The position numbers and the translations under genes were made by a program. The notes under the pieces were generated by a model. That model worked only from the letters and a program-made list of their open reading frames with translations, did not search any database and had not been told where the DNA came from. From Eubacterium sp. (GTDB lineage Bacteria > Bacillota > Clostridia > Oscillospirales > Acutalibacteraceae): a DNA stretch of 64,000 bases. The stretch spans positions 62,001 through 126,000 of the forward strand of contig JAFSTE010000012.1 of NCBI GenBank assembly GCA_017450645.1. Reading direction: 5' to 3'. This document shows positions 1 through 64,000 of this stretch, in pieces. Numbering within the stretch: position 1 is the stretch's first letter; every line of letters begins with the position of its first letter.

Positions 1-1324
1 ACGCAGCTTGTGAAAAAGCGTGGAAATGCAGGTCGCCGAGCTTGATTTCGCGCATTTTTGGTTCGCCGTTCATACCTGCTTCAACAGTGTTTTGATAATC
101 CTTTTCCTTCCAGGTAAACAAAACCGAATCGTCGGTGAAATTAAACTTCATAAGGCTAAGCTTACCGGGCTTATTAAACAACATCTGAGTTGTAGTAATA
201 GTAACGACAGATGTGTATTCATTAGTTTTGCAGGCGATTTTTCTACCCTCAATAAGCGACTCCTTAGCAGTGTTACGCGGTGTAACAGCGAGCTTAGGCA
301 TAGAGAGCGAAGCAATCTTTTCGTTAAGCGCCTTAACAGAGTCCTTATCCTCTTTAAGTTCCTGCGACTTAAAGCATACGGGGAAGTATTTCCAGAACAC
401 TTCCATAACCTTATAGTCCTCAGCCTCGCCGCAGTTGAGCACTACAAGCGCGTCGTACTCAGGGAACATAAAGCAGCGCTGACCGAAAAGTCCGTCCGCT
501 CTGAAGGAGTTAGGAACAGGGTTCTTCCAGAACTGATAGCCGTAGCCGTTAATGATATCGGGAGCGCCGTCGTGAACGGAGTCTGTCTGCTTTTTAAGCG
601 CTTCCTCAACCCAGAATTCGGGGATAAGCTGAGTGCCGTCGAGCCACTTTCCGCCGTGGATGTACGGAAGGAAGAATTTAGCCAAATCCTCGCTCTTCAT
701 ATAGCAGCCCCAGCCGCCTGCTGAGTTGCCCTTACCGTCAGCTTCCCAGAACGGTTTCTCTATACCGAGGGGCTTAAACATCTTTTCGTTAAGATAGTCG
801 AGCGCGCTCATACCCGTAACCTTACTTACGATTGCCGAAAGCATAAAGGTATTTTCGGAAACATAGTTAAACTTTGTTCCGGGCTTCATCATAAACGGAG
901 CAGCAAAGAAAAGCTTAATCCAGTCGGTATTGCCCTTCTCCTCAAACGGAGTGATAAACTTATCGGAACGCATTGTGAGCAGCATCTCAACGGTAAGCTG
1001 CTTATTGTGCGGGGACTTAGTGAGTAGCTTATATTCAGGGAAAAAGTCAACAACCTTGTCGTCGAGCTTAATAAGTCCTTCGTCAACCGCAAAGCCTACC
1101 GCCGTAGAGGTAAGGCTCTTACTCATAGAGTAAAGCACGTGCGGATACTCCTTTGCGTACGGAGCAAAAAAGCCCTGGGCGCAAACCTTGTCGTGACGAA
1201 CTACCGTAAAGCTCTGTAAACCAAGGTTTTTGGCTGTAATTTCATCCAAAAATCTTTTTATTTTTTTACTGTCAACATTTACCTCTTCGGGGGTAACATG
1301 TTCAAGTTCAGTGTATTTTAGCAT
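1..1324 (-). CDS. Serine hydrolase, beta-lactamase/class C family (3' end cut by window)
   Basis: The minus strand reads open from an ATG at 1324 to the window edge, so 441 codons are visible and the C-terminus is missing. Residues 66-69 read Ser-Met-Ser-Lys, the SxxK nucleophile/lysine motif of class C beta-lactamases and related esterases, in the usual context of about 65 residues from the start and followed by a helix (LTSTAVG). A tyrosine at about 154 (NYVSEN) sits where the YxN general base is expected. No signal peptide is visible, so this is probably a cytoplasmic esterase or amidase-like hydrolase rather than a secreted antibiotic resistance enzyme; the substrate cannot be inferred. 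An AGAGGTG ribosome site lies just upstream of the ATG. Confidence 0.85.
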   Translation of the reverse strand, partial: MLKYTELEHVTPEEVNVDSKKIKRFLDEITAKNLGLQSFTVVRHDKVCAQGFFAPYAKEYPHVLYSMSKSLTSTAVGFAVDEGLIKLDDKVVDFFPEYKLLTKSPHNKQLTVEMLLTMRSDKFITPFEEKGNTDWIKLFFAAPFMMKPGTKFNYVSENTFMLSAIVSKVTGMSALDYLNEKMFKPLGIEKPFWEADGKGNSAGGWGCYMKSEDLAKFFLPYIHGGKWLDGTQLIPEFWVEEALKKQTDSVHDGAPDIINGYGYQFWKNPVPNSFRADGLFGQRCFMFPEYDALVVLNCGEAEDYKVMEVFWKYFPVCFKSQELKEDKDSVKALNEKIASLSMPKLAVTPRNTAKESLIEGRKIACKTNEYTSVVTITTTQMLFNKPGKLSLMKFNFTDDSVLFTWKEKDYQNTVEAGMNGEPKMREIKLGDLHFHAFSQAA

Positions 1325-1420
1325 AATATCACCTCTCCAAGATACTTTATAGCATAAAACGCGCGTTTCTTCAAGCTGTTTTATACAGAATTAAGAAATT
1401 GTATATTATTAATATAGTAC

Positions 1421-1448
1421 TTGATTTTTTATAATTAATGTGTATAAT
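1421..1448 (+). promoter_or_regulatory. Sigma-A type promoter for the CHAP gene
   Basis: TTGATT (1421-1426), 16 nt spacer, TATAAT (1443-1448). It lies about 60 nt ahead of the chosen start codon in a very AT-rich gap. Confidence 0.5.
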
Positions 1449-1513
1449 ATAGCTGTAACATTATTGTAACTTTTAATTGTAATTTGTAATTTTTTGATTA
1501 TATGAGGTTTTAT

Positions 1514-2809
1514 ATGAACAAGATTAAAAAAGCACTTGCTGTTTTTCTTACTCTTATAATTATGAGCACCTGCGTGCCGTTTAACGCATATGCTGTAAGC
1601 GAAGCTACGCTTAAGGACAAGTTAATATCAATCGCCGCTAACGAAGTCGGCTATCAGGGCGGCTCGGGCGGTTACACGAAATACGGCGAATGGTACGGCT
1701 ATCAGGGCGCATGGTGCACCACCTTTGTACTTTGGTGCTACTATAAAACAGGTCTTGCATATAATGTTAAGCTGTACGGAACTATAGTGCCAAACGGCGG
1801 TAACTGTAACTCGATGATTAGCTGGTATCAGAACAAAGGCAGGTACCACACACGCGAATCGGGCTACACCCCAAAAAAGGGCGACCTCGTTTTCTTTGAC
1901 TGGAGCGGTAACGGCTCGTCGCAGCATGTAGGTCTTGTAAGCTCGACCTCGGGAAGCACGATTAACACTATCGAGGGTAACTGCTCCAACAAGGTAAAAA
2001 GACACACCTACACAAAGTCGGGCAGCAAGCCGTACGGCAGCATTTATTCGATACTCGGCTACGGCTCACCTAACTGGAGCGCATACACAGACGGCTCCGG
2101 CGAAAAGGAAACCACGACCAAAAAGAAGCACAAGAAAAAGAAAAAGGTTACAACCACCAAGCAGGAAACGACCACCAAAAAGAATCATAAAAAGAAAAAG
2201 AATAAGTCCGCTACCGATACAACAAACGAGAAAACTACTAAAGAAACAACCGAAACCACTACCAAGGAAACTACAACTAAAAAGCCGACCACAAAGGCTG
2301 TTGTTGCAAAGGATATGAAGCTGCACGCAGCTACAACGGAGCTTGAAATCGGCGACAGCGTAACGCTCGATTACACAATCGAGCCGCTCGGCGCACAGGC
2401 GGTTGTAGGTTACTTCTGTGACGAGGAAAACATTATCGAAATCTCAAAGGGCGGCGTAATCACCGCAACGGGCGAAGGTAAAGCAACCGTTGTTGTATGC
2501 GCTAACGACGAGATTTACAGGCAGTGCGATTTTAATGTTACCGAGGCAAGCTCGCGCGTAACGCGCCACACGCCCAACAGTATCGAAATCGACACGACAA
2601 AGCCTGAAATCAACGAAAAGAGCTTTTCGCAAAAGCTCAGCGACATCGGCGTTAATGCCGACCAGCTTGAAGCTCACTACAGATACTACATATACCCCGT
2701 TGCGATTATATGCACAACGGCTGTTCTTGCGGGAATTATTGTTGCCATCAAAGCGCTTGCAAGAGCAATCAGAAAGAAAAGAGACGCCAAGGCAGAGGGT
2801 GAGGAATAA
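1514..2809 (+). CDS. Secreted CHAP-type peptidoglycan hydrolase with Big2 domain and C-terminal membrane anchor
   Basis: Start chosen at ATG 1514 (431 aa), because a GAGG ribosome site at 1505-1508 precedes it at good spacing, whereas the ATG at 1502 has none. Residues 1-28 are a signal peptide. Residues about 40-165 look like a CHAP amidase/endopeptidase: Cys68 in GAWCTTFV and His138 in SQHVGLV are the likely catalytic pair. A Lys/Thr-rich linker of TTTK type follows (about 185-265), then a Big2 immunoglobulin-like domain (about 270-345), a second spacer, and a hydrophobic segment near 393-413 followed by a basic tail. This predicts an extracellular wall hydrolase tethered to the membrane by its C-terminus. 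The upstream half is well supported; the exact bond cleaved is unknown. Confidence 0.8.
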   Translation: MNKIKKALAVFLTLIIMSTCVPFNAYAVSEATLKDKLISIAANEVGYQGGSGGYTKYGEWYGYQGAWCTTFVLWCYYKTGLAYNVKLYGTIVPNGGNCNSMISWYQNKGRYHTRESGYTPKKGDLVFFDWSGNGSSQHVGLVSSTSGSTINTIEGNCSNKVKRHTYTKSGSKPYGSIYSILGYGSPNWSAYTDGSGEKETTTKKKHKKKKKVTTTKQETTTKKNHKKKKNKSATDTTNEKTTKETTETTTKETTTKKPTTKAVVAKDMKLHAATTELEIGDSVTLDYTIEPLGAQAVVGYFCDEENIIEISKGGVITATGEGKATVVVCANDEIYRQCDFNVTEASSRVTRHTPNSIEIDTTKPEINEKSFSQKLSDIGVNADQLEAHYRYYIYPVAIICTTAVLAGIIVAIKALARAIRKKRDAKAEGEE

Positions 2810-2838
2810 TTCTGCCGTTCTCTGAAAGAGGATAAAAT

Positions 2839-4761
2839 ATGAGTAAAAATAACACGCCCCTGGAGATGACTGCCCAGGAAAAAAAGAAATACAGGGAAGC
2901 GCGTTTTACCGCAAGTATTAAAAGGATGGCAATAGCGGTAATTGACATTGCCACGTTTTTTGCCGTAAATATTGCAATTACCGCAAACGCGCAAGACGCA
3001 AACTTTTTTGCAAACCCGTACAGAGAAATACTGTTTTCGTACCTGCACTTTTTTATCGTAAGCGCTATTGTAGTTATTGTAAACTACTTTTTAGGGCTTT
3101 ACAGAAGTGTGTGGAGCTTTGCGGGAACAGACGAAATAATACGCTGTATCGTTGCAGGCGGTATCGACACAGGCGCGCTGTTTTTAGTTGACAGGCTGCT
3201 GTTTGACTATGCGCTTGACTACAATATCAGGCTGCCGTTTTGGATGTACATATTTGCGTTTGTACTTGCGGCTGCGCTAATAGTTGCGCCGCGTATAGCA
3301 TTTCGCGTTATACGCAGATTGCTTGTATTTAAGGGCTACAAATCAAGTGATAACGTCCCGCGCGTTATGATTGTGGGTGCGGGCTTTATGGGTAACTTTG
3401 TTATTGACGCTTTAAAAAACGACGGCTACAAGGGCGGACGCCCGATACTTGCAGTAGACGACAACCCTGCAAAGTACAAGAAGTCGATTAACGGCGTTAA
3501 AGTACACGGCACCTGCGCGGATATCCCCGAGCTTGCTGAAAAATACAATATTGACCAGATTATTATCTGTCTGCCCTCCGCGTCAAACGAGAGACAAAAA
3601 GAAATTCTCGAGTGCGCGATGCAGACTAACGCAAAGGTTAAAATCAGCCCCACCGTATCGGATATGCTCGAGGAGGGCGGAAGCAAAAAGGTAAGAAGTA
3701 TAGATATTACCGACCTTCTTTCGCGTCCCGAGGTTAAGCTGGACAAAAAGGTGTGCCGTTATCTTATCGGCAAAACAATACTTGTAACGGGCGGCGGCGG
3801 CTCAATCGGTGCAGAAATCTGTAAGCAGGCTGCACGCTACAATCCCGAAACGATTGTTATATTTGATATTTACGAAAACTGCGCCTACGAGCTTGAAAAC
3901 GAGCTTAAAGAAAAGTACGACGATATTATCAATATCGAGGTTCGTATAGGCTCTGTGCGCGATGTTAAAAGGCTTGAGCAGGTTTTCGAGGAATTCCATC
4001 CCGATGTTGTATTCCACGCAGCCGCTCACAAGCATGTACCGCTTATGGAGGACAGCCCTTGCGAAGCTGTAAAGAACAATGTTTTCGGCACGCTTAATGT
4101 CGCAGTAACTGCCGACAAATTCAAGGTGCCAAAGATGGTTATACTCTCCACCGACAAGGCGGTTAACCCCACTAATGTTATGGGCTGCACGAAGCGCATA
4201 TGCGAAATAATTGTGCAGTATATGGATACAGTCAGCGAGAACACCGAGTTTGTTGCCGTTCGTTTCGGTAATGTGCTTGGCTCGCACGGTTCGGTTATTC
4301 CGATATTCAAAAAGCAGATTGAAAAAGGCGGTCCTATCAAGGTAACGCACCCCGACATCACAAGATACTTTATGACCATCCCCGAAGCGGCGCAGCTCGT
4401 GTGCCAGGCGGGCGGTCTTGCAAAGGGCGGCGAGGTGTTCGTGCTTGATATGGGCGAGCCGGTTAAGATAATGACGCTTGCGGAAAACCTCATTAAGCTT
4501 TCGGGCTACACGGTTGACGAAATCGGAATCGAGATTGTCGGTCTGCGCCCCGGCGAAAAGCTTTACGAGGAGCTTGCTATGGACAGCGAGATGGAAACCA
4601 GGGAGAAAACCGCAAACGAAAAGATATATGTAACCCAACCTATGGATATCAACAAGGCACGATTTGAAGAAATGATGAACGAGCTTGCAGATATTAACGA
4701 CGACAATGTAAGGGACAAGCTTAAGAAATTTGTTCCCAACTACTCACCGAAAGAGAATTAA
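2839..4761 (+). CDS. Membrane-anchored nucleoside-diphosphate-sugar 4,6-dehydratase (CapD/FlaA1/PglF family)
   Basis: 640 aa. The N-terminal third holds four hydrophobic segments (about residues 27-160), followed by a CoA-binding-like/Rossmann region (VMIVGAGFMGNF) and then the SDR dehydratase domain. The NAD-binding glycine motif GGGGSIG is near residues 317-323; STDKA lies near 438-442 and MGCTK near 448-452. Met in place of the usual SDR Tyr is characteristic of the CapD/FlaA1/PglF branch, which removes water from UDP-GlcNAc or similar donors at the start of polysaccharide or glycan synthesis. The gene ends in a TAATG overlap with ktrB. No glycosyltransferase is adjacent, so the polymer it serves is encoded elsewhere. 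Confidence 0.9.
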   Translation: MSKNNTPLEMTAQEKKKYREARFTASIKRMAIAVIDIATFFAVNIAITANAQDANFFANPYREILFSYLHFFIVSAIVVIVNYFLGLYRSVWSFAGTDEIIRCIVAGGIDTGALFLVDRLLFDYALDYNIRLPFWMYIFAFVLAAALIVAPRIAFRVIRRLLVFKGYKSSDNVPRVMIVGAGFMGNFVIDALKNDGYKGGRPILAVDDNPAKYKKSINGVKVHGTCADIPELAEKYNIDQIIICLPSASNERQKEILECAMQTNAKVKISPTVSDMLEEGGSKKVRSIDITDLLSRPEVKLDKKVCRYLIGKTILVTGGGGSIGAEICKQAARYNPETIVIFDIYENCAYELENELKEKYDDIINIEVRIGSVRDVKRLEQVFEEFHPDVVFHAAAHKHVPLMEDSPCEAVKNNVFGTLNVAVTADKFKVPKMVILSTDKAVNPTNVMGCTKRICEIIVQYMDTVSENTEFVAVRFGNVLGSHGSVIPIFKKQIEKGGPIKVTHPDITRYFMTIPEAAQLVCQAGGLAKGGEVFVLDMGEPVKIMTLAENLIKLSGYTVDEIGIEIVGLRPGEKLYEELAMDSEMETREKTANEKIYVTQPMDINKARFEEMMNELADINDDNVRDKLKKFVPNYSPKEN

Positions 4762-6110
4762 TGAAACCAAAACGCATCAGAAACAAAAGATTTACTTACC
4801 CGAAAATGACGGCTATAGGCTTTGCGATGCTGATACTTACAGGTACAGTGCTCCTTATGCTGCCGATAAGTTCAAAACACGACAGTGCATCATTTATTGA
4901 TGCGCTGTTTACTGCTACCTCGGCGGGCTGTATTACGGGACTTGTACCGTTTGACACCTTTACTAACTGGAGTGTTTTCGGTCAAATCGTAATAATAGTT
5001 CTTATTCAGGTAGGCGGTCTGGGCTTCATTACCCTGCTCGCCGCTGCGGTTAAGATATTTACAAGAAAAATCAGCCTTAAGCAAAAAATGCTTTTAAAAG
5101 AGAGCATCGGCTCGCTCTCGCTCGGCGATGTTAAAACGCTTGTGCGCTCAGTACTGCTGTTTACAGCGCTTTGCGAGCTTACAGGCGCTGCAATACTGTC
5201 GTTCAGATTAGTACCGATTGCAGGGCTTAGGCGCGGAATATATATGTCGCTGTTTATGAGCATTTCCGCATACTGTAACGCAGGATTTGACCTTATGGGT
5301 ATGTACGCCCCGTCGTCATCTCTTACGACAGTTAACGACGATGTTATAATCATTTTTACGCTGTCTTTGTTAATCATATTCGGCGGACTTGGATTTATCG
5401 TGTGGGAGGATATGAAAACCCAGAAATTCAAGTGGCACCGCTTTAGCGTACACACTAAGCTTACGCTTATTACCACGCTTATACTGCTTACTGCGCCGAC
5501 ATTTTTGTTTTTGATTTTTGAAAACAACAAAACGCTTAGCGGTATGCCGGTTGCGGACAAAATCGTTAACGCATTTTTCTGTAGCGTAACGCCGAGAACC
5601 GCGGGCTTTAACAGCGTAGATATACACGATATGTCGTCGCAGTCAAAGCTGCTTACAATGGTTTTGATGTTTATAGGCGGCTCAACAGGCTCAACGGCGG
5701 GCGGTGTTAAGGCTACAACTATTGCGGTACTTGTGCTTTGTGTATTTTCAAGTATGCGCGAAAAAAACGAGGTTAATATCTTCGGCAGGCGCATACCCGA
5801 CGATGTAATTAAAAACGCTATATCAATCGTTTCGCTTAATGTATCGCTTATATTCGTAGCTTCAACGGCTATATATTTTACAGACGCGCGGCTTAAGGTC
5901 GGTGATGTACTTTTTGAATGTACCTCGGCGCTCGGTACGGTAGGTATGACTACGGGCATTACGCCTACGCTTACTGCGGCGGCAAAAGTGATTATAGTAT
6001 TACTTATGTATATAGGTCGCTTGACGAGCTTAATTCTTGCGATGTCGTTTGCACATCCGAAGGCTAAGACTAACACAATGAAACCTAAGTGCAACATAAT
6101 GATAGGTTAA
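4761..6110 (+). CDS. ktrB: Potassium transporter membrane subunit KtrB/TrkH
   Basis: 449 aa, polytopic. The four pore-loop segments of the Ktr/Trk/HKT fold can be picked out, each with the conserved glycine of the selectivity filter: SAGCITG, AYCNAGFD, TPRTAGFNS and LGTVGMTTG. The length fits KtrB. The start codon overlaps the stop of the preceding dehydratase (TAATG), and ktrA begins 24 nt downstream, so the potassium pair is translationally coupled to, or cotranscribed with, the sugar dehydratase. It takes up K+ driven by the membrane potential or Na+, gated by the cytoplasmic KtrA ring. Confidence 0.93.
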   Translation: MKPKRIRNKRFTYPKMTAIGFAMLILTGTVLLMLPISSKHDSASFIDALFTATSAGCITGLVPFDTFTNWSVFGQIVIIVLIQVGGLGFITLLAAAVKIFTRKISLKQKMLLKESIGSLSLGDVKTLVRSVLLFTALCELTGAAILSFRLVPIAGLRRGIYMSLFMSISAYCNAGFDLMGMYAPSSSLTTVNDDVIIIFTLSLLIIFGGLGFIVWEDMKTQKFKWHRFSVHTKLTLITTLILLTAPTFLFLIFENNKTLSGMPVADKIVNAFFCSVTPRTAGFNSVDIHDMSSQSKLLTMVLMFIGGSTGSTAGGVKATTIAVLVLCVFSSMREKNEVNIFGRRIPDDVIKNAISIVSLNVSLIFVASTAIYFTDARLKVGDVLFECTSALGTVGMTTGITPTLTAAAKVIIVLLMYIGRLTSLILAMSFAHPKAKTNTMKPKCNIMIG

Positions 6111-6134
6111 CAGCATAACAAAGGAGAAAACACT

Positions 6135-6782
6135 ATGAAAACTTGTTTGGTAATCGGTGCGGGCAAATTCGGCAAGCACCTTGCAATCGATTTATGCGAA
6201 ATGGGTAACGAGGTTATGCTCGTTGACAGAAACGAAAGCAAAATTGACGAGCTTTCGCACAGGGTTACGACATCGGAAATCGGCGACTACACGCTTTACA
6301 GCAACCTCGACGCGCTCGGCATAGAGGATTACGACTTTATATTCGTATGCGTAGGCGGTTTTCAGGACAGCCTCGTTATAGTTGACCACCTTAAAAGGCT
6401 CGGAGCGCAGATGATACTTGCAAAAGCGTCCTCCTCCGTTCACGAAAGATTTTTAAATATGGCGGGCGCAGACGCAATTATTTATCCCGAGCGTGACAGC
6501 GCTTACACCACCGCGGTTGAGTATTCAAACAGAAAGATATTCGACTACATCAAGCTCAGCGAAGAGGACGGAATTTACGAAATCGAAGCACCCGACAAGT
6601 GGTGCGGCAAGAGCCTTGAAAAGCTTAATATCCGTAAAATTCACAATGTTACGGTTATCGCAAGCAAAACAAGCGAAAACAAGATTTCCGCTATCAGAAG
6701 TGCCGATTATGTGTTCAACAAGAACGAGCACATTATCGTACTCGGCAGCAAAAAGGATATCAGCAAGCTTACAAAGGATTAA
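6135..6782 (+). CDS. ktrA: Potassium uptake regulatory subunit KtrA/TrkA
   Basis: 215 aa, the usual length of KtrA. Residues 5-14 (VIGAGKFGKH) form the Rossmann nucleotide-binding loop of the RCK_N domain; an acidic residue at the end of the second strand (LVDRNESK) fits binding of an adenine nucleotide. The C-terminal part (about 130-215) is an RCK_C domain ending with the family-typical IIVLGSKKDI. It assembles as an octameric ring beneath KtrB and gates K+ uptake in response to ATP/ADP and c-di-AMP in relatives. A clear AAGGAG site precedes the ATG. The gene runs directly into the inverted-repeat element at 6803-7117. Confidence 0.93.
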   Translation: MKTCLVIGAGKFGKHLAIDLCEMGNEVMLVDRNESKIDELSHRVTTSEIGDYTLYSNLDALGIEDYDFIFVCVGGFQDSLVIVDHLKRLGAQMILAKASSSVHERFLNMAGADAIIYPERDSAYTTAVEYSNRKIFDYIKLSEEDGIYEIEAPDKWCGKSLEKLNIRKIHNVTVIASKTSENKISAIRSADYVFNKNEHIIVLGSKKDISKLTKD

Positions 6783-6802
6783 TTTCAACTGATAGTTATA
6801 AC

Positions 6803-7117
6803 AAAAAAGAGTTGGCTCAAGCCCACCTGTACTAAAGGATAATAAGCCTCAGTTCTTATCCTTTTGCACAATAACTGCGTTAAAATAAATAACCAAGGCG
6901 CCAGCCTTGGTTATTATTTATGCCTTGTTCTTGCACAAAATCATTAAAAATGAGATGCAAAGCAGTTTAAATCGTCTGATTTTGTTCAGATTGGTGATTA
7001 TAAAATTGTTCGCATACTCGCGTATTCGGGCGATTTTTAATCGCCAAGGTGGGCGAAAGCGGACGATTTAAACCTTGTTGTCCTTTAGTACAGGTGGGCA
7101 ATGAGTCAACTCTTTTA
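6803..7117. repeat. 314-bp element with about 36-bp terminal inverted repeats and nested hairpins (MITE-like or structured RNA)
   Basis: This fills the only gap over 300 bases. The left arm (6803-6839) and right arm (7081-7117) are inverted copies: a perfect 19-base block (GCCCACCTGTACTAAAGGA and its complement) plus an outer part with one substitution and a one-base length difference. Inside are further stems: 6834-6842 with a partner around 6857-6865; a strong 12-bp hairpin at 6888-6899/6904-6915 flanked by A- and T-rich runs, which could terminate transcription from both sides; and GTTTAAATCGTC (from 6968) pairing with GACGATTTAAAC (to 7074), which encloses a further small hairpin. No ORF is seen. 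The right arm overlaps the stop codon of the PHP gene. Confidence 0.6.
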
Positions 7118-7897
7118 TTTAAACGGTTTTATAAGCTCTATGCTGTTTTCGGGTACGAGCTGCAGGTCGTTAATCAGGTGTGATTTTGCCCTGTCGAGCA
7201 GGTCGCGCTGTTCAAACGCCTTTGGCGTGTGCGCGTCAAGCCCGAGCACAACCCGATTACCTACGGCTTTAACGAGCTTCCAGAATCTGTCAGCAGGATA
7301 CCAGCGGCTTTCGCTGTAGCCTAAAAAGTTATATTCAAGCGGAAGGTCAAGCGCTTTCAGTTCGAGGAGCATATTGCCGATTTTTTCCTCATAAATCTTT
7401 TTACTGCCTGCAAAGTTAATCAAATCGGGGTGGCATACATAGGTAAACATACCGCTTTTCGCTCCGTCAAGAAGCTGTTTAATATAGGCGTCAAGCGTGG
7501 CAATGCTTATCGTTTTAGAGCCCGCATATTTAGAGGTGGGTTCGCACTCATTTTTAGTAAAATGCTGTGCGAGCAGAAGATAGTCGATATCAAGCGTTTT
7601 TAAAAACTCGATTTCGCCGTCGACTAAATCGGGATACCACTCCATTTCAAAGCCGATTTTTATATCAATTTTGTCCTTATACTTTTCTCGGAGGGCTTTT
7701 ATACTTGAGATATACTCCCCTGCTTCGTCGGGCGCCATACGCATATGGCTTACATACCCGTCCTTAAACACATAAGGGATATGGTCCGAAAAGCCGAGCT
7801 GCTCAAAGCCTGCGTCAATCGCGGCTTTAACATAATCCTCGTCCTCGCCCTCAGCGTGAAAACATCTTATTGTGTGGGTGTGAAGATTAAACTCCAT
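7115..7897 (-). CDS. PHP-domain phosphatase, histidinol-phosphatase (HisJ/HisK) family
   Basis: 260 aa. The protein opens with the PHP metal-binding signature (NLHTHTIRCFHAEGE), continues with GFSDHIP, and has the expected later ligands (CHPDL, LDAHTP), which together bind a trinuclear metal centre. The closest recognised group is the HisJ-type histidinol-phosphate phosphatase. No other his gene is nearby and the partner gene is galT, so the physiological substrate may be another phosphate ester. The start codon overlaps the galT stop (TAATG), so the two are translationally coupled. The stop codon lies inside the right arm of the inverted-repeat element. Confidence 0.8.
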   Translation of the reverse strand: MEFNLHTHTIRCFHAEGEDEDYVKAAIDAGFEQLGFSDHIPYVFKDGYVSHMRMAPDEAGEYISSIKALREKYKDKIDIKIGFEMEWYPDLVDGEIEFLKTLDIDYLLLAQHFTKNECEPTSKYAGSKTISIATLDAYIKQLLDGAKSGMFTYVCHPDLINFAGSKKIYEEKIGNMLLELKALDLPLEYNFLGYSESRWYPADRFWKLVKAVGNRVVLGLDAHTPKAFEQRDLLDRAKSHLINDLQLVPENSIELIKPFK

Positions 7898-9387
7898 TAC
7901 TTAACACTTTCTGCAAATCTGATAAACTGCGCCCTGCCTGCGTTTGTTCTTTCATAAACGCCGCACTGCTCTAAAATAGCGGTGAACACCTTGCCTATCT
8001 CAGCCTTAAGAATATCGACGCAGTTGTCGCTCGTAATATCGTTATTTGCCATTATATTCTGTGCCCATTCGTTATGCTTTGCAATTCTCTCGTCGGCGGT
8101 GATGTCCTCACCGTTCACCATAGCGTCGGCGAGGGCGTGGATTTCCTCCTTAAGCCTTGACGGAAGAACTGCAAGACCCATAACCTCGATAAGACCGATA
8201 TTTTCCTTTTTAATATGGTGGAACTCGGGGTGCGGGTGGTAGAAGCCGAGCGGGCAATCCTCGGTTGTAATATTATTTCTGAGCACTAAATCAAGCTCGA
8301 ACTTTCCGTTTCGCATTCTTGCAATCGGGGTGATTGTATTATGCTTCTCGCCGTCGGTTTCAGCGTAAATGAACGCGTCCTCGTCGGTATATCCCCTCCA
8401 TGCGTTAAGGATTTTATCCGCAAGCTCGCTAAGGCGCGCCTTATCGTCAGATGCAATTCTTATAACGCTCATAGGCCACTTAACGATACCCGCCTCTATA
8501 TCCTCAAAGCCTGCAAAGCTAAGCTTGGTTTCAACAGGAGCTTTAGCCATAGCGAACTCGTAATTACCGCCCTGAAAATGCTCGTGCGTAAGGATTGAAC
8601 CGCCGACAATCGGCAGGTCAGCGTTAGAGCCTACGAAGTAGTGTGGGAAGCGCTCGACGAACGCAAGCAGCTTATCAAATGCGGACTTGTCGATAACCAT
8701 CGGGATATGCTCGCTGTTAAAAACGATACAGTGCTCGTTATAATAAACATACGGCGAATACTGCAAAAAGAACGGCGTATTAGCAAGCTCAACCGGAATA
8801 ATCCTGTGGTTTTGTCTTGCAGGGTGGTTAACTCGGCCCATATAGCCCTCGTTCTCCTTACAGAGCTGGCACTTGGGATAAGCGCTCTGTTTCATAGTAA
8901 GCGCAGCCGCAATCGCCTTTGGGTCCTTTTCGGGCTTAGAGAGGTTAATTGTTATATCAATATCGCCGTACTCGGTTTTTGTAATCCATTTAACATCGTT
9001 CTTAATTCTGTATGTTCTTATGTAGTCCGACGCCTTTGAGATAGCATAATAGTAATCGGTAGCCGCCTTAGGCGACTCGTCATAAAGGGCATTAAACTTT
9101 TTAATAACATCCGACGGACGGGGCGTTAAAATACCCATAAGCTTAGTGTCAAAGAGGTCGCGGTAAACTACGCTGTTTTCGCACTTGCCGTTTTCGCACG
9201 CCCAGTCGAGAATAGTCTTAAGGATTTCCTCAAGCTCATACTTCTCCTTAACCTCGCAGTCCTCAAAGCTGTCAAGCTCTAACGCCTGGCACAGAGAGTT
9301 AATGCTGAAAATACAGTCCTCTTTTTCGATTAATCCGTTATTAAGCGCATAGTCTGCAAGCGCCTTGATAGCCTCAAAAATATTCAT
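7897..9387 (-). CDS. galT: UDP-glucose--hexose-1-phosphate uridylyltransferase, Firmicutes type II GalT
   Basis: 496 aa, the length of the type II GalT found in Firmicutes rather than the roughly 350 aa HIT-type enzyme of proteobacteria. Diagnostic stretches include YPKCQLCKENEGYMGR, NHRIIPVEL, YNEHCIVFN and GGSILTHEHFQGG. It exchanges UMP between UDP-glucose and galactose-1-phosphate in the Leloir pathway. galK and galE are not in the window. A sigma-A promoter and a perfect 16-bp palindrome lie directly upstream (9407-9448), suggesting repression control. The gene is followed by the PHP phosphatase with overlapping stop and start codons. Confidence 0.93.
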   Translation of the reverse strand: MNIFEAIKALADYALNNGLIEKEDCIFSINSLCQALELDSFEDCEVKEKYELEEILKTILDWACENGKCENSVVYRDLFDTKLMGILTPRPSDVIKKFNALYDESPKAATDYYYAISKASDYIRTYRIKNDVKWITKTEYGDIDITINLSKPEKDPKAIAAALTMKQSAYPKCQLCKENEGYMGRVNHPARQNHRIIPVELANTPFFLQYSPYVYYNEHCIVFNSEHIPMVIDKSAFDKLLAFVERFPHYFVGSNADLPIVGGSILTHEHFQGGNYEFAMAKAPVETKLSFAGFEDIEAGIVKWPMSVIRIASDDKARLSELADKILNAWRGYTDEDAFIYAETDGEKHNTITPIARMRNGKFELDLVLRNNITTEDCPLGFYHPHPEFHHIKKENIGLIEVMGLAVLPSRLKEEIHALADAMVNGEDITADERIAKHNEWAQNIMANNDITSDNCVDILKAEIGKVFTAILEQCGVYERTNAGRAQFIRFAESVK

Positions 9388-9406
9388 ACGCGGCTCCTTG
9401 CTAAAA

Positions 9407-9448
9407 AATACTAATTAGTATTATAAATAAATTGTTGCTCTTTTGCAA
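9407..9448 (-). promoter_or_regulatory. galT promoter with a perfect palindromic operator candidate
   Basis: Read on the minus strand: TTGCAA (9448-9443), 17 nt, TATAAT (9425-9420). A perfect 16-bp palindrome, AATACTAATTAGTATT, occupies 9407-9422, overlapping the end of the -10 box and the predicted start point, the classical place for a repressor site. A smaller inverted repeat GTTGC-N6-GCAAC lies across the -35 box. Confidence 0.6.
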
Positions 9449-9533
9449 CGAATTTTTCAAAAATACTTTACTATAGGTCAAAAAAGTATTAAAATAGACA
9501 TATAATCAGATATAAACAAATGCAGGTGATACT

Positions 9534-10109
9534 ATGAAAATTTGTGTATTCGGCGCTTCAAGCAGAACTATTGACGAGGTATATATCAAAGCCATAGAGG
9601 ATATGGGCGAATACCTTGCAAAACACGGTCACAATCTTGTGTTCGGCTCGGGTATTACGGGCTCTATGGGCGCTGCAGCGCGCGGCTTTAAGCGCGGCGG
9701 CGGCAAGACTCACGGCGTTGTCCCCGAGTTTTTCAAAGAGGACTTGAGCGACTATGTTGACTTTAACTGCGACGAAATGACCTTTACTAAATCCATGCGC
9801 GAAAGAAAAGCGGTTATGGAGGATGTTGCAGGCTCGTTTATCATTACTCCCGGCGGTATCGGTACCTTCGAGGAGTTTTTCGAGGTGCTCACCTTAAAGC
9901 AGCTCGGCAGGCACAGAAAGCCGATTGCAATTTATAATATCAACGGCTACTACGACGATATGATTAACTCGCTTAACCACTCTATCGAGGAGGGCTTTAT
10001 AGCGCAAAGGTGCACCGAGCTTTTCAAGGTGTTCAACTCGCTTGACGGTATGCTCGACTACCTCGAACACGATAATATGAATAACCTCAGCATAAAAGAT
10101 TTTAAGTAG
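9534..10109 (+). CDS. LOG family protein (nucleoside 5'-monophosphate phosphoribohydrolase-like)
   Basis: 191 aa, TIGR00730-type Rossmann fold. The signature PGGIGTFEE is near residues 106-114, preceded by a glycine-rich loop (GSGITGSMG) and by SMRERK. LOG enzymes release the base from cytokinin- or purine-type nucleoside monophosphates; in bacteria the natural substrate is often unknown. The start follows an AGGTGAT site. The gene is separated by 8 nt from the downstream cytidylate-kinase-like gene, and the pair ends at a strong terminator, so they form a two-gene operon. Confidence 0.88.
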   Translation: MKICVFGASSRTIDEVYIKAIEDMGEYLAKHGHNLVFGSGITGSMGAAARGFKRGGGKTHGVVPEFFKEDLSDYVDFNCDEMTFTKSMRERKAVMEDVAGSFIITPGGIGTFEEFFEVLTLKQLGRHRKPIAIYNINGYYDDMINSLNHSIEEGFIAQRCTELFKVFNSLDGMLDYLEHDNMNNLSIKDFK

Positions 10110-10117
10110 GTGAAAAT

Positions 10118-10720
10118 ATGAAAAACTATGTTATTTGCTTAGGCAGACAGTTCTGCTCGGGCGGTAAGGAAATCGGCAAAATGCTTTCGGAAAGGCTCGG
10201 CATCGACTTTTACGACGCGCAGTTGCTTCGCCAAAGGGCAAAGGAAATGGGTATCGAGGACAGCATATTCGATATGTTTGACGAAAAGCCGTCAAGGAGC
10301 TTTTTGTTCTCGGTTGTTATGGACCCGTACGCTATTGACTCGGCAGTTGACGAGGGCAAGGTCGTTGAGGCTCAGCGTAAGGTTATGAGTCAGGCGGCTG
10401 AAAAGGGGCCGTGCATTATCGTTGGCAGGCGCGCCGACAAAATTCTCGAAAAGAATTATAATGTAGTCAGCATATTTATCGGTGCAGATATAGAGCACAG
10501 GGTTAAGCGCTATCTTGAGCGCGAGAGTATGAGCGAAAAAGCGGCACGCCGTTTTATTGAGCGCAAGGACCGCGAGCGCGCGTCGTACTATAATTATCTC
10601 GGCGACGGAAATTGGAGCAAAGCGGATAATTATATGATGTGCTTTAACACCTCTAAGCTTGGAAAAGAAAAAATCGTCGATATGATTGTAAATTATATTA
10701 ACGAGGAATTCGGCGACTAA
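10118..10720 (+). CDS. Cytidylate kinase-like P-loop protein
   Basis: 200 aa. The N-terminus (ICLGRQFCSGGKEIGKMLSE) is the modified P-loop typical of the cytidylate kinase-like family of gut Clostridia, followed by FYDAQLLRQRAKE and a lid-like Arg-rich segment (RFIERKDRERASYYNY). A REYCS-type canonical cmk is longer and differs, so a specific role in CMP phosphorylation is not assured. It sits immediately after the LOG gene, which would fit nucleotide salvage or disposal, but that link is inference from position. Confidence 0.8.
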   Translation: MKNYVICLGRQFCSGGKEIGKMLSERLGIDFYDAQLLRQRAKEMGIEDSIFDMFDEKPSRSFLFSVVMDPYAIDSAVDEGKVVEAQRKVMSQAAEKGPCIIVGRRADKILEKNYNVVSIFIGADIEHRVKRYLERESMSEKAARRFIERKDRERASYYNYLGDGNWSKADNYMMCFNTSKLGKEKIVDMIVNYINEEFGD

Positions 10721-10732
10721 TAGTAAACGCAG

Positions 10733-10760
10733 GAGCGGACGGCGTCCGCTCTTTTATTTT
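10733..10760 (+). terminator. Intrinsic terminator of the LOG/kinase operon
   Basis: GAGCGGAC (10733-10740), 3-nt loop, GTCCGCTC (10744-10751), then a T-rich run to 10760. Confidence 0.9.
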
Positions 10761-10836
10761 ACACATATAAAAATTGCTTGCTATAAATCTCTACTTATGA
10801 TATATTATTTATGTATGAATATATGGAGGTAGATTT

Positions 10837-11979
10837 ATGAACTTTTTAGAAACCTTTGCAAGCCTGTTCTCCGCCTTCGGCGCTATCGAATGGCGAATGG
10901 TGCTTATGTGGGTTATCGGCATTGTGCTCGTATACCTCGCAATCGCTAAAGAGATGGAGCCAACGCTCCTCTTACCGATGGGCTTTGGTACAATTCTTGT
11001 AAACCTTCCGCTTTCGGGCGCTATTACTCAGCCGGGTGCTGAGGCAGGACCGATTACCGTACTGTTTGACGCGGGTATCGCTAACGAGCTCTTCCCGCTG
11101 CTGCTGTTTATAGGTATCGGCGCTATGATTGACTTCGGTCCGCTTCTTAAAAACCCGTGGCTTATGCTGTTCGGTGCGGCTGCACAGTTTGGTATATTCT
11201 TTACGCTTGTAATGGCGGGCTTCTTCTTCGATTTAAGGGACGCGGCTTCAATCGCTATTATCGGTGCTGCCGACGGACCGACATCTATTTTCGTAGCAGA
11301 TAAGCTTAATTCCGCTTACCTCGGTGCTATTATGGTTGCCGCATACTCATATATGGCGCTTGTACCGATTATTCAGCCGCCTGTAATCAGGATGGTAACT
11401 ACTAAAAAGGAACGCCTTATCCGTATGCCGTATAAGGCAGGCGATGTTTCAAAAACAACTAAGATTGTGTTCCCCGTTATCGTTACAATCGTTGCAGGTC
11501 TTGTAGCTCCCGCTTCTGTAGCGCTTGTAGGTTTCCTTATGTTCGGTAACCTTATCCGCGAGTGCGGCGTGCTTAACGCGCTGAGCGAAACAGCTCAGAA
11601 CGCTTTTGCAAACTCTATTACAATCCTGCTCGGTATTGCCGTAGCTTCGAGAATGCATTACGCAAGCTTCGTAAATGTTGAAACACTTATGATTTTAGGT
11701 CTCGGTCTTATCGCATTTGTATTCGATACAATCGGCGGCGTTATGTTCGCAAAGATTCTTAACATCTTCCTTCCGAAGAAAAAGAAGCTCAATCCTATGA
11801 TTGGTGCTGCAGGTATATCGGCATTCCCGATGAGCGGACGCGTTGTAAACCAGATGGGACTTAAAGAAGACCCGCAGAACTTCCTGCTTATGTATTCAAT
11901 CAGCGTTAATGTTTCGGGTCAGATTGCGTCGGTTATCGCAGGCGGTCTTATCCTCGCACTCGTTGCACCGCTCGTTTAA
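10837..11979 (+). CDS. Sodium-translocating decarboxylase beta subunit (OadB/GcdB/MmdB family)
   Basis: 380 aa, highly hydrophobic with about nine membrane spans. The family hallmark AADGPTSIF (about residues 144-152), whose Asp takes part in Na+ movement, and the later SGRVVNQMG and PQNFLLMYSISVNVSGQ segments are present. In complete complexes this subunit decarboxylates carboxybiotin and pumps Na+ outward. The next gene, 12 nt away, is a gamma-like small membrane protein, but no biotin carboxyl carrier or carboxyltransferase alpha subunit is in the window. Whether the substrate is oxaloacetate, glutaconyl-CoA or methylmalonyl-CoA cannot be told. Confidence 0.92.
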   Translation: MNFLETFASLFSAFGAIEWRMVLMWVIGIVLVYLAIAKEMEPTLLLPMGFGTILVNLPLSGAITQPGAEAGPITVLFDAGIANELFPLLLFIGIGAMIDFGPLLKNPWLMLFGAAAQFGIFFTLVMAGFFFDLRDAASIAIIGAADGPTSIFVADKLNSAYLGAIMVAAYSYMALVPIIQPPVIRMVTTKKERLIRMPYKAGDVSKTTKIVFPVIVTIVAGLVAPASVALVGFLMFGNLIRECGVLNALSETAQNAFANSITILLGIAVASRMHYASFVNVETLMILGLGLIAFVFDTIGGVMFAKILNIFLPKKKKLNPMIGAAGISAFPMSGRVVNQMGLKEDPQNFLLMYSISVNVSGQIASVIAGGLILALVAPLV

Positions 11980-11991
11980 GGAGGTAAGAAT

Positions 11992-12201
11992 ATGCTTAGT
12001 ACATTAAATACAATTATTATAAATCTCTTTACACTCGCTGACGGAATCACCTTCCGTGCGGATTCGTGGAAGCAGACGCTGCCCGCAATGGTAATAGGTA
12101 TGCTTGGTATATTCCTTGTAATCGGAATAATCATCCTTGCAACCTACGCGCTTAACAAAGCTTTTTCAAGAAAAAAAGACAGCGATAAAGAGGATGAATA
12201 A
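11992..12201 (+). CDS. Small single-span membrane protein, decarboxylase gamma (OadG)-like
   Basis: 69 aa. One hydrophobic segment at about residues 29-53 (AMVIGMLGIFLVIGIIILATYAL) followed by a charged tail (FSRKKDSDKEDE) is the shape of OadG/MmdD-type gamma subunits, which stabilise the pump complex. The identity rests on size, topology and tight linkage to the beta subunit (12-nt gap with GGAGG site) more than on sequence motifs. A terminator follows immediately. Confidence 0.75.
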   Translation: MLSTLNTIIINLFTLADGITFRADSWKQTLPAMVIGMLGIFLVIGIIILATYALNKAFSRKKDSDKEDE

Positions 12202-12202
12202 C

Positions 12203-12230
12203 AAAAAGGCTTGCATCTGCAAGCCTTTTT
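12203..12230 (+). terminator. Terminator after the decarboxylase pair
   Basis: AAAAAGGCTTGC / GCAAGCCTTTTT stem around a 4-nt loop at 12203-12230. The T tail is read on both strands. Confidence 0.9.
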
Positions 12231-12278
12231 AATTATGAATTATAATCGGAGCGAAGCGACCTATCCCTTGAATCTATG

Positions 12279-14651
12279 TCACTTGAGTTTTGCAATAGTC
12301 ACTCCGTCCTCGCCCTCGCCGTATCTGCCGAGACGGAATTCGGCGATATTGGGGTGGTGCTTTAGCTCCTCGTCTACCGCTTTGCGCAGCACGCCGAGAC
12401 CTTTACCGTGGATAATCCTTACCTCGCTCATACCGTTAAGCACGCATTTATCGATAAAAATACCGAGATTCTGCAGCGCTTCCTCTGTATTCTGTCCTCT
12501 TAAATCAAGTTCGGTTTTAACATCGTCGTCCGCTCTTGACGAGGTGCGGTACAGACTTCTCTGAGGCTTTTTAGCCTCTTTTTTCTTTTTATCAAGGAGC
12601 ATAATGTCAGAGAGCTTAACACGCGTTTTAAGAAGCCCTGACTTAACGAACACGAAGTCATTCTTAACCTCGGTCACCTCGCCCTCGCCGATGCCGCGTA
12701 TAATAACCGCGTCGCCCGCCTTAGGCTCGCGCGGGAGCTTATAGTCGTAGTCCCAGTTATCCGCAAGCTCGCGCGGGTTAACAAGGTCGTCCATCTCGCC
12801 CATCTGATTTTTAATAGCGCGGCGGGTTTTCTTTGCAATCTCGGTGATGTTGGCAGAGTTCTGCTCGCTTTTAAGCTTATCGAGTTCGAGCAGAAATTCG
12901 CTGCTTTGGCGCTTTGCCTGCTGAATAAGCTTTTCGGCTTCGCGTTTAGCCTTTTCCATTTCGCGCTCGCGAAGCACATCAATCTTATCCTTTTCGCTCT
13001 GCGCCTTACGCTCCATTTTTTTAGCGCGCTCGGTTGCAAGCTCGGCTTGCTTTTTTTCTTCCTCGAGCTGCTGGCGCGTTTCCTCGAGCCTTTCAAGCAC
13101 TGCTTCAAAATCGCGGTTATCAGTACCTACAATGCGCTTAGCATTGTCTATAACCTCGTTTTTCATACCGAGGTGCTGAGATATTGCAAACGCGTTTGAA
13201 CGCCCGGGAACGCCGATTAACAGCCTGTATGTAGGACTGAGCGTTTCAACATCGAACTCGCAGCAGCCGTTAGTAACACCCTTTGTATCAAGCGCGTACG
13301 CCTTAAGCTCCGCATAGTGCGTTGTGGCGGCAATTCGCGCGCCCTTAGAGCGCAGGTATTCGATTATCGAAACCGCAAGCGCCGCGCCTTCCGTAGGGTC
13401 GGTGCCCGCGCCGAGCTCGTCAATAAGAACAAGCGAGCTTTCGTCCGCCTGCTCCATAATATCAATAGTGTTAACCATATGCGACGAGAATGTGGAAAGA
13501 TTTTGCTGGATACTCTGCTCGTCGCCTATGTCGGCAAGTATTTTATCAAAAACAGAAATCTTAGACCTGTCGGACGCAGGGATAAGCAGACCGCACATTG
13601 TCATTAGCGTAAGCAGTCCGATAGTCTTAATCGAAACCGTCTTTCCGCCCGTATTAGGTCCGGTAATCACAAGCGTGTCGAACTCCTCGCCGAGCGATAA
13701 ATCAATCGGAACGACCTTGTTTTTATCTATCAGCGGATGACGCGCCTTTTTTAAATTAATCTCGCCCTCGGCGTTTACTATGGGCTTAGCCGCCTTCATT
13801 TTATCGGCAAGGTGCGCCTTGGCAAAAATCAGGTTAAGCTCCACCGCAGACTCAAAGCTCGCCTTAATCGAGTCGGCAAAATTTCCCGCTTCGCTAGACA
13901 GCTCATACAGTATGCGCGCAATCTCCTCGCGCTCCCTGCCCTCGAGCATCTTGATATCGTTATTCGCCTCGACAACGCTGACCGGCTCTACAAAAACGGT
14001 GGCGCCGCTTGACGAGGTATCGTGTACAAGGCCGGGCACATCCGCCCTGTGCTCAGACTTTACGGGCACTACAAAACGCCCGCTGCGCTGGGTCACGATA
14101 GGCTCCTGTAAAAACTTCTGGTAATGCGCGGAGTGTATCATAGAGTCGAGCTTTTCACGCACCGAGGAGGATTTTGCCCTTATTTTGCGCCTCGTTTCGT
14201 AGAGCAGGTCGCTCGCCTTGTCAGCGATTTCGTCCTCCGAAATAATGCACGAAAAAATCTTATCCTCGAGGTACTTATTTACCGTTATGCTCTCAAAAAG
14301 GAAGTCAAGTGAGGTGCTGACGCCGCTGCAGTGACTCTTCCACTCATAAAGCGTTCTTATACTGCGAAGTGTATAGCCTATACGCAAAAGCTCCGTTTGC
14401 GACAGAGAGCCGCCGGCAGCAGCCCTTGCAAGAGCGCCGTTAACATTCCTAAGTCCGCTGAACGAAGGCGCGCCGAAACGAGCCAGAAGCGAGAGGGCGT
14501 CCTCCGTCTGACTCAGCAGTGTGCATACCGTTACAAAGTCGCTGCTCGGGCGTATCTGCTCCGCTAAAAACGCAGCGTCCTCGCAGGAGGTTTCCTCCTT
14601 AAGCAGCTCGAGTATCTTATCAAGTTCAAGTGTTTTTAGATGTTTGTTCAT
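12279..14651 (-). CDS. mutS2: Endonuclease/ribosome-rescue ATPase MutS2
   Basis: 790 aa, full length. It has a MutS core without the mismatch-recognition domain, Walker A GPNTGGKT at residues 331-338, a DELGAGTDP Walker B near 417, a long charged coiled coil (about 515-625), a KOW-like segment (PKAGDAVIIRGIGEGEV) and a C-terminal Smr nuclease domain beginning LDLRGQNTEEA with HGKGLG near 757. In Firmicutes MutS2 suppresses recombination and also splits collided ribosomes. It is the last gene of the minus-strand run era-yqzL-recO-mutS2, separated from recO by a MITE-like element. Confidence 0.97.
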   Translation of the reverse strand: MNKHLKTLELDKILELLKEETSCEDAAFLAEQIRPSSDFVTVCTLLSQTEDALSLLARFGAPSFSGLRNVNGALARAAAGGSLSQTELLRIGYTLRSIRTLYEWKSHCSGVSTSLDFLFESITVNKYLEDKIFSCIISEDEIADKASDLLYETRRKIRAKSSSVREKLDSMIHSAHYQKFLQEPIVTQRSGRFVVPVKSEHRADVPGLVHDTSSSGATVFVEPVSVVEANNDIKMLEGREREEIARILYELSSEAGNFADSIKASFESAVELNLIFAKAHLADKMKAAKPIVNAEGEINLKKARHPLIDKNKVVPIDLSLGEEFDTLVITGPNTGGKTVSIKTIGLLTLMTMCGLLIPASDRSKISVFDKILADIGDEQSIQQNLSTFSSHMVNTIDIMEQADESSLVLIDELGAGTDPTEGAALAVSIIEYLRSKGARIAATTHYAELKAYALDTKGVTNGCCEFDVETLSPTYRLLIGVPGRSNAFAISQHLGMKNEVIDNAKRIVGTDNRDFEAVLERLEETRQQLEEEKKQAELATERAKKMERKAQSEKDKIDVLREREMEKAKREAEKLIQQAKRQSSEFLLELDKLKSEQNSANITEIAKKTRRAIKNQMGEMDDLVNPRELADNWDYDYKLPREPKAGDAVIIRGIGEGEVTEVKNDFVFVKSGLLKTRVKLSDIMLLDKKKKEAKKPQRSLYRTSSRADDDVKTELDLRGQNTEEALQNLGIFIDKCVLNGMSEVRIIHGKGLGVLRKAVDEELKHHPNIAEFRLGRYGEGEDGVTIAKLK

Positions 14652-14667
14652 ATATATTTATCCTTAT

Positions 14668-14796
14668 TGCCTCCCTTGTTAAAGGGAGGTGGCTGCCGCA
14701 AGGCAGACGGAGGGATTGTCGCTTATTTAACATAAATTATAAACAACGCGACCACCCCTCAGTCACTTCGTGACAGCTCCCCTTAGCAGGGGAGCC
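14668..14796. mobile_element. MITE-like inverted-repeat element, copy 1
   Basis: The left end TGCCTCCCTTGTTAAAGGGA and the complement of the right end (reading TGGCTCCCCTGCTAAGGGGA) are near-identical, and the whole element folds as two arms of about 40 bases with internal hairpins (CTGCC/GGCAG and GTCAC/GTGAC). A second copy lies at 55751-55907. Both copies are followed on the same side by the sequence GTTACTCGC..GCTCAAACAA. There is no coding capacity, so it would have to be moved in trans. It sits between recO and mutS2. Confidence 0.7.
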
Positions 14797-14824
14797 AAAT
14801 CAGTTACTCGCTTTGCTCAAACAA

Positions 14825-15562
14825 TTATTTTATTAGTGACTTATAGAATTCAAGTGTTGTAAGTTTTGAGTCGATGTGCGAATACATATACTTTTCGCAA
14901 AGGTCCGACAGTGTAGCGAGGTTTTCGTCGCTCAGGTTAAACGAAAAGACCTTTTTTAAATCCGCAAGGCATATGTATCTAATAGCAGTAATCACGCTCA
15001 TAGGCACTGCCGCAGCGCTCTCGTTTTTGCAGCTATCACAATAAATGCAGCCCTCGTCGATGTCAAAGACCATCCGCTCGTCCTCGTACGCGCCGCAGTC
15101 GGCGCAGGCAAGTACATCGGGCATAAAACCGCCGAGGCAGAGCATACGCATTTCGCAGGCGGCTTTAATAATTTTACAGTCCTTTTCGCCCTTACAGAGA
15201 AGGTGCAGCGCGTTTAAAAGAAGCCTCAGCGTATCGGGTGCGGGCTGTTCCTCCGCCGAAAGAAAATACGCAAGCTGCGCGAAATACTGTGCAAGCGAAA
15301 GGCGCTCGATATCGCTCCTTAGTTCAAAAAAAATCTCAATAGGCTCGGCGCTGTCGATAACATACGCGTCGCGCCCGCGATACAGCGAAAATTCGCCGTA
15401 AACAAAAAGCGAGGTAGCGGAAAGGTTTTGGCTTTTAATGCTCTTAGCGCGGCGCACAAAGGCTCTTACAAGTCCGTAATCACCTGTAAGGAGAGTGACT
15501 AATGTGTCACTCTCCCCGATAGTCTGTTGCCGAATTATCAAGCCTTTGGTCGTTAGCTTCAT
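14825..15562 (-). CDS. recO: DNA repair protein RecO
   Basis: 245 aa from ATG 15562, the family-typical MKLTTKGLIIRQQ start; the longer frame to 15661 only reads into the overlapping yqzL gene. There is an N-terminal OB fold (about 1-80), an alpha-helical middle, and a C4 zinc site made of CADCG and CIYCDSC. RecO loads RecA with RecR and anneals single strands. The start lies inside yqzL (56-nt overlap in another frame). The stop codon abuts the GCTCAAACAA tail that follows the MITE-like element. Confidence 0.94.
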   Translation of the reverse strand: MKLTTKGLIIRQQTIGESDTLVTLLTGDYGLVRAFVRRAKSIKSQNLSATSLFVYGEFSLYRGRDAYVIDSAEPIEIFFELRSDIERLSLAQYFAQLAYFLSAEEQPAPDTLRLLLNALHLLCKGEKDCKIIKAACEMRMLCLGGFMPDVLACADCGAYEDERMVFDIDEGCIYCDSCKNESAAAVPMSVITAIRYICLADLKKVFSFNLSDENLATLSDLCEKYMYSHIDSKLTTLEFYKSLIK

Positions 15563-15665
15563 TTTCCGTACCCTTAGCTGAAGCGGTCTTAAAATAGTTG
15601 TTGACATACTTGATGTAGTCGTCAACGCTTCCGCTTTGTAAAAATTTATTCCAGTATTCATCCAT
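15507..15665 (-). CDS. yqzL: Small YqzL-like protein
   Basis: 52 aa, ATG at 15665, TGA at 15507-15509. The N-terminal half (MDEYWNKFLQSGSVDDYIKY) matches the pattern of the 47-aa YqzL family: aromatic residues, then F..(T/S)G.V..Y, which is likewise encoded between era and recO in Bacillus. The second half is polar and specific to this lineage. It overlaps the first 56 nt of recO in a different frame. The function of the family is unknown. The identification rests on motif plus conserved gene order. Confidence 0.75.
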   Translation of the reverse strand: MDEYWNKFLQSGSVDDYIKYVNNYFKTASAKGTENEANDQRLDNSATDYRGE

Positions 15666-15717
15666 AAATATCACCAAAAATAGTTTATGCTGTATTTCGG
15701 TGATGATTTATACCAAA

Positions 15718-16605
15718 TTAATCCAAGCCGAAATTATGGATTAATCCCTCGCGGTTGCGCCAGTCCTCCTTAACCTTAACCCAGGTCTGAAGGTTAACCT
15801 TAATGTCAAAAAAGCTCTCTAAATCCTGGCGCGCGTAGGTAGAAATCTTTTTAAGCATAGAGCCTTTTTTGCCGATGACCATACCCTTATGGCTCTCGCG
15901 CTCACAGTAAATCGTAGCGTCTATGTCAAGAATTTCAGCGTCGTCGCGCTCGCGCATTTTTTCGATAGAAACGGCGATACCGTGCGGCACTTCTTTATCC
16001 ATAAGGCGAAGTATTTTTTCGCGTATTATCTCCGCCGCAAGCACGCGCTCGGGCTGGTCGGTAAGAGTGTCGTCCGGGAAAAAGTGGGGCGACTCGAAGG
16101 ACAGCTTTTTCATCTCGTCGAGAAGCTCGCGCACTCCCTCACCGCTTGTAGCGCAAACGGGAACAACGGCTTCAAAGTCGTAAAGCTTTGCAAACTGTGC
16201 AATTCGTGCAAGCAGCCCGCTCTTGTCCTTAAGCATATCAATTTTATTAATCGCAAGGATTACGGGCACGCCGAGCTTTTTAAACTTTTCTATAAGCTCC
16301 GCCTCGCCTTTTTTAATCTCGCCCGATGACTCGGTTACAAAAAGGCACGCGTCAACGCCGCCGATAGAGTCACCGACAGCCTGATACATCTTTTCGCCGA
16401 GCTTGTTATGCGGCTTGTGATAACCCGGTGTGTCGGTAAATACAAGCTGCACCTCGTCCTCGGTAAGAACGCCCATAATTTTAGTTCTTGTAGTCTGCGG
16501 CTTAGAGGATACAATCGCAACCTTTACGCCGAGCATTTTATTTAAAAGTGACGACTTACCCACATTAGGGCAGCCGACAATCGCAATAAAAGCAGTTTTG
16601 CTCAT
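15718..16605 (-). CDS. era: GTPase Era
   Basis: 295 aa, full length. G1 GCPNVGKS at residues 10-17, G2 region QTTRT, G3 DTPGYH, G4 NKID, and a C-terminal KH domain with the VIGKKGSMLKKI loop that binds the 3' end of 16S rRNA. It acts in 30S subunit maturation. Upstream is ybeY, another 16S processing factor. The diacylglycerol kinase and cytidine deaminase genes that often sit between ybeY and era in Firmicutes are absent, and a heptamer-repeat element fills the space. Confidence 0.97.
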   Translation of the reverse strand: MSKTAFIAIVGCPNVGKSSLLNKMLGVKVAIVSSKPQTTRTKIMGVLTEDEVQLVFTDTPGYHKPHNKLGEKMYQAVGDSIGGVDACLFVTESSGEIKKGEAELIEKFKKLGVPVILAINKIDMLKDKSGLLARIAQFAKLYDFEAVVPVCATSGEGVRELLDEMKKLSFESPHFFPDDTLTDQPERVLAAEIIREKILRLMDKEVPHGIAVSIEKMRERDDAEILDIDATIYCERESHKGMVIGKKGSMLKKISTYARQDLESFFDIKVNLQTWVKVKEDWRNREGLIHNFGLD

Positions 16606-16610
16606 TTCAT

Positions 16611-16734
16611 CCGAATTCGGAATTCGGAATTCGGAGTTCGGAATTATCGGTTACTCGCTTTGCTCAAACAATAATCGGGTGTGGGCAGCGCCCACCATTA
16701 ATTCCGCATTCCGCATTCCGCACTCCGCATTATT
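16611..16734. repeat. Heptamer-word element with CGGAATT arms
   Basis: Left arm 16611-16646: five degenerate tandem CGGAATT words. Right arm 16699-16734: ATTCCGC words, the complement. The core 16647-16698 holds GGTTACTCGCTTTGCTCAAA and a GTGGGC/GCCCAC hairpin. The right arm contributes the TAA stop of ybeY at 16730-16732. Confidence 0.7.
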
Positions 16735-17233
16735 CCCCTTCCATATAGTACGAGTTATCGCGTTTTACTCCGATTTTAGTAAGCACGGTTTCCTCTTTTT
16801 CGCGCATACGCACTTCCTCAATTCCGCCCTGCTCGTGGTCGTAACCGAGTAGGTGAAGCATTGAATGAACGGTTAAAAAGCCTATTTCTCTTTGAAGCGA
16901 GTGGTTATACTCCTGCGCCTGCTCAACCGCCTTAGGAACGGAGATTACAATGTCGCCGAGGAGCTTAGCGCCCGAGGTCATATCGGTGTCGTAAACTCCG
17001 TTTTCGCCAAGCGGGAACGACAGCACATCGGTAGGTCTGTCAATATTTCTGTACTCTCTGTTAAGCTCGTGGATTGTTTCGTTATCAACAAATCTTACGC
17101 TTACCTCAGCCTTGTCGTTAAAACCCTCTTCCTCTAATACTGCGTGGCAGCAACGGCGGATAAGCAGCCTTATACCCGAGGGTATAGGTACTTCTTTCTG
17201 GTCGTTTGAAATAATTACTTTAACCTTGTTCAC
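16730..17233 (-). CDS. ybeY: rRNA maturation endoribonuclease YbeY
   Basis: 167 aa. The zinc-binding signature is H123-S-M-L-H127-L-L-G-Y-D-H133, in which the usual Gly of HGxLHLxGYDH is Ser. RPTDVLSFPLG and LGDIVIS are also family-typical. It processes the 3' end of 16S rRNA. The start overlaps the phoH stop by 4 nt (ATGA), as in many bacteria. The last codons and stop lie inside the repeat element, so the C-terminal few residues may vary between strains. Confidence 0.95.
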   Translation of the reverse strand: MNKVKVIISNDQKEVPIPSGIRLLIRRCCHAVLEEEGFNDKAEVSVRFVDNETIHELNREYRNIDRPTDVLSFPLGENGVYDTDMTSGAKLLGDIVISVPKAVEQAQEYNHSLQREIGFLTVHSMLHLLGYDHEQGGIEEVRMREKEETVLTKIGVKRDNSYYMEGE

Positions 17234-18195
17234 CTTTTGCTTTTCTCCTCGTCATATTTTTCGTACGCCTTGATTATATCCTGAACTAATCTATGGCGTA
17301 CAACATCCTTTTGAGTAAACTTAATAATCGAAATATCGTTAACATCCTTAAGGATGCGAAGTACTGTTTTAAGTCCCGATTTCTTGCCGTCGGGTAAATC
17401 TATCTGCGTAATGTCGCCCGTAATTACCATCTTTGAGCGCAAACCGAGACGGGTTAAAAACATCTTCATTTGCTCCGAGGTGGTGTTCTGTGCCTCGTCG
17501 AGAATAATAAAACTGTCGTCAAGCGTACGGCCGCGCATATACGCAAGCGGTGCAACCTCGATAGCGCCCTTCTCCTGATAACGCTGAAAATTCTCAGCCC
17601 CGAGCATATCAAACAGCGCGTCGTAAAGCGGTCTTAAATACGGGTCAACCTTGCTCTGCAAATCGCCGGGAAGGAAGCCGAGCTTCTCCCCCGCTTCAAC
17701 CGCGGGACGCGTAAGGATAATACGGTTAACCTCTTTTGCGCGAAAAGCGGTAACAGCCATCGCAACGGCGAGGTAAGTCTTACCCGTACCCGCAGGACCG
17801 ATACCGAAGGTAATAGTGTTGTTTTCGATAGCCTCGGTGTACTTACGCTGACCGAGGGTTTTAGGCTTAATCGGTCTGCCCTTTGAGCTGATACAGATTG
17901 AATCCGTAGTCATATTATCGAGCTTGTCCTCGTTGCCCTCGCTTACAAGGGACAGAACATAGCGAATGTTCTGGTCGGTGAGCGCCTCGCCCTTATTAAT
18001 CATAACAAGCAGCGAATGGATAGCTCTTACGGCGCAGTTAACATTTTCCTCGTCACCGAGGATTTTAAGCTGCTCGCCGCGCGTGATAATCGAAACGGAA
18101 TACTCCCTTTCGAGCATTTTTATATTTTCGTCAAATGAGCCGAACAGGGTTATCGCCTGCTCGGTGTTTTCAAGTGTTAACTGTTTCTCGTACAT
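17230..18195 (-). CDS. phoH: PhoH-like ATPase
   Basis: 321 aa. It has an N-terminal KH-like extension (about 1-75) and then the P-loop domain with GPAGTGKT at residues 133-140, Walker B FIILDEAQN, and the conserved SKMVITGD and QIDLP segments. It is an RNA-helicase-like ATPase that works with YbeY. It lies between corC and ybeY, with the ATGA overlap to ybeY; the corC-phoH gap is only 3 nt, so this is one operon. Confidence 0.96.
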   Translation of the reverse strand: MYEKQLTLENTEQAITLFGSFDENIKMLEREYSVSIITRGEQLKILGDEENVNCAVRAIHSLLVMINKGEALTDQNIRYVLSLVSEGNEDKLDNMTTDSICISSKGRPIKPKTLGQRKYTEAIENNTITFGIGPAGTGKTYLAVAMAVTAFRAKEVNRIILTRPAVEAGEKLGFLPGDLQSKVDPYLRPLYDALFDMLGAENFQRYQEKGAIEVAPLAYMRGRTLDDSFIILDEAQNTTSEQMKMFLTRLGLRSKMVITGDITQIDLPDGKKSGLKTVLRILKDVNDISIIKFTQKDVVRHRLVQDIIKAYEKYDEEKSKR

Positions 18196-18198
18196 ATA

Positions 18199-18996
18199 TC
18201 AGTTGATTTTTACCTTTAATTTTTCTATTCTTCTGTCCGTTACCTCGAGCACCGTAATTTTAATGTTCTCGTACTCTACAACGGGTTTTTCGCTGGCGTC
18301 CGGCAGGTAGCCGAGCCTGCTGATTACAAAGCCTGCAAGTGTGTCGTAATCGTCCTCGGGGAACTTGACTCCGAGCACCTCCTCAGCGTCCTCAATATCT
18401 GTAACACCCTCAAAAATATAGGTCGAGTCGTCAAGCTTTTTGATGCTCTCCTCCTCGTCGTCGTACTCGTCCTCAATCTCGCCGACAAGCTCCTCAATAA
18501 TATCCTCAAGAGTAACAAGCCCCGCAGTGCCGCCGTATTCGTCAACGACGATTGCAAGCTGTATTCTCGTTTCGGTCATCTTGGCAAAAAGCTTACCGAG
18601 CGTGATGGATTCGGGAACATAAAGCGGCTCGCGGATATAATCCGCCAGCACCTCGTCGTCGGAGATTTTTGTGCCGACGAATTTAAGCAGATCCTTGACA
18701 TATATTATGCCCAGAATGTTATCCAAATCCTCGCTGTAAACGGGGATACGCGAGCATCCCTCGTCAATCGACGCCTTTGCAACATCATAGAGCGTCGCGC
18801 CGTCGCTTACCGCTACGATATCCGTCCTGTGAGTCATAATATCCGAGGCTACCAAATCGTCGAACTCAAAAATCTTATTAATCATTTCGCGTTGTGATTT
18901 TTTAAGCTCGCCCTCGTCCTCGTCAACAAGCTGCTTAATTTCTTCTTCAGTTGAACTTTCTCGTTTAAAAAATCTTTTTAAACCGCTACTGCCCAT
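18199..18996 (-). CDS. CorC/HlyC-type CBS-domain protein
   Basis: 265 aa. A charged N-terminal lead (1-50), two CBS domains (about 55-175, including DIMTHRTDIVAV and VVDEYGGTAGLVT) and a CorC_HlyC domain (about 185-265, AGFVISRLGYLPD). It lacks the DUF21 membrane part, as in YbeX/CorC. Proteins of this type influence Mg2+/Co2+ efflux and, as YbeX, ribosome metabolism. It lies directly ahead of phoH-ybeY, the same order as ybeZ-ybeY-ybeX in Escherichia although rearranged. Confidence 0.92.
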   Translation of the reverse strand: MGSSGLKRFFKRESSTEEEIKQLVDEDEGELKKSQREMINKIFEFDDLVASDIMTHRTDIVAVSDGATLYDVAKASIDEGCSRIPVYSEDLDNILGIIYVKDLLKFVGTKISDDEVLADYIREPLYVPESITLGKLFAKMTETRIQLAIVVDEYGGTAGLVTLEDIIEELVGEIEDEYDDEEESIKKLDDSTYIFEGVTDIEDAEEVLGVKFPEDDYDTLAGFVISRLGYLPDASEKPVVEYENIKITVLEVTDRRIEKLKVKIN

Positions 18997-19082
18997 AAAG
19001 GCATATCCCTCCCTGAAAAATGTTAGTTTTTAGTGGTTAAAGCCGGGCGTTGTCCGCCCTCAGTTCTAAGCTGATTTGAACC

Positions 19083-20276
19083 TTAGGTCAAATCAAGGAA
19101 TTCCTCGCTGATATATTCTTTAGAAAGATTTGTAAAGTACTTAACCGTTGCGCCGCCCTGAGCCTGAGAAGCTGCAAGGTCGTCGTTATAGTCCGAAAGT
19201 CTGTACACCCTGAACTTGTAGCCGTTGCCGGTGCTTGTGTAGTAGTCGATAACGGGCGCGAGCTTGGCGTTTGTAATCTCAATCTTGCCGTCCTTGCGCT
19301 CAACGGTGATTTCCGCCATGCCGCCGCACATCTGGTTAAGGTTAATCTGGTGCGAAATAAAGTTGCCGATTGAGTAATAAATAAGCATTTTTTTGCCTGT
19401 TTCCTTATTTTTGTACCATTCAACAGGCTGAAGCACGTGCGGGTGCGTGCCGATAACAATATCAACACCGAGGTCGGAGAAGATTTTGATGTACTTCTTT
19501 TGCTGCTCGTCAACCTGGTGGCTGTTCTCTGTTCCCCAGTGCGGGAATACAATTACAACGTCGGCGTTCTTGCGAGCTTCTTTAATATCCTTAGTAACCT
19601 TCTTTTCCTTTAACATATTAATCACATATGGCTTATCCTCGGGAAGCGAAATTCCGTTAGTGCCGTAGGTGTAGTTAAGGAGTGCAAAGGTTATATCGTT
19701 CTTTTCTACATAGGTGATTTTGTTATAATCCTCTTCGCTTGCGTTAGTGCCGACAGCCGTAACCTCGGGATGCTTAGAGAAGTATTCAAGCTCTTTTTCA
19801 ATTCCGGCGCTGCCAACATCCATAGAGTGGTTAGTAGCGCAGGTGAACACATCGAAGCCCGCGTCAATCGCAGCGTCGCCAACCTCCCACGGAGTGTTGA
19901 ACATCGGGTAGCCGCTGTATTCAAAGTCGCTGCCGCCGAGCATAGTTTCCTGATTAATTATAGCTAAATCGGCAGGCTCGATATAACCCTTGATTTCCTC
20001 GTAAAATGAGGTGTAGTCAAGCGAGCCGTCGTCCTGCTTGCCGGCGTCGATAAGCGTATTGTGAATAAGATTATCGCCCACTGCCACAATAGTAACCTTG
20101 GAGTTTTTAGGCTGAGTAACCTCGGTAACATCCTCCTGGGTTACTGTAGGTGCGGTGGTGCCGCCGTCAGTTTTTTGTGCAACCTTGCCGCTTACGGCAA
20201 GAGTACTTACTACAATTATCGCCGCGATAAGCGGGATAAGTACGGGAAGATAACTTTTAAAATCTTTTTTCGCCAT
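19083..20276 (-). CDS. CapA family (PGA_cap) metallophosphatase-like protein, membrane-anchored
   Basis: 397 aa. There is one N-terminal transmembrane segment (about residues 10-32), a short Thr-rich linker, then the CapA calcineurin-like fold: VGDNLIH, NQETMLGG, CATNHSMDVG, FPHWGTENSH and GTHPHVLQP carry the metal-binding residues. CapA proteins take part in poly-gamma-glutamate export, but the family is broad and no capBC is nearby, so a general extracellular phosphoesterase role is as likely. It has its own promoter and precedes the corC-phoH-ybeY run. Confidence 0.9.
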   Translation of the reverse strand: MAKKDFKSYLPVLIPLIAAIIVVSTLAVSGKVAQKTDGGTTAPTVTQEDVTEVTQPKNSKVTIVAVGDNLIHNTLIDAGKQDDGSLDYTSFYEEIKGYIEPADLAIINQETMLGGSDFEYSGYPMFNTPWEVGDAAIDAGFDVFTCATNHSMDVGSAGIEKELEYFSKHPEVTAVGTNASEEDYNKITYVEKNDITFALLNYTYGTNGISLPEDKPYVINMLKEKKVTKDIKEARKNADVVIVFPHWGTENSHQVDEQQKKYIKIFSDLGVDIVIGTHPHVLQPVEWYKNKETGKKMLIYYSIGNFISHQINLNQMCGGMAEITVERKDGKIEITNAKLAPVIDYYTSTGNGYKFRVYRLSDYNDDLAASQAQGGATVKYFTNLSKEYISEEFLDLT

Positions 20277-20306
20277 TACATTTGCTCCTAATATTTAATC
20301 CCATAT

Positions 20307-20335
20307 ATTATAACATATGTAATTTTAATATACAA
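20307..20335 (-). promoter_or_regulatory. Promoter of the CapA-like gene
   Basis: On the minus strand: TTGTAT (20335-20330), 17 nt, TATAAT (20312-20307), about 30 nt ahead of the ATG. Confidence 0.6.
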
Positions 20336-20367
20336 TATCTTTTTGTTTAATAAGAAAGTTAAATAAA

Positions 20368-20390
20368 AAAGCACCCCGCAGGGTGCTTTA
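20368..20390 (-). terminator. Terminator of the CD1247-like gene
   Basis: GCACCC/GGGTGC stem (20371-20376 and 20381-20386), with A residues on the plus side giving a U-run when read on the minus strand. Confidence 0.85.
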
Positions 20391-20392
20391 GT

Positions 20393-20800
20393 TTATTCCT
20401 CGTCTTCTACGAACTCGTCCTCAAACTCGATTTCAAACTCAAGCGTTTCGCCGCAGTTCGGACATTCGATTGAGCCGTCAAGGATTGTTTCCTCGTCTAC
20501 CTCGATCGCTTCGCCGCAATTAGGACATTCGATTTCGTACTCCTCGTACTCCTCAAAATCGTCGTCATCATCGTCGTAAACATAATCCTCAAGGTCGCAT
20601 ACATCCTCGTTAATGGAGTCAATCTCCTCGCCGAGGTCCTCGATATCGTCGTATACGCAGTCGATATCCTCGCTGAGATTTTCAAGCACATCGATAATTG
20701 CTTTAAAAACCTTAGTTTCTTTTTTATCGTCGTCTAAATCAAGTCCGTCGATAAGACCTTTTAAGTAGCCTAAGCTTTCGTTAGTGTCTTTAATATCCAT
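20393..20800 (-). CDS. CD1247 N-terminal-domain protein with zinc ribbon
   Basis: 135 aa from ATG 20800, which has AGGAG 8 nt upstream; the longer frame (to 20863) reads into repeat sequence. Residues 1-75 form the acidic helical CD1247-type domain (SLGYLKGLIDGLDLD). Two CPNCGE knuckles follow, together making a four-cysteine zinc ribbon, each followed by a strongly acidic stretch. The protein is extremely acidic. The function of the family, seen across Clostridia, is unknown. It lies between efp and the CapA gene and has its own terminator. Confidence 0.85.
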   Translation of the reverse strand: MDIKDTNESLGYLKGLIDGLDLDDDKKETKVFKAIIDVLENLSEDIDCVYDDIEDLGEEIDSINEDVCDLEDYVYDDDDDDFEEYEEYEIECPNCGEAIEVDEETILDGSIECPNCGETLEFEIEFEDEFVEDEE

Positions 20801-20826
20801 AATTTTACTCCTGATTTTTTTACGCT

Positions 20827-20884
20827 TATTGTCTGAGGCGTAGCCGAGTAACCTCAAGCTCATAGCTTAAAGCTCAAAGCTATG
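20827..20884. repeat. Heptamer-word element, AGCTNNN type with GGTTACTCG core
   Basis: The core at 20827-20856 is the complement of GAGGTTACTCGGC..CAGACAATAA, whose hairpin is GGC-N3-GCC here and GGCGC-N2-GCGCC at 58443-58461. AGCT-based heptamers follow at 20857-20884. A GCCGCTTAAGCGGC palindrome stands next to it at 20884-20897. Confidence 0.55.
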
Positions 20885-20901
20885 CCGCTTAAGCGGCTCT
20901 G

Positions 20902-21459
20902 TTATGCTCTTTCCATATACTCGCAGGTGCGGGTATCGATACGAATCATATCGCCCTCGTTGATAAAGAGCGGTACTCTGATTTCTGCGCCAGTTTCTAC
21001 TGTAGCGGGCTTAAGTGTGTTAGTAGCTGTGTTACCCTTAAGACCGGGCTCTGTATGAGTTACCTCGAGTGTTACAAAGGTAGGCGGCTCTACGCCGAAT
21101 ACATTACCCTTGTAAGAAAGGATTTTGCACTCCTCGTTTTCTTTAACAAAGCGGAAAGACTCTGGAAGGTCGCTCTCTGATACGGGAATCATATCAAAGG
21201 TTTCGCTATCCATAAAGTAATACATTCCGTCATCGTTGTAGGAATACTGCATATTCTTTCTCTCGATATATGCTGTGGGGTACTTAGCGGAAGGGTTGTA
21301 GCTCTTCTCTGTTACCGCACCTGTAATAACATTTTTTGTCTTGGTCCTTACGAAAGCCGCGCCTTTGCCGGGCTTTACGTGCTGAAATTCGATTACCTGA
21401 AGAACGTTGCCGTCCTCTTCAAAAGTAACGCCGTTTCTGAAATCACCTGCTGAAATCAT
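20902..21459 (-). CDS. efp: Translation elongation factor P
   Basis: 185 aa, standard length. N-terminal KOW-like domain with [11 protein letters not shown]; Lys32 is the position modified in other bacteria (5-aminopentanol in Bacillus). Two OB domains follow, ending [14 protein letters not shown]. It relieves ribosome stalling at proline runs. No modification enzyme gene is adjacent. Upstream of it on the same strand is aroQ, matching the aroQ-(peptidase)-efp order of Firmicutes with the peptidase gene missing; a repeat block fills the gap. Confidence 0.97.
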
Positions 21460-21480
21460 AATTATATACCTCCTGAAATT

Positions 21481-21537
21481 AGCTTAGAGCTGTGAGCTCA
21501 GAGCTCAGAGCTTAAAGCTATTAGCTCATAGCTAAAG
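21481..21537. repeat. Tandem AGCTNNN heptamers
   Basis: Eight consecutive 7-base units all begin AGCT (AGCTTAG, AGCTGTG, AGCTCAG, AGCTCAG and so on) between aroQ and efp. Because AGCT is self-complementary, the array is weakly palindromic throughout. Confidence 0.75.
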
Positions 21538-21553
21538 ATTTATCTTTTTTATT

Positions 21554-21988
21554 TTACAGTATTTCAAGTAATAAATCAATACCCATTTTATAACTATCTT
21601 TGCCGAAGCCCGAAATTTGTTTAACGCAGACATCGCTAATCACCGAATTACGCCTGAATTCCTCGCGCGAATGGATATCACTCATATGCACCTCGACAAA
21701 AGGAGTAAACTCCTTTACGCACTCGATAGCGTCGCGGATTGCATACGAATAATGCGTATATGCGCCCGCGTTTATTACAACGCCGTCAAAGGCGTCCTTG
21801 CTCTTGTGGATAATGTCGATAATATCGCCCTCGTGATTGGACTGATAAAAAAACATATCCGCTCCCCTGCCCTCGCCGTATTCGCGAAGGTAGGAATTAA
21901 TATCGTCAAGCGTTTCGCTGCCGTAGACATCTTTTTTTCTGATACCCGTCATATTAAGATTAGGGCCGTTTAAAATAAGAATTTTCAT
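21554..21988 (-). CDS. aroQ: 3-dehydroquinate dehydratase, type II
   Basis: 144 aa from ATG 21988 (GGTGAT site), giving the family-typical MKILILNGPNLNMTG start. QSNHEG, INAGAYTHYS and VEVHMSDIHSREEFR contain the catalytic and substrate-binding residues; the Tyr of the lid loop is in VYGSETL. It carries out the third step of the shikimate pathway as a dodecamer. It is the only aro gene in the window. Its promoter is back-to-back with that of the glutamine-synthetase-like gene. Confidence 0.95.
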   Translation of the reverse strand: MKILILNGPNLNMTGIRKKDVYGSETLDDINSYLREYGEGRGADMFFYQSNHEGDIIDIIHKSKDAFDGVVINAGAYTHYSYAIRDAIECVKEFTPFVEVHMSDIHSREEFRRNSVISDVCVKQISGFGKDSYKMGIDLLLEIL

Positions 21989-22004
21989 ATCATCACCGTA
22001 GTAT

Positions 22005-22071
22005 ATAATAATATATAAGCACGGATTAGTCAAGACAGCTTCTTGACATTACAGCATTAATAAGATATATT
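22005..22071. promoter_or_regulatory. Divergent promoters of aroQ and the GS-like gene with a shared palindrome over both -35 boxes
   Basis: Minus strand (aroQ): TTGACT at 22033-22028, 17 nt, TATTAT at 22010-22005. Plus strand: TTGACA at 22043-22048, 17 nt, TATATT at 22066-22071. The two -35 boxes form the arms of an inverted repeat, GTCAAGA (22029-22035), 5 nt, TCTTGAC (22041-22047), so a single factor bound there would affect both genes. Confidence 0.7.
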
Positions 22072-22138
22072 AAGATTGAGGAATAATAGACATTTTTGCA
22101 TAAATAATTTGCAAAGCATAATACGAAGGCGGTGTAAT

Positions 22139-23356
22139 ATGAAACGCTCAAAAGAAGAAATAATCCGTTATGTAAAGGAAGAAAAAATCAAGTCAATCAG
22201 GCTTGCGTTTTGCGACATCTACGGCAGAGAAAAGAATATCGCAATAGCTCCCGAAGAGCTTGCGGACGCGTTCACCTACGGCATACCGATTAACGCGTCG
22301 GCAATTAAGGATTTCGGCGAGGGTATTTACTGCGATTTGCTGCTTCACCCGGAGCCCGAAACGCTTGCAACGGTGCCAAACAAGCCCGACAACTTTAAGA
22401 CGGTAATTATGTTTTGCCGAATGACTTATCCGGACGGCAGACCGTTTGAAAGCAGGGGCACAAAGAGCGTGCTTATGAAGGCTATTGACTGCGCCGAGGT
22501 AGAGGGATTTGAGTTTTTCTTCTCAAGCGAGATGCAGTTTTATCTTATGAAGCTTGACGAAAACGGAAAGCGCACAAACGAGCCGCTCGACGAAGCGAGC
22601 TTCCTTGATGTTGAGCCCGACGACAAGAGCGAGGCTATCAGGCGCGAAATTCACCTCGCCCTCGAGGGTATGGAAATCGTGCCGAGCAATATGTTCCACC
22701 AGCTCGGCCCCGGTCAGAACCAGATTGACTTTGCGTTTTCTAACCCGCTTCAGGCGTGCAATATAATCACAAAGGCGAAAACCGTTATTAAAAATGTTGC
22801 GAGCTTAAACGGTCTTTATGCCGACTTTTCGCCAAAGCCGTTTGACGACCAGAACGGTAACGGTATGCACATCATTATGTCTGTAAGGGCTAACGACGGC
22901 ACCGACAACCGTATGAGCTCGGCGGTTGCGGGCGTGCTTGACAAAATCGACGAAATGACGGCGTTTTTAAACCCGACCGAAGAATCCTACAAGCGCCTCG
23001 GCAGCGTAAGAGCGCCTAAATATATTTCGTGGTCAAGCGAAAACCGCGCTCAGCTTTTGCGCGTTCCCGAAGCGGTAGGTCACTACCATATTGCCGAGCT
23101 GCGTTCCGCGGACGCAACAGTAAACCCGTACCTTGCATTTGCGCTTATGATTTTTGCGGGACTTTACGGTATTAAAAACAATATGGAACTGCCCGAGGCT
23201 TCAAACTTCGACTTTATAGACGTATCGCCCGAAATTGCGGCTAAATATAAAAAGCTCCCTCAGTCTATCGAGGAAGCGCGCGAGCTAGCAAGAAACAGCG
23301 AGTTTATTAAAGAGCATTTGCCCAAGGACCTTATTGAGCTTTATCTGAATAGATAG
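22139..23356 (+). CDS. Glutamine synthetase family protein with altered active site
   Basis: 405 aa from ATG 22139 (AAGGCGGTG site); typical GSI enzymes are about 440 aa. The fold is clear: NGNGMH (His244), YKRL, NRAQLLR and AELRSAD with Glu320 and Arg322. But the three Glu ligands of the n1 metal are all Gln: Glu131-Met-Gln133 for ExE, His187-Gln188 for HE, and Gln193-Asn-Gln195 for QxE. The ammonia-site Asp (FDGSS in GS) is Asn52 in INASA, and the flap Glu (GYEAP) is Arg291 in VRAP. The n2 ligands (Glu131, His244, Glu320) remain. It is therefore unlikely to make glutamine in the normal way; it may ligate another amine or acid, or be non-catalytic. Confidence 0.9.
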   Translation: MKRSKEEIIRYVKEEKIKSIRLAFCDIYGREKNIAIAPEELADAFTYGIPINASAIKDFGEGIYCDLLLHPEPETLATVPNKPDNFKTVIMFCRMTYPDGRPFESRGTKSVLMKAIDCAEVEGFEFFFSSEMQFYLMKLDENGKRTNEPLDEASFLDVEPDDKSEAIRREIHLALEGMEIVPSNMFHQLGPGQNQIDFAFSNPLQACNIITKAKTVIKNVASLNGLYADFSPKPFDDQNGNGMHIIMSVRANDGTDNRMSSAVAGVLDKIDEMTAFLNPTEESYKRLGSVRAPKYISWSSENRAQLLRVPEAVGHYHIAELRSADATVNPYLAFALMIFAGLYGIKNNMELPEASNFDFIDVSPEIAAKYKKLPQSIEEARELARNSEFIKEHLPKDLIELYLNR

Positions 23357-23420
23357 ACTCAAGGATTGCCCTGCGGGCAAAAGACTCAAGACTCAAGGAG
23401 CGGGTGGTCACGCCCACCCG
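23355..23420. repeat. Heptamer-word element, ACTCAAG type
   Basis: ACTCAAG words at 23357-23363 and 23382-23396 surround a GCCCTGCGGGC hairpin. A CGGGTGG/CCACCCG hairpin follows at 23401-23420. Confidence 0.5.
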
Positions 23421-23438
23421 ATACTAACAGATAAAAAA

Positions 23439-23466
23439 ATGCAGGCATTTTGCCTGCATCTTTTAT
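23439..23466. terminator. Bidirectional terminator between the GS-like gene and rpsU
   Basis: ATGCAGGCA (23439-23447) pairs with TGCCTGCAT (23451-23459), with A-run on the left and T-run on the right, serving the convergent genes. Confidence 0.9.
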
Positions 23467-23639
23467 TTATACTTTCTTTTGCGAGCAGCCTCGCTCTTCT
23501 TTTTACGAGCTACTGAAGGCTTTTCGTAATGCTCTCTTTTTCTTACCTCCTGGATGATGCCATCGCGGGAAGTCTGGCGCTTAAATCTTCTGAGAGCGCT
23601 GTCAAGAGATTCATTTTCCTTAACTTTTACCTGACTCAC
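23463..23639 (-). CDS. rpsU: 30S ribosomal protein S21
   Basis: 58 aa from a GTG at 23639, preceded by GGAGGGAGGG at the right distance; a longer upstream frame has no ribosome site and does not match the family. [17 protein letters not shown] and the basic C-terminus ([15 protein letters not shown]) are diagnostic. S21 aids translation initiation. It has a perfect-consensus promoter and an isolated position. Confidence 0.96.
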
Positions 23640-23696
23640 TATATTCCCTCCCTCCGAAAACGGGGGTTTTAGATACCCATTTGAAATATCGCGTTG

Positions 23697-23725
23697 ATTA
23701 TACACATAAAATACCGTTATGTCAA
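23697..23725 (-). promoter_or_regulatory. Consensus promoter of rpsU
   Basis: TTGACA (23725-23720), 17 nt, TATAAT (23702-23697) on the minus strand: a full match to the sigma-A consensus. It lies inside a long inverted repeat, AAAATACCG at 23708-23716 and CGGTATTTT at 23763-23771. Confidence 0.85.
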
Positions 23726-23774
23726 GTACTTTATCGAATAATGTTAAATTTTGTGACAATAGCGGTATTTTTTA

Positions 23775-26348
23775 CTAAAATTGCAGCTTCTTAGCCGTAC
23801 AGTATGTCGAACTGCCCAAATCGGACACAGCCTTAACCCTGAAATAGTAGATATGCCCTTTACGCATATTTGCGATAAGCACCTCGTTTTTATCGGCTTC
23901 AAGCGTTTTATATGCGCCGCCCTTAACCTTATACTGCACTCTGTACTTGCCCGCGCCCTCGATTTTATCCCATTCGAGATTAGCCGAGGAGCCTGACTTT
24001 TGTGCTCTTAAAATCGGGGTGATAAGCACATACGACTTTGAGTAAGGCTTGGTTTTGCTGCTGAAATAGGTTTCCTTTTTGCGCGTTCTGTAGCACTGCA
24101 CCTTATAGTAATACCTCTTGCCGTAGGTAATATTTTTGTCCGTAAACCTTGAAGAAGTATTGTTCTTTACATCCTTAATGAGCTTATACTTACCGTTTTT
24201 GGATGTAGCGCGGTAAATTCTGTAACCGGTAGCAAATTTTCTGTTATTCCAGTAAACCCTGATACCGTTTGAAACGAGCTTAACCTTAGTAACCTCGGGT
24301 TTTGGAACAATCGCCTTTTTAGTTACCTTATCTGAGTACGCGCCGCTACCAAGACTGTTATACGCCTTTACTCTGTAGCAGTAAAGAGTTCCGAGTTCGA
24401 GCCCTCTTACAACCTTTTGATTAGCGGTCGTTTCGCCGAGCTTAGTCCACTTTTCGCCCTTCTTTTTCATTTTATACTCTACAACATAGCGCGAGGCGTT
24501 ATCCGCCTTTTTCCACTTAACCGTTGCAGAAGCGGGAGTTCTTGCAATTACGCGAACCTTTTCGCACTTTCCGACGGTATTCTTTGCCGAAGAGTAGTCG
24601 CTCGCGCTGGCCCAGTACTTTTTATCGCCCTTTTCGGAGTATGCCGCAACCTTGTAGTAGTAGGTCTTTTTAAACTTAACCTTAGTATCGGTATAGGAGT
24701 TTTCGCCGCTGCCGAGTTCCGCAACAACGCTATATGTACCGTTCTTTTTCTTAGTACTGCGAAGCACATAGTATCCGTCGGCGTCGTCAAATTGATTAAA
24801 GCTTACTTTAATACCCGTAGGCACTGCATCTGCCTTAACGCCCTCTACCTTTGCGGGAACGGCTCTTACCTTAACGCATTTATACTCGCCGATACCGACC
24901 TTAGTCTTTTGTGCGACATAGAATTTATATACTCCGCACGCTTCAAGCGAATCAAAATCAACCGAAGCATCGGTGGTATATGTTTTAGAAACTAATTTTT
25001 TATCGTCCTCGTCGGTAAAATAATACCTGTATTTATCGCACGCGCCGTTAGGTTTAAGCGTAAATCTTACGGAGCTTGCGCTGGTGTGAATAGTAGAAAC
25101 GAACGGCTCTTCAAGCTCGTACTCGCTCGACTTAACCTTAGGCGAGGATTTATAGGTCTTATTGTTTTCAACGATGTAACGAACGAGCTTATAGTAATAC
25201 TTTTTGCCGTACTCGACATCCTTATCAACAAACGACAGCGTGGTGTTATTGCCGGTGTCCTTAATAAGTGAATATCCGCTGTCTTTTTTTGTACTCTTAT
25301 AGAGCTTAAGACCGGTAATGTCCTTGCTCTTTGACCAGCTGACTTTAATACCGCTCGAGGTTTCATCAAAGCTGACCTTTGCAACCTTAGGCGGTTTAGG
25401 CGTCAGCTTTTTAGTAGGGCTGTAGTCAAACCATTTATCGCCGATAAATGCCCTTACTCTGAACTGATACTGAGTTCCAACCTCAAGATTTTTAACAACA
25501 TAGTTGCGTTTTTTGCAGCTGTCGGTAAGCGTTTTATAGTTTTTGTCGCCCGTTTTTCTGTACTGCACCTCATACTTAGTGGCGCTTTTTACGCGCGTCC
25601 AGGTGAGCTTAATCGAATGCGAGGAATGACGCCTTACCGAAATTTTTGGTACAGCCGCCTGAATAAAGTAATACCTGTCCTCGTAGTTCTTAGCTCGGTT
25701 AATCGTGATACCAAGACCCGTCGACTTCATTTTATTATAGAACAGCGAGTTCATAGAATATAACTTGCCGCCCGAGGTGTACTCATTTTGCGTCGGGGAC
25801 TCCCTGAAGCTGTCCCAGTAGATATAATCAACATGACACGCAGTCGCGGGGTTGCTCACCGTCTGGTAATTAGCGTGGTAGATACCGATTTTTTCGTTAT
25901 CAATATAGCTTACCATCCAGGTATGCGTAGAGTTATTGGACGAGCCTGTTGTGTACGCGCCGTAGTGAATAATATCGCCCGGTACCGCATTATCAAGGAA
26001 GAACTTAATTATACCCTCGACAACGGATTTAGTAGGATAAGTTTTTTTAGTTTCATAGGTGGCAACGGTATAGAAGTTACCCGAATAGTGGTGCGACCTG
26101 TAATTGCCGTAAAGTCCCTCGCCGTCGTACTGATAGCCAAACAGCTTTTCGCACACAGCAGAAACAAACAGGTAGCAGTTACCCGTTACAATAGCAGTTT
26201 TATCAGGAATAAAGCCCTTCTGCTGCATAACAGCCTCAAGCTTTTCATCTATAAATTCTTTTTCAGCGGAATATGCCGAAAACTGCGAAGAAAACGTGCA
26301 GGTAAACACCATAATAAGTGCTAAAAATGTGGTAACAATTCGCTTCAC
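23775..26348 (-). CDS. Secreted multi-FN3 protein with N-terminal putative cysteine peptidase domain
   Basis: 857 aa. Signal peptide at residues 1-27. Residues about 30-220 contain Cys58 (TGNCYLFVS), His142 (THTWMVS) and His158 (YHANY), arranged as in NlpC/P60- or CHAP-like cysteine hydrolases, with the predicted PGDIIHYG turn of that fold. Then come about seven fibronectin type III-like modules from 230 to the end, each with a tryptophan or phenylalanine core (KLTW, KVSW, VKW, VYW, LEW) and YRV/YYKV edge strands. The repeat region is very Lys/Tyr-rich. It is probably an exported wall hydrolase or adhesin. The catalytic assignment is inferred from motif spacing only. Confidence 0.75.
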   Translation of the reverse strand: MKRIVTTFLALIMVFTCTFSSQFSAYSAEKEFIDEKLEAVMQQKGFIPDKTAIVTGNCYLFVSAVCEKLFGYQYDGEGLYGNYRSHHYSGNFYTVATYETKKTYPTKSVVEGIIKFFLDNAVPGDIIHYGAYTTGSSNNSTHTWMVSYIDNEKIGIYHANYQTVSNPATACHVDYIYWDSFRESPTQNEYTSGGKLYSMNSLFYNKMKSTGLGITINRAKNYEDRYYFIQAAVPKISVRRHSSHSIKLTWTRVKSATKYEVQYRKTGDKNYKTLTDSCKKRNYVVKNLEVGTQYQFRVRAFIGDKWFDYSPTKKLTPKPPKVAKVSFDETSSGIKVSWSKSKDITGLKLYKSTKKDSGYSLIKDTGNNTTLSFVDKDVEYGKKYYYKLVRYIVENNKTYKSSPKVKSSEYELEEPFVSTIHTSASSVRFTLKPNGACDKYRYYFTDEDDKKLVSKTYTTDASVDFDSLEACGVYKFYVAQKTKVGIGEYKCVKVRAVPAKVEGVKADAVPTGIKVSFNQFDDADGYYVLRSTKKKNGTYSVVAELGSGENSYTDTKVKFKKTYYYKVAAYSEKGDKKYWASASDYSSAKNTVGKCEKVRVIARTPASATVKWKKADNASRYVVEYKMKKKGEKWTKLGETTANQKVVRGLELGTLYCYRVKAYNSLGSGAYSDKVTKKAIVPKPEVTKVKLVSNGIRVYWNNRKFATGYRIYRATSKNGKYKLIKDVKNNTSSRFTDKNITYGKRYYYKVQCYRTRKKETYFSSKTKPYSKSYVLITPILRAQKSGSSANLEWDKIEGAGKYRVQYKVKGGAYKTLEADKNEVLIANMRKGHIYYFRVKAVSDLGSSTYCTAKKLQF

Positions 26349-26455
26349 ATATGCCGCCTCCTTTCAAATTCGACAAAAATTATACCACAAATCTGGCAAA
26401 AGGTCAAATTTGCGGCATATTGTCCAACAGATGTTGCATATTTTATTATAATAAC

Positions 26456-26770
26456 TTACTTTTTACTTTTAGGTGCAGGCAGCTCGTCGTACATCGCATT
26501 AAACAGCTCGCAGAGGAACTCGCGGTTTTCCACATCGTCAACAAGAAGCATTTCCTTGGCCCCTTCGTACGGCAGCTCATAATCCGCGTCAGGCATCATT
26601 TTTTTAGCTGAGTTTACCGACTTTACCAAAAAGCGGTCGTCATAAATCCCGCCGACTATCTTGCCGCGGTAATAGATAATATACTCGCCCATCATAGCGC
26701 GATAGGTTATATCCTCGAGCCCCGAAAGCTGGTCAAGAACAAAGTCGAGATATTCTTTATCTGATGCCAT
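26456..26770 (-). CDS. TfoX/Sxy N-terminal domain protein
   Basis: 104 aa from ATG 26770, with GGAG 9 nt upstream; a GTG two codons earlier is too close to the site. FVLDQLSGLEDITYRAMMGEYIIYYRGKIVGGIYDDRFLVK is the TfoX_N pattern (here described by its span, residues 9-49). TfoX/Sxy controls competence in Gammaproteobacteria, but this short single-domain form is common in Firmicutes and of unknown role. Confidence 0.85.
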   Translation of the reverse strand: MASDKEYLDFVLDQLSGLEDITYRAMMGEYIIYYRGKIVGGIYDDRFLVKSVNSAKKMMPDADYELPYEGAKEMLLVDDVENREFLCELFNAMYDELPAPKSKK

Positions 26771-26815
26771 AATCACATCTCCTTTTTATGTAAACAAGCC
26801 GTTATATAGATTTAA

Positions 26816-27310
26816 TTATTTCTTTTCTGCTCCCGTTCTGATTAGATGCCCCTCCTGTATCGCAGCAAAGGTTGCCAGAGCGCAGATAACAGCGCCGCTG
26901 TACTTCAAATCAATAAACGATAGCGTCAGCGGAAAAAGAAACAGCGAAAAGCCCGTAACCTTATTCATAACGGTGTGTACAGAAACAAATTCTTTTCGCA
27001 TAACACATCCGGAAATTATATTGATTACTTTAATCAGTGCTATAACAGCAATCCAGATAATAAGCCACAGCGGAATATTAATAACGGGAATAAGCTTTAT
27101 CATACACGCTGCTACCATAATGAAGTCCGCGACTGTATCAAGTTTCGCGCCGAAATCGCTTACTTTACCCGTTTTTCTCGCGACTGTTCCGTCGACCATA
27201 TCACTGACGCCGGCAGTGATATAAAGCGCATAAAATGCCGGTGAAAATACGGGAACGAACAGCAGACTTATACTACAGATAATACGAAGGGCGGTGATAA
27301 TATTTGCCAT
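26816..27310 (-). CDS. CDP-alcohol phosphatidyltransferase family protein
   Basis: 164 aa from ATG 27310, one base after the stop of the VOC gene. The CDP-OH signature D-G-x2-A-R-x8-G-x3-D-x3-D is complete: DGTVAR, then G, DTVAD. Five or six hydrophobic segments are visible. It condenses a CDP-activated lipid with a small alcohol such as glycerol-3-phosphate, serine or inositol. It is shorter than PgsA but closest in layout to that class; the exact acceptor cannot be read from sequence. Confidence 0.85.
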   Translation of the reverse strand: MANIITALRIICSISLLFVPVFSPAFYALYITAGVSDMVDGTVARKTGKVSDFGAKLDTVADFIMVAACMIKLIPVINIPLWLIIWIAVIALIKVINIISGCVMRKEFVSVHTVMNKVTGFSLFLFPLTLSFIDLKYSGAVICALATFAAIQEGHLIRTGAEKK

Positions 27311-27311
27311 A

Positions 27312-27674
27312 TTACAACGGTGTCCCCACTTCGATAAGATTTCCGTCAGGGTCATAGAAGCGTATTACCCTCTGTCCCCAGCTGTGCGTCATAAGGCGAT
27401 TTACATACTTGACTTCGGGATAATAATCCTCGAGCTTTTTAACGAAGCCTTCTATGTCAGCTTCCTCAAAATAAAGCTCGCTTGAATTATTCTCGGGGAT
27501 AATATCTTTTTTAAGAAACTCCGTCCAGTACTTCTCTTCCTGTAACACAAGCCCGTCTGAGAGAATCATATTTCCGTCGTTATCAATAATAAGTTCAAAT
27601 CCGAACAGGTCGTGATAAAACCGAAAGGCTTTTTCATTATCCTTTACAACAATTAACACATTTTTTAATTTCAT
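27312..27674 (-). CDS. VOC (glyoxalase/bleomycin-resistance) family protein
   Basis: 120 aa from ATG 27674; the upstream frame overlaps rlmD. Paired beta-alpha-beta-beta-beta modules with NVLIVVKDNEKAFRFYHDLFG and the C-terminal IRFYDPDGNLIEVG signature. Metal ligands are plausible (Glu at the end), but the substrate is unknown. It overlaps neither neighbour, and the start lies just past the rlmD stop, so it is probably in one transcript with rlmD and the CDP-alcohol transferase. Confidence 0.88.
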   Translation of the reverse strand: MKLKNVLIVVKDNEKAFRFYHDLFGFELIIDNDGNMILSDGLVLQEEKYWTEFLKKDIIPENNSSELYFEEADIEGFVKKLEDYYPEVKYVNRLMTHSWGQRVIRFYDPDGNLIEVGTPL

Positions 27675-27691
27675 AGGTATTCGCTCCTGGT

Positions 27692-28831
27692 TCAGTTCTT
27701 TGACAACAGCACTACGCACTCCATATGCTTAGTGTGCGGGAACATATCGACGGGTTGGATTTTTTTCGCGCGGTAGCCGTGGGTGGTGATAAAGTTTAAG
27801 TCGCGCGCAAGAGTCTGCGGATTACAGGAGATATAAACAATCCTGTCGCTTTTCATTTTGCACAGCGCTTTTAAAAAGCGCACCGTAGCGCCTGCACGCG
27901 GCGGATCGAGAATGACTACATCGAATTTTTCGCCCGCCTTGGTAAGCTCGGTTATGTAGTCGCCCGCGTCTGCACATTCAAAATAAATATTGTTCGCGCC
28001 GTTATTTTTTGCATTTTTAACCGCGTCGTAAACAGCCGCAGCGTTAAGCTCCACGCCGAGCACCTCGCCCGCATTTTTTGACGCAATAATGCCTATCGTA
28101 CCCGTACCGCAGTACGCGTCAAAAACTCTGTCAGTATCCTTAATTTCAGCGAGCTTAAGCGCCGTATTATACAGAATTTCACACTGAGTGGGGTTAACCT
28201 GGTAGAACGACTCGGGCGAAATTCTGAACCTGCAACCGCAAAGCTCGTCCTCAATATAGCCGCTGCCGTAAAGGACAAAGCTGCGCTCGCCGAGGGTGAG
28301 ATTAATACCATCGGGACTGACATTCTGTACAATCGTTTTAACGCTCGGGTGTGCCTTAATAACAGCGTTTACAAAGCTCGTCTTTTTCGGCAGATTAACA
28401 CCCGCCGTCACGATAACGAGCATAACCTCGCCCGTTTTAAAGCCCTTTCGAATGAGCAGATGGCGCACAAAACCGCTTCCCTTGCGCTCGTCAAAAGCCT
28501 TAAGCTTAAACGAGGTACACAGCTTAGTTACAGTCCTTGCAATCTCCTGGCACTCCTCGTCCTCTATCATACAGTAATCAACGCTTACCACGCTGCCCCT
28601 TGTACTTTGATAAACGCCTGAGGCAAGGCGCTTTTGACGGGTATCGTAGTAAAATGCGCACTGCATTTTATTACGGTAGTTAAACGGGTGCTCCATCGGG
28701 ATAATGCGCTCCACCCTGCCGTATTTTGACAAAAGGGTATTAAGTTGTTTTTGCTTATATTTAAGCTGCTCGGGGTAGTCAAGATTTTGAAGCTGACAGC
28801 CCGAGCATTTTTTATAGTATTTACATTTCAT
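27692..28831 (-). CDS. 23S rRNA (uracil-5-)-methyltransferase, RlmD/RlmCD family
   Basis: 379 aa. The N-terminus has Cys3, Cys9 and Cys12 (CKYYKKCSGC), part of a 4Fe-4S site together with the later CMIED cysteine; no TRAM domain precedes it. The SAM domain shows YCGTGTIG, LDPPRAG, and the nucleophile Cys in ISCNPQTLARDL. It makes m5U in 23S rRNA; in Firmicutes one such enzyme can methylate two sites (RlmCD), and tRNA-type specificity cannot be excluded. Confidence 0.92.
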   Translation of the reverse strand: MKCKYYKKCSGCQLQNLDYPEQLKYKQKQLNTLLSKYGRVERIIPMEHPFNYRNKMQCAFYYDTRQKRLASGVYQSTRGSVVSVDYCMIEDEECQEIARTVTKLCTSFKLKAFDERKGSGFVRHLLIRKGFKTGEVMLVIVTAGVNLPKKTSFVNAVIKAHPSVKTIVQNVSPDGINLTLGERSFVLYGSGYIEDELCGCRFRISPESFYQVNPTQCEILYNTALKLAEIKDTDRVFDAYCGTGTIGIIASKNAGEVLGVELNAAAVYDAVKNAKNNGANNIYFECADAGDYITELTKAGEKFDVVILDPPRAGATVRFLKALCKMKSDRIVYISCNPQTLARDLNFITTHGYRAKKIQPVDMFPHTKHMECVVLLSKN

Positions 28832-28863
28832 AATCTATTTTAGTGTTCGGTTTTCTCGGATAA

Positions 28864-29799
28864 TCAGAACCATTTTTTCTTTTTGCCGAAAAGCGTAAGC
28901 GTTGCGACTACAACAACCGACAGAATTATTACAAAGATATAACCGTACTTCCACTCAAATTCGGGCATATACTTAAAGTTCATACCGTACCAGCCTACTA
29001 TTAAAGTAAGCGGGAAAAAGATGCTTGTAAGGACGGTAAAGTACTTCATCGTGTTGTTAAGCTTAAGGTCGAGAGATGCCGAATACGCGTCCTGCAAATG
29101 CGTTACGGAGGATGAGAGCGTGTCGGTGTCCTCTCTGAGGCGCGTTACCTTTTGAGAGAGGTTGGCAATATACCACAAATCCTCGGCTTCAAACAGGTCG
29201 TTTTCGTTTTCCTCAATAGCGTCGGTGATATCGAGAATCTGCTCATAGTAATTATGCATTGTGAGCAGCTCCTTTTTAAGCTGCAACAGATTAAGGTTAA
29301 AGTCGTCGTCAACGTCGCCCTTAATTACATCCTCTTCAAGTGCAGTAATCTCGTTACCCAAATCCTCAATAAACTTAAAGTCATCGTTTATCAGCGAATC
29401 TAAAAATGCGTAAATCAGCTTTTCGAGCGTAGTATTTTTATAGCTGTAGCGGTTAAGAGCGCTCATAAATTTTTGCTTAGTGGAGGAATCGTAGTCCTCT
29501 ACATCAACAACGAGCAGCATATTTTTCATAACATAAACCGCAACGCTGTCCTCGGTAGTAGACGGATTCTTTTTATTAACAATTCTAAGCTCGGTAAAGG
29601 TGTAATCGTCGTACACCTCAACGCCCGAGCGAAAATGCTCGTTTACCTCCTGGCACGCCGCAACGGTAGAACGCGCAAAGCCGTACTTTTTGCCAAGCGG
29701 CGCAAGCTCCTTAGCGCTGAGATAACCAACTGTAAGAGTATTTTCGTCAATCTCGTCGGCTGTGATTTCCGTTAATTTCTGACCTATTTTGTAAAACAC
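28864..29799 (-). CDS. CorA family divalent-cation transporter
   Basis: 311 aa. A large cytoplasmic domain with a long acidic helix is followed by two C-terminal membrane helices; the pore signature GMN sits in GWYGMNFKYMPEFEW at the end of the first one. The C-terminus is basic (GKKKKWF), as usual. It forms pentameric Mg2+ (or Ni2+/Co2+) channels gated by intracellular Mg2+. It is convergent with nothing and divergent from sigK. Confidence 0.94.
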   Translation of the reverse strand: MFYKIGQKLTEITADEIDENTLTVGYLSAKELAPLGKKYGFARSTVAACQEVNEHFRSGVEVYDDYTFTELRIVNKKNPSTTEDSVAVYVMKNMLLVVDVEDYDSSTKQKFMSALNRYSYKNTTLEKLIYAFLDSLINDDFKFIEDLGNEITALEEDVIKGDVDDDFNLNLLQLKKELLTMHNYYEQILDITDAIEENENDLFEAEDLWYIANLSQKVTRLREDTDTLSSSVTHLQDAYSASLDLKLNNTMKYFTVLTSIFFPLTLIVGWYGMNFKYMPEFEWKYGYIFVIILSVVVVATLTLFGKKKKWF

Positions 29800-29871
29800 A
29801 AAACCGCCTCCAAAACATTACTGACTTTAGTATATCACAACTAATTAAAAAAATAAAGCGTGTAAATACAG

Positions 29872-29879
29872 CATATAAT
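29872..29879 (+). promoter_or_regulatory. Sigma-E-like -10 box of sigK
   Basis: CATATAAT fits the mother-cell sigma-E -10 motif, and no TTGACA-like box exists 17 nt upstream; AATAAA-type sequence stands 14-15 nt upstream as in weak sigma-E -35 boxes. sigK is sigma-E dependent in Bacillus. The same motif precedes the ylbJ-like gene. Confidence 0.5.
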
Positions 29880-29888
29880 TAATCGGTG

Positions 29889-30578
29889 ATGAAAATGTTA
29901 TCTGCTTTACTGTCTATTCTAAGTGCAAATATACTATACTTTATTTTGCACCTGCAGACCTCCTCGTCGTTCCCGAAGCCGCTTACTTCAAAAGAGGAGC
30001 AAATGTATCTCGAAAAAATGGCTCAGGGCGACAAAAACGCGCGCGGCGTGCTTATAGAGCGCAATCTGCGCCTCGTAAGTCATATCGCAAAAAAGTATTA
30101 TGCCAAAAGCGACGACGCCGACGACCTTATTTCAATAGGTACAATAGGGCTTATAAAAGCGGTTGACTCGTTTAACGCCGACAAAAATGTGCGCCTTGCG
30201 ACCTACGCGTCAAGATGCATCGAAAACGAGATACTTATGTATTTTCGCTCGACTAAAAAGCAAAACGGCGATATGCTGTTGTCCGACACTATCGAAACCG
30301 ACAAGGACGGCAATCCGCTGACTATCGAGGACACCCTGCGCGACAAAAGGGATATGGCTCAGGAGCTCGAAAAAAAGACCCGCTGGGCGCAGGTCAAGAA
30401 GTATATAGAGAATATGGACGATGAGCGCGAGCGCGAAATAATAATCCTGCGCTACGGGCTGAATAACAAGCCGCCGCTGACTCAGCGCGAGGTCGCTCAA
30501 AGGCTTAACATAAGCCGCTCCTATGTGTCACGGATAGAGAAAAAGGTGATTTCGGATATACGAATGGCGATAAACTGA
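29889..30578 (+). CDS. sigK: Sporulation sigma factor SigK (late mother cell)
   Basis: 229 aa counted from ATG 29889; ATG 29895 is also possible because GGTGA lies 7 nt ahead of it. The hydrophobic N-terminus (about 1-25) followed by SSFPKPLT matches the pro-sequence and processing region of pro-sigma-K. Region 2 (NLRLVSHIAKKYY, DLISIGTIGLIKAVDSF, YASRCIENEILM) and region 4 (REVAQRLNISRSYVSRIEKK) are intact. The gene is continuous: no skin-type element interrupts it. Its presence indicates the ability to sporulate. The downstream region carries a heptamer repeat and a terminator. Confidence 0.95.
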   Translation: MKMLSALLSILSANILYFILHLQTSSSFPKPLTSKEEQMYLEKMAQGDKNARGVLIERNLRLVSHIAKKYYAKSDDADDLISIGTIGLIKAVDSFNADKNVRLATYASRCIENEILMYFRSTKKQNGDMLLSDTIETDKDGNPLTIEDTLRDKRDMAQELEKKTRWAQVKKYIENMDDEREREIIILRYGLNNKPPLTQREVAQRLNISRSYVSRIEKKVISDIRMAIN

Positions 30579-30645
30579 ATTGAGAATTGAAAATGGAAAA
30601 TTGAGAATTGAGAATTTCGGTTACTCGCTACGCTCAAACAATAAC
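30577..30645. repeat. Heptamer-word element, AATTGAG type
   Basis: Six tandem words (AATTGAG, AATTGAA, AATGGAA, AATTGAG twice) from 30577 to 30617 are followed by the GGTTACTCGCTACGCTCAAA module and the sigK terminator. There is no matching right arm here. The first word contains the sigK stop (TGA). Confidence 0.7.
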
Positions 30646-30671
30646 AAAAGCACCCTCTCGGGTGCTTTTTC
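30646..30671. terminator. Bidirectional terminator of sigK and the GtrA-like gene
   Basis: AAAAGCACCC (30646-30655), 4-nt loop, GGGTGCTTTT (30660-30669), U-run on both strands. Confidence 0.9.
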
Positions 30672-30680
30672 TGTTTCTTA

Positions 30681-31364
30681 TTATTCTGCTTCTGCAGGTG
30701 CAGCTTCTTCGTCTGTCTTTTTCTCTTTCAGGAGTACAAATTTCTCCATCGGGAAGAGAACTACCATCTGTACGAAGCCTGCGGCAAGTCCCGCAATAGT
30801 TCTCGCAAGAGGCTGAATCCAAGCCCACGGAATCTTAGCGATAATACCTACAAGCCAGCCCTGGAACCATGTTGAGAACAGGATGAGCGCAATCATAAGT
30901 ACAATATAAATTGCGAAGTTGTACCACGGTGCGTCGGACTTAAAGGTAGTCTTTTTGTTCTGATAGAAGCCGTAGATGTTTGCAATAAGGTTAGAAAGGA
31001 AGAACGGGAGAAGGAAGCCCCATGTTACTACGCCGCCTACTACAACGCCGTTTTCGATAACGCCGCCGAGATTGCCCGTAGCGGTGTCAACTACATACTT
31101 ACCAACCTGCTTGATACCCTCTTCTTTAGTCGGGTCGAACACAACATTCGGGTCAAAAATGCCCTGAAGGAAGTGCGGAAGCGGTGTGATTACTTTATCA
31201 AAGATAAACGGAAGCACATTCGCAAGTACAAGCTGGATTATGGTAACAAGACCGCTGACTACCATAAACTTAATGAGCTGCCACAGGGTTTTAATACCCG
31301 AGCCCTTTTCTTCAGCGGCATTGTCAAGACCGCCTAAAGAAAGTTTTTTCTTTTCATCTGCCAT
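30681..31364 (-). CDS. GtrA-like membrane protein
   Basis: 227 aa with four hydrophobic segments. The first (LWQLIKFMVVSGLVTIIQL) and the FYQNKKTTFKS loop before the third are typical of GtrA/DPMS-associated small flippase-like proteins, which are thought to move lipid-linked sugars or act in cell-wall teichoic acid decoration. A 40-residue insertion between helices 1 and 2 makes it longer than most. The ends are charged: Lys-rich start, Glu/Ala-rich finish. AAGGAG precedes the ATG. Confidence 0.8.
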   Translation of the reverse strand: MADEKKKLSLGGLDNAAEEKGSGIKTLWQLIKFMVVSGLVTIIQLVLANVLPFIFDKVITPLPHFLQGIFDPNVVFDPTKEEGIKQVGKYVVDTATGNLGGVIENGVVVGGVVTWGFLLPFFLSNLIANIYGFYQNKKTTFKSDAPWYNFAIYIVLMIALILFSTWFQGWLVGIIAKIPWAWIQPLARTIAGLAAGFVQMVVLFPMEKFVLLKEKKTDEEAAPAEAE

Positions 31365-31444
31365 AATTTTTACTCCTTACATATATAAAATTATTTTTAA
31401 CAAAACTATTATAACAAGTTCAACTTAATATTGCAATAAATTTT

Positions 31445-33124
31445 TTAAGCGAACAGCAGTCCGATAAGAGATTTACCCGCTGCAAGACCTACAAGCGCGA
31501 TTATACCCTTAACGATAAGCACGATAATGCACACGATAATTGCAAGCACGAGAAGCACTGCAAGGATTAACAGGCAAAGAATTGCCGGTCCTTTTTTGCT
31601 TGGCTTAACGGGGTCGTTAAACTCTTTTTCCTCGAACATTTCGGGCGGTGCAGGATTATCGTCGTCAAATACGGGATAAAGCGGCAGCGTTGCCTCTGCG
31701 TCGCAGTAGCCGGAGTTCCAGAGCAGCGGCTCAACGAGCGCGCGAACGGTAGTTGCTCCCTTAAGGAACTTACCGATTTTAAGGTGAATTGTGTTAAGGA
31801 ACGAGTCGATTACATTAAGGAAGCCGCAGGTGAGCTTATACTCTCTCGTTTCGGGTCCGTACGGCGAGTCGCCGCAGTAGAGATTTTTAACAAGTTCGAG
31901 AATAAAATCAACAACCTTGTTATCTGCGATGTCGGCAATATCAGCCTTAGAAAGACCGCACTCCTTTTTGCAAAGGCGCCAAATCTTTTTAAAGGTCAGC
32001 TTATTGAGGAACTTGCCGAGCGGGTGCAAAACGGGTTTAAGCTTTCTCGCCTTATCGTGACTGATTGAGAAGGACGGCGCCATCTCGATAAATCTGTCGT
32101 AGTCGTTTGCAAGCGAGCTTACGATGTCGCCAATCATACCGAAGAAGAAGCCTTCCATATACTCGTCAAACGGCTTTCCGCCGGTGTCAAGACCCGGTAC
32201 TTCTTTAATTAAAACAGTTTCAACATCGACCTTAGCATTTTTAGGGTCGAGTATAACATTTCTCATAGCGGGCGGACAGCCTATCATTGCAGCGCAGGCA
32301 ATATCATAAAAGCGGTTGCCCTTTTTAGTAGTAACATAACCGATGTCGTGAACATGGGTATGGCCCGAGAGCATAACATTAAGTCCGTTATCCGCAAAAA
32401 TCTCGCGCGTAACCTCGTGGTGCTTTTGCATATCGCCCGAGCCGATAATTGAATAAAACGGCGAAGGTGAAACCATCGGGTGGTGCGTCATAGCGATAAC
32501 AAACTGGTCGTTATCGTGAGCGTCCTTAAGCTGCTCCATAATCCACTTCATACAGTCCTCTGAATAACCCGAGCCTCCGTCGGGGTCAGGGCGCTGGTTA
32601 TAGTCGTCGTTAAGCGCAAACAAGCGGTAACCGGGAGCGAGCTGAACGACATAGCACATCTGGTCCTCGTGAACGGCGATAGCCTCCGACGGACCGAAGT
32701 CGTAATACATTTTCCAAAGGTCGTGCCTGTCCTCAACAGCGGGCACCTCGATAACCTCGTCGCCGTCATAACCCGGAGCAACACCGCCGCCGCGATAGTC
32801 GTGAGTTGCGGTGATTACATAAACTCTTTTGCCCCTCTTTTTAAGGTCGTAGAGCAACTCGATAAACTCCTTGTGCGACTCAATCTCGCCGTCGCGGGTT
32901 GTATCGCCCGAAAGAACGACAATATCTGTCGAAGTGTCCTCGCACAGCATATCAAAGCCTTTTTTGATAACAAGGTCGCTGTCCTTGATAACCTTCTGGC
33001 TCTTTGACTCGGCGTTTTCGTACGCCTTGCCTTCGGTACCTGTTTTTCTGGAGTAATAATGAAGGTCAGTTATAAACTGAATTTTAAGCGGCTCATTATT
33101 ACTGCCGTAGATTTTGTTAGACAT
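31445..33124 (-). CDS. Metallophosphoesterase with C-terminal membrane segments
   Basis: 559 aa. Calcineurin-like domain in the first 300 residues: ITDLHYY, VVLSGDTTRDGE, ATHDY (for GNHD), MTHHP and GHTHVHD provide the metal ligands. A helical region follows, and about 50 strongly hydrophobic residues near the C-terminus form one or two membrane spans. There is no signal peptide, so the catalytic part probably faces the cytoplasm, unless the C-terminal anchor is inserted the other way. The substrate is unknown. A good GGAG site precedes the ATG. Confidence 0.88.
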   Translation of the reverse strand: MSNKIYGSNNEPLKIQFITDLHYYSRKTGTEGKAYENAESKSQKVIKDSDLVIKKGFDMLCEDTSTDIVVLSGDTTRDGEIESHKEFIELLYDLKKRGKRVYVITATHDYRGGGVAPGYDGDEVIEVPAVEDRHDLWKMYYDFGPSEAIAVHEDQMCYVVQLAPGYRLFALNDDYNQRPDPDGGSGYSEDCMKWIMEQLKDAHDNDQFVIAMTHHPMVSPSPFYSIIGSGDMQKHHEVTREIFADNGLNVMLSGHTHVHDIGYVTTKKGNRFYDIACAAMIGCPPAMRNVILDPKNAKVDVETVLIKEVPGLDTGGKPFDEYMEGFFFGMIGDIVSSLANDYDRFIEMAPSFSISHDKARKLKPVLHPLGKFLNKLTFKKIWRLCKKECGLSKADIADIADNKVVDFILELVKNLYCGDSPYGPETREYKLTCGFLNVIDSFLNTIHLKIGKFLKGATTVRALVEPLLWNSGYCDAEATLPLYPVFDDDNPAPPEMFEEKEFNDPVKPSKKGPAILCLLILAVLLVLAIIVCIIVLIVKGIIALVGLAAGKSLIGLLFA

Positions 33125-33150
33125 AAATTTTCTCCTTCCAGTCGAAAATT

Positions 33151-33332
33151 AGCTTATAGCTATGAGCTGCAAGCTGCAAGCTTATGGGTGGACTCCGTCC
33201 ACACCTGATTATAATCGGGTGCGGGAGATTCCCCTATTAGGGGAAATGTCACCGTAGGTGACAAAAGGGTCTGGCGCCCGCTCCAAGGGTCCCGCCCGAA
33301 AGCTCTAAGCTCAAAGCTCTGAGCTCTAAGCC
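33151..33332. repeat. Composite heptamer-word element, AGCT arms with three core modules
   Basis: Left arm 33151-33184 (AGCTTAT, AGCTATG, AGCTGCA, AGCTGCA, AGCTTAT), right arm 33300-33331 (AAGCTCT, AAGCTCA, AAGCTCT, GAGCTCT). The core contains GGTGGACTCCGTCCACACC, GATTATAATCGGGTG, the hairpin TTCCCCTATTAGGGGAA, the hairpin GTCACC-N3-GGTGAC and AAAAGGGTCTGGCGCCCGCT. The same modules recur at 62625-62734 in a different order. Confidence 0.75.
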
Positions 33333-33333
33333 A

Positions 33334-35994
33334 TTAAAACACTTTAATTATACCATTTTTAACAGAATTATCAAGCGTAATTTCGATACAGCCCTTGACG
33401 CGCTCGTTAAATTCAACGGGCTGTCCGTCAAGCGTTACGGTGTAGTCATTTTTATCCAAAAGGGTGATTATCATAGAATACTTTTCGTTTTTGCCGAAAT
33501 ACTTGAATTTAACCTCGGCAGAATCGGTATCAGTACGCTGATAATCGGTCCAAACATCAAGACCCGTAGTTACGGTGTCGGGCTTATAATATGCGTTCGC
33601 CCAGATGCAAATAGGCGCGGAGAGTCCGCCGAAATTGTGGAACCAGCCTCCCCTTTTCGTCTTAATACCGAAGCACTCATAAGTGTTGTACGAAAAGTCG
33701 GTTTCCGCCTTCCACATATTAAGCGCTCTGTCCGCAATCGCAAACGCAAAGTCGGTGTCGCCGAGGTCAAGCATAGTTTTCCATATAAACCACTGGTGAG
33801 CCATCCAGACATTACCGTTCCAGTAGCCGTCGTCCATATAATACGACGCGCTCATATCAACGGCGCTGACGCCCGCGGGTGACCACATCTCGTTCGGATT
33901 TTTAATATGTGCAACAAGCCTTTCGGCGCGCTCACCGTCCACCGAGCCGGACACAAGCGGATACACCCCGTCGAAGCCCTTGTCCCAGTTTTCGCCGTTT
34001 TCGGTTTTCATTATATACGGCTTATCTTTATCGTAAAGAGTGTAGCCGAAGTAGCCGCTCTCCTCGTCCCAGGACAGCTCGTTTAGCGCCTTTTCGCTCT
34101 GCGCGATATCGGCGTCATAAACGGCTATATCGTCGTCTTTACCGAGGTAGTCGGCAACCATTTTCATAATCTTACCTGCGCGGATAATATGCGCAGTTGT
34201 AAGGCACGGGCAGGAGTAAGACTCCGCCTTGTTTTTCATCATTTCAAGCTGTACGGGATAGTCGTCCATACCCGAACAGGAGTACCAGTAATCGTACACC
34301 GTAAGCAATCCGTTACCGAATTTAGCGCAGGTTGAGCCGTGCGTTCTGCCGCGCAAAAATTCGTAATACAGCTTTAATTTATCATACAAAAAGTTAAGCT
34401 TTTCCTTATCATTTGTGCGCTTTAAAAGCTCAAGATACTCGACAAACTGAGTCGGCACAAGCGAGCCGTGAAGCAAAAACGCAAAGTCGTCGTTATCCTC
34501 ATCGCACAAATACATATCAAGCGCGTAGCGGCAAAGGTCGGGCGAGAATTCAAGAAGCCCCATTCCAATAAAGCCGCTGTCCCAGGTATAAAAAGAATCC
34601 CAGCGCTTTCCGGGCGTATGATGCACAACATTTTCACCGTGCAGATAAACGGGATACACCACATTAGTAAGCAGCGTAGCCCTTAGAATATCGGTAGAAA
34701 GCGCATATTTTTCGCCCTGAGCGTTATACGGAGCAGGCAGGCTCTTTTTGCGTGAATTTTCGTATATTTTTTCGTACTCGTCAAAGGTGAGCGGGTCAAA
34801 TTTTTCCTGCGAAATCACTACATACTCGGTATGCGTAGTGTGAGGCGGCATAAAGATTGACCTGACTACAATATTTTCAAAAAAGCCGTTGTCGCTGCTC
34901 TTACGGCTGAACGCATTTGAAAAGGTTTCTTTAAGGTCGTCGTAGTTAATATCACCGTTTGACAGGCGGTTAATCAGCGCGTCCTCGAGCGTACCGGAAT
35001 TCAGCGTACGCATACGCGTATTTTCGTTATGAGTAAGGATTGAAAAATCGCAGTCGTCATACTTATACTTAAGGTTTATACGGTTTGCGCCGCCCTGCTT
35101 TTCTATATCAACATCCGGCACAAAGCGATAGGACACAAGCTCTGCGTCCACCCTGCTTCCCTCTTCAACAACGGCGATAAAATCAAGCTCTATTCCTGCG
35201 CCGCCGAGACTTGTAAACGACGGATTCTCGCTAAACGGAACATAGATAATTTCAAGCCCGTCGGTGTGCGGCAGCACAAGCTCGCTGCCGTTATAATCAA
35301 GGTGAGCGTCGCCGTCGGTAACGGTCTGATACCTGATTGCAAGCACGGGTTTTTCAAAGCCGTCGGCGCTTAGCTTATATGTAACAAAATCACCCTTTTC
35401 GCAGCAGAACGGCTTAAGATTCAGATGCTCAACATGGTCATTTCTGCACCTGTCGCCGAGTCCCTCGTCAAGATAAAACTCGCGGTCTCTGAACATTCCC
35501 CTGAACATACCGTCGGGAGTTTCGTGCTCCCACGGGCGCTCCTTAGCATAGCCGAAAGAAACATAGTCGTTAGCGCTCTTTATGTTAATTTTTCCGCTGC
35601 AGGAAACCTCGATATACTTAGTAAACGAGAACTCAAGAGACGCCAGAACATTAAGCAGGCAGCTCTGAGTAAGGTCGGTGTTATTATGATAACAGCAGCG
35701 CACAAGATACGCCGTATCGTCCATTCTTGAAAACGACACATCGGCGTAAACCATATCCTTCCACATAAGCTCATACCTATAGGAATAGTACGAAAAATCG
35801 GGTGCACATTCCCACAAATGGTAATTTGACGGTACGGTTACATTAGGTACGGGCGTTGCGCTGTTCCACAAAGTCGGGTGGATACTTATGTCGAATCTTC
35901 CGCCCTTTTTTTTAAGCGAAGGCAGAATTTTCGATATGCCCATATATTTTTTTGAATACGGTCCCCAAAGGGGAAGATTAAAGGATTTTGCCAT
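33334..35994 (-). CDS. (Alpha/alpha)6-barrel glycosidase, GH63/MGH1-like
   Basis: 886 aa from ATG 35994; a TTG six codons earlier is an alternative. The N-terminal half is beta-rich and gives no clear match. The C-terminal half (about 440-800) is a glycoside hydrolase (alpha/alpha)6 barrel with motifs of the GH63/GH37-type and mannosylglycerate-hydrolase-like families: WDSFYTWDSGFIGMG, GNVWMAHQW and TYECFGIKT, with acidic residues at the expected ends. There is no signal peptide, so it acts on imported or internal oligosaccharides. The specific linkage is not evident; a role in alpha-glucan or mannoside turnover would fit the amylase and phosphorylase in the same window. Confidence 0.82.
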   Translation of the reverse strand: MAKSFNLPLWGPYSKKYMGISKILPSLKKKGGRFDISIHPTLWNSATPVPNVTVPSNYHLWECAPDFSYYSYRYELMWKDMVYADVSFSRMDDTAYLVRCCYHNNTDLTQSCLLNVLASLEFSFTKYIEVSCSGKINIKSANDYVSFGYAKERPWEHETPDGMFRGMFRDREFYLDEGLGDRCRNDHVEHLNLKPFCCEKGDFVTYKLSADGFEKPVLAIRYQTVTDGDAHLDYNGSELVLPHTDGLEIIYVPFSENPSFTSLGGAGIELDFIAVVEEGSRVDAELVSYRFVPDVDIEKQGGANRINLKYKYDDCDFSILTHNENTRMRTLNSGTLEDALINRLSNGDINYDDLKETFSNAFSRKSSDNGFFENIVVRSIFMPPHTTHTEYVVISQEKFDPLTFDEYEKIYENSRKKSLPAPYNAQGEKYALSTDILRATLLTNVVYPVYLHGENVVHHTPGKRWDSFYTWDSGFIGMGLLEFSPDLCRYALDMYLCDEDNDDFAFLLHGSLVPTQFVEYLELLKRTNDKEKLNFLYDKLKLYYEFLRGRTHGSTCAKFGNGLLTVYDYWYSCSGMDDYPVQLEMMKNKAESYSCPCLTTAHIIRAGKIMKMVADYLGKDDDIAVYDADIAQSEKALNELSWDEESGYFGYTLYDKDKPYIMKTENGENWDKGFDGVYPLVSGSVDGERAERLVAHIKNPNEMWSPAGVSAVDMSASYYMDDGYWNGNVWMAHQWFIWKTMLDLGDTDFAFAIADRALNMWKAETDFSYNTYECFGIKTKRGGWFHNFGGLSAPICIWANAYYKPDTVTTGLDVWTDYQRTDTDSAEVKFKYFGKNEKYSMIITLLDKNDYTVTLDGQPVEFNERVKGCIEITLDNSVKNGIIKVF

Positions 35995-36076
35995 AGTTTT
36001 TCTCACATTCAAAAACGGTATTTTTTTACATTATGCTTTAATTTAAGAAATTTGTCAATATTAAAGAACAATTATA

Positions 36077-36129
36077 TTGACAAAATCTTTTTTATAAAGT
36101 AATATATAAATCGTATTAATATGATTTAT
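36077..36129 (+). promoter_or_regulatory. Promoter of the capsule-regulation operon with a 24-bp palindrome at the start point
   Basis: TTGACA (36077-36082), 17 nt, TAATAT (36100-36105). Positions 36106-36129 form a 24-bp palindrome with a single mismatched pair (core TATTAATA flanked by AATC and GATT), centred just after the expected transcription start: a strong repressor-site candidate. Confidence 0.6.
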
Positions 36130-36147
36130 TGAAAAGGATGTACTTTT

Positions 36148-36960
36148 ATGAACATTGATGCAAATGTACAAAAAATACTTTTCGCACTGCTCAGGAGATG
36201 GCAATTACTTGTTGTATTCGCCCTGATAGGTGCGGTTGCAGGTTATTTTTACACCTCGCATTTTACTACGCTGACATATTCGTCGGAGGTGCTTTACTTT
36301 GCGTATGCGTATGACTCGCAGGACGAGATTACCGAGGAGGAGGGCGCAAAGAGCGCAACCGGTGACGTTAATGCAGAACGCAGAACCAGCAACACAAGTA
36401 AGATGAACTATGTTATGCATATGATGGATACATATATCGCTATTATGCAGACTAACGAGTTTTATTCAAAGGTTGCGGACGACCTTAATAAATCAACTAA
36501 CGCTAATTATACTGCGGGCTCAATTGCGGGTGTTATATCTATCGAGCCTGTTGAAAATACGGCGATGTTTAAGGTTACTGTTACTACCAACAGCCCAGAC
36601 TTTTCGTACGCTGTCGCGCATCAGCTCGAAACCACTATACCTAAAGTGATGGAGAGCAAAAACAGCGGACTTGTAAGAGCGTCGGTAGAAGATAAGGCTA
36701 TTAAAGCGTCGAGCGCAGGTAACCTCGGATATCCTAAAAAATGTGCTATCGGTGCGCTTGTCGGCTTACTTCTTGCCGCTGCATATGTAACGCTCAGAAC
36801 TCTGTTTGATGTTCGTGTTAAGTCAAGCGACGAGCTTACTGACAAGTACAATATTCCTGTTCTCGGCTCTATCCCGAGCTTTGAAACAAGGACTACGGCA
36901 ATACAGACAATCACATCTGCTAACTCTGCTAATAACGACAAGAAGGGAGATGAGGAATAA
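36148..36960 (+). CDS. Capsular polysaccharide co-polymerase/kinase activator (Wzz, CpsC/YveK family)
   Basis: 270 aa. Two membrane spans at about residues 18-38 and 191-213 flank an extracellular loop; the second is followed by the DVRVKSSDELTDKYNIPVLGSIP cytoplasmic tail (about 215-237), which activates the partner BY-kinase in Gram-positive systems. The stop codon overlaps the kinase start (TAATG). Together with the next two genes it forms a compact kinase-phosphatase control unit for exopolysaccharide length, although no glycosyltransferases are linked here. Confidence 0.9.
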   Translation: MNIDANVQKILFALLRRWQLLVVFALIGAVAGYFYTSHFTTLTYSSEVLYFAYAYDSQDEITEEEGAKSATGDVNAERRTSNTSKMNYVMHMMDTYIAIMQTNEFYSKVADDLNKSTNANYTAGSIAGVISIEPVENTAMFKVTVTTNSPDFSYAVAHQLETTIPKVMESKNSGLVRASVEDKAIKASSAGNLGYPKKCAIGALVGLLLAAAYVTLRTLFDVRVKSSDELTDKYNIPVLGSIPSFETRTTAIQTITSANSANNDKKGDEE

Positions 36961-38030
36961 TGGCAAGACGCTCAAAACGTACTAGAACCCATAACTCCCA
37001 GAGAGCGCTTATTCAAAACCTCAACATGAACCCTTCTACGAAGTTCAAGGTTGAGGAAGCTTACAAGAGCATAAGAGCTAACATTATGTTCTCTGTTATG
37101 AAAAAGGGCTGCAAGACCATCGTTGTAACCTCCTCCATCGCGGGCGAGGGTAAAACCACAACGACTATTAACCTTGCGATTACCTTTGCGCAGGCAGGTC
37201 AGAAGGTACTGCTTATCGACTCCGACCTTCGTAAGCCTAAGATTCACCACTATTTCAGTATTCCTAACGCACCGGGACTTACTAACTATCTCGGTTCAAG
37301 CGTTTTCGATTCAAACAATGACAAGGTAGATTTGTTTGAGGTTATTCACCCGACAGAGTTTGAAAACCTTTCGGTTATCTGCTCGGGTACTATCCCGCCA
37401 AACCCTGCAGAGCTTCTCGGCTCTGAGGCTATGGAAAACTTTATTAAAGAAATCGGTGCAGACTTCGACTATATCATCGTCGATACTCCGCCCGTTAACA
37501 TCGTATCGGACGCGCTTCCGCTTATTAAGATGTCCGACGGTGTTGTACTCGTAGTAAGATATAATCAGTCTACACACCCCGAAATCGAGCGTACTATCTC
37601 TGCGCTTGAGTTTATCGACGCTAAGATTATCGGCTTTATCATTAACTTTGTTGAGCCTACCTCAACGGGTAAATATAAGTACTCCGGATACAGAAGGTAC
37701 GGCTACGGCAGATACGGTTACGGCAGATACGGCTACGGCGGTTACGGTGGCTACGGCGGTTACGGTGGCTACGGCGGCTATGGCGGATACGGCGGCTATG
37801 GCGGATACGGCGGCTACGGCGGTTACGGTGGCTACGGTGGTTACGGTGGCTATGGCGGTTACGGCGGTTATGGCAACTACGGCATTTACGGCGGCGGAAC
37901 TAACCTGTCTACCAGCAACTACGGTTACAGTACTTACGGCAACCCTACTCCACCGAGCAACCTTAGTAACGAAACTCTGTTAAACGACGACAGATATGAC
38001 CCTAATAAAAAGAGCAAAAAATCAAAATAA
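36960..38030 (+). CDS. Bacterial tyrosine kinase CpsD/CapB family with Gly-Gly-Tyr tail
   Basis: 356 aa. BY-kinase core: Walker A SIAGEGKTTT, Walker A' LLIDSDLRKP, Walker B YIIVDTPP. The C-terminal tail, where such kinases carry a cluster of a few tyrosines for autophosphorylation, is expanded: after KYKYSGYRRYGYGRYGYG come 15 consecutive GGY triplets (DNA 37737-37871), then further tyrosines, about 30 in all, and a basic end. This is far above the usual number. The 9-bp DNA repeat can change length by slippage, which would tune the tail. Confidence 0.93.
   Translation: MARRSKRTRTHNSQRALIQNLNMNPSTKFKVEEAYKSIRANIMFSVMKKGCKTIVVTSSIAGEGKTTTTINLAITFAQAGQKVLLIDSDLRKPKIHHYFSIPNAPGLTNYLGSSVFDSNNDKVDLFEVIHPTEFENLSVICSGTIPPNPAELLGSEAMENFIKEIGADFDYIIVDTPPVNIVSDALPLIKMSDGVVLVVRYNQSTHPEIERTISALEFIDAKIIGFIINFVEPTSTGKYKYSGYRRYGYGRYGYGRYGYGGYGGYGGYGGYGGYGGYGGYGGYGGYGGYGGYGGYGGYGGYGGYGNYGIYGGGTNLSTSNYGYSTYGNPTPPSNLSNETLLNDDRYDPNKKSKKSK
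37737..37871 (+). repeat. Coding 9-bp minisatellite (15 GGY codon triplets)
   Basis: Fifteen back-to-back GGN-GGN-TAY units, with synonymous third-base variation (GGC/GGT/GGA, TAC/TAT), inside the tyrosine kinase gene. Confidence 0.95.
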
Positions 38031-38043
38031 AAGAGGCTAATTA

Positions 38044-38760
38044 ATGGTAATTGACAATCTTGTTGAGATACACAGCCATATTCTACCCGCTATTGATGAC
38101 GGCTCGCAGAATCTCGAAACAAGTATAAAAATGATTGAACGCCTCAAAGAGCAGGGCGCAAAAAAAATAGTGCTTACCCCGCACTACTATTCGGACACCA
38201 TTTCGCTCGACGACTTTTTAAAGCGCAGAGAAAAATCTTATAACGCGCTTGTTAAGGAATTGCCGAGCGGCTATCCCGAGCTTTACCCCGCTGCAGAGGT
38301 TTATATCAGCCCCTATCTTTTTAACAACGATAATATTAACGATTTAAAAATCGCAAACTCAAATTATGTATTGATTGAGCATCCGTTCACTTCCCCGTTC
38401 GGTGAAGCTGAGTTTGACAGACTGCTTAATCTTTACTGTGATTTCGGTGTGCGTCCCGTTCTTGCGCACATCGAGCGCTACAAGGCGCTTATGGAGGATA
38501 AGTACAAGCTTGAGGATTTGATTGAGGCAGGCTGTTTGCCGCAGGTCAACATCAGCTCGTTTGTAAATTCTCCGCGAGGAATTAAGAAAAAGCTTTTTAA
38601 ATTCCTTGAAACAGGCAAAATTCTTTTGCTCGGCTCCGACTGTCACAATCTCGACTCGCGACCGCCCGAATATGAGGAAGGCGTTGAGGCGATTATAAAG
38701 AAATGCGGTCAGGAAGCTATCGATGTATTAATGAGTAACGCAAACGCGTTAGTAAAATAA
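38044..38760 (+). CDS. PHP-type tyrosine-protein phosphatase CpsB/CapC
   Basis: 238 aa. It starts with the metal-binding EIHSHILPAIDDGS signature, and further ligands are in LTPHYYSD, AHIERYK and LLGSDCHNLDSRPP. CpsB-type enzymes remove phosphate from the tyrosine tail of the cognate kinase, here encoded 13 nt upstream. A strong terminator follows, closing the three-gene operon. Confidence 0.94.
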   Translation: MVIDNLVEIHSHILPAIDDGSQNLETSIKMIERLKEQGAKKIVLTPHYYSDTISLDDFLKRREKSYNALVKELPSGYPELYPAAEVYISPYLFNNDNINDLKIANSNYVLIEHPFTSPFGEAEFDRLLNLYCDFGVRPVLAHIERYKALMEDKYKLEDLIEAGCLPQVNISSFVNSPRGIKKKLFKFLETGKILLLGSDCHNLDSRPPEYEEGVEAIIKKCGQEAIDVLMSNANALVK

Positions 38761-38788
38761 CGGTTCCAAACGGAACCGTTATTTTTTT
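38759..38788 (+). terminator. Terminator of the capsule-regulation operon
   Basis: AACGGTTCC (38759-38767) pairs with GGAACCGTT (38772-38780), followed by ATTTTTTT. Confidence 0.92.
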
Positions 38789-38882
38789 AGCTACAAGCTT
38801 TCGGGAGGGCTCTGCCCGCTCCCGATTTTTTGTTTGAACGCAGCTATTAACCTAACGCACGCAGCCTGTAGCCTGAAGCTTG
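38789..38882. repeat. Diverged heptamer-word element
   Basis: AGCTACAAGCTT at the left, a GGGAG..CTCCC hairpin, the complement of a diverged GGTTAATAGCTGCGTTCAAA module (38829-38853), and GCCTGTA/GCCTGAA words at the right. Confidence 0.45.
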
Positions 38883-38885
38883 TTA

Positions 38886-39626
38886 CTAATCTATATTTAT
38901 TCCCTTTTCGAGTGCTCTTTTACCGAGGAAGTACATTATAACGCTGTATGCGACATACACTGCAATCATCGGCAGTATGAAGCCAAGCCCGAACATCTGC
39001 TCCTGTAGCTTATCGTCGTTTTCGGTTAAGATAACATTACCGAACCTGATGAAAATATATGCAAACGGGATTGCCTGCTCAATGGCGTACATACAAACCG
39101 AAAAGATTATCGACCACAGCTTTTTGTGCGTATCCTTTCTGTTGCCGAGGATAATTCCGAGAAATACCGTAAGCACAATGCAAATCATCTCCGCAATTCC
39201 GAGCACAAAGGCAACGAGCAGCACCTTCCATCCTGCGTCAACACCGCCTACGGCAGAACCGATTATGATTAAAATCGAAGCTATCGTGATTACTGCGGCG
39301 TAAATAATGCTTACAACGGCGGTCAGGGATTTTGATGTATAAAGCGTTCCCCTTTTTACGGGAAGCGTATTGTACAGATATCCCTCGTCGCCGAACAGCG
39401 ACAGGTTAAAGTTTACAAAAAATCTCATAAGAAGGTTAATTGCAAGTCCGAGCATAAGACCGATTGTGCAGCCTGAAAGCGTTTTGTCGATAATAACCAT
39501 AGCGACCGATTTATTATCGATAGCGTTTGTAAAGTGAGTAATCGTCGCTATAACCGGCACCGTAAGATAGAACAGCAAAAAGCTCTTATATTTTAACATA
39601 TCATATTTTACAAGTTTACCTAACAT
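38886..39626 (-). CDS. ABC-2 type transporter permease
   Basis: 246 aa with six hydrophobic segments and no recognisable catalytic motif. The start overlaps the ATPase stop by 7 nt, so it is the membrane half of that transporter. The arrangement regulator (YtrA type)-ATPase-permease is a common Firmicutes unit linked to cell-envelope stress or antibiotic response; the exported substrate is unknown. Confidence 0.88.
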   Translation of the reverse strand: MLGKLVKYDMLKYKSFLLFYLTVPVIATITHFTNAIDNKSVAMVIIDKTLSGCTIGLMLGLAINLLMRFFVNFNLSLFGDEGYLYNTLPVKRGTLYTSKSLTAVVSIIYAAVITIASILIIIGSAVGGVDAGWKVLLVAFVLGIAEMICIVLTVFLGIILGNRKDTHKKLWSIIFSVCMYAIEQAIPFAYIFIRFGNVILTENDDKLQEQMFGLGFILPMIAVYVAYSVIMYFLGKRALEKGINID

Positions 39627-40312
39627 CTGAACATCCTCCTGAACAATTCGTCAACCGATGAAGCCTCGCCCTCGCGGATTTCGTCAGCGGTTTCAGACAG
39701 CACGATTTTGCCGTCGTCGATAAAGATTACATCGTCGAGTATCCTCTCGACATCGGAAATCAAATGAGTCGAAATCAAAAGGCTTGAGTTTTCATCAAAA
39801 TTCATAAGTATTGTATCGAGAATATAATCCCTTGTAGCGGGGTCAACGCCGCCGAAGGGCTCGTCGAGAATATACAAATCCGCTTTTCTCGACATAACGA
39901 GCACAAGTTGCAGCTTTTCCTGCATGCCCTTAGACATCTTTACAATATAAGCGTTTTCGTCGAGGTTAAGGTCTTTTAAGAGTTTAAGCGCCTTATCCTC
40001 GTCAAAGTCGTCGTAAAAGTCGGCAAAGAACTTTATCGCTTCGCTCACCTTCTTTTGCTTATCGAGATATGTCCTCTCGGGCAGGTAGGATATATGCGCC
40101 TTCGAGTTTACGCCGAGTGGTTCGCCGTTAAATAGTATTTCGCCCTCGTCACAGGTAAGCAGGTCGTTTGCAAGCTTAATAAGCGTTGTTTTACCCGCAC
40201 CGTTTTTGCCGAGCAGACCTATAATCCTGCCCTTATTAATATCTATGCTGACATCGTCGAGCACCTTTTTATTACCAAAGCTTTTTGATACATTTTTTAT
40301 ACTGAGTACCAT
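39620..40312 (-). CDS. ABC transporter ATP-binding protein
   Basis: 230 aa. Walker A GLLGKNGAGKTT, signature-like MSKGMQEKLQL in place of LSGGQ, Walker B DLYILDEPFGGVDP, and the H-loop in ISTHLISD. The diverged signature (SKGMQ) is typical of YtrB/EcsA-like exporters. The start overlaps the regulator stop (TAATG) and the end overlaps the permease start, giving tight translational coupling. Confidence 0.93.
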   Translation of the reverse strand: MVLSIKNVSKSFGNKKVLDDVSIDINKGRIIGLLGKNGAGKTTLIKLANDLLTCDEGEILFNGEPLGVNSKAHISYLPERTYLDKQKKVSEAIKFFADFYDDFDEDKALKLLKDLNLDENAYIVKMSKGMQEKLQLVLVMSRKADLYILDEPFGGVDPATRDYILDTILMNFDENSSLLISTHLISDVERILDDVIFIDDGKIVLSETADEIREGEASSVDELFRRMFRC

Positions 40313-40677
40313 TAATCTTCACCTCCGAAGTCGTGTAAGTATTTTACGGCGTCGTCAAAAGAAACGCCGATTTTTTCCATCTCGTCAAGATACCGTCGCA
40401 CCTTGTCAAGCGCAAGCTGTTTTTTTGCTTCTTCTACAACTGCGCTGTTGTCGGTTACGAATTTACCGTTAGTTCTCTCGGTATATATCAGCCCCTCGCC
40501 CTCGAGCTGGGTCAGCGCCTTTTGCATAGTATTAGGGTTAACCTTAGCGCAAACGGCAAGCTCTCTGACGCTCGGCAGCCTTTCGCCCGGCGCATAAGCG
40601 CCCGAGATAACCGCAACTCTGAGCTGGTCCACAAGCTGAATATATATCGGTTTTTCGTTATCAAATATAAACCTCAT
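40312..40677 (-). CDS. GntR family regulator, YtrA subfamily
   Basis: 121 aa from ATG 40677, which has GGAGG 7 nt upstream. The short GntR protein has a winged helix (LPSVRELAVCAKVNPNTMQKALTQLEGEGL) and only a brief C-terminal dimerisation tail, as in YtrA. It is expected to repress its own ABC operon; the palindrome at 40696-40715 between promoter and gene is the likely operator. Confidence 0.93.
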   Translation of the reverse strand: MRFIFDNEKPIYIQLVDQLRVAVISGAYAPGERLPSVRELAVCAKVNPNTMQKALTQLEGEGLIYTERTNGKFVTDNSAVVEEAKKQLALDKVRRYLDEMEKIGVSFDDAVKYLHDFGGED

Positions 40678-40695
40678 CAACATTCCTCCCGTCAC

Positions 40696-40744
40696 TGTAT
40701 TGCTTAACTAATACAATGATACATCAAAGCTATTCGTTTGTCAA
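40696..40744 (-). promoter_or_regulatory. Promoter and operator of the YtrA-type ABC operon
   Basis: Minus strand: TTGACA (40744-40739), 17 nt, TATCAT (40721-40716). Directly downstream lies TGTATT-N8-AATACA (40696-40715), an inverted repeat at the start point suited to autorepression. Confidence 0.75.
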
Positions 40745-40773
40745 TACTTTTTTAAAAAACTTATACAACAAAA

Positions 40774-40800
40774 AAACTCCCGAAGCAACTTCGGGAGTTT
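40774..40800 (-). terminator. Terminator of the alcohol dehydrogenase gene
   Basis: AAACTCCCGAAG (40774-40785), 3-nt loop, CTTCGGGAGTTT (40789-40800), with a U-run on the minus strand. Confidence 0.88.
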
Positions 40801-40807
40801 AATATTA

Positions 40808-42019
40808 TTAAGCCATAAAGGAACGGATAACGCTTTCGCAATCGGCAGCGTCCATAATCTTAGGCACGGGATAACCGGGGTTACCCTCTAAGAGCGCACG
40901 CTCAACGAGCGTAGGCAAGTCCTCTTCTTTAATGAAGTCGAACTTATCGGGAATATCCATAGCGCTGTTCATCCTTCTGATTTCAGCGATGAACGCCTTG
41001 CCCTTATCCTCGGTTGACATAGACGGCGTTGTAATACCGATAATGTCCGCGAGCTTAGCAAGCTGAGGATACGCTGCGTCTGCATACCAGTCGAGCACAT
41101 ACGGCAGTATTACCGCATTAGCAAGGCCGTGCGGCGTACCGTACAGACCACCGAGATTATGCGCGATAGCGTGAACATATCCGACAAACGCACGCGTAAA
41201 CGCACAGCCTGCAAGATACGAGCCCTTGAGCATATTGCCTCTTGCTTCAATATCCTTTCCGTCGATGTACGCTTTTTCAAGATTTTCGTGAATCAGCTTA
41301 GTAGCGTCCTCGGCATATTTAATAGTAGATTTAGTGTTGCTCTTACCGATGTAAGCCTCAACAGCGTGAGTAAGCGCATCCATGCCTGTTGTCGATGTTA
41401 TGTGCGGTGGCAAACCTACGGTCAGAGCCGGGTCAAGCACTGCATACTTCGGACGAAGACAGATGTCATTGATTGCGTTTTTCTCATGTGTTTCGGGGTC
41501 GGTAACTACTGCGGCAACTGTTGTTTCTGAGCCTGTACCTGCTGTGGTAGGTACGGCAAAGAACGGTGGCAGCTTCTTAAGTACTTTAAGATATCCGCGC
41601 ATTGAGCGAACTGACTGGTTAGGCTTAACGACTCTCGCGCCTGCGGCTTTCGCGCAGTCCATTGACGAGCCGCCGCCAAAGGCGATAATACCCTGACAGC
41701 CGTTTTGAATATACATATCCTTGCAGTCCTCAATGTTAGGGATAGTCGGGTTTGGCTGAACGCCGTCATATACGACATACTCGACGCCTGCAACCTTAAG
41801 CTCCTCAAACATAGGATCAAGCAGATGCAGACCCATAAGCCCTTTATCCGTAACTACAAGAACCTTGTCTATTCCCTTGCCCTTGATAAACTTAGGCAGT
41901 CTTAAGATAGAATCACTGCCCTCAAGAAGCTCAGGCTCGGACCAGTCCATAAAGCACATAGCGACCATAAAAACTCTTTGATACACGCGGTACCAACATT
42001 TTTTTAAAGTCCAGAGCAT
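40808..42019 (-). CDS. Iron-containing alcohol dehydrogenase
   Basis: 403 aa, slightly long because of a 25-residue N-terminal lead; AAGGAGG precedes this ATG, so the lead is probably real. GGGSSMDCAK binds the nucleotide and the metal histidines are in MDALTHAVEAY and GYVHAIAHNLGGLYGTPHG. The family reduces aldehydes to alcohols (ethanol, butanol, propanediol) in anaerobic fermentation. It has its own promoter (TTGCAA-N17-TACAAT, 42080-42052) and terminator. Confidence 0.94.
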   Translation of the reverse strand: MLWTLKKCWYRVYQRVFMVAMCFMDWSEPELLEGSDSILRLPKFIKGKGIDKVLVVTDKGLMGLHLLDPMFEELKVAGVEYVVYDGVQPNPTIPNIEDCKDMYIQNGCQGIIAFGGGSSMDCAKAAGARVVKPNQSVRSMRGYLKVLKKLPPFFAVPTTAGTGSETTVAAVVTDPETHEKNAINDICLRPKYAVLDPALTVGLPPHITSTTGMDALTHAVEAYIGKSNTKSTIKYAEDATKLIHENLEKAYIDGKDIEARGNMLKGSYLAGCAFTRAFVGYVHAIAHNLGGLYGTPHGLANAVILPYVLDWYADAAYPQLAKLADIIGITTPSMSTEDKGKAFIAEIRRMNSAMDIPDKFDFIKEEDLPTLVERALLEGNPGYPVPKIMDAADCESVIRSFMA

Positions 42020-42051
42020 TTTTTAACCTCCTTACATAAATTTCAACTACT

Positions 42052-42118
42052 ATTGTACAATTTTTTTTTAAATTTTGCAATACTTAATATTGTGCATATC
42101 GAGTTTATTTGTTATAAT
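42052..42118. promoter_or_regulatory. Divergent promoters of the alcohol dehydrogenase and Asp-box protein
   Basis: Minus: TTGCAA (42080-42075), 17 nt, TACAAT (42057-42052). Plus: TTGTGC (42090-42095), 17 nt, TATAAT (42113-42118). The two -35 boxes are 9 nt apart. Confidence 0.65.
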
Positions 42119-42149
42119 ATACCTATAACAATAAAATGGAGTGATAATT

Positions 42150-43364
42150 ATGGGTAATAAAATCTTTACAAAAAGCGATTACAGATTTGCTTGTGCCACG
42201 CTGGCACAAAACGGTGATACTGTTGTTGCCGTAGCTCTTAAATGCTCACAGAATATCGACAAAAATGTTAGCTGGGGCTACAGCGAAATAGTATCTAAGG
42301 TTAGTAAGGACGGCGGTGCAACCTGGAGCGACGAAAAGGTTATCGCTACCCCGCCCGCAAGAAAAATTACCGCAGAGGCTGACAACACCAAGTCCGCATT
42401 TTTCCTCGAGCCAAAGCTTGTGGCAACGAACGGCGGATTTGAGGTTATATGCACCTTCTACCCCGAGTCGATGGGCGCAGAGGAAGAAAAGCTGCTCGAC
42501 AAAAAGAAGATTCCGTACGCTTCGTTTAACGGCAAGACCTGTCAGCTTATTTACGACAGAGACGGCAACTACTATATAGTTACCGACGAGGGAATTATTG
42601 ACTCCGCTAAGCAAAAGACCGAGTTTGAAATCCGCGGCTTCGGTGACTTCTATCAGGGCGAAGAGTATCAGGGCAACATTTATCTTAACGGCGCTATGGG
42701 TAAAAACGACGAGGGCAAAACCACTTCCTTCGGCGCGCCGATGAAGGCACCTAAGAGAAGCTATATTTTTGAAATCAAGTCCGCTGACGGCGAAAACTGG
42801 AGCGAGCCTAAGGACATAACGGCGCAGATTCTCGCATCCGACGACGATGTATGTATCGCTACCGGCGAAGGCAGCGCGGTTGTACTCGAAAGCGGCAGAA
42901 TTGTTGTACCTATGACATCTGCAAAGGGCGCTTTCAGCATTTACTCCGACGACGGCGAAAGCTGGAACAGGAACTTCGGCTTCCCGTATATGCCGGTTAA
43001 GAACAGCGTATCGCTTGTTCAGGCACCGAGCGGCGAGCTTCTTGCACTCGGTAAGAAGTCCTGCATTTCTTACGACAACGCAATTACCTGGATTAAGTAC
43101 AAAACAAAAATCGCGCCGACTAAGGCAATCGCTGACGGCGACAAGATTTACACAATAGTTCAGGCTAAGGACAACACCGCGCTTATCGGCGGCAGCTTCG
43201 CTTATAAAAAAGAGAAGTTCAAGGGTATCGACTTCGACAAAGACTCCTCCGCTCTTGCAGGTACATATCTTAAAAAGGCGAGCCTTGCGCTTATCGGCGG
43301 CAAGCTCACCGCAACCTACATCACGCAGGACAACACAGAAGTTGAAACAGACACAGTAGAATAA
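42150..43364 (+). CDS. Cytoplasmic Asp-box (sialidase-fold) beta-propeller protein
   Basis: 404 aa from ATG 42150, with GGAGTGAT upstream; a GTG three codons earlier is less well placed. Asp-box repeats of the S-x-D-x-G-x-x-W type occur at least three times (SKDGGATWSD, SADGENWSE, SDDGESWNR), with an FRIP-like region missing or diverged. It lacks a signal peptide, unlike most sialidases, so it may be an intracellular glycosidase-like or trans-sialidase-fold protein of unknown substrate. Family-level identity is good; activity is not established. Confidence 0.7.
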   Translation: MGNKIFTKSDYRFACATLAQNGDTVVAVALKCSQNIDKNVSWGYSEIVSKVSKDGGATWSDEKVIATPPARKITAEADNTKSAFFLEPKLVATNGGFEVICTFYPESMGAEEEKLLDKKKIPYASFNGKTCQLIYDRDGNYYIVTDEGIIDSAKQKTEFEIRGFGDFYQGEEYQGNIYLNGAMGKNDEGKTTSFGAPMKAPKRSYIFEIKSADGENWSEPKDITAQILASDDDVCIATGEGSAVVLESGRIVVPMTSAKGAFSIYSDDGESWNRNFGFPYMPVKNSVSLVQAPSGELLALGKKSCISYDNAITWIKYKTKIAPTKAIADGDKIYTIVQAKDNTALIGGSFAYKKEKFKGIDFDKDSSALAGTYLKKASLALIGGKLTATYITQDNTEVETDTVE

Positions 43365-43373
43365 ACATAATTT

Positions 43374-43402
43374 AAGCCTCAGGATTTTTCATCCTGAGGC
43401 TT
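43374..43402. terminator. Bidirectional terminator overlapping a stop codon
   Basis: AAGCCTCAGGAT (43374-43385), 5-nt loop, ATCCTGAGGCTT (43391-43402). The left arm contains the stop codon of the minus-strand membrane protein (43379-43381). Confidence 0.88.
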
Positions 43403-45193
43403 TTCGTTTTTTGTATAGAACGCTATTATAGCATATATCATTCCGACTTCTATAAAGCTTAGTATAAATCTCGGGTCCTGCGCCTGGTTGCATATAAACA
43501 GCAGCGCGGCAAACAGTACAATCGGAAGTATCATCCACAAATACTCTGCTTTTCTTTTTTTAATCAGCACATACGAAGCGCAAAGTGCAGCAAAAATCCA
43601 TATTCCACCACGCCAAAGCACTGCGCAGGAGAACACATTATCAACGCTGAAATCAATAATACTCGGGATTATTTTGCCGGCTACGGACGGTCTGTAAAGC
43701 TCGTACTCGGCAAGCCCTTTTCCAGACGGATAAAACGCGTTACAGTCAGCGGGATTACCTATCCTCCAGACTATAGACGCGGTGCGGAACATAAGCGAGC
43801 TGTAAACCAAAGGATGATGCAATACCATATCGGCGTTAATGTCGATAACGCCCTTGTAAAATTCCGCGTCAAAATCATTAACCTTTTCGCCGATACCGCC
43901 CCAGTCCTTCGTTACCGTATCAGTCCAGTAAATATCCTCGTTGTAGCAGTCAATCCACTCATCGAGCGGCATAATCTTTTCGAGCACCGCCTTGTTTTCC
44001 TCGCCGAAATCGTCGCCGAGTTTATCCGCGCACGCTACCGAAAGATAAATAGGCGTTGTATATTTAACATACTCAACATTTTTGTACTTGTGCAGTACAA
44101 AATCTCCTATTCCGACAGTTATTCCGACAAAGCCGATAGCGGGAACAAGCGATATGGCAAGATAACGCCACAAGCGTTTAAAGTCCTTATACTTTATCAT
44201 TCTGTACATCATCAGCGCGAACAGGCTGAGTGCCACACACTCTACCGCAGTATGTCTGAAAAGCGAGGCAAAGACCGAAGTAACACAAAGTAATATGTAC
44301 TCTTTTTTGCCCGGCTCTTTAGTGCGCAACAGATTAAATATACTAATCGAAAAGGCATACACCGACATAGAAAACATCGGGTCCTTTATGCCTAAAGAAG
44401 AATAATAAATCGGCGTAAATATTATAAGCGACAACGCCGTGTAAACTCTAACTACGCTGATTGAATTAAACGCGTTGTACAGACTTTTAATAGCATAGGA
44501 GCTGACAACAATCCATAAAACACTTTGCACAAGAATAAGCGAAAATACAAACGGTGCGTTAGGTATGATTTTCATACACAGCGCCATAAACATTTCGTAA
44601 CTGATGGTGTGCCAGTCAAACCATATGCCCTTATCCTTATAATAAGAATAGATGGTAATTGTATCGGGTGAATCGTAACCGTAGCCCGCCGCAACTAAAA
44701 ATAAAATCGTCGCCACGGCGATAATTACAACATAAATTGTATACGGCTTATCGCTGTTTATTAGAGGCTTAGAAAGCTTACGCTCCTTCATAAAAAGAGC
44801 AAAAACAAACCTCAGCAAAAAGCAGGTACAAAAGTATATTGTCGCAAAAAAGGCTATACCGACAACAACTCTCATAGCCGTATTTTCGGTTAACCGGTTT
44901 ACTGTATTTTTAACTATATCAATAAACGACAGCATAAGCATAAACAAAAGAGATATAAGGTGAATAAAAGCCGAATCCCCTTTTTCGATTTTAGGCTTTT
45001 TTAGCCCGCCCAAAAGAATAACAACGGTGCTCACGCAAGGGACAAGCGACAGAATAAGCGCATCGCAGCAATAGCGCGAATTAAGATACAATACGACTAT
45101 GCTGTACGCCGCCGAAATCAGCAAAAGCAGCATATTAGATAATGCCGCTGCGCTCAGCCTTTGATTTTTGACGGATTTTGCTTTGCTTTTCAT
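43379..45193 (-). CDS. Polytopic membrane protein, GT-C/DUF6020-like
   Basis: 604 aa with about 13 hydrophobic segments. YGYDSPDTITIYSYYKDKGIWFDWHTISYEM after the fifth segment (about residues 190-220) resembles the first extracellular loop of GT-C lipid-linked glycosyltransferases, which carries the catalytic Asp; the large loop between about 395 and 480 is soluble. I cannot name the family with certainty; DUF6020 is the nearest guess. It lies convergent to the Asp-box gene and downstream of sigG on the same strand (71-nt gap). Confidence 0.6.
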   Translation of the reverse strand: MKSKAKSVKNQRLSAAALSNMLLLLISAAYSIVVLYLNSRYCCDALILSLVPCVSTVVILLGGLKKPKIEKGDSAFIHLISLLFMLMLSFIDIVKNTVNRLTENTAMRVVVGIAFFATIYFCTCFLLRFVFALFMKERKLSKPLINSDKPYTIYVVIIAVATILFLVAAGYGYDSPDTITIYSYYKDKGIWFDWHTISYEMFMALCMKIIPNAPFVFSLILVQSVLWIVVSSYAIKSLYNAFNSISVVRVYTALSLIIFTPIYYSSLGIKDPMFSMSVYAFSISIFNLLRTKEPGKKEYILLCVTSVFASLFRHTAVECVALSLFALMMYRMIKYKDFKRLWRYLAISLVPAIGFVGITVGIGDFVLHKYKNVEYVKYTTPIYLSVACADKLGDDFGEENKAVLEKIMPLDEWIDCYNEDIYWTDTVTKDWGGIGEKVNDFDAEFYKGVIDINADMVLHHPLVYSSLMFRTASIVWRIGNPADCNAFYPSGKGLAEYELYRPSVAGKIIPSIIDFSVDNVFSCAVLWRGGIWIFAALCASYVLIKKRKAEYLWMILPIVLFAALLFICNQAQDPRFILSFIEVGMIYAIIAFYTKNEKPQDEKS

Positions 45194-45264
45194 CAGATTT
45201 CTCCCGAAAATATAATTACTGTTTTAATTTTATCACAAACCCCGCCGCATTTCAACCAAAGGCG

Positions 45265-46035
45265 CTATTTTCCTTTTATTCTGTTTATCACGTTTTTTTC
45301 AAGGCGGCTTACCTGCGCCTGGGATATGCCGATTTCGCTAGCTGTTTCCATCTGCGTTTTGCCCTGCATAAAGCGCATATAAAGGATTTTGTGTTCCCTC
45401 TCGTCAAGGTGGCTTAGCTCGTCCTTAATCATAATCTCGTCTATCCAGTCGTTATCCGACGACGAGTCGCCGACCTGGTCCATAACATAAATCGTGTCGC
45501 CGCCGTCGTTATATACGGGCTCATACAGTGATATCGGGTCAACAATCGCTTCGAGCGCAAGCACTACCTCGCTCTTTTTCATACCCAGCTCCTTAGCAAT
45601 TTCCTCAGCTGACGGTTCCCTGCCGTTTTCGTTAGTAAGGCGCTCTTTAACCTGCATCGCCTTATACGCGGTGTCGCGAACGGAGCGGCTGACTCTTATA
45701 GGATTACTGTCGCGTAGAAAGCGGCGCACCTCGCCGATACACATAGGCACGGCATATGTGGAAAAACGCACATTCATATCGAGGTTAAAATTATCAATCG
45801 CCTTAATAAGTCCGATAACGCCCACCTGAAAAAGGTCATCCATATTTTCGTTTCGGTTAGAAAAACGCTGAACTACCGACAGCACAAGACGCAGGTTGCC
45901 AAAAATGAGCTTATCCCTCGCCGCCTTGTCGCCCTCGTGAGCTTTTTTTAACAGCCCGATTTTTTCCTTTTCGCTTAAAACCGTAATCTCGCTCGTGTTA
46001 ATTCCGCAAATTTCGACCTTGTTAAAGTACTGCAC
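45265..46035 (-). CDS. sigG: Sporulation sigma factor SigG (forespore)
   Basis: 256 aa. The start is taken as GTG 46035 (GTG-CAG-TAC..), which gives QYFNKVEICGINTSE and matches the N-terminus of sigma-G; AGAAGTG stands just upstream. The longer frame up to 46179 only reads through the repeat element. Regions NLRLVLSVVQRF, DDLFQVGVIGLIKAIDNF, MCIGEVRRFLRDSNPIRVSRSVRD and ISQAQVSRLEK are diagnostic. Sigma-G drives late forespore genes. The usual neighbours spoIIGA and sigE are not here. Confidence 0.93.
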   Translation of the reverse strand: MQYFNKVEICGINTSEITVLSEKEKIGLLKKAHEGDKAARDKLIFGNLRLVLSVVQRFSNRNENMDDLFQVGVIGLIKAIDNFNLDMNVRFSTYAVPMCIGEVRRFLRDSNPIRVSRSVRDTAYKAMQVKERLTNENGREPSAEEIAKELGMKKSEVVLALEAIVDPISLYEPVYNDGGDTIYVMDQVGDSSSDNDWIDEIMIKDELSHLDEREHKILYMRFMQGKTQMETASEIGISQAQVSRLEKNVINRIKGK

Positions 46036-46070
46036 AGTTTCACTTCTTTCGATAGATATGTACAGTATCG

Positions 46071-46190
46071 GGAATTGAAAATTGAAAATTGAGAATTGAG
46101 AATTTATGGTGGACTCCGTCCACACCTGATTATAATAGCCGTGCGCAGCACCCGAAATTCTCCATTTTCCATTCTCCATTCTTAATTAAG
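46071..46190. repeat. Heptamer-word element ahead of sigG, AATTGAA arms
   Basis: Left arm 46071-46105 (GAATTGA/AAATTGA words), core GGTGGACTCCGTCCACACC and GATTATAATAG (46107-46139), right arm 46154-46190 (TTCTCCA, TTTTCCA, TTCTCCA words), complementary to the left. It ends 35 nt before the sigG start codon, so it occupies the place of the sigG promoter. Confidence 0.75.
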
Positions 46191-46202
46191 AAAAAAAGAA
46201 CC

Positions 46203-46232
46203 CTGCTCATAGTATGAGCAGAGTCTTTTAGT
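46203..46232 (-). terminator. Terminator of uraA
   Basis: CTGCTCAT (46203-46210), 3-nt loop, ATGAGCAG (46214-46221), with a U-rich run on the minus strand (positions below 46202). Confidence 0.82.
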
Positions 46233-46244
46233 TTTATAACTTAT

Positions 46245-47654
46245 TTACTTATCTTCTTTTTTATAATCTGGTTCAAGATTAATCTGCGCCGAATCCTCAA
46301 CGGACTCAAAAGCGCTTTCAAAATTGAAGTCCTTATCGGGGAAGATTACATTAAGAAGGATACCTGCGATTGAAGCAACTGCAAGTGATGTAAGAGTGAT
46401 TGAAGCCGAGCCAATCTTAAAGGTGATGCCTGCGGTAAGGCCGAGTGAAATTACAAGGATAACCGCTGCAACGATTGTGTTACGAGCCTTTGAGAAGTCA
46501 ACCTTAGCCTCAACAACATTACGAACACCGATTGCGGAAATCATACCGTAAAGTACGAATGAGATACCGCCTACGATTGCTGCAGGCATTGAGTTAATAA
46601 GCGCTGCAAACTTAGGTGAGAATGAGAACAGAACTGCAAAGCCTGCTGCAATTTCGATAACCTTGGGGTCATAAACCTTAGAAAGAGCAAGCACGCCTGT
46701 GTTCTCGCCGTATGTTGTGTTAGCAGGAGCACCAAAGAGCGATGCGATTGAGGTTGCAAGACCGTCACCGAGAAGTGTTCTGTGAAGGCCGGGGTCGTCG
46801 ATGTAGTTTCTCTTACAGGTAGCGGAGATAGCAGAGATGTCGCCGATGTGCTCCATCATAGTAGCGATAGCGATAGGCATAATAGCGATAATAGCTGTTG
46901 CTGCCTTAGCGCCGTCGTTAACGCCGCCGAAGACTGTTGATGACCAGTCAATCGGAACGCCTACCCAAGCTGCTTCCTTAACTGCTGTAAAGTCGATAGC
47001 GAATGACTCTACGCCTGCGATGTTACCTACAACGATAGCAACTGCATACGCGCCGAGGATACCGAGAAGAATAGGAATAATCTTAACCATACCCTTACCG
47101 AAGATGTTAAAGATAATAACAAGTCCGAGCGCAACGAGTGCGAGCCACCAGTTAGTCTGGCAGTTGTTGATAGCCGACGGTGCAAGACCGAGACCGATTG
47201 CAATAATGATAGGTCCGGTTACAACGGGCGGGAAGAGCTTCATAACTTTATGAATACCAACGAGCTTAATTACAAGCGCAAGTACAAGGTAAAGCGCACC
47301 TGCACAAGCTACGCCGAGGCAGGCATAAGGAAGCATCTCCTTGTTAGGAACTGTGCCTTTGCCCAAAGGACCATCGAGCATCGGTGCGATTGCCGCATAT
47401 CCGCCAAGGAATGCGAAAGACGAGCCGAGGAATGCAGGTACCTTAAACTTAGTAAGAACATGGAACAAAAGTGTACCAAGACCTGCAAAAAGGAGTGTTG
47501 TCGAAACCGAAAGACCTGTAAGAATAGGTACAAGTACGGTTGCGCCAAACATAGCAAACATATGCTGGAAGCCAAGCGTAATCATTTTGCCGGCGCCAAG
47601 CTGACGAGCGTCATAGATGCCGTCGTTGCCGATTTTAATTTTTTCTTTAGCCAT
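46245..47654 (-). CDS. uraA: Uracil/xanthine permease (NCS2 family)
   Basis: 469 aa, about 14 membrane spans. The NCS2 signature occurs in the SAINNCQTN and EHIGDISAISATCKRN regions (substrate-binding Glu in the latter) and GENTGVLALSKVYD. It is placed directly after upp on the same strand, so the most likely substrate is uracil. A repeat of ACCGAGA heptamers lies between the two genes. Confidence 0.92.
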   Translation of the reverse strand: MAKEKIKIGNDGIYDARQLGAGKMITLGFQHMFAMFGATVLVPILTGLSVSTTLLFAGLGTLLFHVLTKFKVPAFLGSSFAFLGGYAAIAPMLDGPLGKGTVPNKEMLPYACLGVACAGALYLVLALVIKLVGIHKVMKLFPPVVTGPIIIAIGLGLAPSAINNCQTNWWLALVALGLVIIFNIFGKGMVKIIPILLGILGAYAVAIVVGNIAGVESFAIDFTAVKEAAWVGVPIDWSSTVFGGVNDGAKAATAIIAIMPIAIATMMEHIGDISAISATCKRNYIDDPGLHRTLLGDGLATSIASLFGAPANTTYGENTGVLALSKVYDPKVIEIAAGFAVLFSFSPKFAALINSMPAAIVGGISFVLYGMISAIGVRNVVEAKVDFSKARNTIVAAVILVISLGLTAGITFKIGSASITLTSLAVASIAGILLNVIFPDKDFNFESAFESVEDSAQINLEPDYKKEDK

Positions 47655-47696
47655 TATTTTTCCTCCATTTCATAATAAAAAACATAATTATAAAAA

Positions 47697-47742
47697 AACC
47701 GAGAACCGAGAATAGAGCTTACGCCCTATTCCCTATTCTCCG
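47697..47742. repeat. Short heptamer-word element, ACCGAGA type
   Basis: ACCGAGA, ACCGAGA at the left; CCCTATT, CCCTATT, CTCCG at the right, complementary in part to GAATAG. It lies between upp and uraA. Confidence 0.55.
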
Positions 47743-47747
47743 TCTAA

Positions 47748-48380
47748 TTATTTGGTTCCGAAAATTCTGTCGCCGGCGTCGCCGAGACCGGGAACGATAT
47801 AACCGTTTTCGTTAAGATGGCTGTCAAGACCCGCGCAGAAAATATCAACATCGGGATGTGCCTTCTGTAATGCCTCTAAGCCTTCGGGAGCGGCTATAAT
47901 GCACATAAATATAATTTTTCTCGGGTTTCTCTTTTTAATCTGACCTATAGCGTCGATAGCCGAGCCGCCGGTAGCAAGCATCGGGTCAACAACAAAAACA
48001 TCTCTTCTGTCGATGTCCTTAGGTAATTTGCAGTAATACTCAACAGGCTGAAGTGTTTCTTCATCTCTGTAAAGACCTATATGACCGATACGGGCAGCGG
48101 GTACCATTTTGATACAGCCGTCAACCATACCAAGACCTGCACGGAGAATCGGTACAAAAGCAAGCTTTCTGCCAGAAATCTGCTTACAGTCGGCAATACC
48201 GCAAGGTGTTTCTACCTTAATATCCTCTAAAGGAAGGTCGCGTGTTGCCTCAAACATCATAAGACTTGCAATCTCGTCAACAAGAGCACGGAAGTCCATA
48301 GTCCTTGTATCCTTATTTCTGAGGATGCTAAGCTTGTGCTGAATAAGCGGATGGTCAAAAATTACGACTTTTCTGTCCAT
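47748..48380 (-). CDS. upp: Uracil phosphoribosyltransferase
   Basis: 210 aa from ATG 48380, which has AAGGAG upstream; the longer frame to 48470 covers the promoter. [14 protein letters not shown] is the PRPP-binding loop and [11 protein letters not shown] the uracil-binding C-terminus. It converts uracil and PRPP to UMP. It forms an operon with the uraA permease. Confidence 0.97.
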
Positions 48381-48416
48381 ATTACTATCTCCTTTGACAC
48401 ATTTTTTATCCTTACA

Positions 48417-48445
48417 ATAATAGCAAAACTTAATCCTTATATCAA
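48417..48445 (-). promoter_or_regulatory. Promoter of upp-uraA
   Basis: Minus strand: TTGATA (48445-48440), 17 nt, TATTAT (48422-48417). No pyr attenuator-type anti-terminator is apparent in the 36-nt leader. Confidence 0.6.
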
Positions 48446-48468
48446 TAATAGTTACAGCATTGTAAATC

Positions 48469-48495
48469 ATTGTAACAAACTTTGTTACATATAAT
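48469..48495 (+). promoter_or_regulatory. Sigma-E-like promoter and 19-bp palindrome upstream of ylbJ-like gene
   Basis: CATATAAT (48488-48495) matches a sigma-E -10 box; TCATTGT (48467-48473), 14 nt upstream, fits 5 of 7 positions of the sigma-E -35. The palindrome TGTAACAAACTTTGTTACA (about 48470-48489) lies between them. Confidence 0.45.
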
Positions 48496-48509
48496 AATGC
48501 GGTGGTTAT

Positions 48510-49529
48510 ATGAAGCTTATTAAATCAGCATTAATTGCGCTGTTGCTTTGCGCTATTACGGCGGGGTTAATCGTGTATTCTGACAAGGTAAAAAACGGCG
48601 CCTCGTACGGACTCAGCCTTGCAGGCGGGGTTGTTATCCCCTCACTATTACCCGTTTTGATAATCGTGTCAACGCTGCAAAAATCAAAAGGCAGGGTCTT
48701 TTTTGAAAAGCTGCTCGGCTTTGTTTTCGGCTTACTTAAATTCTCGCGCGGTGCGGTAACGCCCGTAATATTCGGGCTTGTCGGCGGCTTTCCCGCGGGG
48801 GCGCTGTTAACTGAAATGCAGCTTAAAAACGGCTGCATAAGCGAGCACGAGGCAAGGCGCATAATGCGCTTTAATATGTGCGGCGGCGTGGCGTTTATAA
48901 TCAGCGCCGTCGGTGGCGGTTACTATAAAAGCACAAAGGCAGGGCTGATTATTTACGCGTCCACTGTGTTATCCTCTGTTATTATTGCCATAGTTTCGGC
49001 TTTTTTTACAGATAAAAGCAAAAGCGAGAATACGCACACAAACGGCGACTCATTAAGCGGCGCACTTTGCAGCGCGGTTGAGGACAGCACAAAAAGCGTG
49101 CTCGTTATGTCGGCTTACATAATTCTTTTTTGCGCGATAAAAAATACAGTTAGTATTAGTGATGCTTTGTTCCCGCTTATAGAAATTACATCGGGTATAT
49201 TTTCACAAGATAAGCTACTACCCGAATGGGCGGCATTTTTTATAGGCTTCGGCGGACTGTGTATTCATTTTCAGCTACTGCCGTACCTGAAAAATATGGG
49301 CGTAAAATACACCGAGTTTTTCATTTACCGAGTGCTCGGCGGGACTTTGTCGTATTTCATATGCAGAATTCTGCTGAACTTTTTCCCCGTAAGTATCTCA
49401 GTTTTTGAAAGCGGTGCAGAAAGGCTAAGCTTTGAGTTTACGCAGATAAACACCGCCTTTGGCATAATAGTAATGCTCGGCGCGGCGGTAATAATACTCG
49501 ATATAGAAAACCGAAAAATTAAGTTGTAG
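48510..49529 (+). CDS. Sporulation integral membrane protein, YlbJ-like
   Basis: 339 aa with eight or more membrane spans and the nucleoside-recognition/Gate-type repeat. [20 protein letters not shown], then [18 protein letters not shown], is the conserved block of YlbJ-family proteins, which are needed for spore cortex formation in Bacillus. The leader is very short (GGTGG right after the -10 box). Together with sigK and sigG it supports a sporulating host. Confidence 0.85.
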
Positions 49530-49552
49530 AACGCTGTTTAAAATGATATAAT
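49524..49552 (+). promoter_or_regulatory. Promoter of the lipoprotein nuclease
   Basis: TTGTAG (49524-49529, overlapping the ylbJ stop), 17 nt, TATAAT (49547-49552). The ribosome site GGTGG follows after 6 nt. Confidence 0.55.
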
Positions 49553-49568
49553 CTAATCGGTGGTTATA

Positions 49569-50459
49569 ATGAAAAACAGATTTAAGATTATAATATCAGT
49601 TCTTTTAGTATGCACGCTATTGTCGTCCTGCGCCATAAAGCTGAATATAAATCCCGCTAACACGCAAAGCGCAGCGCACACATTGAGCTACAGCGTTGAC
49701 GAGCTGCCCGCTTACGACGACAAGGCGTATGTTACCGTTAACAATAATATCCCCGAGTTTGAAAACGTCGAAATTACTAAAGAATCGTTCGAGGAATACG
49801 GCGAGCTTGACGCGCTCGGGCGGTGTACAAGCTGCGTGGCGTGCGTTGGAACGGACATTATGCCGACCGAAAAGCGCGGCGCTATCGGCGAGGTTAAGCC
49901 TACGGGCTGGCACACCGTAAAATACGACTGTGTTGACGGCAGATACCTTTACAACCGCTGCCACCTGATAGGCTATCAGCTTACAGGCGAGAACGCCAAC
50001 CCGCGCAATCTGATTACGGGAACAAGGTATATGAATGTTGAAGGTATGCTTCCCTTTGAGGACGAGGTCGCCGAGTATGTAAAGAGTACAAAGCACCATG
50101 TAATGTACAGAGTTACACCCGTTTTTAAAGGCAGCGAGTTAGTAGCCCGCGGCGTGCAGATTGAGGCTTTAAGCGTAGAGGACGGCGGCAAGGGCGTAAG
50201 CTTTAATGTGTTTTGCTACAACGCTCAGCCGGGTATCGAGATAGACTACCTTACGGGCGACAGTCAGCTTATTAAAACCTCCGCTACCCCGGGTACGCAG
50301 AGCATAGTATATGTGCTAAACACAAATTCTAAGAAGTTTCACAAGCCCTCGTGCGAACATATAAACGATATAAAAAGCGAAAATAAAAAGGAGGTAAAAA
50401 CCTCCAGAAGCGAGCTTATATCGAAAGGCTACAAACCTTGCGGCAGTTGTAATCCGTAG
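49569..50459 (+). CDS. DNA/RNA non-specific endonuclease (EndA/NucA type), lipoprotein, with Ada-like zinc tail
   Basis: 296 aa from ATG 49569. A lipoprotein signal peptide ends LLSSC (Cys about 20). The nuclease core has NRCHLIGYQLTGENANPRN: the His of the (D/N)R(G/C)H motif and the Asn metal ligand of the His-Me finger family. The C-terminal 50 residues (VYVLNTNSKKFHKPSC...CGSCNP) form an Ada-type metal-binding module: Cys, His, Cys-x2-Cys. It is surface-exposed; relatives degrade extracellular DNA or act in DNA uptake. No competence gene is linked. Confidence 0.9.
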   Translation: MKNRFKIIISVLLVCTLLSSCAIKLNINPANTQSAAHTLSYSVDELPAYDDKAYVTVNNNIPEFENVEITKESFEEYGELDALGRCTSCVACVGTDIMPTEKRGAIGEVKPTGWHTVKYDCVDGRYLYNRCHLIGYQLTGENANPRNLITGTRYMNVEGMLPFEDEVAEYVKSTKHHVMYRVTPVFKGSELVARGVQIEALSVEDGGKGVSFNVFCYNAQPGIEIDYLTGDSQLIKTSATPGTQSIVYVLNTNSKKFHKPSCEHINDIKSENKKEVKTSRSELISKGYKPCGSCNP

Positions 50460-50480
50460 CGCAAAATGAATAAGACTAAA

Positions 50481-50510
50481 AAGGGTGGACCAAGTCCACC
50501 CTTAATTTAT
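50481..50510. terminator. Bidirectional terminator of the nuclease gene and gatB
   Basis: AAGGGTGGA (50481-50489), 5-nt loop, TCCACCCTT (50495-50503), with A and T runs. The right arm includes the gatB stop codon at 50502. Confidence 0.85.
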
Positions 50511-51920
50511 AGTTCTTAGGATTTCGTCTTTAACGGCGTTCGCGTCGGCTTTGCCGCCGAGGGCGCGCATAACCTGACCGATAAGGAAACCGAGTGCCTT
50601 ATCCTTACCGCTTTTGTACTCGTTAACGGCTTTTTGATTATCGTTAATAACCTTTTGCACCGTTGTACTTACAAGCTTACTGTCATTTACGATGGCAAGC
50701 TGATTTTTTTGCACATATTCAGTCGGATTTACGCCGTCGTAAAATACGCGCTCGAATACCTCTTTTGCGGTATTACGCGTAATTTTTCCGTCAAGAACCA
50801 TAGTGATAATCTCCGCCAGCGACTCAGGCGAAAAGCGCATATCCTCAGGCAGCGTCTGTGACTGTGAAAGCAGGCGCATAACCTCGCCGCAAATCCAGTT
50901 AGCGCACTCCTTCGGCGCAGAGGTTAGCGATACTGTCTTTTCAAACAGCACTGCAAACGCCTTGTCCGAGCAGATAAGCTCGGTATCGTAATCGGACAGA
51001 TTATACTCGTTTTTGTACCTCGCCCGCTTAGCTTCAGGAAGCTCGGGGAGGTTATTTTTTATACGCTTTATATAATCGTCGGTGATTGTAATCGGCGGGA
51101 GGTCCGGCTCGGGGAAATACTTATAATCCTTAGCTTCCTCCTTAGAGCGAAGCGGGAAGGTTTTAAGCAGCTTTTCGTCAAAGCGCAGAGTCTGCTGAGT
51201 GATTGTGCCGCCGTTTTCGAGCACATCTATCTGACGCTTTGATTCGTAATTTATCGCGCTTTCAATCGCCTTAAACGAGCTCATATTCTTCATTTCGCAC
51301 CTTGTGCCGAGCTCGGTATCGTCCTCTTTCATAACGGACACATTTACATCTGCGCGCAGTGAACCCTCCTGCATTTTACAGTCCGAAACACCGCAAAACT
51401 CGAGCAGCGCCTTAAGACGCTTTAAAAAGTCAACGGCTTCGTTTGCGCTTTCAAAGTCGGGCTCGGTCACTATCTCGATAAGCGGAACACCGCAACGGTT
51501 ATAGTTAATCAGCGTGCGGTTAGTTTTTTCGTCGTGGATTAGCTTGCCTGCGTCCTCCTCCATATGCATTTCGTGTATGCGTATTCTTTTACCGCCGTCA
51601 ATTTCGAGGTAGCCGTTTGTGCAAATAGGCAGATAAAGCTGAGAAATCTGGTACGCTTTAGGCAGGTCGGGGTAAAAGTAATTCTTGCGGTCAAAGCGAC
51701 TGAATTTAGTAATATCGCAGTTAAGCGCAAGCCCCGTTCTTACAGCGTATTCGAGCACTTTTTCGTTAAGTTTGGGCAGCGTGCCCGGCATACCCGTACA
51801 GATTTCGCACACCTGCGTATTTGCTTCTGCGCCAAAGGCAGTTGAGCAGGAGCAGAATATTTTGCTCTCGGTTTTAAGCTCTGCGTGAACCTCGAGCCCT
51901 ATAACAACTTTATACTCCAT
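50502..51920 (-). CDS. gatB: Asp-tRNA(Asn)/Glu-tRNA(Gln) amidotransferase subunit B
   Basis: 472 aa from ATG 51920 (GGGAGGCG site), giving MEYKVVIGLEVHAELKT. The cradle domain has the four cysteines of the family zinc site (CSCS and CEICTGMPGTLP), followed by HMEEDAGKL and YNRCGVPLIEIVTEPD, and a C-terminal helical YqeY domain. It transamidates mischarged Glu-tRNA(Gln) with GatA and GatC, indicating absence of, or backup for, GlnRS/AsnRS. The start overlaps the gatA end by 11 nt. Confidence 0.97.
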   Translation of the reverse strand: MEYKVVIGLEVHAELKTESKIFCSCSTAFGAEANTQVCEICTGMPGTLPKLNEKVLEYAVRTGLALNCDITKFSRFDRKNYFYPDLPKAYQISQLYLPICTNGYLEIDGGKRIRIHEMHMEEDAGKLIHDEKTNRTLINYNRCGVPLIEIVTEPDFESANEAVDFLKRLKALLEFCGVSDCKMQEGSLRADVNVSVMKEDDTELGTRCEMKNMSSFKAIESAINYESKRQIDVLENGGTITQQTLRFDEKLLKTFPLRSKEEAKDYKYFPEPDLPPITITDDYIKRIKNNLPELPEAKRARYKNEYNLSDYDTELICSDKAFAVLFEKTVSLTSAPKECANWICGEVMRLLSQSQTLPEDMRFSPESLAEIITMVLDGKITRNTAKEVFERVFYDGVNPTEYVQKNQLAIVNDSKLVSTTVQKVINDNQKAVNEYKSGKDKALGFLIGQVMRALGGKADANAVKDEILRTIN

Positions 51921-53346
51921 AGGCGCCTCCCTTGCTCTGTTCAAAGGCATAACCGACCTTAAGCAGCAGCTTTTCGTCAAAAGCCCTGCCGATTAACTGA
52001 GCGCCTACGGGCATACCCTCGCCGTCGCTGCCGCAGGGTACGGACAGCGCAGGAAGACCCGCAATATTTGCAAGAACGCAAAACGCGTCGTCCTTATATT
52101 TTTTAAGAATTTCGCCGTCACCGAGCGGTTGCGCCGAAGTTGGTGCAACAGGGGACAGAATTAAATCATAGCGCTTAAAGGCGGTATCAAACGCGTCGCA
52201 AATCATAGCCTTAGCGCCAAGCGCCTTTTTATAATACTCGTCAAAATAGCCCTCGCTCAACACGAAGTTGCCGAGCATTATGCGCTTTTTAACCTCGAAC
52301 GAAAAACCGCCGCTGCGTGATTTAACGAAAAGCTCGTCAACGCTTTTTGCGCTCTTATCGGCGTAGCCATACCTCACGCCGTCGTAGCGTGCAAGGTTAG
52401 AGCACGCCTCGGCGCAAGCGATAATGTAGTATGTCGGCGCGGCAAAACGCAGCATATCAAAGCTGAATTCCTCTACCTGCGCGCCAAGTTCTTTAAGCGC
52501 CTTTGCGCAGTCTGAAACAACAGCGCGAACATCCTCGTCGGCGCTGTCAAAAAGCTCCGTCGGCATACCTATTTTTACGCCACCAAGGTCGCTCGCTTTA
52601 ATGCTATCGTATGAAAAATCGGGGCTTTTTAGGCTAGTTGAGTCGCGCTCGTCCTCGCCCTTAATTATGTTAAACAGCGCAGCGCTGTCGGCAACATCCT
52701 TACTTATAGTGCCGATAGTGTCAAACGACGAGGCGTAGGCAATAAGCCCGTATCGCGACACAGCACCGTAGGTTGGCTTAAGTCCGCACACGCCGCAAAA
52801 CGAAGCAGGCAGTCTTATTGAACCGCCCGTATCACTGCCGAGGGCGATAACGCTGCTGCCGCTCGCCACTGCAGCCGCTGAGCCGCCCGAGGAGCCGCCC
52901 GCTGATTTAGAAGTATCATACGGATTTTTAACCGCTGAGTAAATCGAGTTCTCGCTCGACGAGCCCATAGCAAACTCGTCCATATTCGTTTTAAAAAGCG
53001 GTATCATATCCGCGGCTTTGAGCTTAGCAATAACCGTCGCGTCATACGGCGGCACAAAGCTCTTTAGCATATTTGAAGCGCAGGAAGTCACCCTGCCCTT
53101 CTCGCAGATATTGTCCTTAATCGCAACGGGAACGCCCGCTAAAGCGGAGTTAAAAACGCCGCTGTCGATATTCTTTTGCACACGCTCGGCAGCGCTGAGA
53201 GCGCCGTCGATATCAAGGCTCGTGTAACAGTTATACTCGTTATTTTTTGCAAGTTCAAAAAGGCTCTCCACTGCGTCGACGCAGGTTATTTCGCCGTTTT
53301 TGATAAGCGATGCAAGCTGCAGCGCGGTAAGGGATTTCAGTTTCAT
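51910..53346 (-). CDS. gatA: Asp/Glu-tRNA amidotransferase subunit A
   Basis: 478 aa. Amidase signature with the catalytic Lys77 (VAIKDN), cis-Ser152 (GGSSGGS, 150-156) and nucleophile Ser176 (DTGGSIR). It hydrolyses glutamine to supply ammonia to GatB. The start overlaps gatC by 4 nt and the stop overlaps gatB. Confidence 0.98.
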   Translation of the reverse strand: MKLKSLTALQLASLIKNGEITCVDAVESLFELAKNNEYNCYTSLDIDGALSAAERVQKNIDSGVFNSALAGVPVAIKDNICEKGRVTSCASNMLKSFVPPYDATVIAKLKAADMIPLFKTNMDEFAMGSSSENSIYSAVKNPYDTSKSAGGSSGGSAAAVASGSSVIALGSDTGGSIRLPASFCGVCGLKPTYGAVSRYGLIAYASSFDTIGTISKDVADSAALFNIIKGEDERDSTSLKSPDFSYDSIKASDLGGVKIGMPTELFDSADEDVRAVVSDCAKALKELGAQVEEFSFDMLRFAAPTYYIIACAEACSNLARYDGVRYGYADKSAKSVDELFVKSRSGGFSFEVKKRIMLGNFVLSEGYFDEYYKKALGAKAMICDAFDTAFKRYDLILSPVAPTSAQPLGDGEILKKYKDDAFCVLANIAGLPALSVPCGSDGEGMPVGAQLIGRAFDEKLLLKVGYAFEQSKGGAYGV

Positions 53347-53642
53347 TTTCCGCCCTCCTCCACCGCTTTAGGTACGGCAAAAAAGGCGCCGCTTCTCTCG
53401 GGCGCGTTTTGCAAAATAAGCTCCCTGTCGCACGAAGGCTGCACCTCGTCAGAGCGCAAAACATTATTAACTTTTTGTGCTCTGCGGTAATCCTCAGCGC
53501 CGTCGATATCAAGCTCGGTCAGTATGTCCATATACTCCAAAAGCTCGCCGAGCTGAGCCTTTACCTGTTCTTTTTCGTCGCTATTAAGACTGATTTTTGC
53601 AAGCGCTTCAAGCTTGTCAACTAATTCGTTAGTAATTTCCAT
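53343..53642 (-). CDS. gatC: Asp/Glu-tRNA amidotransferase subunit C
   Basis: 99 aa. Helical, acidic GatC pattern: VDKLEALAKISLNSDEKEQV, LLEYMDILTELDIDG and the proline/arginine belt in the C-terminal half. It bridges GatA and GatB. There is no ribosome-binding site before the ATG, and the TATAAT ends 6 nt ahead of it, so the first transcribed base is expected to be the A of the start codon. Confidence 0.95.
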   Translation of the reverse strand: MEITNELVDKLEALAKISLNSDEKEQVKAQLGELLEYMDILTELDIDGAEDYRRAQKVNNVLRSDEVQPSCDRELILQNAPERSGAFFAVPKAVEEGGK

Positions 53643-53648
53643 AGTTCA

Positions 53649-53677
53649 ATTATACAAAAAACCTCCCCCGAGGTCAA
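53649..53677 (-). promoter_or_regulatory. gatCAB promoter embedded in a terminator, predicting a leaderless mRNA
   Basis: Minus strand: TTGACC (53677-53672), 17 nt, TATAAT (53654-53649). The next base at normal spacing (+1) is 53642, the A of the gatC ATG. The -35 lies in the apex of the terminator hairpin at 53663-53688. Confidence 0.65.
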
Positions 53678-53690
53678 CCTCAGGGGAGCT
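53663..53690 (-). terminator. Terminator of the DUF4173 gene
   Basis: On the minus strand CTCCCCTGAGGT pairs with ACCTCGGGGGAG, with a small loop, followed by GTTTTTT. It lies 7 nt below the stop of the DUF4173 gene. Confidence 0.8.
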
Positions 53691-53696
53691 ATGTTT

Positions 53697-55454
53697 TTAC
53701 CAGGTCTGTTTTTTAGTTTTATCGTACAATCCGGTCTTAGGATTATAGTAATAATACAGCTCATAATTGTCGTGGCTACTGTCTATAAAAGCGTCGTCCC
53801 AGTTATCGTAGCTGTATTCGCGGTACATTCTGTCAAGCTCGTTCATAGGCTTTCTGCCGTTTTCGTCGAGCGACGCATAGTAGTCGCGCAGCATAGTGTA
53901 CGCGGTATTACGCGCTCTGTTATAGCGGCGAAAATCGAATACATCCGAGTCTATCTTAATGCCGACATACTTATCAAGCTCCCTTTCAAATTCAAGGTAG
54001 CCGTTAGTGTTAACATACATAGTTAGCTGCGTTTTTGCGCTGTTAGAAATAACCTTATCCTCGCTTTTTGCAAGGTCAACAAGATACGGCACTGCACTGT
54101 CTGACGACTTGCGGATATTAACCGTATCAAGCGTTTTTATTTTTCCGCTCTGGTACGCTTTGATGTTATAATCGGCGCACAGCGCGTCAATATTAGCAAA
54201 AGACAGCGCAATAAACATTGCCGAACAAATTACTATAATAGGCTGCATATAGCTTACCTTCGGCGCGAAAATATGAACTATGAAAAATGCTATTATTATC
54301 AGCAGCATAACCATAAGAGTGCAGACAAGCACCCTGTTGTTAGAAAGTCCGTAGATGCTGATATTCAATCGCATTTTTTGCATAGCAATCACTACAAGGA
54401 GCACCGAAAAGAGTGAAATAAAAAGCGAAAGCACTTTAACTGCGGGCGAAAGCTTAGCCCTTTTGCGCTTTGTAAATATGCTTACAAGCGAAATTATTGC
54501 AACATTTATTGCACAAATTGCAAACATTTCGTAAAAGCCGCGCCTTGCAAACGCGCTTGCGGTGTAGTGGTAATCGTCGGGAAGTATGCCCTTAAACGCC
54601 GAGAAGAAATACGCAAGCTGCGAAAACAAATATACAATATATGTAACCGAAATTACGCTCAAAAAGGTAACGCTAAGAGGGTTTGAAAGTATTCTGTGCG
54701 CGTTATTTTTTGACGGTTTGTTTTGCGGCGATTTCGTCTTGCAAAACAGGAAGCTGAAAAATACGGGCGCAATTATCAGCGCAAGCGCAAGCTCGGCAAT
54801 ATATATGCCTATATTCTCAACAAGCTTTTTAATTAAGCCCTCAAACGCCGCATCGCTTGACGCAAGAAGCGGAATAATAACGCCGAGAAACGGCACTGCA
54901 ACAGCAAAGCCGATAAGCGCCTGAATTACGCTCTTGTTCTTTTTAGAGGTAGCCTTCATCGAGCCGAACGCATCGCCAAGCCCGGGTATAGCGTTAAAGA
55001 CCGACAGTGCAAGGTCGCCAAGCATTTTAAAACTGCCCTGCGGTTTTGTAAATGTGCCGCTGATGCCGACTGTATAAACGGCATATAAGCCAAAAACAAG
55101 AAAGAACATAATCGCGTTAATGATCTTATTATCAAACAACGCAAATGTAACCGCTCCGGAAAGCGAGAGCGCGCCGCAAATCAGCGAAAAGGCGGACTTT
55201 TTATTATCGCCTTTAAAAAGGTATGCCGTTGTAACCACAAATACCGCAAAATAGGCAATAGTAAAGCCTATATTAAACCCCTTAAAGAGCGCAAAATCTA
55301 CAGCCAAAAATGCCGCAACGAGCGACAGCAACGCAAACACGCCGTCCTTTTTTGTAAAAGGTTGATATATCTTTTTCGGCGGTACATACGGTTTATAAGA
55401 CTGCTGCGGATACTGCATCTGCGGATTAAAATATACATCGTTTTGATTTTCCAT
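53697..55454 (-). CDS. DUF4153/DUF4173 membrane protein
   Basis: 585 aa. A proline/glutamine/tyrosine-rich cytoplasmic start (about 1-32), then about 11 membrane spans, and a soluble C-terminal domain of about 130 residues. GILPDDYHYTASAFARRGFYEMFAI matches the conserved block of the DUF4173/DUF4153 family (Ala-Arg-x-Gly-Phe). The function is unknown. It has its own terminator, whose hairpin doubles as the gatC promoter. Confidence 0.8.
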   Translation of the reverse strand: MENQNDVYFNPQMQYPQQSYKPYVPPKKIYQPFTKKDGVFALLSLVAAFLAVDFALFKGFNIGFTIAYFAVFVVTTAYLFKGDNKKSAFSLICGALSLSGAVTFALFDNKIINAIMFFLVFGLYAVYTVGISGTFTKPQGSFKMLGDLALSVFNAIPGLGDAFGSMKATSKKNKSVIQALIGFAVAVPFLGVIIPLLASSDAAFEGLIKKLVENIGIYIAELALALIIAPVFFSFLFCKTKSPQNKPSKNNAHRILSNPLSVTFLSVISVTYIVYLFSQLAYFFSAFKGILPDDYHYTASAFARRGFYEMFAICAINVAIISLVSIFTKRKRAKLSPAVKVLSLFISLFSVLLVVIAMQKMRLNISIYGLSNNRVLVCTLMVMLLIIIAFFIVHIFAPKVSYMQPIIVICSAMFIALSFANIDALCADYNIKAYQSGKIKTLDTVNIRKSSDSAVPYLVDLAKSEDKVISNSAKTQLTMYVNTNGYLEFERELDKYVGIKIDSDVFDFRRYNRARNTAYTMLRDYYASLDENGRKPMNELDRMYREYSYDNWDDAFIDSSHDNYELYYYYNPKTGLYDKTKKQTW

Positions 55455-55514
55455 ATTATCTCCTTGTATTATGAATTTACCCTTGATTTAAAATTCGCCA
55501 TAAAAACAGGCGCA

Positions 55515-55730
55515 TTACTCATTCTCGTCGCCTTCTCTGTATTCAAGAATGTCGGCGGGCTGGCACTCAAGCTCTTTGCAAATAGCATCAAGAGTTGAAA
55601 AGCGAATAGCCCGCGCCTTGCCCGTTTTGAGTATCGACAGGTTAGCCTGGGTAATTCCCACCTTATTTGCAAGCTCAAGCGAACTCATTTTGCGCTTTGC
55701 AAGCATTATGTCTAAGTTGATTACTATCAT
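55515..55730 (-). CDS. XRE-family small HTH regulator, YozG-like
   Basis: 71 aa. One Cro/CI-type helix-turn-helix covers nearly the whole protein (LANKVGITQANLSILKTGKARAIRFSTLDAICKELECQPADIL, residues about 20-62). It matches the YozG family, normally cotranscribed with a DUF2975 membrane protein (YoaS). Here that partner is upstream on the same strand, but a MITE-like element has been inserted between them. Confidence 0.92.
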   Translation of the reverse strand: MIVINLDIMLAKRKMSSLELANKVGITQANLSILKTGKARAIRFSTLDAICKELECQPADILEYREGDENE

Positions 55731-55750
55731 ATAATATCTCCAAACCTTAT

Positions 55751-55907
55751 TGCCTCCCTTGTCAAAGGGAGGGGGACCGCTTGCGGTGGAGGGATGGTCG
55801 CTCGATTAACAGCAATCTAAAATCAAGCAATCATATTTTTCACTCCCCCAAATAGACTGTAACCACCCCTCAGTCACTTCGTGACAGCTCCCCTTAGCAG
55901 GGGAGCC
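55751..55907. mobile_element. MITE-like inverted-repeat element, copy 2
   Basis: The ends and the 45-base right part (ACCCCTCAGTCACTTCGTGA..) are identical or nearly so to the copy at 14668-14796. The left hairpin differs: ACCGC-N2-GCGGT in place of CTGCC-N4-GGCAG. The middle is longer and unrelated. It is inserted between the DUF2975 and YozG-like genes. Confidence 0.72.
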
Positions 55908-55930
55908 TTGCGTGGTTACTCGCCTACGGC

Positions 55931-56404
55931 TCAAACAACAAGGTCATTATCCTCTTTAATCTCTATCGCTTTATTTATTACATCGCGTACGACACGCACA
56001 ACAAGCGCCATAAACGCTTCGCCGAAGGCGAGCAGGATTACCGTTTCAATAGACTTATACATAACGGCTATAATAGCATATGATACAAGCCCTACCAAAG
56101 CTGCATACAAGCAGCAGTAGGTGATTTTATTAAGCAATTTTACATTACTGTTATCGAACACTATGTCGCGCTTTATATTAATCATTATTTTATCAAGACA
56201 TATCAATGCCGCGTACCCCGCAGGCACTACAGCGTAAAACGGAAAGATTAAATATTTTCCGTGCTGTGCGAGCATTACGAAGTAGAAAGGGCTGCCGTCC
56301 TGAACCCTCATAAACAGCGGAAACAGCACTACCGCCGCCGCAAGCAAAACATAGCAAAGCCGTATAACAAAATGTGTAATGCTAACAGAGTATAGGTTTT
56401 TCAT
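55931..56404 (-). CDS. DUF2975 membrane protein
   Basis: 157 aa with four membrane spans and the family layout (FVIRLCYVLLAAAVVLFPL, then a LNKITYCCLYAALVGLVSYAI helix). Partner of the YozG-like regulator. Promoter TTGACA-N17-TATAAC at 56463-56435 and GGAGGT before the ATG. The TGA stop (55931-55933) is provided by the GCTCAAACAA module next to the MITE-like element, so the C-terminus (EDNDLVV) may be truncated relative to relatives. Confidence 0.85.
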   Translation of the reverse strand: MKNLYSVSITHFVIRLCYVLLAAAVVLFPLFMRVQDGSPFYFVMLAQHGKYLIFPFYAVVPAGYAALICLDKIMINIKRDIVFDNSNVKLLNKITYCCLYAALVGLVSYAIIAVMYKSIETVILLAFGEAFMALVVRVVRDVINKAIEIKEDNDLVV

Positions 56405-56434
56405 ATCTTACCTCCAAAGGGATATTTCACCATA

Positions 56435-56463
56435 GTTATAGCACTAAAATTATCGTTTGTCAA
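56435..56463 (-). promoter_or_regulatory. Promoter of the DUF2975/YozG operon
   Basis: Minus strand: TTGACA (56463-56458), 17 nt, TATAAC (56440-56435). Confidence 0.7.
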
Positions 56464-56491
56464 TAATTTATTATCATTTTTCAAAAATAAT

Positions 56492-56521
56492 AGAGAGCAA
56501 CTACAGATTTAGTTGCTCTCT
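56492..56521 (-). terminator. Terminator of the amylase gene
   Basis: AGAGAGCAACT (56492-56502), 8-nt loop, AGTTGCTCTCT (56511-56521), U-rich on the minus strand. Confidence 0.85.
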
Positions 56522-56550
56522 TATTAAGCCTATTATGCCGTTATCTATGA

Positions 56551-58410
56551 TTATTTAATTCGCGTAATTACCGCGTAGTGATAAGGCGGTAATGTCAGCA
56601 TTGAAGTCGGTGTGATGTCGCCGAGGAGTGTATACGAATTCTCCCACTCAGCGCCGATATTAAAGGTCACATCCATATCGTCAAGGTTCATCGCAACAAG
56701 CACCTCGCTTGTATTATCGCAGCGCTTATAGGCGATTGTTTTATGCGAGCAATAAACGGGTACGAACTCGCCCTCTTGGAACGCTTTACAGCCGCGACGG
56801 ATTTCGCCGAGGCGTCTGTACCACCTCAACAGCTCCTCGTTGCCGCCCGTCCACTGCATACAGCCGCGGTTAAACGGGTCCTTAAGTCCCTGCATACCAA
56901 CCTCGTCGCCGTAGTAAAGCGACGGTACGCCGGGCAGTGTATACTGTAACAGCGACGCGCATTTCATCATAGAAATACCGTGCAGGTAGTCGTAAGCGCT
57001 AAGCTTATTATGCTCGTACTGCCATTCTCTGTTATGCCCCTCGCAGTCCTCACCCGCAAGGCGGTTAATCGCCCTTTCGGTGTCGTGAGTGCCTATGTGG
57101 TTCATAAGCACATTAGTAACCTGCGGCGGATAATTTTCGATAATACTAAGAACGCTGTCAAAAAATACGTCCGCATTATGAAACTTTACAAAGTCGAGCA
57201 CCGCGTTAGCAAACGGGTAATTCATAACCGAATCAAGCTGCTCGCCGAGCAGGTAACGCCTGCGCTCGCCGTAAGCGAACTTGGTAGTTGCGTCCTCCCA
57301 TACCTCGCCTATTATAATAGCGTTTTCGTTCTCGTCCTTAACGGCTTTTCGCAAATCGTCAAGAAAGATGTCGGGCAATTCGTCCGCAACATCGAGTCGC
57401 CAGCCGCCTATACCGCAGCGCAGCCACTTTCTTAATATTCCGTCCTTGCCGCAGATGTATTCGCGGTAGCTCTCGTCCTCCTCGATAACCTCGGGCAAGA
57501 GCTTAATGCCCCACCATGAATGGTAGTCGTTAGGATAGTCGATAAACTTATACCAAGAAAAATACGGGCTCTGCTTGCTGTTATAAGCGCCTACCGAGTC
57601 GTAGTTATTATAGATATTAAAATACTTGCTGTCGCAGCCGGTATGGCTGAACACGCCGTCGAGGATAATACTTATACCGTATTCTTCCTTAGCCTTTTTA
57701 CAAAGGGATTTAAGGTCGTCCTCGGTGCCGAGAAGCGGGTCAATTCTTTCGTAATCCGCGGTGTCGTAACGGTGGTTCGAGTTAGCCTCGAATATCGGGT
57801 TAAGGTAGATGCACGACACGCATAAATCCGCAAGATACGGCAGCTTCTCCTCGATACCCTTAAGGTCGCCGCCGAAGTAGTCGTTGTTCCAGACGCCGTT
57901 CATCTGTTCCTCTTTCCAGAACGGCTCGTCGCCCCAGTCGCGCATAACTCTGCTTTCGCGAACACCCTGTTTAGGCACGCCCGAGTTATTAAATCTGTCG
58001 GGAAAAATCTGATAAATTATACCGCCCTTAAGCCATTCGGGAGTCTTAAAGTCCTTATCGTACACTGTTTGCTGAAAATCAACGCCGTCTGCGGTTATAT
58101 CGCCTGCGCCGCCGCCCGTGTTTTTAACAAGGCTCTTGCCCCACGGGGTTTCAAGCTCAAAATGGTACCAGTAAAGTCCCGCGGTAGAGGCGGTAAAATG
58201 CAGCTCCCAGTACTCAAAATCGTTACCGCACATACCCGCCCAGAACATAGCGTAATGCACACTGTCCTCGTTTTCCTTATGCACGCAAAGGCTTGCGCCG
58301 CTGCAGGACATATGACGGGGCACGACAATACGGAGCTTTACCTCCTCGTCGGTGGCAATAGCTCTGATTTTGTCCTTGTATTCAATTTTTCGGGAGTTGA
58401 ATATTTGCAT
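56551..58410 (-). CDS. GH13 alpha-glycosidase (neopullulanase/cyclomaltodextrinase-like)
   Basis: 619 aa, no signal peptide. An N-terminal CBM34-like beta domain (about 1-125) precedes the (beta/alpha)8 barrel. The GH13 motifs are complete: GIIYQIFPDRFNN, DGVFSHTG, nucleophile Asp in GWRLDVADE, acid/base Glu in IIGEVWED, and NHIGTHDTER. With the intracellular location and CBM34-like start, hydrolysis of maltodextrins, cyclodextrins or pullulan fragments is likely. Its partner upstream is glycogen phosphorylase. Confidence 0.93.
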   Translation of the reverse strand: MQIFNSRKIEYKDKIRAIATDEEVKLRIVVPRHMSCSGASLCVHKENEDSVHYAMFWAGMCGNDFEYWELHFTASTAGLYWYHFELETPWGKSLVKNTGGGAGDITADGVDFQQTVYDKDFKTPEWLKGGIIYQIFPDRFNNSGVPKQGVRESRVMRDWGDEPFWKEEQMNGVWNNDYFGGDLKGIEEKLPYLADLCVSCIYLNPIFEANSNHRYDTADYERIDPLLGTEDDLKSLCKKAKEEYGISIILDGVFSHTGCDSKYFNIYNNYDSVGAYNSKQSPYFSWYKFIDYPNDYHSWWGIKLLPEVIEEDESYREYICGKDGILRKWLRCGIGGWRLDVADELPDIFLDDLRKAVKDENENAIIIGEVWEDATTKFAYGERRRYLLGEQLDSVMNYPFANAVLDFVKFHNADVFFDSVLSIIENYPPQVTNVLMNHIGTHDTERAINRLAGEDCEGHNREWQYEHNKLSAYDYLHGISMMKCASLLQYTLPGVPSLYYGDEVGMQGLKDPFNRGCMQWTGGNEELLRWYRRLGEIRRGCKAFQEGEFVPVYCSHKTIAYKRCDNTSEVLVAMNLDDMDVTFNIGAEWENSYTLLGDITPTSMLTLPPYHYAVITRIK

Positions 58411-58418
58411 ATGTTTCT

Positions 58419-58541
58419 CAGTGTTCAGTGTTCAGTTTATTGTCTGAGGCGCTTGCGCCGAGTAACCTCAATTCCGAATTCCGCATTCCGAATTCGGTCT
58501 AATCTAATAACGGGAGGACGCCTGCGCCCATCCCGTTAGAT
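58419..58541. repeat. Composite heptamer-word element, AGTGTTC and AATTCCG words
   Basis: AGTGTTC, AGTGTTC words at 58419-58437, the complement of the GAGGTTACTCGGC module at 58438-58469 with a perfect GGCGC-N2-GCGCC hairpin, AATTCCG words at 58470-58497, then a long hairpin (TAACGGGA..TCCCGTTA) at 58498-58541. Confidence 0.65.
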
Positions 58542-58544
58542 TAA

Positions 58545-61007
58545 TTATTTTGTTTTCTTTGTCGTTCTTTTCTTAGTCGTCTTTTTCTCAGGTGCCTTCG
58601 TATGTCTTTTAACCGGTGCGGTGTGCCAGATATTGTTAGCGTAGTCCATAATCGAACGGTCTGCGCTGAACACACCTGCGCCCGAGATGTTCATAAGCGA
58701 CATCTTAACGAACTTTTCTCTGTCGCTGTAAGCCTTAGAGATTGCGTGCTGTGCCTTTTGATAATCGGCAAAATCAGCGAGCGCCATATACTGGTCAACA
58801 TTGATGAGCGAGGAATAAACCTCGTCAAAGCGCTTGCCGTTAACGCCCTCCATAATGAAGTTAATGGCGTTTTTGAGCACTTCGTTGTTATTGTAGTAGT
58901 TCATCGGGTAGTAGCCGATACGCTTCATTTCCTCAACCTCGGGAGTTTTCATACCGAAGATTACAATATTGTCAGCGCCTACAGCGTCGTAAATCTCTAC
59001 ATTAGCGCCGTCGAGCGTGCCGAGAGTGATTGCGCCGTTAAGCATAAGCTTCATATTACCTGTACCCGAAGCCTCGGTACCTGCGAGCGAAATCTGCTCC
59101 GAAATATCGGCAGCGGGCATAAGCACCTCTGCAACAGATACATTATAATCCTCAACAAATACGACCTTAAGCTTACTGTTTACATCGGGGTCGTTATTGA
59201 TAACCTTAGACAGCGCGTCAATAAGCTCAATAAGCTTTTTAGCCATAAAGTAACCCGGTGCTGCCTTTGATGCAAAGATATAGGTTTTTGGATAGTAATC
59301 GGCATTCGGATTAGCCTTAAGCATCTGATACTCGGATATAATATTAAGTATATTCAGCTGCTGACGCTTGTATTCGTGCATACGCTTAACCTGAACGTCA
59401 AAAATTGAGTTCGGGTCAATATCTACGCCCTGCTTTTTCTTAAGGTACTTAGCAAAGCGAACCTTATTGTTATACTTAATTTCATCGAGCTTTTTAAGAA
59501 CCTTTTTATCGTCTGCAAAATCACGAAGCTTAAGAAGCTCGTCGGACTTGGTGATAAAGTCAGAGCCGATAAGCTCGGTGATATACTCGGTAAGCTCGGG
59601 GTTTGCCTGGCAGAGCCAGCGCCTGAACGCGATACCGTTAGTAACATTAGTGAACTTCTCGGGAGTGAGAGTATAGAAATCGTTAAATACAGTATCCTTA
59701 AGAATTTCGCTGTGAAGCGCGGATACGCCGTTAACGCTGTGCGAGCCTGCAACGCAGAGGTTAGCCATACGAACAGCGCCGCCCGAGATAATAGCCATTC
59801 TCTCTACTCTTTCTGCATCCTGAGTAGCCGACCATACATAAGCTCTGAAGCGGTTATCAATCTCCTTAGTAATCTGATAAATACGGGGAAGAAGTCTTGA
59901 ATAAAGCTCCTCGCTCCAGCACTCAAGCGCTTCCTTCATAACGGTGTGGTTAGTATAAGCAACGGTCCTTGTAACAATCGACCAAGCCTCGTCCCAGCCG
60001 TAGCCGCACTCGTCGAGCATAATTCTCATAAGCTCGGGGATAGCCATTGTCGGGTGGGTATCGTTAACATGGATAGCAACCTTTTCGGGAAGGTTATCGA
60101 GCGTGCCGTATTCTGTGAGGTGGCGCTGGATAATATCCTGAATAGATGCGGATACAAGGAAGTACTGCTGACGGAGTCTTAGCGACTTACCCTCGGGTGA
60201 GTTGTCAGCGGGGTACAAAATCTTAGAAATAGCCTCAGCCATAGCGCTCTGCTCCATAGCCTTAATGTAAGAGCCCTGGTTAAACAGAGTCATATCAAGC
60301 TCGGGCTTTTTGGACGCCCAGAGTCTGAGACGCGATACGCCCTCGCCAAGACCCGATACATACATATCATAAGGAATAGCGGTAACGACATTAGCGTCTA
60401 CATGGTCAACATGGTGATAGTCGCCGTCCCACGCGTCAACGATTTTACCCTCGAACTTAACCTGACAAGCGCGCTCCTCACGCGGTACAAGCCAAACATC
60501 GCCGCCCGGAAGCCAGAAGTCCGGAAGCTCGGTCTGCCAGCCGTCTACAAGCTTTTGCTTAAATATACCCGCTTCATAACGGATAGAGTAACCCATCGAC
60601 TGAAAGCCGTCTGTTGCAAGTCCGTCAAGGTAGCAGGCAGCAAGTCTGCCGAGGCCGCCGTTACCGAGACCTGCGTCGGGCTCTTTTTCGTAAAGTGATT
60701 CGAGCTTAACATCCATAGATGCAAGCGCTTCTCCTACAACATCGGTAAGACCGAGGTTATAAAGGTTGTTCTTAAGCGAACGACCCATAAGGAACTCCAT
60801 GCAGAGATAGTAAATTTTCTTAGAGTCGCTCTTTTTTGCGTCCTCGCGAAACGCCGAGTTCATCTGAGAGAGCTTATCCCTTACAAGCATCGAAACAGCC
60901 TTGTAGAACTGCTCGTCGGTAGCATCCTTAGGTGAAACGCCGAAAAAGTGAGATAATTTATCTGTAATTAATTTTTTTGTTTGTGCTACGGTAAGTGCCG
61001 GTTTCAT
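58545..61007 (-). CDS. glgP: Glycogen/maltodextrin phosphorylase
   Basis: 820 aa. Full GT35 fold with NGGLGRLAAC, HVNDTHPTMAIPE, VKRMHEYKRQQLN and the PLP-lysine motif EASGTGNMKLMLNG. It releases glucose-1-phosphate from alpha-1,4-glucans. The last 25 residues are an unusual basic tail of Lys/Thr repeats (TKAPEKKTTKKRTTKKTK) not needed by the fold. It has its own promoter (61063-61091) and is followed by the GH13 gene on the same strand, with a repeat element between. Confidence 0.97.
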   Translation of the reverse strand: MKPALTVAQTKKLITDKLSHFFGVSPKDATDEQFYKAVSMLVRDKLSQMNSAFREDAKKSDSKKIYYLCMEFLMGRSLKNNLYNLGLTDVVGEALASMDVKLESLYEKEPDAGLGNGGLGRLAACYLDGLATDGFQSMGYSIRYEAGIFKQKLVDGWQTELPDFWLPGGDVWLVPREERACQVKFEGKIVDAWDGDYHHVDHVDANVVTAIPYDMYVSGLGEGVSRLRLWASKKPELDMTLFNQGSYIKAMEQSAMAEAISKILYPADNSPEGKSLRLRQQYFLVSASIQDIIQRHLTEYGTLDNLPEKVAIHVNDTHPTMAIPELMRIMLDECGYGWDEAWSIVTRTVAYTNHTVMKEALECWSEELYSRLLPRIYQITKEIDNRFRAYVWSATQDAERVERMAIISGGAVRMANLCVAGSHSVNGVSALHSEILKDTVFNDFYTLTPEKFTNVTNGIAFRRWLCQANPELTEYITELIGSDFITKSDELLKLRDFADDKKVLKKLDEIKYNNKVRFAKYLKKKQGVDIDPNSIFDVQVKRMHEYKRQQLNILNIISEYQMLKANPNADYYPKTYIFASKAAPGYFMAKKLIELIDALSKVINNDPDVNSKLKVVFVEDYNVSVAEVLMPAADISEQISLAGTEASGTGNMKLMLNGAITLGTLDGANVEIYDAVGADNIVIFGMKTPEVEEMKRIGYYPMNYYNNNEVLKNAINFIMEGVNGKRFDEVYSSLINVDQYMALADFADYQKAQHAISKAYSDREKFVKMSLMNISGAGVFSADRSIMDYANNIWHTAPVKRHTKAPEKKTTKKRTTKKTK

Positions 61008-61062
61008 ACAAATCCTCCAAATTAATTTATATTAAACATAGTGTTTTAACTGTTTTTTGGTT

Positions 61063-61091
61063 ATTATACACTAAAACATCGCTTATTTCAA
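61063..61091 (-). promoter_or_regulatory. Promoter of glgP
   Basis: Minus strand: TTGAAA (61091-61086), 17 nt, TATAAT (61068-61063). The leader is about 50 nt, with GGAGG before the ATG. Confidence 0.7.
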
Positions 61092-61129
61092 GTATAAATA
61101 AATATATTATACTATTATATGAATATCGT

Positions 61130-62569
61130 CTATTCTGCAGTCTTTTTTGACCTCTTTTTAAGGAACTTATCAACAAGAAGCTCAACGAGCTCTTTAAGCG
61201 GTTTATGGTTAAACAGAAGCATTACTACTACGAGCGCGCCCTCGATAACATACATCAAAACGCCGCCCTTCATAAGTATCATAACCGCCGCCTGAACGCC
61301 GAGTATTAGCAGCTCGGTAGCGATAATCGGAGCCTTAAAGTCGATTTTTATAAACCTTCTTGTATCAATGCCGCGGGTTACGAATACCACGATAAACGCT
61401 ACGAGCGTAGCGATAGCCGCACCGTTTGCACCGATTTGCTTAATAAGCACGAGGTTTAGGATAACATTAGCCGCCGCACCCGACAGCGCGGTTATCATCG
61501 CCATAATATTCTTCTTTTCCGCCATATAGACAGACGCGAGGAAGTTTACATGGCACGAAATCGTAGTAGCCATAATAAGCACGGGTACATACTGCCACGA
61601 GGTGTAGTAGCTCGGCGCTACAAGTATTCTCGTGAGTAGCTGACAGCCGAGTATCAGCGCTGCGGACACCGAGAACACGCCGCCCGAATATACTCTGAAT
61701 ACATTAGTAAAGAAATGCGCCCTGTCGTCGCTTTCGTACTCGTCAACGGCGGACAGCTGCCACGCGTCGATAAATATTGACGAGAACATAATTACGAAGT
61801 TAGGTATTTTAGACGCCGCGGTATAAAGTCCGTTTTCAGCCGAACCGATAAAGCCCGTAACCATATACCTGTCGGACACATTAATAATCCACCATAAAAT
61901 AATAGTAGGCATCATCGGGATTGAGTACTTGAGCATACTGAACGCCGTACTTTTACGAACGCCCTTAATCTTAACATAGCGCCAGAGTTTGCAGGTAACG
62001 AAAAGGAATATAATCGAGCAAAAATCGGACGCGATAATAGCGATAATATATCCGTAAACGCCCCAGTGGAACGGACCGAGGAACAGCAGGTTAAACGCAA
62101 GAGTAGTAGCAGTTGCAACAATACCGTCTATTGCAAAAATCTTAACCTCGCCGCAACCCCTTACGAACTGCTGACAAAGCTGTCTTAAGCCCGAAACGAG
62201 TACAAAGACATAGATAAGTACAACATAGTCGCCGAGGCAGAAGTCCTTAATCCTTATAAGGCTAATCGGGTACCAGAACAGCAGGAACACCGCAAAGCCG
62301 ATAAAGGTTGTACGCAGACCGACCGAGAAAACCTCCGCCTTGTCGCCGTCCTTGTCGAGCGCAAAGCGAAGGCAGGCGCTGTTAATCTGTAAAAATACAA
62401 TAGGAATAAGCACATTAGCCGTCTGCTGAATAAGGTCGGCGTCGCCGTAGCTGCCCTGCTCGAGCATACGCGTAACAAAGGGCATAAGCAAAAACGACAA
62501 CACCTTCGACGAAAATGTGCCTATGGCAAAGATTATTGTATTTGTGGCTAATTTCTTGTATTTATCCAT
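61130..62569 (-). CDS. Oligosaccharide flippase, Wzx/MviN-like (MATE-fold)
   Basis: 479 aa, about 14 membrane spans, of the polysaccharide-biosynthesis/MOP family (TNTIIFAIGTFSSKVLSFLLMPFVTRML start). It moves a lipid-linked sugar repeat across the membrane, so an exopolysaccharide or capsule is made. No glycosyltransferase is adjacent, the same situation as for the capsule kinase module and the CapD-like enzyme. A basic tail (FLKKRSKKTAE) ends the protein. Confidence 0.9.
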   Translation of the reverse strand: MDKYKKLATNTIIFAIGTFSSKVLSFLLMPFVTRMLEQGSYGDADLIQQTANVLIPIVFLQINSACLRFALDKDGDKAEVFSVGLRTTFIGFAVFLLFWYPISLIRIKDFCLGDYVVLIYVFVLVSGLRQLCQQFVRGCGEVKIFAIDGIVATATTLAFNLLFLGPFHWGVYGYIIAIIASDFCSIIFLFVTCKLWRYVKIKGVRKSTAFSMLKYSIPMMPTIILWWIINVSDRYMVTGFIGSAENGLYTAASKIPNFVIMFSSIFIDAWQLSAVDEYESDDRAHFFTNVFRVYSGGVFSVSAALILGCQLLTRILVAPSYYTSWQYVPVLIMATTISCHVNFLASVYMAEKKNIMAMITALSGAAANVILNLVLIKQIGANGAAIATLVAFIVVFVTRGIDTRRFIKIDFKAPIIATELLILGVQAAVMILMKGGVLMYVIEGALVVVMLLFNHKPLKELVELLVDKFLKKRSKKTAE

Positions 62570-62587
62570 TTTGACTCCGTCTTTAAA

Positions 62588-62776
62588 AAATTGAGAATTA
62601 AGAGTTGAGAATTGAGAGTTAAGGACGGGCTTCGCCCGTACCCATTATAATCAGGTGTGGACGGAGTCCCCTTGGAGCGGGCGCCAGACCCTTTTGTCCG
62701 CAAGCGGACATTTCCCCTAGCAGGGGAATCTCCCAAAATTCTCCATTTTCCATTTTCAATTTTCAATTTTTAATTC
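62588..62776. repeat. Composite heptamer-word element, AATTGAG arms with permuted core
   Basis: Left arm 62588-62624 (AATTGAG, AATTAAG, AGTTGAG, AATTGAG, AGTTAAG); right arm 62735-62776 (AAAATTC, TCCATTT, TCCATTT, TCAATTT, TCAATTT), complementary. The core contains the ATTATAATCAGGTGTGGACG module, then GGAGCGGGCGCCAGACCC, the hairpin GTCCGC-N2-GCGGAC and TTCCCCTAGCAGGGGAA. The modules are the same as at 33187-33296 but in swapped order. Confidence 0.75.
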
Positions 62777-64000
62777 TAATAACTCCACTTTCCGTCCACG
62801 AATCTCATATAGTTAGTAGAACCCGTATAGATACAGCCCGCGCGGTAGATATGCGTGCCGTTTTCAGAGGTTTTACCTATTACAAAATCGTAATCGCCGC
62901 CGTGGAAAATCTTAAGCGTATTTGTTTTATCGCAGTCGTTCACCGTCATAAGACAGCGACGGCTCTCCGAGTTCATATTAATCTCGAACATACGGAACTT
63001 TGTGCTCGTTGATTTAGAGTAATACAGCTTATTAGAGTCGGTAGAAAGGTAGTTTTTGCCGTCGGCGTCGGTTGCAAGAGTAACCTCTTTATCGCTGCCG
63101 AACTTCTGCCTTACTACATCGAACTTGCCCTTGTCGTTAGGCTTATAGTAGTACATAAAGCCGTGTTCCAAAACGAGCTTAGAGTCCGTGTCAGCGGTCT
63201 CTGCTTCTCTGAACTCGGCGACATCCTCATCGGCGTCCGTCTTAGAAACCGTAAGGTACTTAATGTTGCCGTTAAAGTCCGTAACGCTGAAGAATACGCG
63301 GTGCTTTGACACGCCTACAAGTCGCATTTCGTCGTCGAGCGAGGAATAAAGCGTTGTCGGCTCGTGCTTTTTTACATCCATCATACAAAGGCTGTTATCA
63401 AGCGTAATGTAGTAAACATCGGTGTCGTAAACATACGCAAACTTTACATCCCTTGCAATACGCTTAGGCGCTGAGCCGCCCTTTGGCAGCTTATACAGCT
63501 TATGGTCGTCCTCGTTAATAAAGTAAACAAAGTCGCCCCTTAAATTCATACAGCTAAGCGTATCCTTAGACTTATAGAGCCTGTAAAAGCTCTCGCTCTC
63601 GGGCGAAAGGCGGTAAATTCCCTTTTTGGTAATATGGTAAATATACGAATAATCCGTGCCGACCTTACCGCCGTTTAAGAGCGCGCCGATAGCGCTGCCC
63701 TCTTTAGCCGCGTCGGTTTTAAACTCCTTAAACTCCATATAGTCCATCATGCCCTGAGTCGTAGGCTCAGCCGTTGTGGGCTCGGTAGTTGTTGTGGCAG
63801 TCGTAGTGGTGGTAGTGGTCTGGCGCAGTATATCCTCTTTTACAAAGGTCTGAGCACTTTCGGGGATAAGCGTTTTAAAGTCGAAATCGGGCGCAAGCAG
63901 CTTAATTGTGGCAAAGAACACCGCAAGCGCAACCACGATAACGGATATAAATATAAGAAATCCCTTTAAAAAGCCGCCCTTTTTCTTCTTTTTCCTTTTG
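62776..64000 (-). CDS. Membrane-anchored beta-propeller protein, DUF5050-like (5' end cut by window)
   Basis: The frame remains open to the window edge, so the true start lies beyond 64000 and about 408 codons are visible. It has a Lys-rich cytoplasmic tail (KRKKKKKGG), one membrane span (LIFISVIVVALAVFFATIKLL), a Thr-rich linker, and then a soluble domain of repeated strands with YxxxxxxxIYRL/KLYKLPKGG/YYITLDNSLCMMD patterns typical of DUF5050 and related propellers. The domain probably faces outside. The function is unknown; sensing or scaffold roles are common guesses. Confidence 0.75.
   Translation of the reverse strand, partial: KRKKKKKGGFLKGFLIFISVIVVALAVFFATIKLLAPDFDFKTLIPESAQTFVKEDILRQTTTTTTTATTTTEPTTAEPTTQGMMDYMEFKEFKTDAAKEGSAIGALLNGGKVGTDYSYIYHITKKGIYRLSPESESFYRLYKSKDTLSCMNLRGDFVYFINEDDHKLYKLPKGGSAPKRIARDVKFAYVYDTDVYYITLDNSLCMMDVKKHEPTTLYSSLDDEMRLVGVSKHRVFFSVTDFNGNIKYLTVSKTDADEDVAEFREAETADTDSKLVLEHGFMYYYKPNDKGKFDVVRQKFGSDKEVTLATDADGKNYLSTDSNKLYYSKSTSTKFRMFEINMNSESRRCLMTVNDCDKTNTLKIFHGGDYDFVIGKTSENGTHIYRAGCIYTGSTNYMRFVDGKWSY

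Follow-up and report, generated by a model that had tools for sequence, protein, structure and literature searches.

Small dispersed repeats (SDR) in Nostoc punctiforme, reportedly described by Elhai and others in 2008, are said to be very small repeats that form hairpins and show compensatory changes; many are set within tandem heptamers, and they are nested in each other and confined to a clade. The repeats of the P6b stem-loop in the cyanobacterial tRNA-Leu intron are also heptads. In the part of the literature available on P6b, this stem-loop carries exchangeable repeat classes, one of which repeatedly replaced the other (PMC4476775). Heptanucleotide SSR/STRR include, in the accessible portions of two reports, TAACTGA in Beggiatoaceae (PMC4679880) and the repeats GGGAATC and GGGGATT (PMC4692102). 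REP elements are described, in the excerpted account, as having a GT[AG]G tetranucleotide 5′ at the hairpin foot (PMC6006769).

The window considered here is a stretch of 64,000 nucleotides from a gut Clostridia genome, with palindromic repeat elements dispersed in its intergenic DNA. As in the Nostoc SDR, as it is reportedly defined, a hairpin repeat of 20–30 bases lies within heptamer tandem repeats; host and sequences are different, the arms here are inverted about a core, and the heptamers, reportedly the context of the repeat in Nostoc, here form an arm joined to the hairpin at a fixed distance, with a phase, an orientation and a typical length. The REPIN/REP family likewise comprises short extragenic hairpins with conserved feet, found as singlets and inverted doublets, but the portions consulted describe no heptamer arms (PMC3116915, PMC6006769). 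Neither strand of the core A consensus contains GT[AG]G; GTGG in many copies of core B lies inside the stem, where others read GCGG or ACGG by eye. P6b resembles the present elements as a stem-loop with exchangeable repeat classes, but it is one site in a group I intron, described in the available text without tip modules, whereas the elements here are dispersed (PMC4476775). Period seven, intergenic position and occurrence in several phyla are shared with SSR/STRR, for which inverted repeats are mentioned in Xanthomonas; in the accessible portions, however, those arrays carry no attached hairpin cores, vary in copy number and use one or few words in a genome, Calothrix having three (PMC4679880, PMC4692102).

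A literature search on heptamer arms with hairpins, conducted mostly outside subscription papers, did not find the same anatomy. A heptad arm with orientation and set length appears to be new. An earlier note knew of no description of interchangeable words around shared cores in Clostridia; heptamers around small hairpins reportedly have a precedent in the Nostoc SDRs.

Period Seven in Intergenic DNA

The earlier note had listed heptamer runs in eleven gaps of the window, always with a period of seven, and this was borne out: in none of these gaps did more than 1 of 1000 shuffles score as well. The best local lag-7 score was matched by none of 1000 dinucleotide shuffles in ten of the gaps and equalled by one in the gap at 38789–38882, and the best competing lag (3–13) in the eleven gaps scored 3–6. 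Across the 38 gaps of the window (5,282 bases), 134 bases lie inside lag-7 runs of at least 8 (shuffled mean 1.7, maximum 20 in 100 shuffles), and other lags from 2 to 24, harmonics 14 and 21 excepted, give 0–8 bases. The excess extends to the genome: in the window plus 40 further stretches (864 kb, 41% of the genome, with 431 intergenic stretches totaling 74 kb), 48 intergenic arrays were found at lag 7 vs. 0–3 at lags 3–6, 8–13 and 15 (threshold 12; harmonic 14 set apart). The range given in that note begins at 14668; the first gap there (14652–14824) has no heptamers, with 127 of 1000 shuffles scoring as well, and contains a different palindromic repeat and an armless core.

The features of the window are as follows.

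16613..16645, plus strand: left arm, 5 boxes, word AATTCGG
16649..16671, minus strand: core A, TTGTTTGAGCAAAGCGAGTAACC on the minus strand
16681..16695, plus strand: core B hairpin GTGGGC-AGC-GCCCAC
16699..16731, plus strand: right arm, 5 boxes, word ATTCCGC (inverted)
20829..20853, plus strand: core A with longer hairpin GGCGTAGCC, half element
20856..20881, plus strand: right arm, 4 boxes, AGCTNNN
21481..21537, plus strand: AGCTNNN array, 8 boxes, without core
23356..23420, plus strand: short ACTCAAG arms and hairpin, degenerate element (by eye)
30577..30616, plus strand: left arm, 6 boxes, AATTGAR, half element
30619..30641, minus strand: core A
33151..33182, plus strand: left arm, 5 AGCT boxes
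33188..33202, plus strand: core B hairpin GTGGAC-TCC-GTCCAC
33222..33290, plus strand: module C, nested palindromes
33300..33331, plus strand: right arm, 5 AGCT boxes
38789..38882, plus strand: decayed element with short AGCT arms, B hairpin and diverged core A (by eye)
46073..46104, plus strand: left arm, 5 boxes, AATTGAR
46109..46123, plus strand: core B hairpin
46141..46151, plus strand: second tip hairpin GTGC-GCA-GCAC
46156..46190, plus strand: right arm, 5 boxes, CTCCATT
47697..47742, plus strand: short element, ACCGAGA / CCCTATT arms around a small palindrome (by eye)
58418..58436, plus strand: left arm, word AGTGTTC
58440..58467, plus strand: core A with 5-bp hairpin GGCGC-TT-GCGCC
58470..58496, plus strand: right arm, other word (AATTCCG), making a mixed element
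62589..62620, plus strand: left arm, 5 boxes, AATTGAG/AGTTGAG
62625..62639, plus strand: core B hairpin ACGGGC-TTC-GCCCGT
62660..62735, minus strand: module C, by eye, on the strand opposite to 33222
62737..62775, plus strand: right arm, about 6 boxes

A modular family with inverted arms is present, as had been proposed. By eye, 20827 and 30577 are half elements, 21481 is a coreless array, and 38789, 47697 and 23355 are decayed or short.

Anatomy of the Unit

Statistics on core A and its arms pool the window's genome, stretches of relatives and named loci, some of them overlapping, with identical sequences counted once. The family is built on a unit in which a short hairpin, TTGTYYGA-GCGNAGC-GAGTAACC, is followed by 2–3 bases and then by a phase-locked heptad arm. 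A lag-7 arm follows core A in 77 of 87 copies, and lags 5, 6, 8 and 9 account for 5, 1, 1 and 1 of the 87. One degenerate heptad in fixed phase, M-A-N-Y-Y-N-N, is common to the arms that adjoin core A, and its position 3 is a pyrimidine in 92–96% of the first four heptads across differing words. The word families, which the earlier note had called unrelated, are therefore mostly variants of one degenerate heptad.

The typical length of the arm is five units, and it is not a freely growing run. Among 103 copies of core A (those with N or less than 60 bases from a locus end being left out), consecutive ANY boxes number five in 36, six in 14, seven in three, four in nine, and three or fewer in 41; if one failed box is tolerated, 39 copies have five boxes and 20 have six. 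When the flanks are shuffled, about 0.5 copies show four boxes in a row and none shows five. Lag-7 identity is 0.50–0.91 (mean 0.72) at positions 4–27 past core A and near background from about position 33. Next to core A the array has a mode of exactly five boxes and its periodicity stops at a fixed point. Longer arrays exist elsewhere, at 21481 (8 boxes) and in genome G069.

Pairing in the hairpin is kept. Of the 136 copies of core A collected by their TTGTYYGA and GAGTAACC feet, 133 have a stem of at least 2, where about 15 are expected with a shuffled insert; since 122 of the 136 inserts have the identical 2-bp stem, covariation in core A rests on few copies, and ten of the stem-keeping copies have longer stems with inserts of 9, 10 or 12 bases. 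Pair 5 of core B is G-C in 28, A-T in 14 and C-G in two of 53 copies. A second GC hairpin lies on the foot side of core A in 27 of 103 copies vs. 6.8% of random 45-mers, making inverted doublets commoner than chance, as in REPIN; a left arm lies on that side in 28 of 103, so most copies of core A are singlets by this test. Folding z-scores run from −2.0 to −8.8 in eight of nine stretches, the half element at 30576 folding no better than shuffles.

Core A has at least 80 carriers, all Clostridia among the matches listed, which agrees with the host class that had been assigned. The exact core A pattern was found in one of 391 class genomes, the window's own, in a draw that held no other member of the genus.

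Words, Matching, and Orientation of the Arms

Words are alike within an arm (identity 0.72), less so between the arms of one element (0.44) and least between elements (0.33). This last value, taken at variable positions, sets the family apart from a MITE, in that terminal arms are inverted yet no single consensus exists, and it sustains the claim that no one MITE consensus would account for all loci. That cores are shared independently of the word also holds: when arms are sorted by tip with a crude rule, the 52 assigned to core A show 22 word types and the 52 assigned to core B show 19.

Arm pairs were collected by box grammar, uncurated by hand and with some false pairs (e.g., L092 496); removal of one containing N from the 109 left 108 for the tests of matching, identity, inverted doublets and position 3. 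Complementary arms around the core, as the earlier note had described, are common but not general: 53 of the 108 pairs match at 0.5 or more of variable positions, and 35 at less than 0.3. Left arms agree better with the right arm of their own element (0.445) than with same-genome partners (mean 0.387 and maximum 0.446 in 1000 shuffles). Position 3 of the heptad is unmatched between arms (0.37 matched vs. 0.43 shuffled in 48 matched elements, with 67 of 5000 shuffles as low). The claim is limited to this because over all 108 pairs 315 of 3000 shuffles are as low, and because the base at position 3 follows tip type (on core A, T in 30 and G in seven of 52; on tip GGGTGC, G in 14 and T in five of 19); active avoidance of pairing there is not claimed.

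The orientation of neighboring arrays was read with a position-weight test learned from core A arms, giving LR 55, RL 1, RR 11, LL 5 and unclear 14, duplicates being kept. As the named loci hold many of the same arms, the 12 clear pairs from the window's own sample (LR 11, RR 1, with 3 unclear) are the more independent part. A first test, based on the R-N-T box grammar, left 664 arrays ambiguous (LR 7, RR 1) and was dropped, since AATT fits both strands.

Presence, Absence, and Genomic Setting

The elements are present or absent as whole units between species, the level at which the comparison was made. The element at 46071 is absent in G006, that at 47697 in four relatives and that at 33151 in eight, and conversely one G006 element is missing from the window's genome. 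In these empty sites, whose flanks are roughly 70–84% identical, target-site duplication is not clearly visible. In sister species the same gap can hold other elements and other words. Divergent gaps are avoided (2 of 77 with an element vs. 47 of 266 other gaps, p = 3e-4), and convergent and tandem gaps are occupied in 16 of 61 and 31 of 205 cases. Some elements begin at a stop codon, by eye. In G136, a genome of another family, an element whose arms are enclosed by outer hairpins occurs at two loci in near-identical copies.

The search for a mobilizing enzyme gave no candidate that was retained. PF01797 (Y1 transposase) had no matches in the window's genome (87% complete), a difference from REP-RAYT systems, nor in G008 (99%) or G010 (62%). 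Y1 genes occur in some relatives without a match to the query element, and across 18 relatives of the genus no association between gene and element was evident. A Y1 gene at locus L108 had seemed to be flanked by heptamer arrays, both of which proved to lie upstream, and those of G002 and G016 are flanked by their own, different inverted repeats; the Y1 lead was dropped for these reasons. RVT_1 (PF00078) and IS110 (PF01548) had no matches in the window's genome, G002, G006–G008 and G010, and they showed no link to the elements in sets of 20 relatives each (12 of the genus), G016 being outside both sets. Rfam gave no matches at the gathering score in the window.

Origin of the Elements

It is about an even bet (probability roughly 0.5) that this is a REPIN/SDR-like family of mobile palindromes, non-autonomous and recognized by structure. 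A unit consists of a tip hairpin with about five heptads as its arm; in a full element two such units meet at their feet across an AT-rich center, and a lone unit makes a half element. Speaking for this reading are the anatomy and phase of the unit, its usual arm length and orientation, the retained hairpin pairing, the closer match of a left arm to its own partner, the interspecies presence or absence of entire elements, their scarcity in divergent gaps, the two copies in G136 and the folding of eight of nine stretches. In single-stranded form, on the lagging strand or in a transcript, the arms could fold into an imperfect, register-slippable stem displaying the two tip hairpins to a putative nuclease or transposase working in trans, which would read structure and conserved feet rather than the word. 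Words would then drift and be homogenized within an arm by slippage or by conversion between units; arm length may be held because stem length belongs to what is recognized, and arms may partly share words because fold-back lets one arm template the other. Weighing against this reading are the lack of an enzyme match, the lack of a clear target-site duplication, the 35 of 108 arm pairs without a word match, the 41 of 103 arms with three or fewer unbroken boxes, the half element that folds no better than shuffles, the unmatched position 3, the 2-bp stem common to 122 of 136 core A inserts and the occurrence of the exact core A pattern in one of 391 class genomes.

Ordinary heptanucleotide microsatellites, grown by slippage that prefers seven bases, with palindromic repeats inserting beside or inside them by chance, seem an unlikely source. 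In the portions available, heptamers are reported to be more common than any other class of long SSR in many prokaryotes, with polymerase slippage suggested as the mechanism (PMC4679880, PMC4692102). AATT-type heptamer arrays without core A are found in further Clostridia families as well: 14 of the 118 class genomes have such arrays, the window's own among them, and the backward-read control TTAANNN is positive in 11 of 118. In the 60 genomes searched at all three periods, period 7 gives arrays in 7, period 8 in 3 and period 6 in 2, the latter as single hits. In G069 a simple array runs to about 20 units, and words are alike within an arm, as slippage would make them. However, slippage alone would not be expected to yield a typical length, a phase relative to the core, a single orientation or the pyrimidine at position 3 of the first four heptads across words. 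It is strained further by the unbroken five- or six-box arm at a fixed distance in 50 of 103 copies of core A, for which a constraint beyond slippage is needed.

Preservation for function on RNA also appears improbable. Transcribed 3′-end elements, such as hairpins for mRNA processing, stability or attenuation that spread by copying, would fit the avoidance of divergent gaps, the occupied convergent and tandem gaps, the starts at stop codons seen by eye and the stable folds; but a neutral mobile element of any kind would likewise avoid promoters, presence at a given gap differs by species, a gap shared by sister species can differ in both element and word, and the window has no Rfam match. Very unlikely is an array bound by a nucleoid or recombination protein with R-N-T / A-N-Y contacts every 7 bases, the hairpins being secondary. 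Such a protein would explain why most arms keep A and Y at set places in the heptad and why about five sites follow one another, but its contacts would be just two bases per heptad, the hairpin is conserved too, and we know of no protein with this pattern.

Implications

The preference of long bacterial simple repeats for period seven is an old puzzle, usually ascribed to polymerase slippage. Heptamers that are attached to a hairpin in fixed phase and with one direction, in arms of typical length, provide a testable alternative, in which they form the stem of a structured element that is mobile. They also offer a natural example of evolution that keeps structure free of sequence, the units of each arm changing in concert. 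More doubtfully, the family may follow a structural code, comprising a tip hairpin and an arm of about five heptads, with two positions per heptad fixed, the rest free and one unmatched between arms, while the word itself would be neutral, homogenized along each arm and in part passed from one side of the hairpin to the other. If common machinery reads such a code, the scattered heptamers of cyanobacteria, Clostridia, Bacteroidetes and others could trace one process rather than slippage.

Period-Seven Arrays

In the genome of the window (2.08 Mb in 32 contigs, 87% complete; the window being C2:62001-126000), runs of 7-base words had been described in eleven gaps, and all eleven held: the lag-7 score was equaled by none of 1000 shuffles in ten gaps and by one of 1000 in the other. 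The lag-7 signal across the window amounted to 134 bases, whereas shuffles averaged 1.7. A scan of 864 kb of this genome bore out the lag-7 excess, with 48 intergenic arrays at period 7 and 0–3 at other periods, the harmonic 14 being left out of the comparison. Coding sequence at window 37698-37895 also holds tandem repeats, of 15 and 9 bases (CGGCTACGG, ~18 copies). The modules associated with the arrays are:

Core A: TTATTGTYYGA-hairpin-GAGTAACC, seen on listing the arrays with their surroundings
Core B: 6-3-6 hairpin with an arm before it and ACCYGATTATAAT after it
Module C: window 33222-33290, also 62660-62735; a nested palindrome of greater length, found within some elements

Core A and Its Arm

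Of 40 GAGTAACC copies in the sample, 24 are intergenic. By eye, a heptamer array begins a few bases past 22 of these 24, the other two being window 55921 and one copy that is not core A. A core A scan of named genomes gave at least 102 stretches; in the 80 listed, lag-7 identity was at least 0.45 over the 38 bases past GAGTAACC in 77 of 87 core A copies, compared with 5, 1, 1, and 1 of 87 at lags 5, 6, 8, and 9. The opposite side gave a weak signal (0.33 at lag 7 vs. 0.24–0.31 at other lags) since many copies are solitary on that side. With copies from the window’s genome and further relatives added (n = 103), lag-7 identity past core A was 0.50–0.91 (mean 0.72) at positions 4–27, 0.35–0.48 at 28–32, and near background from 33. 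Heptad position 1 was A in 73–87% of these copies, and position 3 was a pyrimidine in 92–96% in the first four heptads and 82% in the fifth. Exactly five consecutive boxes (single heptads) were counted in 36 copies, six in 14, seven in 3, four in 9, and three or fewer in 41, the count stopping at one failed box; with one failure tolerated, five were found in 39 and six in 20. Shuffled flanks had four boxes in ~0.5 copies and five never. The lag-7 profile, fixed heptad positions, and box counts of the 103 copies thus show that the arm adjoining core A is locked in phase and has a typical length.

The word families, which the earlier note had considered unrelated, mostly fit one degenerate heptad with these fixed positions; the words include AATTGAG, AATTATG, AATTCGG, AGCTNNN, AGTGGAC, ACTCGGA, and others, each taken on one or the other strand. 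A second palindromic repeat family, of the CTCCCTTGTTAAAGGGAG and TCACTTCGTGACAGCTCCCCT type, adjoins armless core A copies (window 14652-14824 and ~55870-55940).

Hairpin Tips

Inserts between TTGTYYGA and GAGTAACC were gathered without requiring pairing (136 copies); a core A stem of at least 2 was present in 133, compared with ~15 when shuffled. The form GCNNNGC was common to 122 inserts, and ten had longer stems, e.g., GGCAAAGCC, GCCGTAGGC, and GGCGCTTGCGCC. Among 53 core B copies picked by foot alone, pairs 3–5 were 77% paired vs. 40–62% when slid, pair 5 being G-C in 28, A-T in 14, and C-G in 2. Pairs 2, 4, and 6 were paired in only 27, 32, and 28 copies, which we think is due to other tip lengths mixed in. 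Nine stretches were folded as single-stranded DNA: eight were stabler than shuffles (z −2.0 to −8.8), and the ninth, the half element (one hairpin with one arm) at 30576, showed no stability gain (z +0.85).

Arm Pairing and Words

Inverted pairs of five-box arms in 1.72 Mb numbered 109 at period 7 vs. 0, 2, 0, and 3 at periods 5, 6, 8, and 9, in a search blind to orientation because AATT is identical on both strands. When position weights learned from core A arms were run on arrays found without the box grammar, neighboring arms faced each other (LR) in 55 pairs, with RL 1, RR 11, LL 5, and 14 unclear; the window’s own sample alone gave LR 11, RR 1, and 3 unclear. Agreement at the variable heptad positions is 0.72 inside an arm, 0.44 from one arm of an element to the other, and 0.33 when different elements are compared.

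In five or more cases the arms had been described as complementary, and this stood in part. Arm-to-arm agreement (0.445) exceeded nearly all same-genome shuffled partners (mean 0.387, maximum 0.446 of 1000), and a first, smaller set of 23 elements had an alignment score of 12.7, where 2000 shuffles averaged 8.0 and peaked at 11.9; however, the two sides differ in word in 35 of 108 pairs, e.g., at 58419-58541. Across 48 elements matched at heptad positions 4–6, position 3 was unmatched between arms; its base goes with the tip module. As claimed earlier, the cores are shared whatever the word (22 words over 52 arms on core A, 19 over 52 on core B, the crude tip rule leaving 79 of 216 arms unclassed). 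Tip and word, position 3 apart, combine freely.

Spread Among Clostridia

The assignment to a Clostridia host was upheld by at least 80 named loci with core A; those listed are all Clostridia (titled Oscillospiraceae, Ruminococcaceae, Eubacterium, Ruminococcus, Clostridiales, and Clostridia bacterium), many of them from ruminants. The exact core A pattern was found in one of 391 class genomes, the window’s own (26 copies), in a draw that had no other genus member. Blastn with the 46060 element gave several matches in six of 18 genus relatives and one match in a seventh.

Of 118 class genomes, 14 contain four AATT boxes at period 7, and several of these have numerous copies; among 60 genomes common to all three period searches, period 7 was found in 7, period 8 in 3, and period 6 in 2 (single hits). 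In genome G111, eight stretches were picked because they held four boxes or more; the number is mostly four to six, and core A was absent from all eight. In G136, two miniature elements that are nearly identical lie at separate loci (L266, L269), with heptad arms within outer hairpins GTGCC-CGT-GGCAC and outer inverted repeats of ~20 bases, a layout reversed relative to the window’s elements. Outside this genus, heptad arms are thus also found together with small hairpins, in other layouts. G069 (L246 1494-1690) has ~20 AATTAAG units and then AGTATTA units in a long simple array, a plain microsatellite form without a core.

Turnover and Gap Preference

The 46071 element, arms included, is missing from the orthologous gap of the relative G006, where the flanking stretches are 77 and 81% identical. 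The 47697 element is missing in four relatives and the 33151 element in eight, and one G006 element is missing from the window’s genome. Two gaps are occupied in both genomes with differing cores or words (window 20827 vs. G007; the half element L040 vs. G007). Such double occupancy suggests that tolerated gaps receive insertions repeatedly, or that one element has replaced another. Module C matches many sister-species copies (79–98% over ~46–95 bases, several at 94–98%) and is thus either under selection or recently mobile. Tandem repetition of heptad-armed elements, or of half elements, is seen at L230 1700-2050 and L208 6578-6840.

Mechanism

The closest known system is the SDR elements of Nostoc, reportedly often embedded in heptamers. 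The repeat classes in the P6b stem of the tRNA-Leu intron are also said to be heptads. Excerpts of published work describe two repeat classes in this stem, one replacing the other (PMC4476775), as well as REPINs, inverted hairpin doublets with RAYTs (PMC3116915, PMC6006769).

No Y1 transposase gene was found in the window’s genome (87% complete) or in G008, and in relatives such genes occur without a match to the query element. RVT_1 and IS110 do not track with the elements across the searched genomes, and no candidate enzyme for element movement is supported. Y1 transposase-like genes of ~240–250 aa are present in G002 (L131-L134) and G016 (L130); inverted repeats that do not resemble cores A and B (GGGGTCAGACCCC or GGGACAGGGGACGGTTCC, for example) lie near most of them.

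A heptamer excess in prokaryotes and its explanation by slippage have already been published, according to excerpts (PMC4692102, PMC4679880), but slippage alone does not explain the heptad arms, as it accounts neither for their phase and typical length nor for their orientation and fixed positions. A role in transcripts fits in part: it agrees with gap preference, a heptad array or GAGTAACC being present in 2 of 77 gaps between divergent genes, 16 of 61 between convergent genes, and 31 of 205 between tandem genes (gaps of at least 40 bases, both neighbors predicted, open frames of at least 90 codons), but is at odds with turnover from species to species. The best reading is that the elements would be small mobile hairpins, moved in trans by a factor that sees structure.
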